This document shows, piece after piece, positions 1 to 33,879 of a stretch of 33,879 nucleotides of DNA. The DNA comes from Verrucomicrobiota bacterium (lineage in GTDB: Bacteria; Verrucomicrobiota; Verrucomicrobiia; Chthoniobacterales; UBA10450). The stretch lies in assembly GCA_003218475.1 (NCBI GenBank), contig QHNR01000069.1, positions 1-33,879 of the forward strand, read 5' to 3'. A model generated the notes under the pieces. The model was not told the origin of the DNA and ran no database searches. It saw nothing but the letters and a program-made list of their open reading frames with translations. Position numbers and translations under genes: made by a program. Within the stretch, counting starts at the first letter, position 1. Each line of letters begins with the position of its first letter.

Positions 1-1161
1 CCCTTTCGGCAAGCCGCCGCGCTTATGCTCGGCGCGGCCGACGCGTTGCAGCAGAGTGGCTATGGAGCGCGTGGTCCCGAGCTGACATACGAGATCAACC
101 GAACCGATGTCGATGCCCAACTCGAGTGAAGCCGTAGCAACGAGCGCTTTCAGTTCGCCGCGCTTCAATCGGTCTTCCGCATCGAGACGCAGTTTCGCGG
201 AAAGACTTCCATGATGCGATGTGACCGCATCTGCGCCGAGCAGTTCGCTCAAGTGATGTGTCACCCGCTCGGCCATCCGGCGCGTGTTGACGAAAACCAA
301 AGTAGTCTGGTGCGCCTTAATTAATTCCGCAAGCCGACGGTAGATTTCTTCCCAAATTTCGTTCGACATCACCGCTTCCAGCGGCGAACTCGGGAGCTCA
401 ATCGCCAGGTCCAATTCGCGACGATGTCCGATGTCGATGATCTCGCAATCCGGATTGCAAGCGCCATCCACATCACGAGTGCCGACGAGGAAACGTGCAA
501 CCTCTTCAATCGGCTTCTGCGTTGCAGATAAACCGATTCGTTGGGGCGGATTTTTCGTCAGGGCGGCGAGGCGTTCAACGCTCAATGCGAGATGCGCGCC
601 GCGCCGGTCGTCGACAACAGCGTGAATCTCATCCAGGATCAGCGTTCGCGCCGTACTCAACATCCGCCGGCCCGATTCGGAAGTGAGCAGCAGATACAGC
701 GACTCTGGCGTCGTAACGAGGATGTGCGGCGGTTTCTTGGCAAGCGCTTGCCGTTGCGCGGCGCTCGTATCACCCGTCCGAACTTCGGCGCGCACATCGA
801 TCTCGCTTGCCGCGCCGTAGCGCCGCGAAGGCGGGCGCCCATTTCCCTTGCATACGAGCGAGCGAATTCCAGTAAGCGGCTCTTGAAGATTTTTGCGGAT
901 ATCGTTGCTCAAAGCTTTTAGCGGCGAGACATAAACCACCTGCGTTTCATTCGGCAAATCAGCATCGACGCCTTGGCGGAAAAGCGCATCGAGAGAAGCA
1001 AGGAACGCCGCCAGCGTTTTGCCGGAACCAGTCGGCGCAGAAATCAGGACGTGCCGACCCGATTGTATTGCCGGCCAGCCGCGCAATTGCGGTTCGGTCG
1101 GTGAGCCAAACGTTTGTTCGAACCACCGCGCAACCGCAGGCTGAAATTGAAATGACTGCAT
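1..1161 (-). CDS. lhr: Lhr-type DEAD/DEAH ATP-dependent helicase, N-terminal part (cut by window edge)
   Basis: Superfamily 2 helicase of the Lhr type, which acts on DNA or DNA-RNA duplexes in the cytoplasm, probably in repair. The reading frame is open from ATG at 1161 to the left edge, so 387 residues are visible of a protein that is usually over 800. Motifs in order: Walker [10 protein letters not shown] at 41-49, VRTGDT at 127-132, TTPESL at 150-155, Walker B DEIH at 177-180, motif III LSAT at 211-214, then the second RecA domain with VFVNTRR at about 289-295, HHGSL at 316-320 and [12 protein letters not shown] at 372-383. The start is set by the first ATG before the conserved [12 protein letters not shown] segment. 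Residues 103-118 read poorly as Lhr sequence (see findings). The missing C-terminal half cannot be judged. Confidence 0.93.
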
Positions 1162-1197
1162 GTGGAAAATCAAAATTTAGGTGGCGCCGTAAGAAAA

Positions 1198-1352
1198 GTA
1201 GCACAGACATCTTGTTCTGTGGGGCCGGCGGACGTCCGCGCCTGCCGGAGCAATCCGTTCGAAGTCTTATGATCATAATTAGCGAGCATTCTACTCGTCG
1301 ATTCGGCAGGCGAGACGCCCGCCGGTCCCACAGAACAAGATGTCTGTGCTAC
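1198..1352. repeat. Long inverted repeat (26-bp perfect arms) between lhr and the glycosyltransferase
   Basis: Arms at 1198-1223 and 1327-1352 are perfect reverse complements (gtagcacagacatcttg... and its inverse). A further 7-bp pair, ccggcgg at 1225-1231 and ccgccgg at 1319-1325, continues the stem after a one-base gap. The right arm supplies the TAG stop of the glycosyltransferase at 1349-1351. It looks like a MITE or REP-type element. No transposase gene is visible nearby. Confidence 0.85.
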
Positions 1353-2062
1353 GAGCGCGCTCGAATCGCGATCACTTCGCGCAACATCCGCAGGCTGTCA
1401 CGAAAGAAACTAACTTTGCTCCCTTCGGCGTGGTTCCAGCGTACCGGAATTTCCCGAATGCGCAATCCGGCGTGATTGGCGAGAAAAAGCAGCTCAACAT
1501 CGAATGCAAAACCATTCACATGCGCTGCCTCCAGAATCGGCCGACAAACATCGAGCTGAAAGGCCTTGAACCCGCATTGGGTGTCCCAAAATGGCAGGCC
1601 GGTTGCAACGCGCACAAGAAGATTGAAAACACGACCCCCTTGCTCTCGTCGCCAGGGTTGATGGACTCCGATTAAACTGCGGTCCAGAGCGCGCGAACCG
1701 AAAGCAATATCAACTTCGCCGTTTGCAATCGGTTCGATTAGTTTCGGCGTCTCTCCAACTGGCGTGGAAAGGTCGGCATCAAAAAATAGTCCGATCGGTT
1801 CTCGTGCGGCAAGTAATCCGGAGCGAACGGCGGCACCCTTCCCGCGATTTGGAAAATTTTCCAGTAAACGCGTCGCGATCTTAGTCCCGGGGAAAACGTT
1901 CCGCGTGATTTCTGCAGTTCCATCGGTTGATCCATCATTCACCACGATCAATTCGCTGTCTGGGGCGTTGGCAGTGAGATAATTGAGCGTAACGCGGAGC
2001 GTTTCACCAATCCGGGCTTCTTCGTTGAAGCAGGGAATAACGACAGTGAACGGCGGGAGCAT
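1349..2062 (-). CDS. Family 2 glycosyltransferase, dolichyl-phosphate glucosyltransferase-like
   Basis: GT-A fold glycosyltransferase of 237 residues. It is of the kind that moves a sugar from a nucleotide sugar to a lipid phosphate at the inner membrane face (DPM1/ALG5/WcaA-like). Seen: VVIPCFNEE at 7-15, NDGSTDGT at 42-49, RGKGAAVRSG at 73-82, the metal-binding DADLSTP at 95-101, DTQCGFKAF at 160-168 and FDVELLF at 187-193. There is no C-terminal membrane segment, so it resembles the soluble ALG5/DPM1 catalytic domain. The N-terminus fits the family exactly, but no Shine-Dalgarno sequence is visible because a palindrome ends two bases before the ATG. The last residues (IRARS) lead straight into the downstream repeat, which provides the stop. 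Acceptor and sugar cannot be told. Confidence 0.9.
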   Translation of the reverse strand: MLPPFTVVIPCFNEEARIGETLRVTLNYLTANAPDSELIVVNDGSTDGTAEITRNVFPGTKIATRLLENFPNRGKGAAVRSGLLAAREPIGLFFDADLSTPVGETPKLIEPIANGEVDIAFGSRALDRSLIGVHQPWRREQGGRVFNLLVRVATGLPFWDTQCGFKAFQLDVCRPILEAAHVNGFAFDVELLFLANHAGLRIREIPVRWNHAEGSKVSFFRDSLRMLREVIAIRARS

Positions 2063-2063
2063 T

Positions 2064-2141
2064 TTGTAGAGGCGTTTGCGTCAAACGCCGGGAAGCGGAT
2101 TTATTCCTTTCGACAGGCCGCTGACACAGCCGCCTCTACAA
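2064..2141. repeat. Palindromic element upstream of the glycosyltransferase start
   Basis: Outer arms ttgtagaggcg (2064-2074) and cgcctctacaa (2131-2141) are perfect inverse copies. Just inside the left arm is a second hairpin, ggcgtttg / caaacgcc, at 2071-2089. The element fills the whole gap between the asparaginase stop and the glycosyltransferase start, so any promoter or ribosome site for the latter must lie within it or in the upstream gene. Confidence 0.8.
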
Positions 2142-2143
2142 CT

Positions 2144-3223
2144 TTATTTGTAAATCTCCACGACAAACTTGCCGTTTGGATCGACATAACCGCGATACAT
2201 TCCCGAGGTATTAAATGGCAAAGTGACGTTGCCCTGACGATCGATTGCAATCAGTCCACCAGTGCCGCCGAGTTTGGCGACTTTATCGAGCACCGCTTGT
2301 GCCGCTTCCTTGAGGGACATTCCCCGATATTCCATCAGTGCCGAGACATCGTGCCCGACCGTTGCCCGAATGAAATACTCTCCGTCGCCGGTCGCGGAGA
2401 GGGCGCAGGTCGCATTATTCGCATAAGTTCCTGCGCCAATAATCGGGGAATCGCCTACGCGCCCTGGTCGCTTGTTTGTGGTGCCGCCGGTTGAGGTTGC
2501 TGCGGCAAGATTTCCATTCTTGTCCAGCGCGACGGCGCCCACAGTTCCATGTCGATCTTGATCGGTAATTAGAAATGCTTTGCCTGCATCGCCGGTCCGA
2601 TGTTTTTCAGCAGCTTTAATTTTTTGCAGAGCATCCCATCGCTCCTGGGTAAAAAAATATTTCTGGTCCACCAGTTCAATTCCGTTCTCTTTTGCGAACG
2701 CTTCCGCGCCTTCGCCATCCAACATCACGTGGCCGGATTTTTCCATGACGAGCCCCGCGAGACTGATGGGATTTTTCACGTGCTTCAGAGCGGCGACGGC
2801 GCCGGCGGCGAGCGTTTTCCCGTCCATGATCGCTGCGTCCATTTCGTTCGTACCAGCGCTTGTAAACACTGAACCTTTGCCCGCATTGAAATGTGGATCG
2901 TCCTCAAGCGCACGCACGGCTGCTTCCGTCGCGTCGAGGCTCGATCCGCCGCGTTTCAGAATGTCGTAGCCAGCCGTAAGCGCCCGTTCCAGTCCCGCGC
3001 GATATTCACGCTCTTTTTCCGGCGTCATCTTGGCGCGGTCGATGGTTCCGGCGCCGCCGTGGATCGCCAGCCCGAATTTTTGGTTTTGCATTTTTTGCTG
3101 ATCAATTGATCGGATGTCCTTTACAGCATTTGCAGAGGTATGTTGCTCCTCGCCAAACGTGGGCGTCCCGGCACTAAATAGCGCGATGATAAACGAGCAA
3201 TTAACTATGCGAAGCAATTTCAC
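2144..3223 (-). CDS. iaaA: Isoaspartyl peptidase / L-asparaginase (plant-type Ntn hydrolase), exported
   Basis: Type III (EcAIII/IaaA) asparaginase of 359 residues. It cleaves isoaspartyl dipeptides and asparagine after self-processing into alpha and beta chains. Seen: signal peptide at residues 1-24 (KLLR, hydrophobic FIIALFSAGT, then PTFGEEQ), the chain start LAIHGGAGT at 52-60, DRHGTVGAVA at 223-232 with the likely nucleophile Thr227 at the cleavage site, TSTGGTTNK at 243-251, GRVGDSPIIGAGTYA at 254-268, and TGDGEYFIR at 278-286. The start is GTG at 3221-3223 with ggag about 8 nt upstream. The signal peptide places it in the periplasm, unlike cytoplasmic E. coli IaaA. It may share a transcript with the glycosyltransferase, although an 81-bp palindrome separates them. 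Confidence 0.93.
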   Translation of the reverse strand: MKLLRIVNCSFIIALFSAGTPTFGEEQHTSANAVKDIRSIDQQKMQNQKFGLAIHGGAGTIDRAKMTPEKEREYRAGLERALTAGYDILKRGGSSLDATEAAVRALEDDPHFNAGKGSVFTSAGTNEMDAAIMDGKTLAAGAVAALKHVKNPISLAGLVMEKSGHVMLDGEGAEAFAKENGIELVDQKYFFTQERWDALQKIKAAEKHRTGDAGKAFLITDQDRHGTVGAVALDKNGNLAAATSTGGTTNKRPGRVGDSPIIGAGTYANNATCALSATGDGEYFIRATVGHDVSALMEYRGMSLKEAAQAVLDKVAKLGGTGGLIAIDRQGNVTLPFNTSGMYRGYVDPNGKFVVEIYK

Positions 3224-3320
3224 GTGACGCTCCGTTCATTTAGGAGGGCAGTCGTCGATTTTTGATATTCGCACCATAGCGTGACGCCTAGTCAAACTAA
3301 AAGCGACGCGAGGACGCGTA

Positions 3321-3411
3321 CGCACCCCAAAAGCTGCCGCGAAAACAGACCAAACTTCCCATGCATTTCGCACGAAGTGCTTTGGAGTGCGATGCGACGA
3401 CGCATCGCTTT
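3321..3411. repeat. 91-bp dispersed repeat, copy A (inverse of 32364-32454)
   Basis: Copy A reads gcacgaagtgctttggagtg on the plus strand and ends in the hairpin gcgatgcg/cgcatcgc (3390-3408). Its reverse complement aligns without gaps over 91 bp with 32364-32454: both ends are well conserved, the centre is diverged. The motif (c)caaaagct at the left and agtgctttgg at the right make an imperfect inverted pair within the element. It sits in the divergent gap between the asparaginase and mlaE. Confidence 0.8.
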
Positions 3412-3467
3412 CGCACAGCAACTTTGCTCTTTGCCCGGCGCGGAAGTAAGGCGAGCTTTCCCGAGCC

Positions 3468-4289
3468 ATGGCAAACGCTAATCCGCCGGTTTTAGTTGCC
3501 CAGGGAATCGGCCACCTCTCACGCAATTTTTTTCGCGAAGTCGGCAGCGTGTTCTGGTTCATCGCGAACACGTTCGAGGAGTCGTTGGAGCGTATCCAGC
3601 AGGGCCGGGTCCCGTTTCGTGCCGCCAGTTTTTTCCGACACACGCAACGCGCCGGTGTGGACTCCGTGCCACTGGTGGGACTTGTGTCGTTTTTTCTCGG
3701 CCTAACCATGGCGCTGCTGACCGGCTACCAATTGCAACGCTTTGGAACAGAAAGATTGATTCCTGGATTGGTCGCGATCGGTTTCACCCGGGAGCTTGGT
3801 CCTCTCCTCACTGGTATCATGCTGGCAGCGCGCATCGGGGCAGCTTTCACCGCCGAGCTCGGCACGATGCAAGTGTCCGAGGAGGTCGAATCGATTGAGG
3901 CGATGGGCATTGGCCCGCTGCGTTTCCTGGTCGCGCCGCGCATGCTCGCGCTGTTTCTGCTGATGCCGTGTCTATCCACGGTTTCGAATATCGCGGCCGT
4001 ATTCGCCAGCAGCCTCATCTGCAAAGCCTATTTCAGCATCGCGTTCCCGTATTTTCTCGATCTCGTGAAGGATTCATTGCTCATTCGCGACATCGTCACC
4101 GGCATTTTGAAAAGTTTTCTCTTCGGGCTACTCATCAGCGCGATCGCCTGTTACCGGGGACTAACCGTCAAAGGCGGCGCCGCAGGCGTGGGCACTTCGA
4201 CAACGTCCAGTGTCGTGACTGCGATCACTACGGTGATCGGCTTCGATACGCTATACAACGTGGTTTACACCACATTTTATCCAACATGA
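3468..4289 (+). CDS. mlaE: MlaE-family ABC transporter permease
   Basis: Inner-membrane permease of the MCE/Mla type (YrbE), which works with MlaF and MlaD to move phospholipids between inner and outer membranes. It has 273 residues, a normal length. Seen: an amphipathic N-terminal stretch, about five hydrophobic segments between residues 65 and 270, and the family signature RELGPLLTGIMLAARIGAAF followed by TAELGTM near residues 108-134, with EVESIEAMGI after it. Start ATG at 3468. The upstream ribosome site is weak. The TGA stop overlaps the ATG of the ATPase gene (ATGA, 4286-4289), so the two are probably translationally coupled. Confidence 0.93.
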   Translation: MANANPPVLVAQGIGHLSRNFFREVGSVFWFIANTFEESLERIQQGRVPFRAASFFRHTQRAGVDSVPLVGLVSFFLGLTMALLTGYQLQRFGTERLIPGLVAIGFTRELGPLLTGIMLAARIGAAFTAELGTMQVSEEVESIEAMGIGPLRFLVAPRMLALFLLMPCLSTVSNIAAVFASSLICKAYFSIAFPYFLDLVKDSLLIRDIVTGILKSFLFGLLISAIACYRGLTVKGGAAGVGTSTTSSVVTAITTVIGFDTLYNVVYTTFYPT

Positions 4290-5074
4290 CCACCTCCACG
4301 CACATGGTCCAATTGCGCGATGTGGGCATGCAATTTGAAGAAAAGAAAGTGCTCGACGGCTTATCAATTAAAGTGGAGCCGGAGGAACGTCTGGTCATCA
4401 TGGGCCAAAGCGGCAGCGGAAAAAGCACTATATTACGCCTGATTCTCGGAACGCTGCGCCCGAATTCAGGTTCCATTTTTTTTAAGCAATTCGAAATGAC
4501 GCGCCTGCCGCGCCGGAAGCTTCAGCAAGTGCGACGGCACATTGGCATGGTTTATCAGTACTCAGCGCTGCTTAGCTCCCGTAATGTGCGCGATAACGTG
4601 GCGCTGCCGCTCGAAGAGCTCACGGACAAATCTCGCTCAGAAATCGATAAGATCGTGGATGAAAAACTCGACCTCGTTGGGATGAAAGATTCCAAGGAGC
4701 TGTTGCCCGAGGAACTCAGTGGCGGCATGAAAAAACGCGTCGCCCTGGCGCGCGCGCTCGTGCTCGAGCCGGAATTGATTCTCCTTGATGAGCCCTCGGC
4801 GGGGCTCGACCCCGTTATTGCCTCAGTGATCGACGAATTAATCATCAGCCTCAGCGACAATTCCAAAGTCACATCCATCACGGTCACTCATGAAATGGAG
4901 AGCGCCTTTCGCATCGGCACGCGCATGGCTATGTTGTATCAGGGGAAAATCATTGAAGAAGCCGAACGCGAAGAATTCAAACAATCTAAGAATCCGGTGG
5001 TCGCCCAATTCTTGAGCGGCAGTACTGAAGGCCCCATTCTGGAAGGCAGTCTCGATGCAATTACAAAGAAATGA
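4286..5074 (+). CDS. mlaF: MlaF-family ABC transporter ATPase
   Basis: ATP-binding subunit of the Mla lipid transporter, 262 residues. Seen: Walker A GQSGSGKST at 40-48, Q-loop Gln91 in VYQYSAL, signature LSGGMKKRVALARAL at 144-158, Walker B LILLDEPSAGLDP at 164-176 and the H-loop His202 in TVTHEM. The ATG at 4286 is chosen because it overlaps the mlaE stop and gives the family's usual N-terminus (VQLRDVGMQF). A longer open frame reaching back to 3968 is only the mlaE gene read in another frame. The 3' end overlaps the next gene by 20 nt. Confidence 0.94.
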   Translation: MTTSTHMVQLRDVGMQFEEKKVLDGLSIKVEPEERLVIMGQSGSGKSTILRLILGTLRPNSGSIFFKQFEMTRLPRRKLQQVRRHIGMVYQYSALLSSRNVRDNVALPLEELTDKSRSEIDKIVDEKLDLVGMKDSKELLPEELSGGMKKRVALARALVLEPELILLDEPSAGLDPVIASVIDELIISLSDNSKVTSITVTHEMESAFRIGTRMAMLYQGKIIEEAEREEFKQSKNPVVAQFLSGSTEGPILEGSLDAITKK

Positions 5075-6077
5075 AATCATGACCGGCCTGCTCGTGATCG
5101 GCACGATCGCGGTGGTCGCTTTTCTTTTGGTATTGCTCGGCGCACCGGGATTGTTTCGGCCGCTGGTGACGTACAAGATTTACTTCGATAACGCGGCGGG
5201 GATTAAACAGGGCGCGCCGGTGATGCTGGCGGGCCGCAAGATTGGCCAGGTGCAGAAATTATTTTCGCCCGTCTCGCCACAGGAAGAGAAACAGGCAGAG
5301 GAAGCAGAAGCGGCAGTTCATCCGCCCGAAGCGAGCGGGAGCCCAAGCCCGACTGCAACGCCGGGCAAACCCCGATTTGAAGTGCGTGTGGATGTGCAGG
5401 TGGACAAGAGCGCCAAAGTTTATCGGGACGCCAAGACGCGGTTGATGCAGCTTGGATTGCTCGGCGACATGGCCATTGATTTTACCCAGGGGACCGAAGC
5501 CTCCGGCCGCGCTAAAGACGGCGAGAGTTTCGCAGGAGAACGCACTCCCGACCTGGGTGATGCCGCGGCCAAGATGCTGGAAGTGATCAAACCGGTGGCA
5601 GCCGAGGCGACCAACACGATGAAAGACCTTCAGCAGACCGCGCAAAACCTAAACCGTCTCACTGATGAGAATTCCGAGCTAACCCTCGCTCTCACCCAGT
5701 TCAAAACGTTCGGCGAACATCTTTCGGATCTGACCGCTCCCCAGAGTGCGCTCTCGCATTCACTCACCAATATCGAAAAAATCAGCACCAGCCTCACCGA
5801 GAACGACAACATCAAAGTGACCCTGCAAAATCTGCGGTCGTCGTCAGAGAAACTAAAGGTGGCGACTACCGAGCTCGAACCGGCCGGCGAAAACATCAAG
5901 CAATTCAGCGAGACAATTAAAACTCAGCCGTGGCGTCTCATTTGGCCCTCGACAAAAAAATACGCCGAAGCATCACCAACTCCCGCTCCGGGTCAGGGAA
6001 CAATCACCGTGCGCAAAAGCGCGAGGGCTAGATCACGTCCAAGCGCGACGCCCAGCTCGCGAACGAGCAGCCGGTAG
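5055..6077 (+). CDS. mlaD: MlaD/MCE-domain lipid-binding protein with a Pro-rich insertion
   Basis: Substrate-binding MCE protein anchored in the inner membrane and facing the periplasm, partner of MlaE and MlaF. 340 residues. Seen: short N-terminus RNEIMTG, one membrane segment at about 10-32, then the MCE domain (TYKIYFDNAAGIKQGAPVML at 39-58; VRVDVQVDKSAKVYRDAKTR and LGLLGDMAIDF). The domain is interrupted after GRKIGQVQKL by about 35 residues rich in Glu, Ala, Pro and Ser. A helical, Gln/Asn/Thr-rich region follows (about 180-300), then a basic Ser/Arg/Pro-rich tail. The ATG at 5055 overlaps mlaF by 20 nt and matches the usual RNEI start; an in-frame ATG at 5079, just after the mlaF stop, is the alternative. 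No mlaC or mlaB follows within the window. Confidence 0.88.
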   Translation: MQLQRNEIMTGLLVIGTIAVVAFLLVLLGAPGLFRPLVTYKIYFDNAAGIKQGAPVMLAGRKIGQVQKLFSPVSPQEEKQAEEAEAAVHPPEASGSPSPTATPGKPRFEVRVDVQVDKSAKVYRDAKTRLMQLGLLGDMAIDFTQGTEASGRAKDGESFAGERTPDLGDAAAKMLEVIKPVAAEATNTMKDLQQTAQNLNRLTDENSELTLALTQFKTFGEHLSDLTAPQSALSHSLTNIEKISTSLTENDNIKVTLQNLRSSSEKLKVATTELEPAGENIKQFSETIKTQPWRLIWPSTKKYAEASPTPAPGQGTITVRKSARARSRPSATPSSRTSSR

Positions 6078-6170
6078 GTAGCAGTCGCTGCGGCGACCTC
6101 GTTTCGGTCTCTCACCGAAGCGGACTTTGCCTGGACTCGGTCACACGGATGGTTGTGACGCGCAAAACAA

Positions 6171-6200
6171 GATCCCTCGCCGTCTGCTCGGCTCGGGATC
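6171..6200. repeat. Stem-loop between convergent mlaD and DUF1844 genes
   Basis: gatccc (6171-6176) pairs with gggatc (6195-6200) around a short GC-rich loop. A second weak pair, gtgaat/attcac (6205-6210, 6220-6225), overlaps the stop of the DUF1844 gene. There is no T-run, so calling it a terminator would be a guess. Confidence 0.45.
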
Positions 6201-6221
6201 ATAAGTGAATGGATCAGCGAT

Positions 6222-6692
6222 TCACGGCCCGTAGCTTTTCGTGAACTTCTTCCTCGATTCCGTCTCGGGCTCGGTCGGGCTAATTGGTGCTGATGGTTCG
6301 GCTGCGGAAGATTCCTCGGTCGGTTGTTGCGGCGGAGGTGCGGCTTTTGGCGATTCCGGCTGCGCAGTGCCTTCCGGCGCGCTCTCGCCACGCCGAGCAG
6401 CCTCTGGTTGCGCGCTACCAGACGCTTCCACAAACGCCATTTGCAAATTGGAAAGGGCGTTGCTCAAAACTTTTGCTTCTTCGCTGGTCAGGTTTCCGCG
6501 CGTTTTTTCCTGAATCATGGCCAGTTGATCGATGAACATTCTGGCCAGGTCGAGATTTATTTCCGCTTCGCCGGTTTTTGGATTTGGAATCTGGCCGAGA
6601 AACAGCGCCGCGTTTTGCGCATGCATGATGACGAACTCGATGAAGCGCTGTGAAAGTTCGCCACTCAGGGTGGTTTTTTGGACTTCAGCCAT
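6222..6692 (-). CDS. DUF1844-domain protein
   Basis: Small protein of 156 residues with a clear DUF1844 core in the first 90. Seen: FIEFVIMHAQNAALFLGQIP at 17-36, then the stretch ending NLDLARMFIDQLAMIQEKTR at 46-65, and the EEAKVLSNALSNLQMAFVE segment at about 71-89. The function of DUF1844 is unknown. The C-terminal 65 residues are a disordered-looking Pro/Glu/Ser/Ala-rich tail ending in a basic KKFTKSYGP. The ATG lies 3 nt after the stop of the M16 peptidase gene, so the two are almost certainly co-transcribed. Confidence 0.88.
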   Translation of the reverse strand: MAEVQKTTLSGELSQRFIEFVIMHAQNAALFLGQIPNPKTGEAEINLDLARMFIDQLAMIQEKTRGNLTSEEAKVLSNALSNLQMAFVEASGSAQPEAARRGESAPEGTAQPESPKAAPPPQQPTEESSAAEPSAPISPTEPETESRKKFTKSYGP

Positions 6693-6695
6693 GGC

Positions 6696-9338
6696 TCATT
6701 TCTGTTTCGCGGCTGCGGAACCTTCCGGCGGTCGCACCGTTGCCAAAACATACGGTTGATCGCGAAAATATTTTGCAGCCACTTGTTTAATATCGTCGAG
6801 TGTCACTGCGTTCACATCGTGCTCGAGTCGCTTGTAATAATCGAAGCCGAGCCCGTATAGCTCGTCAAGCGCGCAATGATAACCGAAAGCGTCGTTGCTT
6901 TGATTTGCGATCTCCTGCTGGCCAATCAGTTTCTTTTTCGCTCGCGCTAATTCCTCCGGACTAAGACCATCGTTGGCGAGCTTGTGGATTTCATCGAGTA
7001 ACGCGGTTTTCACCGGCTCGATCTTCTGCGGGTCCGTGCCGAGATAAAATGCAAAGAGACCAGGCACCAAGCCCTGCATCTGGCTGGCGCCGACGTAATA
7101 GGCCAATCCCATTTGCTCGCGAATGCGAATGAAGAAACGCGATCCGAGATCGCTGCTTGCCTCATCGATCAATTCCAGTGCGTACCGATCAGGGCTCGAC
7201 AAGCTCGCACCGCGAAATCCAACCATGATCACGCCTTGCGCTTTGTCCTTTCGGTTTTCAACGGTTTCCGGTTTGCCAAGCGGCATGGAAGGCCTTGCAT
7301 CGGTCAGAGCGAGCGCGCCAGGCTTCATCTTGCTGAGCATTTCTTCGACGAGCTGTTTTACCTCAGACGCTTTAACGTCTCCGAAGACGTAGATCACGCC
7401 GTTTTTGGCGACTACGTAACGATCGCGAAACTCGAGCAGATCCTTCTGCGTCAACCGCTGAACGGACTCGACCGATCCATTTGAACGCAATGCGTAGGGA
7501 TGCTGGGGAAAAAGCGCCTGTCGCATGATGTTGCGCGCGACGGACGTCAACTGCTCTTCCTCCTGCTGGATCGCCGCGATCTGGATTTCTTTTTCACGCG
7601 CAACGGCTTTTTCAGGAAATGTCGCGTTGAGCAATACGTCCGACAGCAGGTCCACACCTAATTTCACGTCGGGCTTCATGACGTCGAGCGACACGCTGAA
7701 GCTGTTGTTACCCGCGTCGCTCGAAATGGAACCGCCTACTGCTTCGATGTCGTTGGCGATTTGCTCGGCAGTCCGCATCTTGGTTCCTTTCAACAGCACC
7801 TTAGCCATCAAACGCGTAATGCCATTTGTCTGCGGCGTCTCGGCGAGAAGACCGCCACGAAAAACGCCGCCCATCCCAACTAGTGGCAGCCGAGGATCTT
7901 CGCGCACGAGCAGTCGCAATCCATTTGAGAGATCAAATTTTTGAATCTCACCCGCGGCGACTGGTTTTTCGGCCTCGGCTTTGCCCGTCAGCGAGCCCTT
8001 TGGATTCAACGAGGTGACCGTCAGGTTGTTCTCGGTCAGATATCTCGCAGCAACGCGTTTGATGTCGTCGAGCGTTACCTTCTGGACAGCGTCGAGATAA
8101 TGCCGGCTGAAATTCAGATCGCGCGTGAGCAACCAGTTCGACCCGATGTCTGAGGCTTGGCCACGCATGGTCGTAAGCGCTCCGAGATGATGACTAAGCA
8201 TGATTTTTTTTGCCTTCGCCAATTCTTCTGCGGTCACACCGGTCTGCTTCACCTCGTCGACAATGCTCAGAGCCAATTGCTCGGCTGCGTCACGTTTCTT
8301 TGGATCGACAGTAGCATCGATGCCGAATAAGCCGGGATCACCTGGCGTGTAAGAGAATGCGGATATGCCGAACGCCAGACCGGCTTCTTCGCGCACGCGC
8401 CGGTACAGGCGCGAGCTGCGACCGTCGCCTAGGACGGTCGAGAGAAGATCGAGCGCGGGAACATCTGGATTTGTTACTTCTGGAATGTGCCATGCGAACG
8501 AGACATGCGTCAGTTCCGTCGAAAATTCCTGGTGCACTTCGCGACGGCCAAGTTGCGGCGGTTCCGCAGGAACGAATACCGGCTGGAGCGATTTCTCCGG
8601 ATACGGCTTGAACAACTGCGTCAGCTGTTGTCGCACTTTTTGCGCATCCACATCCCCAACCACGAGGAACGTGAGATTGTTAGGGACGTAGCGCGTTTTG
8701 TAATATTGCATCACCTGCTCCTGGGTGAGCTGATTGTAGATTTCGATCTCGCCGATAACCGGAAAACGATAGGGATGCCGCTGATAAGCGGTCGCAAAAA
8801 GCAGTAACCCAGCCACGCGATCGGGATCATCCATGCCCATGGCAAATTCGCGCCGGATCACTTCCTGCTCCTTCTGATATTCTGCCGGCGGCAAAGTCGA
8901 ATTCATCATCGCGTCGGCCAAAATGTCGAGCGCAGTGGCGACCCCGTCTTTCGGCACGTCGATCCAAAAAACCGTGCGATCGAAGGATGTGTACGCGTTG
9001 ACGTAGCCGCCTACGTCCTGGATTTTTTGCGCGATTTCATTGGTCGACCGGGTTTTTGTGCCCTTGAAGAGCATGTGCTCGAGAATATGTGACAACCCCG
9101 CGCCGAGGTGCACGTCTTCGTAGATGCTTCCGGTGGCACACCACGCCTGCACGCTTGCCACCGGCGCGCTGTGATCTTCCTGGACAATGATCGTCAGCCC
9201 GTTCGGCAGAATCGATTTCTGCGCCGTGCTCGGCGGAAAATTGATGACCGATGAAGGCTCGGTCGACGCAGCTTTCAGATTAACCATGCCAAGTAATAGA
9301 GCCGCTGAGAGAAATTTCGCCACTGGGATACGATTCAT
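6696..9338 (-). CDS. Exported two-domain M16 (pitrilysin/PMPCB-like) zinc peptidase
   Basis: Secreted M16 peptidase of 880 residues, made of two tandem halves as in PqqL or processing peptidases. Seen: signal peptide at 1-24, SILPNGLTIIVQEDHSAPV at 42-60, and the inverted zinc motif HILEH at 84-88 followed by MLFKGT. The third ligand is likely Glu164 in VIRREF, 80 residues after the first His. The second half starts near FDLSNGLRLLVREDPRLPLV, but where the zinc motif would be it reads ITRLMAKVLLKGT. That half is therefore non-catalytic, as usual for such fusions. The gene lies downstream of the Minf_1886 gene and 3 nt upstream of the DUF1844 gene. Substrate unknown. Confidence 0.92.
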   Translation of the reverse strand: MNRIPVAKFLSAALLLGMVNLKAASTEPSSVINFPPSTAQKSILPNGLTIIVQEDHSAPVASVQAWCATGSIYEDVHLGAGLSHILEHMLFKGTKTRSTNEIAQKIQDVGGYVNAYTSFDRTVFWIDVPKDGVATALDILADAMMNSTLPPAEYQKEQEVIRREFAMGMDDPDRVAGLLLFATAYQRHPYRFPVIGEIEIYNQLTQEQVMQYYKTRYVPNNLTFLVVGDVDAQKVRQQLTQLFKPYPEKSLQPVFVPAEPPQLGRREVHQEFSTELTHVSFAWHIPEVTNPDVPALDLLSTVLGDGRSSRLYRRVREEAGLAFGISAFSYTPGDPGLFGIDATVDPKKRDAAEQLALSIVDEVKQTGVTAEELAKAKKIMLSHHLGALTTMRGQASDIGSNWLLTRDLNFSRHYLDAVQKVTLDDIKRVAARYLTENNLTVTSLNPKGSLTGKAEAEKPVAAGEIQKFDLSNGLRLLVREDPRLPLVGMGGVFRGGLLAETPQTNGITRLMAKVLLKGTKMRTAEQIANDIEAVGGSISSDAGNNSFSVSLDVMKPDVKLGVDLLSDVLLNATFPEKAVAREKEIQIAAIQQEEEQLTSVARNIMRQALFPQHPYALRSNGSVESVQRLTQKDLLEFRDRYVVAKNGVIYVFGDVKASEVKQLVEEMLSKMKPGALALTDARPSMPLGKPETVENRKDKAQGVIMVGFRGASLSSPDRYALELIDEASSDLGSRFFIRIREQMGLAYYVGASQMQGLVPGLFAFYLGTDPQKIEPVKTALLDEIHKLANDGLSPEELARAKKKLIGQQEIANQSNDAFGYHCALDELYGLGFDYYKRLEHDVNAVTLDDIKQVAAKYFRDQPYVLATVRPPEGSAAAKQK

Positions 9339-9356
9339 TCTGATTATCTTTGGGCG

Positions 9357-9394
9357 TTGATCCCAGTGATCAGGGATTTGTGATCAATGATCGG
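9357..9394. repeat. tgatca-word repeat between Minf_1886 and M16 genes
   Basis: The word tgatc/tgatca occurs about five times in 38 bp (ttgatcccagtgatcaggga, then ttgtgatcaatgatcgg), and the first part folds on itself as a palindrome. It fills most of the 66-bp gap between the stop of the Minf_1886 gene and the start of the peptidase gene. Confidence 0.6.
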
Positions 9395-9404
9395 CTGTCA
9401 CCAC

Positions 9405-9851
9405 TTACTTGCTCGACGCAGCGGGCCTTCGCGCTGGCAAATGCGCTGGGGGTTTCGCAGTCGCGGTTTTTTCCGGTGCGAACGGCTTCACAAAAACCTC
9501 TTCAAAATCATAAACGTTCTTGAAATGTTCGATCGAATCCTCCTCGGTCTTCCCGAATACGCCAGCGCCGATGAGGTTAAAGACGATGTTCCCAACGTCC
9601 TCGCAGGAATGGATTCCCCAGTTATCGAAGACGGTTATCACCATAGGTCCGAATTCTTTGAGAGCGTACCGTCGCACACCGTCGAGCAGCTCCGGCCCCG
9701 TTACGTGGCGCACATTGACGCCTTTGATTTTCTTCTGTTGCTTCGTCGTGAAATCGAGCGCGTCCCGCAAAAAGACATAAGCGTCCCGCTGATAACGTGG
9801 ATCGCTTGCAACAATGGAATCGAGAGCCTCGGCAAAGCCAATTTTTTGCAT
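9405..9851 (-). CDS. Minf_1886-family protein (Verrucomicrobia/Planctomycetes-restricted)
   Basis: Conserved protein of 148 residues with no known function. I recognise the family by FAEALDSIVASDPRYQRDAY at 6-25, FLRDALDFT at 27-35, HVTGPELLDGVRRYALKEFG at 49-68 and the segment from VFDNWGIHSCEDVGNIVFNL (74-93) to GVFGKTEEDS. These are the usual landmarks of the family. The C-terminal 25 residues are an Ala/Pro/Lys-rich tail. No signal peptide, so probably cytoplasmic. Its ATG overlaps the stop of a 23-codon small ORF (TAATG). It is a useful lineage marker for the window. Confidence 0.88.
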   Translation of the reverse strand: MQKIGFAEALDSIVASDPRYQRDAYVFLRDALDFTTKQQKKIKGVNVRHVTGPELLDGVRRYALKEFGPMVITVFDNWGIHSCEDVGNIVFNLIGAGVFGKTEEDSIEHFKNVYDFEEVFVKPFAPEKTATAKPPAHLPARRPAASSK

Positions 9852-9922
9852 TACCAGATATGCGCGTTCAGAACGCGCTCCTCAAGATAGCCGCCAAGCT
9901 GGAAAGCGGCAACTGATCCCAT
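9851..9922 (-). CDS. Possible small ORF (23 residues) coupled to the Minf_1886 gene
   Basis: A short frame starting at ATG 9920-9922 and ending in TAA at 9851-9853. It begins MGSVAAFQLGGYLEE and ends RVLNAHIW. A good ribosome site (ggag) lies 6 nt before the ATG, better than anything directly before the Minf_1886 start. Stop and next start share one base (TAATG), the layout expected for translational coupling. It lies 24 nt after the stop of the MA-like gene. I do not recognise the peptide. It may be a leader whose translation feeds ribosomes to the Minf_1886 gene, or chance. Confidence 0.35.
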   Translation of the reverse strand: MGSVAAFQLGGYLEERVLNAHIW

Positions 9923-9946
9923 CCAATCTCCATTCGTGGTCGTATT

Positions 9947-11227
9947 TCAGTTTTCGACCTGATCCTCCAGCGCATCGACATAAACCGAAAGCGGATCGTG
10001 TCGCTTTGAAGGTGAGCTCTGCGATTGATCCACCGCTTTGAGATAATCAGTGAAATTGCCGCTGCCGTTCTTCATTTGAGTCGCTTCGAACCAATTCATG
10101 TAGTCGTCAATATCGCTCATTCGAGCGGCAAGTTGTTTGCGAGTAGCATCCAAATGCGACAAATGCTTCGCAACTCCTTTCCTTTTCCCGCGGGCAAGCA
10201 GCGCAGTGATCTGCTCGTATTCACGCGCGATCGGCCGCAAAACCGGGTTGGCTTGGGCAACAAACACAAGTAAATCTCGGTTCAACTGATTCAGCGCCAT
10301 CTTCTCGCCTGGAGAAATCTTGCGCTTCGCCAGGTCGTCAAGTGTTGCCACCTTGGCCAGCTTGTTTGCTTGCGAAATTTTCACGCTCAACAATTCAGCG
10401 AGCCGTCGCTCGCTTTCGGCGAACGTGAGCAACTGGTAGGTCTGGAAATTCCTCACCTGCTGTAAAGCCAACTGCCAGGTTCCCTCCGCGTCAGCAACGA
10501 GGGACGGAAAGTGCGCCTTCAAATTGGTCAGCGGTTCGTTTGAGGTGTCAGGTAGATGACCGATGTACTGCGCTAGGCGGCCAGGGCCGTCCCTCCTATC
10601 GATGAGCATCTGCACCAGCGCAAAAGAATGCGCGCGGTAAAGCACGCGTCCCGCCGAATCGAGAAGTTCCGGCCGTTGACGGAGAAACGTCTCGAGCGGG
10701 ACGGTTTTATTCGCCGTGGTAAGCGCGTCGAGCAAGTATCCGCGATCGCGCCCAGGCGCAAGCGCAAGCACTCCATCAAGCAACCAATCCGGTGGCTCGA
10801 CGAACGCCGTGCCGGCAGCGATATGCGATCCTTTTCGATAAATCATCTCCAGTAAGATTCCGCGCAGAAGCTCGCGCTCGATTAATGATGAATCGAGTTT
10901 TTCGGAAAGCGTCAGGTCTAGCTGTAGCTTGAGACCGAACCCGGTTTGACTAAATCGCAAGTCAGCAGGCGGAATTTCCGGCAGGTTTGCCTGTTGCAGT
11001 TGAAGATTCACCACGATCGGGACCGTCCAGTTGTCGCGCTGCCGCAACAGCACGAGAAAATCGGCCTTGGTCCGCTCGGCTAAGTCTGACACCGCGCCGC
11101 GCAGCGCCGCGTCAGCTCCGTAGATAATGAACTGGCGGGACGGACTTACGCTGTGTTCGGTCGGCGCGGCGTAAAGCAGGTGCAAGGTGAACAAAGCCGA
11201 TATGAAGATCGCAGCACGCACCGTCAT
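9947..11227 (-). CDS. Exported protein resembling an MA-clan peptidase but without HExxH
   Basis: Secreted protein of 426 residues with a signal peptide at 1-20 (ending LLYAAPTE). Residues 120-180 have the layout of gluzincin peptidases of the peptidase_MA type: a helix RELLRGILLEMIYR where HExxH would lie, then PPDWLLDGVLAL where such enzymes have PxWLxEGxA. Neither zinc histidines nor the downstream Glu are present, so it should be inactive as a protease. The C-terminal half (about 250-400) is helical and charged, with coiled-coil character. First gene of a probable five-gene run ending with the DUF1844 gene. The fold assignment is an inference from pattern only. Confidence 0.7.
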   Translation of the reverse strand: MTVRAAIFISALFTLHLLYAAPTEHSVSPSRQFIIYGADAALRGAVSDLAERTKADFLVLLRQRDNWTVPIVVNLQLQQANLPEIPPADLRFSQTGFGLKLQLDLTLSEKLDSSLIERELLRGILLEMIYRKGSHIAAGTAFVEPPDWLLDGVLALAPGRDRGYLLDALTTANKTVPLETFLRQRPELLDSAGRVLYRAHSFALVQMLIDRRDGPGRLAQYIGHLPDTSNEPLTNLKAHFPSLVADAEGTWQLALQQVRNFQTYQLLTFAESERRLAELLSVKISQANKLAKVATLDDLAKRKISPGEKMALNQLNRDLLVFVAQANPVLRPIAREYEQITALLARGKRKGVAKHLSHLDATRKQLAARMSDIDDYMNWFEATQMKNGSGNFTDYLKAVDQSQSSPSKRHDPLSVYVDALEDQVEN

Positions 11228-11476
11228 TGAGTGTGGATGATAAGTGCGACGGCGACCTGCTGACCAGCAAGAAACAATGCGAAACTCCAGGTGGTTCGCG
11301 GTTTTTAATCAATAAAACAATCTCACAGGGAACGTGCACGGCTCGCGACGCTGCAAACCATTGTTTATCCGGAGGATACTCCCGGGACAAGATGGCAACC
11401 TGGCAACTGGGCAAACGCGGACACATCCGGAGCGGCTCCTTGCGAGATTGATAAAGAAAAGGAAGGGGTAAATATC

Positions 11477-12211
11477 ATGAAAACCAAAGGGTTGGTTTTG
11501 GTGAGCTGTCTGGCTGCAGCGGCGGTAATCGCGTCGCCTGCTTTGGGCGAGATTCAAAAAAAATCGCGGGTCGCATCGGGGGCGAAGGCGCAACGAATGG
11601 CTCCGAAAACCGCACAGGTGATGCCGACGTCGAGACATGGGAATACGTCGTCCGACATAGCCCCGCGCCATTATGCTGGAAACCAACGGTATACGGGTGC
11701 TCGGCAATACGCTGGTAATCGTCAGTTCGTCCGCGGTCGTGAGTACACCGGGACCCGGTATTATGGACGCAGCGGCTACGCCACCAATCGTTACTATGGG
11801 AATGGTTACTACGGGAGTAGTGGCTATTACTACGGGAGTAGTGGCTATTACTACGGCGGCCCAAGCTACTACTATGGTGGCAGCTGGGGTTATCCGTATT
11901 CCGGCTACTATTCATCCTGGCCGTACGCGTCGTATGGGTACTACCCGTATTCATATTACGGGGGTTATCCCTATTCATACTATGGGGGTTATTCGAACGC
12001 CTCTTCGTACTATCAGCCAGGATATGGTTACGACACTACAACGGTTGCAGCGGTGCAGCGCCGCTTGGGTGAACTCGGCTACTATCACGGCGCAGTCGAT
12101 GGCATTATGGGGCCACAAACCCGGGCAGCGATCGCCGCTTTTGAAAGCACGCATGGGATGATCGTGGACGGCATGATTACCACGCGGCTTCTCAACCGAG
12201 TGGGGGTCTAG
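11477..12211 (+). CDS. Secreted Tyr/Gly-rich protein with C-terminal peptidoglycan-binding domain
   Basis: 244-residue exported protein. Seen: signal peptide at 1-24 (KTKGLVLVSCLAAAAVIAS then PALG); a basic linker with repeated Tyr-Ala-Gly-Asn and Arg motifs (about 64-100); a Tyr/Gly/Ser-rich low-complexity region (about 95-185) with tandem SGYYYGS and YSYYGGYP units; and a PG_binding_1 domain at about 190-244 (VQRRLGELGYYHGAVDGIMG, PQTRAAIAAFE). The start has a strong ggaagggg ribosome site. It probably sits at the cell wall; the Tyr-rich part could cross-link or phase-separate, but that is a guess. A paralogue follows immediately, and both have the same kind of terminator. Confidence 0.88.
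   Translation: MKTKGLVLVSCLAAAAVIASPALGEIQKKSRVASGAKAQRMAPKTAQVMPTSRHGNTSSDIAPRHYAGNQRYTGARQYAGNRQFVRGREYTGTRYYGRSGYATNRYYGNGYYGSSGYYYGSSGYYYGGPSYYYGGSWGYPYSGYYSSWPYASYGYYPYSYYGGYPYSYYGGYSNASSYYQPGYGYDTTTVAAVQRRLGELGYYHGAVDGIMGPQTRAAIAAFESTHGMIVDGMITTRLLNRVGV
11807..11848 (+). repeat. Two tandem 21-bp units in the Tyr/Gly-rich region
   Basis: Unit 11807-11827 is repeated exactly at 11828-11848 and begins again at 11849. It encodes YYGSSGY. The units are a multiple of three, so gain or loss keeps the frame. Confidence 0.9.
11948..11995 (+). repeat. Two tandem 24-bp units in the Tyr/Gly-rich region
   Basis: 11948-11971 and 11972-11995 differ at a few third positions and both encode YSYYGGY plus one residue. 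This suggests recent in-frame duplication followed by silent drift. Confidence 0.85.
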
Positions 12212-12247
12212 CCCGATTCAAATCGAGAACCGAGTTCGGTTGTCTTA

Positions 12248-12300
12248 ACCGGCGGACTTGCAGTAAGAAGCTGCGAGCCGCCGGTTTCATTTAATTCTTT
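12248..12300 (+). terminator. Stem-loop terminator after the first Tyr/Gly-rich gene
   Basis: accggcgg (12248-12255) pairs with ccgccggt (12278-12285), followed by ttcatttaattcttt. The stem sits 36 nt after the stop. The same stem sequence recurs after the paralogue at 13014-13056. Confidence 0.7.
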
Positions 12301-12366
12301 GCCACCGTAAAAATAAAACGAGACTTTGCGCCGGGCGCGGTGTCTAATGAAGTAGAAAAACAAAAT

Positions 12367-12964
12367 ATGAACAATACAAAGTCTTTACTTTTTTTGAGTT
12401 GCCTCGTGGCGGCAATGCTGACTACTCCAATTCTTACAGCTGCTCCGCGCGGCGGCGGCGGCAGCGGTCATTTTGGTGGGATGGCAGGGCGACCAGGAAT
12501 GGGGGGTGGACAGCGTTTCTCCGGTGGCAACTGGCACGGTGGCAACTGGCACGGTGGCAACTGGCACGGCGGCAATAACTGGCACGGCGGCAATATTCGG
12601 CTTTCCGTGGTGGTGGGGTTGGGGCTGGGGCGGCGGTTGGGGCTGGGGGTATCCCTATTATGGTTATGGTTACCCGTACGGCTACGGCTACTATGGCTCC
12701 GGCGACCCATACGGTTACGGTTATGGCTACGGCTACGGAGGAAACCAATACGGCGGCGACTACGGGTATGGTAATGGATACGGCAATAATGGCACTGGCT
12801 ACGGTCAATACGGCGAGGCCACTCACTCCAAAGTTGCCGAGCTGCAGCGCCGACTCGCACGCGCCGGTTATTACCATGGCTCGGTCGACGGCGTTTTGGG
12901 CCCGCAGACGCGTCGAGCAATCCGCGCGTACGAGCGGGACCACGGGTACGCAAGCAACTACTGA
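12367..12964 (+). pseudogene. Frameshifted paralogue: secreted Gly/Tyr/Trp-rich protein with peptidoglycan-binding domain
   Basis: One gene split over two frames. The N-terminal part starts at ATG 12367 with a signal peptide (NNTKSLLFLSCLVAAMLTTP), then GGGGSGHFGG and four Gly-Asn-Trp-His repeats. At about 12586-12600 the sense moves to the next frame (+1), giving FGFPWWWGWGWGGGWGWG, a Tyr/Gly-rich region and the PG_binding_1 domain (LQRRLARAGYYHGSVDGVLG, PQTRRAIRAYE), ending at 12964. The unshifted frame runs on as Leu/Arg-rich nonsense to 12774. A single extra base near ggcaatattcgg explains it. The binding domain lacks the last ~18 residues seen in the paralogue. It could be a real mutation, a sequencing error or programmed shifting; no known slippery site is seen. 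Confidence 0.75.
12523..12585 (+). repeat. Tandem 15-bp units encoding GGNWH
   Basis: Three exact units (ggtggcaactggcac at 12523, 12538 and 12553) followed by an 18-bp variant with an extra Asn codon. They lie just before the frameshift, but unit lengths are multiples of three, so unit loss or gain cannot itself cause it. Confidence 0.9.
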
Positions 12965-13013
12965 CCGGGTTTCGTCGCTTAGCCCGAGAGGGCTCAGTTG
13001 ATTTTAATTCACC

Positions 13014-13066
13014 GACCGGCGGAATTCGTAGGGGTTAGGAGGGCGAGCCGCCGGTCGTTTATTTTT
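13014..13066 (+). terminator. Stem-loop terminator after the second Tyr/Gly-rich gene
   Basis: gaccggcgg (13014-13022) pairs with ccgccggtc (13048-13056), followed by gtttattttt. A smaller hairpin, agccc/gggct at 12981-12994, precedes it. The T-run already belongs to the 3' end of the convergent patatin pseudogene (stop at 13059-13061). Confidence 0.7.
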
Positions 13067-15533
13067 CAGGTAGTCGCGCGTGATTGGCTAATTGCCCCGC
13101 GGTGTTATTCGCCGATGATTCGAGCAATCCTGCAAGCCAATCCGGTGATTTCATCTGCAAGTGATGCTCCAGGATCTCGCGAATAAAACACTGAAAGTCG
13201 CCGCCGCAAGCTGTGCAAAGTTTCTGCATCGTGTGCGCGCCAAGCATCCTGTAGCTCTCGAATTGCGATTCCGAGAAAAACTGGTCTGCGGTGCTCTCGT
13301 GCGGGAAGGTTTCGTTCCTTTTGAAGTATTCGTAAATGTCGCGCGGTTCATTGCCATGACACGCCGGCTTGATGTAAACGATGATCCCGTCGGAAGCGGC
13401 CGGACCGTCGACCACTGAATAGCGAATTCGACCAATCGCACAATTGTGCCCGGGATCTTTATGCGCGCCGATTTCCGTACGCGAATAAATGCCCATTTGA
13501 TCGAACTCGATTGGGATTCCTAAATCGATTCTAATCTTGCGCACGGACTCACCCAAATCGGCGAAAAAACATTCCGGATCCTCGCCGGCATCGCTCACGA
13601 CAATGTAATGGCATCGCCGAAGCACCATCTCGTAAAGGCCAAGATTTTCGAAATGCCCGCCATCGGAGAGATACACGTAAGGACTGGTGTCGTTTGTTAA
13701 GCCAAACGCTTCGGCAATGATTGGACCAACACTGAAGTTTGGATACCCAAGATGAAATGTCGCCTGCCCAGCCTTTCCCGGATTCCCAAGCCATGCGCCG
13801 AGGCGGACGTTTAACAATGTGAGGACGAACGTGACGAGCGGAGACGAGTGGTGACCCATGTTCGGACTTGCCGCCGCACCTGAAATAGTTGTCGCCGTGC
13901 CTAACGAAATGCCCTGCTGCCCGCCATATCGTCTTCCTGGCGGCGCATTCGTTTTGCGGTAACCAAGTTCATAAGAGCCGCAATGCAGCGGCGACGCCGT
14001 AAAACTCTCCGCCTTTCGCTCCTGCCATGCGAGTTTGCTGCCCCCGACCAGATTGAGCGCAATATTTAGAACCGGCAGCAATCGCCCGCGGAATTTCTCT
14101 TCGACCCAAAGCTCATGCATCCGAATGTTGTCCTTTTCGTCAAAGCCGGTGAACGGATTAGGATCGCGCTGTTTGTTCGAGGCGCCCAGATACGCGCGAA
14201 TCAGGCGATCGCGATAAACTGCATGGAGCGAGAAGCGGTTCGGATCGATCGTATAGGCCATGGCAACTCCGAACCCGAGGAGTCCCAGCGCGAACAAGGT
14301 CAGGATCGAGATCGGCGTATATAGAAGGACGTTCAGATATTGCACTTCGCGCCGACCACGTGAGAGACAGCGTCCAAATTCCAGGGGAAATGCAGTTGAT
14401 CGCCGATTTGCAACATCATCCAAGTCATCGCGCGCGTGATGAGAATCATCAGCACGGCAATGAAGATGAACGCTGCAATCGTCACTGCTTTGGGGAGAAA
14501 ATCAACACCATCGGTCCCGCTTTGGCGCTCTTGTCCGCATTCGGCGGAAGCAAGCCGCTCCGGCCAGCAAGAATTGTGATGAGACCAGCCACTCCGCCTG
14601 CGCTTAGAATGGAAATTGTTCTTGAAAGAAGCAACGGCCCAAAAATGACGAGGCCACTAATCAGCATCCATCCAACGACAACTGCCAGGAGCCAGCCCGC
14701 TGCGCGTCCCCATCATTCGCGATCTTCGTCGTTCGTCCAGCGACTCGAGATTCCCGCAAACGTCAATACCGCCAGGAAAAACAGCGTCAAAAAAAGCGGC
14801 ACCGCGAAAACACCATACAATTCCGCAACGGCCAGAGGTTGTGGAAAAATTTTTGTTGCACCCAGCCAAAGCAAACAACCCCCGATCGCGCCCGATGCCA
14901 CCACGGCGATAAATTCTTTTAGCCGAAATCCGTGCGCACGAAGAAGCGAGGTCACCCATGAAAGAAGATGTATCAGCACGCCCAGATAAATAAACGGGAC
15001 GACCTCATGGGGAGGAGTGAACCCAAGAAACGACCACTTTGGTGTCGTTCGCCCATAAGCCACGAACCAGGCCCAGTATGTCGTCATCGAAAAAGCCGCT
15101 AGCAGCAGCGGCAATAACCAAAAAATCAAAAAACTGCGCTGACTGCCGCGCCTGTTTCCACCGCACGGCAAATTAATTCCCATGTAAGCAACGCCCATCG
15201 CTACACCGGCCACACCGATCCAGAGAGGGACCGACGTATAGGGGATTGGATTCCTCATGAGAAGCGCTTCGTAAAACCACGGAACTGTTAGCGCCGCCGC
15301 GAGCAACGGAATCATGACCAGCGAAGTCAAAAGCAGATTGCGAATATAAGTGGCGAACAATGTCCACGTATCTGCGGCCAAAAGACCGAGACGCGGGCTC
15401 AGATAATTGCTGTAGCTGCTTCAGCCGAATTAGGATAATCTTGCGGAAGCTCCCCGTGTAGAGCGACGAACTCAGCTTCCAACACTTTATGCAGCGGCAC
15501 TGAGGCATTGGCCGATGAAGTCTCTTTCGCCAT
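13059..15533 (-). pseudogene. Decayed patatin-like phospholipase membrane protein, catalytic core deleted
   Basis: Remains of a large patatin-like protein with a central membrane region, now in several frames. N-terminus: MAKETSSANASVPLHKVLEA then EFVALHGELPQDYPNSAE (from 15533). At about 15400-15425 the sequence jumps to SNYLSPRLG...AADTWTLFATYIRN in another frame; the part with the GGGIRSATF oxyanion and nucleophile region normally between these is missing. The multi-helix membrane part follows to EDRE, where TGA at 14713-14715 stands before WGRAAGW in the same frame. Further frame changes occur at about 14485-14510 and 14335-14345. The last part, 14345-13059, is intact and holds the catalytic Asp region SDGGHFENLGLYEMV. 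With the nucleophile gone it cannot be an active lipase. Confidence 0.85.
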
Positions 15534-15793
15534 GGGACACAAAATGCGGCGGTCTGCGCACCAGCGTTTATCAAGCTGGCCGAGATCAATCAATCTTCTC
15601 GGCGAACGGATCTGGGACGAGAACACAACCAATACGTTTTCCTTGCGAAGCCATTGCAATCATCATCATTTTCCGAAAGCAAGCATTCGCATGAACAGGC
15701 GAAGGCAAATACGTGTGGACTGCTGCTCGTCGAATACCGTAGCCCAGTCCTTTTATTCGCCGCGAAAACACGGTATATGTCTGTGCTCATTCT

Positions 15794-15867
15794 GCGCCCG
15801 TAGCTCAGCCGGATAGAGCAACGGATTTCTAATCCGTGGGTCGGGTGTTCGAGTCACCCCGGGCGCG
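15794..15867 (+). tRNA. tRNA-Arg (anticodon UCU)
   Basis: A full cloverleaf of 74 nt: acceptor gcgcccg/cgggcgc, D-arm gctc/gagc, anticodon stem acgga/tccgt with loop tttctaa (anticodon TCT), T-arm gggtg/caccc with ttcgagt. Discriminator base G at 15867. CCA is not encoded. The 260 bp upstream (15534-15793) hold no gene that I recognise. Confidence 0.95.
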
Positions 15868-15885
15868 TTCTTAAAAGGCGTGAGG

Positions 15886-15942
15886 AGTGAGAAGTGATTA
15901 GTGAGATGCTTACCTCTCACTTCTTGCTGATCACTTCTCACT
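15886..15942. repeat. Inverted repeat built on gtgagaagtgat, between tRNA and ada
   Basis: agtgagaagtgat (15886-15898) and atcacttctcact (15930-15942) are perfect inverse 13-mers. A second pair, agtgaga/tctcact, lies inside. The whole stretch is made of variants of one word. It overlaps the last codons of ada and provides its stop. Confidence 0.85.
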
Positions 15943-16998
15943 TCGTTTCCAGCGCCGCTCGTGATCGAGCAGCCACTTCTTGCGCCACAAACCGCCGCCG
16001 TAGCCGCAAAGTGTGCCATCGGCGCGAATGACGCGGTGACACGGAACGATGATGCAAATCATGTTCGTGCCATTTGCGCGACCCACTGCGCGACGCGCGT
16101 TTTCGTCTCCGAGGCGTTTCGCCATCCATGAATACGAGCACGTTTCGCCAACCGGGATTGACCGTAGAATTTTCCAAGCGCGCAGTTGAAAGTCCGAGCC
16201 GACCGGCGCCAGCGGGATCTCGAACTCTAGCCTTTTGCCAGAAAAATAATCAACTAGTTGCTGCCGCGTCGCTGTGAGATGGCGATGCTCGCCCGGGACG
16301 ACATTCGTTTCCAATCGCTTTCGCAGAATCGACAATTCGCGTTCGGTCGCGCGCCGGTCGATAAACTCGAGCAACCGTAAACCTTCATCGTCAGCGACGG
16401 CGATCATTGCGCCGAGCGGTGTATTGATTCGTTCCGCGAACAACGGGGTACGTGTCTTCACGTGCGTCGGCGATTCACCAAAAATTTTTGCAAACGCGTC
16501 ACGAAAACCGCTTTCCGATTCGAAACCGCTGCCGTTTCTCGCTTCGTGCACCCGGCTGCCCTGCCGTACCTGGCTTAACGCAAGACCCATGCGCCGCGCA
16601 CGATGATAAGCTTGAAAGGTCATTCCGTAATGCCGCTTGAATTGCCGGCGCGCGGTAGATGGATCAATCGCCAGCGCCGCCAACTCCTTGTCCGTAAGTC
16701 GTCCTCCCGGAGCGCGCTCGACTTCGGAACGCAGGCGCTCAATCAATTTCGGCGGACGTTTACCTGGCTCCATCGGGTCGCAACGCAAACAGGGACGATA
16801 TCCGCTCTCCAGCGCCTCACTCGAGCTCGCGAAGAAATCGACATTCTCTGGCGCCGGCTTTTTCGCCGGGCAGGTGGGCCGGCAGAAAATTCCCGTCGTG
16901 CGCACCCCGATAAAAAATATGCCTTCGAAGCTCGCATCGCGATTCACGAGCGCGCGATACATCATTTCCGGCGGAGGAAGGAGTTCAGGTGTTTTCAT
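15931..16998 (-). CDS. ada: Ada-type DNA alkylation repair protein: Zn/Cys domain, AraC HTH and O6-methylguanine methyltransferase
   Basis: 355 residues with the three Ada parts in order. The N-terminal methyl-phosphotriester/zinc domain has Cys39, Cys43, Cys70 and Cys73 (FCRPTC and CLRC). An AraC-type helix-turn-helix lies at about 95-180 (STARRQFKRHYGMTFQAYHR). The C-terminal suicide methyltransferase has PCHR with Cys320. It repairs methylated DNA and activates the adaptive response. The ATG at 16998 is chosen because it overlaps the DUF1203 stop (ATGA); an in-frame start 27 nt upstream lies inside that gene. The end (RWKRSEK then TGA) is read from the downstream repeat. A DUF1203 gene coupled to ada is consistent with one transcript. 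Confidence 0.94.
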   Translation of the reverse strand: MKTPELLPPPEMMYRALVNRDASFEGIFFIGVRTTGIFCRPTCPAKKPAPENVDFFASSSEALESGYRPCLRCDPMEPGKRPPKLIERLRSEVERAPGGRLTDKELAALAIDPSTARRQFKRHYGMTFQAYHRARRMGLALSQVRQGSRVHEARNGSGFESESGFRDAFAKIFGESPTHVKTRTPLFAERINTPLGAMIAVADDEGLRLLEFIDRRATERELSILRKRLETNVVPGEHRHLTATRQQLVDYFSGKRLEFEIPLAPVGSDFQLRAWKILRSIPVGETCSYSWMAKRLGDENARRAVGRANGTNMICIIVPCHRVIRADGTLCGYGGGLWRKKWLLDHERRWKRSEK

Positions 16999-17462
16999 GC
17001 ACGTTGGATTCGAAAAGTGTAACAACCGCGGGTCACGCTGCGCGCATCCACAAACGCAGTCTCCGGATTTCGCAGCAGCTTTTCAACAATCGCTTCTGGT
17101 TCGTTTCCATTTGCGACCTCGGCATCGATCATATCGTAACTTGTACTGTAAGCACGGAACGCGCGACCTCTGCGAAGGTCCTCGGGATACTCGTGCGTGG
17201 CGCTATAGCGTTCGCATGGCTCAGCATGAATGAAGATCGGCCCAGTCTCAGAATATGGATGGCCAGCCGGAATTGACTCGTAAGGAAATAGAATTACGCG
17301 CTCTCCTGGTTTTGCGAAACGCAGACAATGCCGGCACGGGTAACCAATCGGCGAATCTGCGGTCACCACGGCGTGGTCCGCTGCGCAGGCTTGTGCCGCG
17401 CGCCGAGCTCTGTCTGCGATTTCCGTGGGAAGAGGAACAACCCGAAAAGGTGAAGTTTTCAT
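16995..17462 (-). CDS. DUF1203 family protein
   Basis: 155-residue protein of the DUF1203 family, function unknown. Seen: FRVVPLPTEI at 6-15, the Cys pair PCRHCLRFAKPGE at 42-54, ILFPYESIPAGHPYSETGPI at 57-76 and IHAEPCERY at 78-86, then a C-terminal YTFRIQRA. These are typical landmarks of the family. No signal peptide. Its stop overlaps the ada start, so the two are likely translated together. Confidence 0.85.
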   Translation of the reverse strand: MKTSPFRVVPLPTEIADRARRAAQACAADHAVVTADSPIGYPCRHCLRFAKPGERVILFPYESIPAGHPYSETGPIFIHAEPCERYSATHEYPEDLRRGRAFRAYSTSYDMIDAEVANGNEPEAIVEKLLRNPETAFVDARSVTRGCYTFRIQRA

Positions 17463-17547
17463 GAATCAAACCTAAACGCGGTTCTCCGAATTGCGCATCG
17501 ACGAAATTCGGGCAGCGAATTCCGAGCGCTGTTCGCGATCTGCGTTA

Positions 17548-18387
17548 CTACAAAGATTCGGCCACAATTTTCGCCACCTCAGCGATGGCCGCTGCTCGAT
17601 CGTTCGCAGTCGCTGTTGATCCTAGGGAATAAATGGCCAGCAGCATCGGCGCGCGATCAGGCGGGCGCATTATCGCAATATCATTGGTTGCGCCGTTTGC
17701 CCCGCGCCCGGTCTTGTCGCCAATGATCCAATCCGTCGGAACGCCGGCGCGAATCATGGTTTCGCCAGTCTTGTTGCGTTGTAGCCAATCTTTGAGTTGC
17801 CGCCGTGACGATCGTGACAAAACATCGCCGGTGAGAATTCGCGTCATGTCAGCCAGCATCGATCCTGGCGTGGTCGTATCACGCTCGTCGCCTGGAATGG
17901 CGCTGTTCAGGTCTGGCTCTTTGCGATCGAGGCGCGTTACCTGATCGACAAGGCTCCGAGCAAAATTCGTAACGCCAGCCGGTCCGCCAATGGCATCCAG
18001 CAAAAGATTGCCGGCTGTATTATCGCTCTGTTCGATCGCGGCTTCACACAACGCACCCAAGGTCATCCCGCCCTCTTTGAGATGAGCCTTGGTGATTGGG
18101 GCATATTCCAGGATGTCTTTCGCGTCATAGGATATGAACCGATCCAATCGATCTTGCTTCTTATCGACGCGTTTCAAGACAGCAGTGGCAGCGAGAAATT
18201 TGAACGTGCTACACATCGGGAAACGTTCCTCCGCGCGGTAGTCAAGACGTTTGCCGCTACCAGTATCCAAGGCGGCGACACCTATTCGGCTGCCCAATCG
18301 CGCCTCGATGGCTGCAATCTGATTTGCCGCATCACTTCCCGCGCCCGCCACATTCGCGGCGAGCAACAAAACGAGAGTCGCTACCAT
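17548..18387 (-). CDS. bla: Class A (serine) beta-lactamase
   Basis: Hydrolyses beta-lactam rings in the periplasm by an acyl-serine route. 279 residues from ATG 18387. All class A motifs are present: STFK at 60-63 (nucleophile Ser60, preceded by Cys), SDN at 121-123, the omega loop EPDLN at 157-161 with the general-base Glu, and KTG at 225-227. The Cys before the serine resembles KPC-type enzymes, but no partner Cys follows KTG (KTGRGANG). The signal peptide from this start (VATLVLLLAANVAGA) lacks a positive n-region. A TTG start at 18447 would add an Arg-rich leader but overlap the thioesterase gene by 67 nt. A chromosomal, intrinsic enzyme; no mobile element is next to it. Confidence 0.92.
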   Translation of the reverse strand: MVATLVLLLAANVAGAGSDAANQIAAIEARLGSRIGVAALDTGSGKRLDYRAEERFPMCSTFKFLAATAVLKRVDKKQDRLDRFISYDAKDILEYAPITKAHLKEGGMTLGALCEAAIEQSDNTAGNLLLDAIGGPAGVTNFARSLVDQVTRLDRKEPDLNSAIPGDERDTTTPGSMLADMTRILTGDVLSRSSRRQLKDWLQRNKTGETMIRAGVPTDWIIGDKTGRGANGATNDIAIMRPPDRAPMLLAIYSLGSTATANDRAAAIAEVAKIVAESL

Positions 18388-18848
18388 CGATGATATGCAG
18401 GATGGCCTTCTTTGACCGCTACAAAAGTCCCGCGACAGGTGGCGCAAACTTTTCCGCCAGCACTTAATGTTCCTTCGACCGTCGCGCGATCATCTGTTAG
18501 ATCGACAACCTTGGCGGAAAGAAAGACCGAATCGTTCGTCGGAGTTGGCCGCAGTAACTTGATCGCATATTCTGCCGTGACAGTGCAGGGCGGCCGATCC
18601 TCGTTCGCCCGCTTCATCAGATGATATGCTGCTGTCCAATTGCAATGGCAATCGAGCAATGTCCCGATGACGCCGCCATTCAAAACTCCGTCGAAAGCTT
18701 CGTACTTCTTCTCCGGTGTCCATTCAGCGACCACTTCGCCCTTTTTTTTTGGAAAACTCCGGATGTGCAATCCTTCGGTATTTGCGGGCCCGCAACCCCA
18801 GCAGGCGTTGTTCGGGGCGTACTTTTCCTGAAGAGATTTGTCACTCAT
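18381..18848 (-). CDS. PaaI-like hot-dog fold thioesterase
   Basis: 155 residues. Hot-dog thioesterases of this group release acyl chains from CoA. Seen: an N-terminal CWGCGPANTEGLHIRSF at 16-32, typical of the PaaI/YiiD-like subgroup; the core EAFDGVLNGGVIGTLLDCHC at 50-69 with the usual FxGxxHGG place reading FDGVLNGG; and a C-terminal CATCRGTFVAV. The TAG stop overlaps the beta-lactamase start by 7 nt. Lying after the methylcitrate genes, it could act on CoA esters, but substrate is not shown. Confidence 0.85.
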   Translation of the reverse strand: MSDKSLQEKYAPNNACWGCGPANTEGLHIRSFPKKKGEVVAEWTPEKKYEAFDGVLNGGVIGTLLDCHCNWTAAYHLMKRANEDRPPCTVTAEYAIKLLRPTPTNDSVFLSAKVVDLTDDRATVEGTLSAGGKVCATCRGTFVAVKEGHPAYHRW

Positions 18849-18888
18849 GTTGGAAATTAGTTAGGCGGCGAGGCGCAGATGCGTTGCC

Positions 18889-18934
18889 AACGCGTTGAGG
18901 ACAACGCGTTCCACCTTCGAGCTTGCAAAGGTGG
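18889..18934. repeat. Short direct and inverted repeats between prpC and the thioesterase gene
   Basis: The self-complementary word aacgcgtt occurs at 18889-18896 and 18903-18910. ccacctt (18911-18917) pairs with aaggtgg (18928-18934) over a 10-nt loop. There is no T-run. The 163-bp gap 18849-19011 holds no gene. Confidence 0.5.
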
Positions 18935-19011
18935 ATTGGCTTCTCCGAAGACGATGCCAAGTCCAATCGCCGAAGGCGCAATATTTTTTGCTCGCGACGC
19001 AAGCGCTCGAC

Positions 19012-20151
19012 TTACCCGCCGCGCGCAGGCGAGCTCGGATAGGGGCGCAGCTTTGGCCCAATGTAAAGTGAACGTGGCCGGATCAGGCGATTGTGATCGT
19101 GTTGCTCGGTCACGTGCGCGCACCAGCCAGCTACACGAGAAGCTGCGAAAAGAGGCGTATTCAGCTCCGGCGGAAATCCGAGCATCCAAAACACCGGCGC
19201 AGCGTAGAGATCGACATTGGCGCAAAGTTGTTTCTCGCGATCCATCACTTCTTCGAGCTTTTCGCAAATCGGCACCCAATCTTCCTTGCCGGTGCGTTTC
19301 CCGAGTTCACGCCCGATCTCTCGCATCACCGGTACGCGTGAATCGCCTTTTTTGTAGACGCGATGACCGAACCCCATGATCTTTTCTTTGGTCTCGAGTT
19401 TTTTCATCAGCCAGGCTTCCGCGCGATCCGGCGTTCCGATTTCTTCAAGCATCTCCATTGCTTCCTCGTTCGCGCCGCCGTGTAACGGTCCTTTGAGTGT
19501 CGCGACCGCAGAGGTAACAGCGGCGTAGATTCCCGCCAGCGTTGAAGCCGTCACGCGCGCCGCAAATGTGGAGGCGTTGAATTCGTGGTCTGCGTACAAA
19601 TTGAAAATGGTATCCAACATTCGAATTTGCCAGTCCTGCGGAACTTTGCCCTCGAGCTTGTAAAAGAAATTGCCAGCCTGTGTGAGGTCCGGCCTTTCCG
19701 GCAACGGCTGTTGACCATGCGAGATGCGCCAGCCGTCAGTAATTAAGGTGGAAACGCGCGCGATCAGCCGGATAGACTTGCGGATGTTGGCGTCGTGCGA
19801 GTTGTCGCTTAGGTCTTTGTCGAACGCGCTCAACATGGACACGCCTGTGCGCAACATATCCATCGGATGAGTATTGCTCGGGAGAAGCCGCAGCATTTCA
19901 ATCACTGGCCCCGGCAGCGGGCGTTCTGAGGCAATTTGTTGGGTGAACTCGACCAACTGTTTCCCGTTGGGCAGCTCCCCATTCAGCAAGAGGTACGCGA
20001 CCTCCTCAAAACTCGCCTTCTCCGCCATTTCGTGAATGTCGTAGCCCCGATACATCAGACCGGCATTGGGATCGACCCAGCAAATCGCTGTTTCACCCGC
20101 GATCACTCCCGCCAAACCGGCGCTGTACTCTGGTTTTGCTTCAGTGCTCAT
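19012..20151 (-). CDS. prpC: Citrate/2-methylcitrate synthase
   Basis: Condenses propionyl-CoA (or acetyl-CoA) with oxaloacetate. 379 residues, the length of the short bacterial type. The catalytic triad is visible: His224 in GPLHGGANEEAM, His263 in GFGHRVYK and Asp314 in NVDLYAAPV; RPRSLYIGP near the end is the family signature. Position after prpB and prpD argues for the 2-methylcitrate reaction, although such enzymes often also make citrate. The C-terminus is odd: after YIGPK, where homologues end within a few residues, it runs on as LRPYPSSPARGG through GC-rich sequence with no similarity, as if the original end had been replaced. Confidence 0.9.
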   Translation of the reverse strand: MSTEAKPEYSAGLAGVIAGETAICWVDPNAGLMYRGYDIHEMAEKASFEEVAYLLLNGELPNGKQLVEFTQQIASERPLPGPVIEMLRLLPSNTHPMDMLRTGVSMLSAFDKDLSDNSHDANIRKSIRLIARVSTLITDGWRISHGQQPLPERPDLTQAGNFFYKLEGKVPQDWQIRMLDTIFNLYADHEFNASTFAARVTASTLAGIYAAVTSAVATLKGPLHGGANEEAMEMLEEIGTPDRAEAWLMKKLETKEKIMGFGHRVYKKGDSRVPVMREIGRELGKRTGKEDWVPICEKLEEVMDREKQLCANVDLYAAPVFWMLGFPPELNTPLFAASRVAGWCAHVTEQHDHNRLIRPRSLYIGPKLRPYPSSPARGG

Positions 20152-20194
20152 TTCTTCCGTTCACGTTAACCGTGATACGCGCGCCGACAAATGA

Positions 20195-21055
20195 TCAATC
20201 GTTTAAGCGCAACCATTCTTCGGCTACCGGATCGTAATCGAGTAGTTCGTAAAGTTCTTGCCTAGTCTGCATCTCGTCGATCCAATCCTTTTGCGTGCCG
20301 CTCTTCTTCAGGGCGCGCAAAAATTTCTCGCTCGCCTTCATTGTCACGCGAAACGCGCTCATCGGAATAATCACCATCCGATAGCCAAGCCCCATTAAAT
20401 CATGGAACGAAAGCAACGGGCTCTTCCCGAACTCCGTTATGTTGGCGAGCAGCGGTGCATCAATCTCCTTTGCGAAATCCCGGAACTCCTCCGGGCTTTG
20501 CAGCGCTTCGGGAAAGATCGCGTCCGCGCCAGCAGCGATATATTCCCCCGCTCGCTCAACTGCCCGGTCAAAACCCACTACCGCGCGCGCATCTGTTCGT
20601 GCGATAATCATGAAATCCGGATCGCGCCGAGCACCTATGGCAGCTTTGATTTTGCCAACCATCTCCTCAACATCGACAATCGATTTCCCTGCGAGATGTC
20701 CGCAACGCTTTGGAAATTCCTGGTCCTCGATGTGGCAACCGGCCAAGCCTGCGCTTTCCAACTCGCGAATTGTCCGCGCCACATTCTCTGCGCCACCAAA
20801 ACCCGTGTCTGCGTCGACGATCGCTGGAATCTTGATGGCTTTCGCAATGTAACCGGCCAGCTGTGCCACTTCCGTTAGCGTCAACAAACCGATGTCCGGC
20901 AAGCCGGCGGTTGCGTTTGCCATTCCAGCGCCGCTGATATACACCGCGTCAAACCCGGTGCGTTCCGCCTGCCGCGCTATTGCAGCATTCGGCACACCAG
21001 GCAGCAGCACCGCGCCCTTTGCTATCAGCTCGCGCAGCCTCTTACTCTTACTCAT
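20195..21055 (-). CDS. prpB: 2-methylisocitrate lyase
   Basis: Splits 2-methylisocitrate into pyruvate and succinate, the last step of the methylcitrate cycle. 286 residues. Seen: YISGAGMANATAGLPDIGLL at 39-58, the metal site DADTGFGG at 81-88, HIEDQEFPKRCGH at 108-120 with the catalytic Cys118 in the KRCGH loop, and IIARTDARA at about 149-157. It lies 10 nt after prpD and 43 nt before prpC. Confidence 0.94.
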   Translation of the reverse strand: MSKSKRLRELIAKGAVLLPGVPNAAIARQAERTGFDAVYISGAGMANATAGLPDIGLLTLTEVAQLAGYIAKAIKIPAIVDADTGFGGAENVARTIRELESAGLAGCHIEDQEFPKRCGHLAGKSIVDVEEMVGKIKAAIGARRDPDFMIIARTDARAVVGFDRAVERAGEYIAAGADAIFPEALQSPEEFRDFAKEIDAPLLANITEFGKSPLLSFHDLMGLGYRMVIIPMSAFRVTMKASEKFLRALKKSGTQKDWIDEMQTRQELYELLDYDPVAEEWLRLND

Positions 21056-21061
21056 CCCTTT

Positions 21062-21112
21062 TTTGTCATGTCGAGCGAGCCTTTGTCATTCCGAGCGAAG
21101 TCGAGGAATCTC
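21062..21112. repeat. tgtcattccgagcg repeat overlapping the 3' end of prpD
   Basis: A half copy (tttgtcatgtcgagcgagc, from about 21063) is followed by a full copy from 21084 (tgtcattccgagcgaag then tcgaggaatctc). The first 23 bases of the full copy occur inverted at 22672-22694 upstream of prpD. Read on the minus strand it encodes the last 15 or so residues of PrpD and its TGA. Confidence 0.85.
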
Positions 21113-22511
21113 GGTATTTTTCTCTACGCATTTCCATCGCCTTCATCAGTTCATCCACGTCTTTTGCCGCATCGAGCTTCCACACAATCTCAATGATTTT
21201 CCGTGCGCGATCGCTGCCGAGCATCGGATGAACCAAAACATTAAACTTCTCTTCCACCTGCGAATCTTTGAGCGGATTCTTGGCGTGCCCCGTCGGATAA
21301 TCGACACGCCTGGTCAATCGCCGGCCGTCGGCAAGATCAACGTGCACGATGTTTGCCGCTGCGCCGGGATACAACCCGCTCAATTCCTCATTGCGTTCGA
21401 CCTTCACGTTCTCCAAAAACTTCCGAATCTTCGGATCAGTAAAGCGCTCTGGCTGAAATTGCTCCTCGGTCACTTTGCCATCGATCAACGCGATCGCCGT
21501 AATATATGGCAGACTGTGATCGGCGGTCTCCCGCGTCTCCGGTTTCCATTTTTCCAGTTCACTGCCAATGATATCGACGGAGGCATCGTGACTCTCGATG
21601 GTCACCGCGCGCACCCTCGCTGGATCCCCGATTTCTTTCCGCAAAGAAAGCGCCGCTTCAATCGCGCTCTGGCTATGGTATTCAGCCGGCCAGAATTTGA
21701 TGCTCGTGCGCAAGATCATCGATGCCGGCCCATCGCTGGTTTCGGCAAACGGCACCGTAAACTTTTCTCCGACGTTGCCCAACGAAACGCCGAGCTGCTT
21801 TTCAAATCCCATTTGGCCTTCGAAAATCGGGCCCGGACCGGTCATCCCGGCGCGGGCGAGGAGCGCGGAAAAAACTCCGTGCCGCGCTGCGTTCGCGAAC
21901 GCTACCCCTTTCCAATGAGACAGCTCGCCTACGCGCGCCTGCCGCATTGCTGCACTTGCAACTCCGGCGATGTTTACTGCGTGGCGCGTTCTTTTCGGAT
22001 CAAGCTTCATTAATTTCGCGCACGCCAGTGCCGTTGAAAACGCGCCGTAAGTCACATGATCCCAGCCGCGCGCCCGAATGCTCGCCGCATCGCAGAACCG
22101 GCATTGCACTTCATAAGCGAGTGCGATCGCCGTAATCAATTCGCGTCCGCTTGCGCCAACGCTTTCTGCCACGGCCAGCGCCGCCGCAATGTTATCACTG
22201 GGATGCGCCGGTTCCTTCGACAAATAAGTATCGTTATAATCAAAATAGCGGATGCAACAGCCATTCGCGAACGCTGCCCAATCTGGTGGCGCCTTGTGAC
22301 CCGTGCCGATGATTGTCGACCCTTGTTTAGCCGAAAAATCCGAAGCAACTTTCCGCGCGATCGCGCACGGCTCTTCATTCCATGCCCCCAGCGCGCAGCC
22401 TAACGAGTCGATCACACGCCGCTTCACTTCATGCACGACCTGCTTCGAAAGATCCTCAAATCGAAGTGCACACGCGTAATCAGCGAGTTGATGAGCAAGC
22501 GTTTCCTTCAC
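21066..22511 (-). CDS. prpD: MmgE/PrpD family protein, probable 2-methylcitrate dehydratase
   Basis: Dehydrates 2-methylcitrate to 2-methyl-cis-aconitate. 481 residues, family-typical length. Seen: VIDSLGCALGAW at 33-44, the stretch RYFDYNDTYLSKEPAHPSDN at 88-107, conserved in PrpD, AIALAYEVQCRFCD at about 128-141, WDHVTYGAFSTALACAKLMK at 150-169, and WPAEYHSQSAIEAALSLR. The normal protein seems to end near ELMKAMEMRREK. The last residues, YRDSSTSLGMTKARST, are encoded by the dispersed repeat at 21062-21112. First gene of prpD-prpB-prpC; the gap to the divergent acyl-CoA synthetase is mostly another copy of the repeat. Confidence 0.91.
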   Translation of the reverse strand: MKETLAHQLADYACALRFEDLSKQVVHEVKRRVIDSLGCALGAWNEEPCAIARKVASDFSAKQGSTIIGTGHKAPPDWAAFANGCCIRYFDYNDTYLSKEPAHPSDNIAAALAVAESVGASGRELITAIALAYEVQCRFCDAASIRARGWDHVTYGAFSTALACAKLMKLDPKRTRHAVNIAGVASAAMRQARVGELSHWKGVAFANAARHGVFSALLARAGMTGPGPIFEGQMGFEKQLGVSLGNVGEKFTVPFAETSDGPASMILRTSIKFWPAEYHSQSAIEAALSLRKEIGDPARVRAVTIESHDASVDIIGSELEKWKPETRETADHSLPYITAIALIDGKVTEEQFQPERFTDPKIRKFLENVKVERNEELSGLYPGAAANIVHVDLADGRRLTRRVDYPTGHAKNPLKDSQVEEKFNVLVHPMLGSDRARKIIEIVWKLDAAKDVDELMKAMEMRREKYRDSSTSLGMTKARST

Positions 22512-22561
22512 GAAAGCTAACTTTCAATCTGGCGATGAATTGCGTGCGGGCAACCCGCTCC

Positions 22562-22694
22562 TGTCATTCTGAGCGGAGCGCAGCGGAGTCGAAGAATCCC
22601 GCGGAGTTACCGGTGGATTTTGCACCGGGATAGAAAGCCTGGCCTCGCGGACTTGGTCCGCTGCGTTGCAGCCTCGACTTCGCTCGGAATGACA
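22562..22694. repeat. Inverted pair of the tgtcattccgagcg repeat in the prpD/acyl-CoA synthetase divergent gap
   Basis: tgtcattctgagc (22562-22574) and gctcggaatgaca (22682-22694) are inverse copies with one mismatch. Inside are further inverse words around gcggagtcgaag and ccgctgcg. It covers 133 of the 196 bp between the two divergent starts, so both promoters must overlap it or be very short. Same family as 21062-21112. Confidence 0.85.
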
Positions 22695-22707
22695 GCAAAA
22701 TAAACAA

Positions 22708-24675
22708 GTGAGCGAGTTTCAATTCGGCGGCGAATTTGTCTGGCACCCATCGCCGGAGCTGATTGCGCAATCGAATCTTCAGCAATTCATCGATAAACAT
22801 CATCTCGGCTCGTACGAACAGTTGATGCGAAAATCGACTACCGACATCGCTTGGTTTTGGGACACAGTGCTGCGCGATCTCGACATTCAATTTTACAAAA
22901 CTTATTCGCGAATTGTCGATCTAAGCGACGGCAAGCCGTGGCCGAAATGGTGTGTAGGCGGCGAAATGAACATCGTCCACAACATGCTCGATAAATATGT
23001 CGACACGGAGACCGAGAAGAAGCTGGCCATCAAATCCGAAATCGAAGACGGCACGACACGCGAACTCACGTATAAAGAATTGCGCAATCAAGTCGATCGC
23101 ATGGCGAATACTCTTCGCACTCTCGGGCTCGGCAAAGGCGATGCTATCGGCGTGTTCATGCCAATGGTGCCGGAAATCGTAGTGGCGATGCTCGCCATCA
23201 TTAAGATCGGCGCGATCTTTCTGCCGCTCTTCTCCGGCTTCGGCGCAGCAGCAATCGTGTCGCGATTAAACGACGCCGACGCAAAAGCGCTTTTTACGGC
23301 TGCCGGAACGTATCGACGCGGGAAATTTTGCCCGATGAAACCGATCGCCGATGATGCGGCCGCACAAATTCCAACACTGCGGCATCTGGTTGTTCTCAAC
23401 CAAGCCGGGGAATGGCTCATCGAAGATCTCAGCCCTGATGCAGGACCGACGACGAGCTTGCCTGGACCTTTCGATGACGCGCCGACCGAGCGCACGTCAG
23501 CCGAAGATCCGATGATGATCATCTATACGTCGGGCACGACCGGAAAACCAAAAGGCGCGGTGCACACGCATTGCGGCTTCCCGGTCAAATCCGCACAGGA
23601 CATGTGGCACGGACTCGATTTGCACGCCGATGAAACGCTATTTTGGATGACGGACATGGGCTGGATGATGGGGCCGTGGGAAGTTTTCGGAACGTTGCTG
23701 CTAGGTGCGACGATGATGCTTTACGATGGCGCACCCGATTTTCCCGGGCCGGATCGCGTCTGGTCACTAGTGGACCGACATAAAGTGACTGCGCTTGGTG
23801 TCTCGCCAACGTTGGTTCGCGCACTGCGACGACACGGCGACGAGATTGTGCATCAACATAATCTTTCTTCGCTGCGAAAATTCGCTTCGACCGGCGAACC
23901 GTGGAACCCAGAGCCGTGGATGTGGTTGTTTCAAAATGTCGGGCGCGGAAAACTTCCGATCATCAATTACTCCGGCGGCACCGAAATCTCCGGCGGCATT
24001 CTCATGGGCAATGTTCTCACTCCGATGAAACCATGCGCGTTCTCCGGGCCACTTCCCGGAATGGCGGCGGATGTTGTGGATGAAAATGGCAAATCTGTGC
24101 GCGGACAAGTGGGCGAATTGGTGATTCGCGAACCATGGATTGGAATGACGCGCGGGTTTTGGAAGGATCCCGAGCGTTACATTGAAGCGTACTGGTCACG
24201 TTTTCCCGACGTCTGGGTGCACGGCGATTGGGCTGCGATCGACGATGATGGCCTGTGGTACATTCTGGGGCGCTCCGACGACACAATCAAAATTGCTGGC
24301 AAACGAGTCGGGCCTGCTGAAGTAGAGTCGGTTCTGGTTGCTCATCCCGAGGTTAGCGAAGCCGCTGCGATCGGTGTCCCTGATTCAATCAAAGGCGAAT
24401 CGCTGATCTGTTTCTGCGTCTTAAAGAAGGATGTAAATGGCGATCCTGCCCTTGCAGCCGAACTGATACAGAACGTGTCGCGCGATCTCGGCAAAGCGCT
24501 TGCACCCCGCGCAGTGATTTTTGTAGGCGACATACCCAAAACACGGAACGCGAAGGTTATGCGCCGTGTTGTGCGGGCCGCGTATCTGGGCGAAAAACTC
24601 GGCGATACGTCGGCCTTGGAGAACCCTGCGTCGTTGGATGGTATCAAGCGCGCGGCAGTAGCACAGCGTGCTTGA
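22708..24675 (+). CDS. AMP-forming acyl-CoA synthetase (acetyl/propionyl-CoA synthetase-like)
   Basis: Activates a short carboxylic acid to its CoA ester via an acyl-AMP. 655 residues, the length of acetyl-CoA synthetases, with the N-terminal cap domain (about 1-100). Seen: YTSGTTGKPKGAVHTH at 273-288, TGEPWNPEPW, YSGGTEISGG where Acs and PrpE have WWQTETG, and WVHGDWAAIDDDGLWYILGR then SDDTIKIAGKRV. The acylatable lysine is Lys616 in PKTRNAKVMRR (usually TRSGK). Divergence from prpD suggests propionate as substrate. The changed pocket motif suggests it is not a standard Acs; something larger than acetate is possible. Start GTG at 22708, just after the repeat, without a clear ribosome site. 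Confidence 0.85.
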   Translation: MSEFQFGGEFVWHPSPELIAQSNLQQFIDKHHLGSYEQLMRKSTTDIAWFWDTVLRDLDIQFYKTYSRIVDLSDGKPWPKWCVGGEMNIVHNMLDKYVDTETEKKLAIKSEIEDGTTRELTYKELRNQVDRMANTLRTLGLGKGDAIGVFMPMVPEIVVAMLAIIKIGAIFLPLFSGFGAAAIVSRLNDADAKALFTAAGTYRRGKFCPMKPIADDAAAQIPTLRHLVVLNQAGEWLIEDLSPDAGPTTSLPGPFDDAPTERTSAEDPMMIIYTSGTTGKPKGAVHTHCGFPVKSAQDMWHGLDLHADETLFWMTDMGWMMGPWEVFGTLLLGATMMLYDGAPDFPGPDRVWSLVDRHKVTALGVSPTLVRALRRHGDEIVHQHNLSSLRKFASTGEPWNPEPWMWLFQNVGRGKLPIINYSGGTEISGGILMGNVLTPMKPCAFSGPLPGMAADVVDENGKSVRGQVGELVIREPWIGMTRGFWKDPERYIEAYWSRFPDVWVHGDWAAIDDDGLWYILGRSDDTIKIAGKRVGPAEVESVLVAHPEVSEAAAIGVPDSIKGESLICFCVLKKDVNGDPALAAELIQNVSRDLGKALAPRAVIFVGDIPKTRNAKVMRRVVRAAYLGEKLGDTSALENPASLDGIKRAAVAQRA

Positions 24676-24715
24676 TTTGTTTATTCGCCGCGCAGAACTC
24701 TGATCCGGTTCTCCG

Positions 24716-25435
24716 ATGAAACTGACGTTTCTTGGAACGCGCGGCGAGATCGAGGCGCAGACGCGGCGTCATCGCATGCACACATCACTGCTGGTATTAC
24801 ACCGCGCCGCGCGTGTGATGATCGATTGCGGGCTTGATTGGTTGGGAAAACTTAAACGCGTGGATCCGAACGCGATCGTGCTCACGCACGCGCATCCCGA
24901 TCACGCGTGGGGATTGAAACGCGGCGCGCCTTGTCCGGTGTATGCGCCGCAAAAGACGTGGCAAGAATTGCAACTTTACCCGATCAAAGATCGCCACCTG
25001 ATCGAGGAGCGTACGGGCACGAAGATTTGTGGAATCACATTCGAGGCGTTTCCCGTTGAACATTCCATTCGTTCGCCGGCGGTCGGCTATCGCGTGAGCG
25101 CAGGGCGTGCGCGCATTTTCTACGCGCCCGACCTCATCTTCATCGACGATCGCAGTGCAGCGTTGAAAGGCGTGCAAATCTACATTGGCGATGGCGCCAC
25201 TATAACGCGCACATTCATTCGCAGGCGCGGCAAAGCCTTGATCGGTCACTCGCCGGTTCGCACGCAACTGACGTGGTGCCAAAAAGAGGGCGTTCACCGC
25301 GCCATTATCACTCATTGCGGCTCTGAAATCGTCACTGGCGACGAGCGCAAAATTTTCGCCAGCCTGTGCGCCATCGCGGCAGAGCACGGTGTGGACGTGC
25401 GCATCGCTTATGATGGGATGACAGTCGCGTTGTGA
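24716..25435 (+). CDS. MBL-fold metallohydrolase (ribonuclease Z/PhnP-like)
   Basis: 239-residue metallo-beta-lactamase-fold hydrolase. Seen: KLTFLGTRGEIEAQ at the N-terminus, the metal motif THAHPDH at 57-63, a third ligand region EAFPVEHSIRSPAVGYRV, FYAPDLIF with a possible bridging Asp, and a late ITHCG at about 205-209. The simple core without extra domains resembles PhnP/RNase Z-like hydrolases acting on phosphodiesters, but substrate is unknown. ATG at 24716, 40 nt after the acyl-CoA synthetase stop on the same strand. Confidence 0.85.
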   Translation: MKLTFLGTRGEIEAQTRRHRMHTSLLVLHRAARVMIDCGLDWLGKLKRVDPNAIVLTHAHPDHAWGLKRGAPCPVYAPQKTWQELQLYPIKDRHLIEERTGTKICGITFEAFPVEHSIRSPAVGYRVSAGRARIFYAPDLIFIDDRSAALKGVQIYIGDGATITRTFIRRRGKALIGHSPVRTQLTWCQKEGVHRAIITHCGSEIVTGDERKIFASLCAIAAEHGVDVRIAYDGMTVAL

Positions 25436-25458
25436 AGCGGAGGTAGCGTCGGGCGAAA

Positions 25459-25531
25459 GGTAGGGCGCACAGTCCTCTGCGCGCCGTTTGCGGTACAAAG
25501 ATCGGCGCGCACAGGAGTGACGCGCCCTACC
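25459..25531. repeat. Palindromic repeat (ggtagggcg ends), copy 1
   Basis: ggtagggcgc (25459-25468) and gcgccctacc (25522-25531) are perfect inverse ends. Left half tagggcgcacagtcctctgc, right half cggcgcgcacaggagtga. Both halves recur at 30736-30824 in swapped order. It lies in the gap between the MBL-fold gene and the CapA-family gene. Confidence 0.85.
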
Positions 25532-25558
25532 AATTTAATATTTAGCGCTTACCCTTTC

Positions 25559-26659
25559 ATGATGCGTCTTTTTCTCTGCGGCGACGTCATGACCGGGCGC
25601 GGCATTGATCAAGCGCTGTCGCACCCGGTGAATCCGGTTTTATACGAGCCCTATGTGCGCGACGCACGCGAGTATCTCCAGCTTGCGGAGAAAGCGCATG
25701 GCTCAATACCGCTTCCACTGAGTTTCGACTACATCTGGGGCAACGCGTTGGAAGAACTCGATCGGGCTGAAGTCGATTTTCGAATCGTGAATTTGGAAAC
25801 CGCCGTCACCTCGGCTGAAGCGCCATGGCCCGGCAAAGCGATTCATTATCGCATGCACCCCCAGAATATTGGTTGTCTCTCCGCCGCGCATATCAGCGCG
25901 TGCGCTTTGGCGAACAATCACCTGCTGGATTGGGGCTATGACGGATTATCCGAAACGCTGCAAACATTGGACTCCACAGGCATCGCGCGCTCAGGCGCGG
26001 GTAGCGATATCGAGGAAGCTATGCAACCCGCGGTACTGAACGCCACGCGCAAAGGTCGGGTGCTTTTGTTTTCCTTTGGATCAACCACGAGCGGCATCCC
26101 GCAAGACTGGAATGCCACCAGCATTTCTCCTGGAGTAAATTTGTTCGATGCTCTTTCCGAAACCACCGCAGCACAAATTTGCGATCAAATGCGAGCGCAT
26201 CAGCAGTCAGGCGATTTGATCGTCGCGTCAATTCACTGGGGCAGCAACTGGGGATACGAAATCCCGTGTGAACAGGTCGTGTTCGCTCATCGCTTGATTG
26301 AGGAAGGCGTTGCGATTGTGCATGGCCATTCCTCGCACCACGTGAAAGCGATCGAAGTATTTCGAGGCCGACTCATTCTCTACGGCTGCGGCGATTTTCT
26401 CACCGATTACGAAGGCATCAGCGGCTATGAAACGTTCCGTGGCGACCTGGCGCTGATGTATTTCGTGGAAGTTGATTCAGACAGCGGTGAATTGATCGCT
26501 GCACGTTTGGTCCCAATGCAAATGCGGCGATTCCGGCTCGAACGCGCATCGGCTGCCGATTCCAAGTGGCTCTGTGATCTGCTGAACAAACTCGGAGCGA
26601 AATTCAACACGCGCGTGAACCTGCAAAACGACAACAGCTTGGTGCTCGAATGTTCGTGA
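25559..26659 (+). CDS. CapA/PgsA-family protein (metallophosphatase-like fold)
   Basis: 366 residues. CapA-type proteins take part in poly-gamma-glutamate or capsule synthesis and share a calcineurin-like fold. Seen: RLFLCGDVMTGRGID at 3-17 with the metal-site Asp; FRIVNLETAVT with the Asn and Glu; ACALANNHLLDWGYDGL; SIHWGSNWGYEIP; VHGHSSHHVKAIEVFRGRLI; YGCGDFLTDYEG. The ATG at 25559 is preferred: the in-frame extension to 25517 begins inside the repeat. No signal peptide or membrane anchor is seen, so it may be a soluble relative. The TGA stop (26657-26659) belongs to the left end of the downstream palindrome. Confidence 0.88.
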   Translation: MMRLFLCGDVMTGRGIDQALSHPVNPVLYEPYVRDAREYLQLAEKAHGSIPLPLSFDYIWGNALEELDRAEVDFRIVNLETAVTSAEAPWPGKAIHYRMHPQNIGCLSAAHISACALANNHLLDWGYDGLSETLQTLDSTGIARSGAGSDIEEAMQPAVLNATRKGRVLLFSFGSTTSGIPQDWNATSISPGVNLFDALSETTAAQICDQMRAHQQSGDLIVASIHWGSNWGYEIPCEQVVFAHRLIEEGVAIVHGHSSHHVKAIEVFRGRLILYGCGDFLTDYEGISGYETFRGDLALMYFVEVDSDSGELIAARLVPMQMRRFRLERASAADSKWLCDLLNKLGAKFNTRVNLQNDNSLVLECS

Positions 26660-26746
26660 CGCAGGCAATCCTGCCTCATCTCAAGGAGGGGCGGACTGGA
26701 GACCGCCGCTCCTTCCAAGGCTCGCAGACAAGATTGTCTGCGTCAC
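26656..26746. repeat. Palindromic element whose two ends supply the stops of convergent capA-like and otsB genes
   Basis: gtgacgcag (26656-26664) and ctgcgtcac (26738-26746) are perfect inverted ends. Inside are gcaggcaatcctgcc, ggaggggcgg/ccgccgctcc (one mismatch) and gcagacaa-ga-ttgtctgc. Read inward from either side the end contains TGA: at 26657-26659 it stops the capA-like gene, and at 26743-26745 (minus) it stops otsB. Confidence 0.9.
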
Positions 26747-27513
26747 GTCAGAGCAGCAGTCAACGCCCGCAGGAAGCGCTCCACTTCGGCGGGATTCTTG
26801 AGTGAGTAACGCGCTGCGGTGGGCTGCGATTGCTCACTTACCAGAATGCCAATGCCGCGCTGCTCCAGTGCGCGAAATGCATCTTCGTCGGTGCGATCGT
26901 CGCCGATGTAAATCGGACGAATGTTCCCGCGCTCCAAGCCCAGCGCTTCCAACAGCCAGAGAACGGCCTTGCCTTTGTCCCAAGCAACGTCCGGCAGCAG
27001 TTCGTAAACTTTTTTACCGTTGATCCTGCGGAGCTTACGATGTCGCGTCGCCACTTCGCCAACTGCTTGTTCTACCTTGGGCACGTCGTTTTCGTTCACG
27101 TTGCGGTAGTGCGCTGCGATGGAAAAGCGTTTCCGCTCCACACGCGCACCCGAAATTCCATCGAGCGCTGCGTGTAACTCCTTCTCTGCCAGGTCGAGGG
27201 CGGGCAGAAACTCTGTGGCCATTTGCCTGCGCAATCCGTGTGGCCCGGCGATATCAAATCCGTGACTGCCGGCGTACACGATGGCATCAATGTTCATGCG
27301 CCGGCGAACGTCATCGAGGTCACGACCGCTAAGAATGGCAACCGGTGCGCGCGCAGCAAGCTCCCGCAGCTTCTGTCGCATTGAATCGGAAAGCCACGCC
27401 TCCTCTGGCTGACTAACGATCGGCGTCAGCGTGCCATCGTAGTCGAGAAAAACGGCGGCCCGCCCGGCGCCCCCAGCGATTTCCTGAACGTGCTCGAGCG
27501 CTGATGGAATCAT
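26743..27513 (-). CDS. otsB: Trehalose-6-phosphate phosphatase
   Basis: Removes phosphate from trehalose-6-phosphate, the second step of trehalose synthesis. HAD superfamily, 256 residues. Seen: motif I FLDYDGTLTPI at 22-32 (nucleophile Asp24, acid/base Asp26), motif II ILSGRDLDDV at 60-69, GSHGFDI at 82-88, WDKGKAV at 178-184 with the motif III Lys, and motif IV IGDDRTDEDAF at 203-213. Divergent from otsA across a 112-bp gap filled by a repeat. The stop is in the element shared with the convergent capA-like gene. Confidence 0.94.
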   Translation of the reverse strand: MIPSALEHVQEIAGGAGRAAVFLDYDGTLTPIVSQPEEAWLSDSMRQKLRELAARAPVAILSGRDLDDVRRRMNIDAIVYAGSHGFDIAGPHGLRRQMATEFLPALDLAEKELHAALDGISGARVERKRFSIAAHYRNVNENDVPKVEQAVGEVATRHRKLRRINGKKVYELLPDVAWDKGKAVLWLLEALGLERGNIRPIYIGDDRTDEDAFRALEQRGIGILVSEQSQPTAARYSLKNPAEVERFLRALTAALT

Positions 27514-27533
27514 ACTTAACGAAAAGACTTAAA

Positions 27534-27615
27534 AGAGTTACAATGGTTACAAAGTTACAAAAGTAATACAGCCGTGCTTCCATTGTAACCATGTAACTCT
27601 TGTAACCTTGTAACC
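27534..27615. repeat. gttacaa-word inverted repeat in the otsB/otsA divergent gap
   Basis: Left half 27534-27552 (agagttacaatggttacaa, continuing to 27563) is the inverse, with one missing base, of 27583-27600, and the word gtaacc goes on to 27615. The word (g)gttacaa is iterated about three times on the left and inverted about four times on the right. It occupies most of the only DNA between the two divergent starts (27513 and 27626). Confidence 0.85.
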
Positions 27616-27625
27616 GCTTCTTTCG

Positions 27626-29134
27626 ATGAATCGCCTGATAGTCGTCTCCAATCGATTGCCATTCGCGCTGGATTCGACTGGCGAAGATCTTTGGACCGTT
27701 ACACCCGCTGTCGGCGGATTAGTCTCCGCGATCGAGCCGGTGCTGCGCGAGCGCGGCGGAACCTGGATCGGCTGGCCTGGAATTGCAGGTAAAATCCCAG
27801 GAGAACCGCTCGCCGAAGCGACGCGCGATGCCGGTTACCAAGTTGTGCCGGTAGCCCTGAGTGAAAATGAACGGGACGAATTTTACTACGGCTATTCCAA
27901 CGAAGTGATCTGGCCGCTTTTTCACGATTTGCAAAATTTCTGCAAGTTTGAGCCGGCATACTGGCAGGCTTACAAACAAGTTAACGACCGCTACGCGGAT
28001 GCCATCGGCCGTTGCGCTCAGCCGGATGATTTCATCTGGGTACATGACTACCACCTAATGTACGTCGCGCAGGCACTGCGCGAGCAGGACCTGTCCCACA
28101 AACTTTCTGGATTAACGTTTTTCCTGCACATCCCCTTTCCGCCGTACGATATTTTTTCGAAACTTCCGCAACAACAGCGGCTCCTGCACGCGCTACTTCA
28201 GTTCGATTTGCTCGGCTTTCAGACGCGGCGCGATGTGCGCAACTTTATGCAGTGCGTCCGGCGCGTGCTGCTGGACGCAAAAATTGTTCCTCGTCGCGAC
28301 CTGCAATTAATCCGCTTTGAAAAACGCGAAATCCGCGTCGGCCATTTTCCAATCGGGATCGATTTCGACTCATTTGAGAATGGCGCAAGATCCGACACTG
28401 TCGCGAAAAAATCTCAGCGGCTGCGCGACACTTTTCCTGCTTGTCAGTTGCTCCTTGGTTCGGACCGGCTCGATTACAGCAAGGGAATTCCCGAGCGCTT
28501 GCGCGCATTTCGCACCGCCCTGGAACGTCATCCGGACCTGCGCGGCCGCGTGGTCCTGATCCAGGTCGTCGTGCCGAGCCGGGTGGAGATTCCCAGATAT
28601 CACGAGTTCAAGCAACGCATCGACCGGCTGGTTGGCGACATCAACGGTCGCTTCTCGACCAGCACCTGGCTGCCGGTACAATATCACTTTCGGTGCCTCG
28701 ATCGCGACGATCTCCTCGCGCATTATCGCGGGTGCGACATCGCCTTCGTAACACCGCTCAAAGACGGAATGAATCTGGTAGCCAAGGAATATTGCGCGTG
28801 CCGTATCGAGGAGGACGGCGCGCTCATTCTAAGCCAGTTCGCCGGCGCGGCCGAGCAGCTCAAGCCCGGCGCCCTGCTCGTCAATCCTTACGATGTCGAG
28901 CAGATGGCCGATACGATTTTGCAAGCGTTCCGCATGAATCAGGCCGAACGTAGTGCGCGCATGAAGCGCATGAGACGCATCGTGCGTAACGAGAACGTCT
29001 TTTGGTGGGTGGACTCATTTCTCAAAGCCGGAGCGAAACTCGCTGCTCGGTCGTCGCAATTGCGCGACCACCGCATTGGGGGCAAGGAGACGCCCAACGC
29101 CGAACGTCCAACACTCAACGCTCAACCAATCTGA
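27626..29134 (+). CDS. otsA: Trehalose-6-phosphate synthase (GT20)
   Basis: Joins UDP-glucose (or another NDP-glucose) to glucose-6-phosphate. 502 residues, of which about 475 are the normal GT20 enzyme. Seen: [10 protein letters not shown] at 6-15, VGGLVSAI at 29-36, [16 protein letters not shown] at 138-153, FLHIPFPP at 166-173, [19 protein letters not shown] at 277-295 with the phosphate-binding Arg and Lys, and [16 protein letters not shown] at 376-391. The last 15 residues ([15 protein letters not shown]) are encoded by the left half of the repeat at 29091-29173, and the TGA lies in its loop. The ATG has no clear ribosome site. Confidence 0.94.
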
Positions 29135-29173
29135 ATTGGATGTTGGGCGTTGAACGTTGAGCGTTGGATGTTG
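29091..29173. repeat. caacg-word inverted repeat overlapping the 3' end of otsA
   Basis: Left half 29091-29130 iterates (c)caacgc, cgaacgt, ccaacac, tcaacgc. Right half 29135-29173 iterates the inverse (ggatgttg, ggcgttg, aacgttg, agcgttg). The two halves pair imperfectly around a loop that contains the otsA stop (TGA 29132-29134). Confidence 0.85.
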
Positions 29174-29237
29174 AAAGCCCTATTGGGGCAAAACTTCCTG
29201 CGCAGTGAAAGACGATTTTCAATAGAGCACAGATCGG

Positions 29238-30698
29238 ATGGCGATCATTGATAACCTGCAAAAAATCTCAGACACGGTCTGGGAATTGCCTCCGACCTAC
29301 AAGGACGGCATGCGCGTGCCGGCTCGGATCATCGGTACCGAAAAGCTGGTGCGCGAAATGGATGAAGCGGTCTACCAACAGATAAGCAACGTCGCCACTT
29401 TGCCCGGCATTACACGCTACGCGCTCTGCATGCCCGACGGCCACAGCGGTTATGGGTTTCCTATTGGAGGCGTTGCGGCGATGGACGTGCACGAAGGCGG
29501 CGTCATCTCACCCGGCGGTATCGGATTCGATATCAACTGCGGCATGCGCCTCATCACCACGAATCTCACTCTGGATGACGTCAAACCGCGCCTGAAAGAG
29601 ATTGTAGATCTTCTATTCGAACGCGTACCGGCGGGCGTAGGCGGTCATGGCTTTCTGAAATTGTCGCGTGACGATTTTCGAGACTTGGTCGAACAGGGCG
29701 CGCGCTGGTGCGTCGAACACGATTACGGCTGGACGGAGGACCTCGAACTTACCGAGGAAAACGGTTGTATCTCAGGCGCCGACGCATCGAAAATCAGCGA
29801 ACGCGCAATCGACCGCGGCTACAACCAGGTCGGCACACTTGGCAGCGGCAATCATTACCTCGAAGTGCAGGTCGCGCACCCGGAGCACGTGCGCGACAGT
29901 GAGCTCGCTGCAAAATTCGGGATTACGATTCCAAACCAAATCGTGGTGATGTTCCACTGCGGCAGCCGCGGTTTCGGACACCAGGTAGCCACCGATTATC
30001 TCCAAACGTTCTTGAAAGTGATGGAACCGAAATACGGCATCAAGATTTTGGATCGCGAGTTGGCTTGCGCCCCGTTCGAGTCGCCGCAAGGCCGCGATTA
30101 TTTCGCCGCGATGAAGTGCGGGCTGAACATGTCGTTTGCAAATCGACAGGTGATTCTTCACCGCATTCGCGAAGTTTTTTCCGAAGTATTTGGTCGTAGC
30201 GCAGAAGATTTGGAGATGCGCATGGTTTACGATGTCGCGCACAACACCGCCAAGCTGGAAAAACACAAGCTCGACAGCCGGGAGCGTACGCTGCTCGTTC
30301 ACCGCAAAGGCGCGACGCGCGCATTCGGGCCGGGACACGCGGAAGTCGCCGCGCGTTATCGCGAGATCGGCCAGCCAGTGATCATCGGCGGCAGCATGGA
30401 GACTGGGTCGTATCTGCTCGTAGGCACTGCCTCCGGCGCAGAAACTTTCTTCAGCACAGCGCATGGAAGCGGCCGCATAATGAGCCGCACCAAGGCGCGC
30501 AAACAATGGCACGGCAAACAACTCCAGCGCGACCTCGAAACACGTGGCATTTACGTTCGCAGCACTTCATGGGCGGGCCTCGCCGAGGAAGCCGGGCCAG
30601 CTTACAAAGACATCGATGAGGTGATCGCAGCGACTGAGTTCGCGGGAATCAGCAAACCAGTCGCGCGATTCACGCCGATTGGGAATGTGAAAGGCTAA
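29238..30698 (+). CDS. rtcB: RNA-splicing ligase RtcB
   Basis: GTP-dependent ligase joining RNA 2',3'-cyclic phosphate (or 3'-phosphate) to 5'-OH ends; used in RNA repair and tRNA splicing. 486 residues, full length. All active-site residues are visible: Asp98 and Cys101 in GFDINCG, His206 in LGSGNHYLE, His240 in FHCGSRG, His335 in VAHN, and the guanylated His409 in STAHGSGRIMSR. An archease gene lies downstream past a CobW-type GTPase, which supports archease-dependent activity. ATG at 29238; the ribosome site is weak. Confidence 0.96.
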   Translation: MAIIDNLQKISDTVWELPPTYKDGMRVPARIIGTEKLVREMDEAVYQQISNVATLPGITRYALCMPDGHSGYGFPIGGVAAMDVHEGGVISPGGIGFDINCGMRLITTNLTLDDVKPRLKEIVDLLFERVPAGVGGHGFLKLSRDDFRDLVEQGARWCVEHDYGWTEDLELTEENGCISGADASKISERAIDRGYNQVGTLGSGNHYLEVQVAHPEHVRDSELAAKFGITIPNQIVVMFHCGSRGFGHQVATDYLQTFLKVMEPKYGIKILDRELACAPFESPQGRDYFAAMKCGLNMSFANRQVILHRIREVFSEVFGRSAEDLEMRMVYDVAHNTAKLEKHKLDSRERTLLVHRKGATRAFGPGHAEVAARYREIGQPVIIGGSMETGSYLLVGTASGAETFFSTAHGSGRIMSRTKARKQWHGKQLQRDLETRGIYVRSTSWAGLAEEAGPAYKDIDEVIAATEFAGISKPVARFTPIGNVKG

Positions 30699-30735
30699 AT
30701 CAAATGACGAAATCCGAATGATGAATGTCGCGTGG

Positions 30736-30824
30736 CGGCGCGCACGGAGTGACGCGCCCTACCAACGAAAGGCGAACGCACGCGGGGCCGTAGCGGATAG
30801 GGCGGGCAGTCCTCTGAACGCCGT
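30736..30824. repeat. Palindromic repeat family of 25459-25531, copy 2 with halves swapped
   Basis: 30736-30763 matches the right half of copy 1 with one base missing (cggcgcgcac, ggagtgacgcgccctacc). 30798-30824 matches the left half (tagggcgggcagtcctctg). The order is right half then left half. It lies in the 171-bp gap between rtcB and the CobW gene, preceded at 30701-30730 by aatgacgaaatccgaatgat, a word also found at 31761-31877. Confidence 0.8.
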
Positions 30825-30869
30825 CTCGTTTTCTTCGCCATCGGTCATTCGCGCGTCGCCATTCTTGAT

Positions 30870-31766
30870 ATGCAACCGCGCACACCAATCACCTTAATCA
30901 CCGGCCCGCTGGGTAGCGGCAAGACGACATTGCTGCGACACATTCTCGACATCCACCCGGCGAAGATCGCCATTGTCATGAATGAATTCGGCGAGATTGC
31001 GATCGACACGAAAGTCATCGAAGGCAAAAACGTTCGGATCGCTGAGCTCGGCGGCGGCTGTGTTTGTTGTTCGTTGCTCGGCGAATTTGAGGCAGCGATC
31101 GGCGAAATTATCGAGAAAGTCGCGCCCGACAGGATTGTTGTCGAAACGACCGGGCTGGCTGAGCCTGAAGCACTCGTGTTCAACATACAAGAGGCGTTGC
31201 CGCAATGCCGACTCGACGGCGTCATCTCGGTAATCGACGCGGACATGCTCGTTCGTTTCCCCGAGCTCGGTCACACCACACGGCTGCAAATCGAGGGCGC
31301 GGATATTTTGCTCTTGAATAAGATCGATCTTGTTGAGCCAGCGCAGATCGAGCCGCTCGAAACAAAGCTGCACGAGATCAATCCGACTGCGGCGATTGTC
31401 CGCACCGAACGCTGCCGAGTCGATCCTGAACTATTGTTCGGCATCCCGCAGTTGCGGGAGAAAAAAGTCTCACCGCCGAAGCACAAACATCACTTGGAGT
31501 TCGAGTGGTTCACGTTCGGCTCGAAAAAAACTTTTTCGCGGGATTGCTTTGAACGATTTGCAGATAGTCTCCCCGCGGCCGTGATTCGGGCAAAAGGCTT
31601 CGTACGCTTCGCCGATGGCGCGCACCTTTTCAATTTTGTCGCCGGCCGCTGGGACCTGGAACCGTTTGAGTCGGCCGAGACACAGCTGGTTTTCATCGGG
31701 AAAAAAATCGCTGCGGAAAAATCCACGATCCTTGGCGCACTGGCTGAATGCATCGTTGAAAAATGA
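30870..31766 (+). CDS. COG0523/CobW-family metal-handling GTPase
   Basis: G3E-family GTPase of 298 residues. COG0523 proteins deliver metals (zinc, cobalt and others) to client enzymes. Seen: Walker A GPLGSGKTT at 12-20, the Mg-switch region MNEFGEIAID at 37-46, metal motif GCVCC at 63-67 (Cys64, Cys66, Cys67), Walker B VVETTGLAEP at 90-99 and NKID at 150-153. A CobW C-terminal domain follows, with a Lys/His-rich joint KHKHHLEFEWF. It sits between rtcB and archease on the same strand. RtcB is a Mn-dependent enzyme, so a metal-delivery role there is a reasonable but unproven idea. The TGA stop is part of the following repeat. Confidence 0.9.
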   Translation: MQPRTPITLITGPLGSGKTTLLRHILDIHPAKIAIVMNEFGEIAIDTKVIEGKNVRIAELGGGCVCCSLLGEFEAAIGEIIEKVAPDRIVVETTGLAEPEALVFNIQEALPQCRLDGVISVIDADMLVRFPELGHTTRLQIEGADILLLNKIDLVEPAQIEPLETKLHEINPTAAIVRTERCRVDPELLFGIPQLREKKVSPPKHKHHLEFEWFTFGSKKTFSRDCFERFADSLPAAVIRAKGFVRFADGAHLFNFVAGRWDLEPFESAETQLVFIGKKIAAEKSTILGALAECIVEK

Positions 31767-31877
31767 CGAAGGACGAAGGAATGACGAAACCCAAATGACA
31801 AAGCGATCAGCATCGAGTTCGCGTTCTGTTTTCGTCATTTGTCATTAATTCGGCATTCGTCATTAGTTCATTCGTCA
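31761..31877. repeat. aatgacgaa-word inverted repeat between cobW-like gene and archease
   Basis: Left part 31761-31805 iterates aatgacgaa, ggacgaa and aatgaca. Right part 31830-31877 iterates the inverse ttcgtcatt, tgtcatt, attcgtcatt, attcgtcac. It fills the gap between the two genes and contains the TGA of the cobW-like gene at 31764-31766. Confidence 0.85.
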
Positions 31878-31885
31878 CTCCCCTC

Positions 31886-32317
31886 ATGCCTTACCATTAT
31901 CTCGAAGAAATCGGCACTGCAGACATCGCATTCGAAGCGACCGGACGCGACCTGCTGGAATTGTTCATGGCCACGGCCGACGCGACGATGAACGTGATGA
32001 TCGACAATCTGGATGCGATTGAACCGCGCGAAACACGACATATCGAACTGGTTAACGATAAGCTCGACATGTTGCTGTTCGATTTTTTGCAGGAGCTTAT
32101 TTACTTCAAGGATGCGGAGCAGCTTTTGCTGCGAGTGCGCGAGGTGTCGATCGACGAGAAAGATGGAGAATTTTTTCTGAAAGCCAAAACCGCGGGCGAA
32201 CCGCTGGACGCGGCACGGCATCATCAGCGGGCCGACGTTAAGGCGGTCACACTGCATGATTTCTCCGTTGAAAAACAGGACGAGGGATGGAAGGCAAGAG
32301 TGCTTTTGGATATCTGA
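31886..32317 (+). CDS. Archease (RtcB activator)
   Basis: 143 residues. Archease helps RtcB form the covalent His-GMP and turn over. Seen: the N-terminal YHYLEEIGTADIAFEATGRD at 3-22 with the metal-site Asp, LFMATADATMNVMID, the helix LLFDFLQELIYFKDAEQLLL, and a C-terminal VKAVTLHDFSVEKQDEGWKA then RVLLDI, which matches the usual archease ending. The first ATG after the repeat is used; no clear ribosome site. The stop overlaps a perfect palindrome by one base. Confidence 0.93.
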   Translation: MPYHYLEEIGTADIAFEATGRDLLELFMATADATMNVMIDNLDAIEPRETRHIELVNDKLDMLLFDFLQELIYFKDAEQLLLRVREVSIDEKDGEFFLKAKTAGEPLDAARHHQRADVKAVTLHDFSVEKQDEGWKARVLLDI

Positions 32318-32338
32318 ATCGAGCTCTAGAGCTCGATT
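32317..32338. repeat. Perfect 22-bp palindrome at the archease stop
   Basis: The sequence from aatcgagctc to gagctcgatt is self-complementary over 22 bp (centre tctaga). Its first base is the last base of the archease TGA. Without a loop it is a poor terminator but a good cruciform or protein site. The 313 bp from 32318 to 32630 contain no gene; they hold this palindrome, the 91-bp repeat copy B and the inverted repeat at 32543-32621. Confidence 0.85.
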
Positions 32339-32363
32339 TAAGCGAATGTTCCAGCCGATTTGA

Positions 32364-32454
32364 AAAGCGATGCGAAGACGCATCGCACTCCAAAGCACTG
32401 CGTGCGAAATCGATGACGTGGTTATTCCTTTTTTGCGAAAGCTTTTGGAGTGCG
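32364..32454. repeat. 91-bp dispersed repeat, copy B (inverse of 3321-3411)
   Basis: Starts with the hairpin gcgatgcg/cgcatcgc, continues cactccaaagcact and gcgtgcgaaat, and ends agcttttggagtgcg. Aligns without gaps to the reverse complement of 3321-3411. Confidence 0.8.
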
Positions 32455-32542
32455 CACTGCCTGCCCGCCCGTGTGCGGGCGTCCTTGGGTCGCTTTGGTA
32501 TGACGGAGCGAAGGCGATGGTGCTGTTGGACAATTGAAAGAA

Positions 32543-32621
32543 TGCTGTAGAGTGCGCTGTCCTCAGCGCAGTCTTCTGCAGCGTGAATGAAAATCCGCTG
32601 AGGACAGCGGACACTACAGCA
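32543..32621. repeat. Inverted repeat with 26-bp arms downstream of the HtrA gene
   Basis: 32543-32568 (tgctgtagagtgcgctgtcc and on) and 32596-32621 (ending acactacagca) are inverse copies with about three mismatches. It lies 10 nt beyond the HtrA stop, so it could act as that gene's 3' end structure. Confidence 0.85.
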
Positions 32622-32630
32622 CAAAGGACT

Positions 32631-33879
32631 TTATTTTGGTTCCAGGGCGACGAAGCCGCTGCGGCCCTGGCTCCAGACGCGGATCAGAATCTTTTCGTTA
32701 GGCTTCAATCTTTTGCTGATGGCAACCAGGTCCTTCGCGTTTTTGACAGGCTGCTTGTTCACTTCCTGAATCACGTCGCCTTCGCGCAGGCCAGCCTTTG
32801 CGGCGGACGACTCGGCATCAATTTCGGCAATCACGGCTCCTTTGACGTCCTTTGAAAGATTAAGCGCGTTGCGGATCTCATCCGTGATATCCGCGACCGC
32901 GACGCCGCCGAACACGGTTGCCTTTTCAGGATGAGTGCTTTCTTCAGGCGACGCCTCCGCGCCCTCCTCCGCCACACCCGCAGGCATTTCAGCAAGCTCG
33001 ACATTGAATGTTTTCTCCTGCCCTTCGCGGTTGACATCGAGCTGCACGTTTGTTCCGGGCGCCATTGAGCCAATCATCAAACGCAGTTCGCGCGCATCGC
33101 TGACTTTCTTCCTGTTCACGGCTGTCATCACATCACCGGTTTTTATCCCGCCCTTTTCCGCAGGGCTTTTGGGCGTGACCTCGCCCACGAGCGCTCCAGT
33201 CAACTGCCCCTTGAGCTTCATCGCTTCAGCTAGCTCGGGCGTGAGCGTTTGCACCGACGCGCCGATATAACCGCGCACCACGCGACCTTTTTCGCGCAAG
33301 CTCTGCATCACGTCGCGCGCGAGATTCGCGGGGATCGCAAAGCCAACGCCCTGGTTTCCACCGCTTCGGCTGAAAATCGCTGTGTTAATACCTAGCAATC
33401 GACCCGCGGCATCGACCAGCGCGCCGCCGGAGTTGCCCATGTTAATCGCCGCGTCCGTCTGGATGAAATTTTCATAATCAACAATGCCCACACCGCCGCG
33501 TCCCACGGCACTTATGATACCCATCGTGACCGTTTGTCGGAGGCCAAACGGATTGCCGATTGCGAGCACAATGTCCCCGGCACGCGCTTTCTCACTATCG
33601 GCAAACGTGATCCCCGGCAGATTTTTCTCGTCGATTTTCAGCAACGCCACGTCAGTGCCTGGATCGGTTCCGATTTTCCTGGCCTTGTATTTTCGGAGGT
33701 CTATCCCGAGGCCCACCATGATTTCTTCCGCGCCAGAAACGACGTGGTTGGCAGTGAGAATGTATCCGTCTGGACTGACAATCACGCCGGAGCCGAGGCC
33801 TTGCAGAGTTTGTTTGCCTTGTCTTTGGGGAAGTTGTCCACCAAAAAACTGGCGCAAGGTGTCGTCACCAAATGGAAAC
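32631..33879 (-). CDS. HtrA/DegP-family serine protease with two PDZ domains (N-terminus cut by window edge)
   Basis: Periplasmic protease/chaperone of the Do family, which degrades misfolded envelope proteins. 415 residues are visible; the frame is open to the right edge, starting in the typical loop (F)PFGDDTLRQFFGG. The catalytic triad lies at about residues 45 (TANHVV), 76 (TDVALLKI) and 150 (GNSGGALVD) of the visible part. The first PDZ begins near VVRGYIGASVQTLTPELAEA and the second near VADITDEIRNALNLS. Between them is an Ala/Glu-rich linker. The signal peptide and start are outside the window. Its 3' end is followed closely by an inverted repeat. Confidence 0.95.
   Translation of the reverse strand, partial: FPFGDDTLRQFFGGQLPQRQGKQTLQGLGSGVIVSPDGYILTANHVVSGAEEIMVGLGIDLRKYKARKIGTDPGTDVALLKIDEKNLPGITFADSEKARAGDIVLAIGNPFGLRQTVTMGIISAVGRGGVGIVDYENFIQTDAAINMGNSGGALVDAAGRLLGINTAIFSRSGGNQGVGFAIPANLARDVMQSLREKGRVVRGYIGASVQTLTPELAEAMKLKGQLTGALVGEVTPKSPAEKGGIKTGDVMTAVNRKKVSDARELRLMIGSMAPGTNVQLDVNREGQEKTFNVELAEMPAGVAEEGAEASPEESTHPEKATVFGGVAVADITDEIRNALNLSKDVKGAVIAEIDAESSAAKAGLREGDVIQEVNKQPVKNAKDLVAISKRLKPNEKILIRVWSQGRSGFVALEPK

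Follow-up and report, generated by a model that had tools for sequence, protein, structure and literature searches.

Introduction

The small dispersed repeats and MITEs of cyanobacteria are short, dispersed, intergenic and hairpin-forming, and short tandemly repeated (STRR) sequences are defined as direct repeats only, without an opposed arm. In Nostoc, heptamer tandem repeats ttgtcagttgtcagttgtca and attgcgaattgcgaattg are described (PMC2408588); the label STRR for these repeats is our own. The GTAG termini of REPs frequently provide TAG stops to genes, most conv-REPs of two species lie at most 20 bp from 3' ends, and 3'-end roles as terminators or stabilisers have been hypothesised for REPs (PMC3733652).

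We examined a window of 33,879 nucleotides, which is contig 31 in a MAG of soil Verrucomicrobia and for which a preliminary description had placed the stops of eight genes in or touching palindromic repeats and had proposed a process that puts hairpins exactly at gene ends. These gene ends probably reflect two or three dispersed intergenic palindromic repeat populations in a compact genome, rather than a 3'-end system. TAG stops supplied by GTAG REPs are already published, and the palindromes with opposed tandem units, here called T-type, are the less described group.

Results

Palindromes of the window

The eight genes were confirmed as open reading frames, with their Pfam names. Palindromes were detected by a gapped inverted-repeat scan, used instead of an ungapped scan that recovered only 3 window palindromes, and 12 were found in the window at a score of at least 11. 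Six of the eight listed stops (glycosyltransferase, ada, capA, otsB, otsA and cobW) lie inside scored palindromes (Table 1). The archease stop (32315–32317) touches a perfect 22-nt palindrome, which scores only with a zero loop permitted and has the final A of the stop in common with it. The prpD stop does not fit the preliminary description; it adjoins only a repeat unit, whose exact inverted partner lies 1565 nt away at 22672–22694, and no local palindrome was found there even at a relaxed score threshold. The palindromes do belong to different families, as had been stated. Rfam gave a single match in the window, a tRNA at 15794–15867.

In a 1.07 Mb sample of the same genome, 149 palindromes reached a score of at least 13. 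Three order-3 Markov copies averaged 18.3, a value that is if anything too high because the copies probably also contained runs of N. The existence of palindromes in this sample exceeds chance. Removal of runs of N changed the palindrome counts from 273 to 262 and from 159 to 149.

R-type palindromes are dispersed, extragenic and present in multiple copies, mostly as inverted pairs. The T-type has arms of degenerate tandem units of 7–10 bp, opposed around a loop, and was assigned by an arm periodicity of z ≥ 4.5 at a lag of at least 7. These class rules are rough: T-like elements of lower z ended up in class O (L100 4967, L108 13672, L105 18333 and L042 17602) or R (L049 16999), some REPs ended up in O (L043 4711 and 13877), and at least one of the 41 palindromes filed as R in gaps of up to 600 bp is wrongly placed.

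Table 1. Repeat elements of the window and the stop codons found in them.
Feature	Position	Strand	Remarks
R-type, GTAG-led long inverted pair, REPIN/BIME-like	1198–1352		score 39; GTAG at foot; partial copies at further loci
Glycosyltransferase stop TAG	1349–1351	−	TAG of the terminal GTAG of 1198–1352
R-type TTGTAGAGG...CCTCTACAA	2064–2141		between two − strand genes; GTAG at foot; score 12.5 and sequence reading
T-type, AGTGAGA units repeated in the arms at period 7	15886–15942		periodicity z 5.2, lag 7
ada stop TGA	15931–15933	−	inside 15886–15942
D-type units TGTCAT..CGAGCG... at prpD stop	21066–21106		no local palindrome
D-type inverted pair TGTCATTCTGAGCGG...CTTCGCTCGGAATGACA	22561–22695		divergent gap 5' of prpD; score 13
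R-type GGTAGGGCGC...GCGCCCTACC	25459–25531		upstream of capA-like gene; GTAG at foot; score 18
R-like GTGACGCAGGCAATCC...TGCGTCAC	26655–26747		fills capA/otsB convergent gap; GTGACG at foot instead of GTAG; gapped scan
capA stop TGA	26657–26659		in one end of 26655–26747
otsB stop TGA	26743–26745		in other end of 26655–26747
T-type GTTACAA palindrome	27529–27605		between start codons of otsB and otsA; gapped scan; periodicity z ≥ 4.5, lag 9
T-type AACGCTC palindrome	29109–29173		gapped scan and periodicity (z ≥ 4.5, lag 7); further genomic copies
otsA stop TGA	29132–29134		in loop of 29109–29173
rtcB–cobW gap: AATGACGAA unit remains flanking CCCTACC...GGGCGGGC R-type piece	30699–30869		by reading only; no scored palindrome
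T-type AATGACGAA palindrome	31762–31864		periodicity z 6.2, lag 7
cobW stop TGA	31764–31766		inside 31762–31864
Perfect 22-nt palindrome AATCGAGCTCTAGAGCTCGATT	32317–32338		directly at archease stop; degenerate in congener G027
R-type REPIN TGCTGTAGAGTGCGCTGTCCTCAGCG...	32543–32621		GTAG at foot; gapped scan; family also flanks a Y1 transposase gene (G000:C67)

Placement relative to stops and starts

Placement was analysed in 1.54 Mb from the window's own genome and two congeners, without the nine of 121 stretches having at least 5% N, and was compared with random placement within identical gaps; the test took in the 111 of 181 palindromes that lie in gaps of at most 600 bp. Genes were called with an in-house caller (79% coding) whose start positions are uncertain. 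Stop contact was seen for 26 of the 111 palindromes against 25.8–34.5 by random placement, depending on the overlap tolerated, under a null that is partly circular because an element helps to define its gap. An earlier set gave 29 of 120 (30.4 ± 3.3 expected), stretches not picked via hits gave 7 of 50 (7.7 to 12.9 expected), and palindromes at stops beyond random placement were not found at any overlap tolerance tried. Distances to stops matched those of elements inserted at random within intergenic DNA, so that on the sequence side the proposed placing of hairpins exactly at gene ends was not borne out. Within the window, 6 of 29 genes have a touched stop compared with 22 of 1224 in the remaining sample (p = 2e-5), an excess that is post hoc because the window was chosen for that very feature.

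Start contact was below expectation (19 observed, 30.8 ± 3.8 expected), a deficit that is not significant with zero gene overlap permitted (19 against 22.8, p = 0.10). In tandem gaps, 46 palindromes lie closer to the stop and 29 closer to the start, with 36.6 expected (53 to 30 in an earlier count). Most of this lean is due to palindromes of no assigned class (19 to 6). Avoidance of starts could produce it, although a mild 3' preference may contribute. Palindromes per gap of at least 40 bp numbered 0.128 in convergent, 0.160 in tandem and 0.115 in divergent gaps, convergent gaps thus being no richer than tandem ones. R-type density was 0.088 per convergent gap (n = 11, one of these a misfiled T-like element) against 0.030 per divergent gap (n = 5), and 7 of 24 T-type palindromes lie in divergent gaps. 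A count of T-type in 0 convergent gaps is invalid, because the T-like L049 16999 and a AATGACGAA palindrome between capA and otsB of congener G015 sit in such gaps. The median gap with its element subtracted is 66 bp (n = 92), and element-free gaps have a median of 81 bp (n = 769). The level of stop contact, the convergent gaps and the T-type in divergent gaps all speak against the undescribed genome-wide 3'-end system that had been suggested. These data show that elements occupy gaps, at positions relative to stops that random placement reproduces, and tend to avoid starts.

Stop codons within elements

Stops lying within elements mostly use the codon that the repeat itself brings, the TAG of GTAG for REPs and TGA for tandem units. 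Stops contacted by the T-type are TGA in 8 of 9 cases, compared with 534 of 1186 for all genes (p = 0.009; 5 of 6 without the window, p = 0.07), and those contacted by the R-type are TAG in 8 of 16, compared with 315 of 1186 (p = 0.037). Elements thus seem to supply gene stops, and where repeats bring their own stop codons, no mechanism of placement is needed for genes to end in palindromes. Since the otsA stop lies inside a palindrome, the tail of the protein is read from the element; the protein has 502 residues, and homology to congeners ends at residue 475–494 among matches uncut by a locus end.

The same junctions in congeners

At some junctions, congeners carry the same gene pair without a gap or with another element. 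Two of 13 congeners have no element between capA and otsB, the stops being back to back in G029 and overlapping in G022. In G007, G014 and G024 a TTGTAG...CTACAA element, identified by reading, supplies TAG to both genes, and in G002 the element ends otsB only. The palindrome that separates the start of otsB from that of otsA is present in 13 of 18 congeners (scored in 9, readable in 4 more), and the sister species G020 and G030 differ in the presence of an element at the rtcB–cobW gene end. T elements are gained and lost within the genus. Their loops, the only place where nested elements were sought, can contain other palindromes.

Arm complementarity at otsB–otsA was 15.25 within species and 14.82 between species (p = 0.27, 10 species), and neither concerted evolution nor co-evolution of T arms was found at this, the one T site tested. 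The comparison used 10 of 19 sequences, two of them (G021, G022) with weak hairpins only. Excluded before counting were G007 and G019 as near-duplicates, G018, which bears a REP, G011, whose partial palindrome is a different one, and five sequences without a palindrome (G001, G002, G003, G017 and G032).

Relation to REPs and transposases

A profile search gave 11 matches to the Y1 transposase domain PF01797, one of them without a locus. At one of the 10 loci inspected (G000:C67, 25 bits against a cut-off of 23) the Y1 gene has TGTAGCGTCCGCTGTCCTCAGCG on both sides, the REPIN family of window positions 32543–32621. A search for a RAYT/TnpA_REP-type transposase had been advised, and part of the palindromes resemble what a REP-type (RAYT) system would produce. 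R-type elements resemble GTAG-tagged REPs and REPINs with RAYT (TnpA_REP) in their GTAG foot, inverted pairing, several copies, extragenic position and provision of TAG stops to open reading frames, and in the REPIN that flanks a Y1 gene. They differ in that some carry GGGGAG or GTGACG in the GTAG position, and in that only one family is linked to a transposase gene, a putative RAYT known as a Y1 domain. From these features we infer that the R-type represents REPs and REPINs copied by RAYT-like (Y1 HUH) transposases. Literature searches with the literal D and R cores, covering text as distinct from figures and supplements, met only unrelated subjects.

Discussion

An element landing between genes or just 5' of a stop would be tolerated, since the reading frame is closed at once, and the last residues and stop of the gene would then derive from the element. 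Elements at starts would be purged by selection. New R-type copies would come from the RAYT-like transposases. T-type elements spread and disappear over the times in which species diverge.

The hairpins might instead have a function at mRNA 3' ends, as terminators or stabilisers that are kept by selection and belong to several sequence families. The stop-side lean in tandem gaps, the denser R-type in convergent gaps and the 3'-end roles hypothesised for REPs (PMC3733652) would fit, but we consider it unlikely, given stop contact without excess over random placement, T-type elements in divergent gaps, cis arms at otsB–otsA no more complementary than cross-species arms, and sister species that differ at rtcB–cobW. 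Terminator-like sites (a stem followed by a T-run) numbered 29 in positions 14001–33879 against 27.5 ± 6.1 in shuffles; the window elements are like intrinsic terminators in being hairpins 3' of a stop codon but show no such excess, and intrinsic terminators, which had been offered as one role for the hairpins, were rejected. Still less probable is targeting of gene ends by a RAYT or related HUH transposase, for example at pre-existing GTAG of TAG stops, such that position reflects target choice. TAG at half of the R-touched stops, and the convergent pair of G007, G014 and G024 in which both stops are the TAG of TTGTAG, might suggest it, yet the TAG excess is explained by the GTAG that the element itself brings, R-type stop contact was 14 against 16.5 ± 2.2 expected, and of G022 and G029, which have no capA–otsB element, neither carries GTAG at each of the two ends. 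Integron sites or cassettes resembling attC, suggested by imperfect palindromes directly 3' of stops, some with GTT/AAC motifs, are next to inconceivable: most units have no such motif and the gene block is also present in congeners. This reading was rejected, no integron integrase (TIGR02249) having scored over the cut-off in the window's own genome, which is 83% complete.

For the T-type, the dispersed-repeat reading separates known REPs and REPINs from a second palindrome group that fills the intergenic DNA of these soil Verrucomicrobia and is met again in other phyla. Like STRR-like heptamers, a label that is ours for the Nostoc repeats, T-type elements have 7-nt tandem units, are intergenic and occur in many copies; unlike them, they have two opposed arms around a loop, include units of 8–10, and occur in other phyla too. 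They share with small dispersed repeats and MITEs of cyanobacteria, as generally described, a short, dispersed, intergenic and hairpin-forming character. No literature name or literal-sequence match for T units was found in searches of text as distinct from figures and supplements, which is weak evidence. We tentatively suggest that the T-type might comprise unnamed, cross-phylum small dispersed elements defined by architecture rather than sequence, with many interchangeable unit families per genome, at least one unit (CACAGAT) common to Verrucomicrobia, Cyanobacteria, Acidobacteria and Planctomycetes, and places gained and lost as species diverge. REPINs and other palindromes would land in their loops, as though single-stranded loop DNA were a preferred target. 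If the T-type is a true single mobile class, its mover could be sought in strain pairs. A mutational origin of the T-type alone, by slippage and hairpin template switching in any unconstrained gap, seems to us somewhat more doubtful still. It would account for one architecture across many unrelated unit sequences, for loops that vary between the copies shown and for T-type elements in gaps of all orientations, but independent origin does not readily give one unit at many loci, as with 29 exact copies of TCGTCATTCGTCATT in the window's own genome, or CACAGAT across phyla. Besides its verrucomicrobial copies, CACAGAT was found in cyanobacteria, an acidobacterium and an anammox planctomycete, with 0 for a reversed-pattern control, and some of the cyanobacterial copies are single-armed.

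Stop codons and palindromes in the window

Pfam agreed with the identity of all eight genes (glycosyltransferase, ada, prpD, capA-like, otsB, otsA, cobW-like and archease) whose stops had been described as lying in or at palindromes. In a gapped inverted-repeat scan of the window, scored palindromes contained six of the eight stops and the archease stop adjoined a perfect 22-nt palindrome, whereas the prpD stop adjoined a repeat unit without a local inverted partner; the description holds except at prpD. The window is contig 31 in full of an 83% complete assembly (195 contigs, 3.16 Mb), and among named relatives its RtcB comes closest to those of AV-series soil Verrucomicrobia MAGs (AV78, AV34 and others). 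RtcB from a contig of an Acidobacteria-labelled MAG is 84% identical to it, and that of the verrucomicrobial MAG AV42 83%; the former reflects either a binning error or recent transfer. The window also carries inverted 94-nt copies 29 kb apart, 79% complementary and with matched relatives in several congeners, and direct tandem repeats (spacing 15–21 nt) inside two predicted genes (see table).

Palindromes as such were far commoner than chance: 149 scored at least 13 in a 1.07-Mb own-genome sample; three Markov copies averaged 18.3. They fall into two main populations, R-type, consisting of inverted pairs led by GTAG or close variants, and T-type, with arms of degenerate 7–10 bp tandem units.

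Placement relative to stops and starts

The preliminary description suggested that hairpins may be placed at gene ends. Contact with stops was examined against a null in which each palindrome was put at random within its own gap, using gene calls from a home-made coding model that take in all eight named genes in the window. In the own-genome sample 29 of 120 palindromes touched stops, with 30.4±3.3 expected. An enlarged set of this genome and two congeners (1.54 Mb, 1253 genes; 111 of 181 palindromes used, gaps ≤600) gave 26 stop contacts versus 32.4±3.6 expected and 19 start contacts versus 30.8±3.8. Whatever overlap was tolerated (0 to 30 bp), no stop excess appeared (25.8 to 34.5 expected versus 26). 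The start deficit had p=0.10 when no overlap was allowed and p≤0.008 when 10 bp or more were. Stretches picked independently of hits gave 7 stop contacts (n=50; 7.7 to 12.9 expected) and 6 start contacts (n=50; 7.4 to 12.5 expected). From these contacts relative to random placement, we conclude that palindromes do not cluster at stops and that they tend to avoid starts.

In tandem gaps, palindromes lay 46 to 29 towards the stop side, with 36.6 expected there, a lean stemming mostly from unclassified palindromes (19 to 6). Avoidance of starts can account for the lean; a mild 3′ preference is a possible alternative source. The window is a local high for stop contact (6/29 versus 22/1224 elsewhere in the sample), but it was noticed for that very reason.

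Elements that seem to supply stop codons

Counting stops inside an element or at most 5 bp away, TGA was used in 8 of 9 stops at T elements (45% of all genes; p=0.009) and in 5/6 without the window (p=0.07). TAG was used in 8 of 16 stops at R elements (27% of all genes; p=0.037) and in 7/13 without the window (p=0.03). TAG is contained in GTAG, and TGA in T units such as AATGACGAA or GTGAGAA. One syntenic block was compared case by case in congeners, 13 at the convergent capA-otsB gap and 18 at the divergent otsB-otsA gap. The element fills the capA-otsB gap in the own genome; without an element, the stops are back to back in G029 and overlapping in G022, and in three other congeners (G007, G014, G024) a TTGTAG...CTACAA element, by reading, supplies TAG to both genes. 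Homology of otsA stops at residue 475–494 in congeners whose match is uncut by the locus end; the own protein has 502 residues, its tail encoded by the palindrome. In G015 homology reaches 494, and a related palindrome is present. From codon bias and congener cases, the element seems to supply the stop codon of the gene ending in it.

R-type elements and Y1 transposases

A search for Y1 transposases, candidates for a REP-type enzyme, gave 11 matches in the own genome; at one of 10 inspected loci (G000:C67), both flanks of the Y1 gene carry a REPIN family of the window. R-type density per gap of at least 40 bp was 0.088 in convergent, 0.053 in tandem and 0.030 in divergent gaps (41 filed as R-type). 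Published GTAG REPs lie mostly downstream of genes and often supply a TAG stop; the verrucomicrobium O. terrae is rich in them (PMC3733652). The R-type elements fit this pattern, and this part of the finding is already known.

More Y1 transposase genes (L004, L009, L007) adjoin short palindromic stretches outside the window families. The recG-like, 986-aa ORF of L011 is open across a Y1 transposase piece, with a GGGGAGCACAGGC REP pair just before it; piece and pair both follow the best DEAD match and precede the C-terminal helicase match. Judged from sequence, the ORF is a putative repair helicase gene with an in-frame RAYT-like insert.

T-type elements

Among the unit families of the own genome are AACGCTC, CGTTGAAG, AATGACG, GTTACAA, CACGAAT, CACAGAT, GTGAGAA, ATTTAGCG and ATGGAGT, and loops vary among the copies displayed. 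TCGTCATTCGTCATT is mainly of this genus (own genome 29, G025 40, G022 8, G017 6, 34 others 0 to 3). The periodicity rule was passed by 24 elements, 17 of them between tandem genes and the other 7 between divergent ones, and T-like elements also occur in convergent gaps (L049; capA-otsB of G015). Because all three orientations hold T or T-like elements, the T-type is not tied to 3′ ends; with stops also showing no excess, the proposed 3′-end system is unsupported. The finding is mostly ordinary: the genome is compact, and its repeats, some of which are REP/REPINs, bring stops of their own. The T-type class is the part worth following.

The gap flanked by the otsB and otsA start codons holds a GTTACAA element; among 18 congeners it was scored in 9, readable in 4 more and missing in 5. 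Arm co-evolution was not found for it (cis 15.25 versus trans 14.82, p=0.27; 10 species). At rtcB-cobW and cobW-archease the unit family differs among species or none is present, states tracking clades in part; at rtcB-cobW, sister pairs G020/G030 and G007/G014 differ in state (G014 by reading).

Outside the genus, 80 RtcB neighbourhoods (541 kb; 13 from AV-series Verrucomicrobia) were sampled, and the T rule was also passed in five cyanobacterial stretches (L185, L186, L188, L194, L196), an acidobacterium (L181) and a Syntrophobacteraceae MAG (L231). CACAGATNNACACAGAT was present in 9/34 genomes searched: five cyanobacteria had 138 to 259 copies and three more had none, Jettenia and an acidobacterium had 14 apiece, and two further genomes had a single copy each. 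It was also present in 18/145 Verrucomicrobiota genomes. The reversed pattern gave 0 in each genome searched. Some copies are full palindromes and others single-armed. A literal literature search for T unit sequences found no paper, which does not make the class undescribed; the nearest known relative found is the conserved intergenic repeats of Nostoc, two of which have a 7-nt period (PMC2408588).

Nested palindromes and D-type repeats

Loops of T palindromes can hold other palindromes, mostly recognised by reading. D-type repeats lie inside CGTTGAAG loops in L063 and L098 (own genome) and L260 (G022), and R-type elements inside T loops at otsB-otsA of G018, cobW-archease of G024, L252 (G022) and L288 (G017). 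The search covered T loops, so these counts say nothing on loop versus arm preference. A literal literature search for the D-type sequence found no paper on it. TGTCATTCTGAGCGAAGCGAAGAATC-like (D-type) repeats occur in the window and at other loci, often as inverted pairs, with 13 in gaps of the enlarged set.

Coordinates of repeats and related features
Feature	Location	Position
Inverted 94-nt copies	window	3318-3411; 32364-32457
Direct tandem repeats	window	11791-11877; 12522-12738
D-type repeats	window	22561-22695
REPIN family	window	32543-32621
T-like element	L049	16999
recG-like ORF	L011 (G000:C157)	3-2963
Best DEAD match	L011 ORF	residues 284-364
Y1 transposase piece	L011 ORF	residues 497-593
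C-terminal helicase match	L011 ORF	residues 770-876
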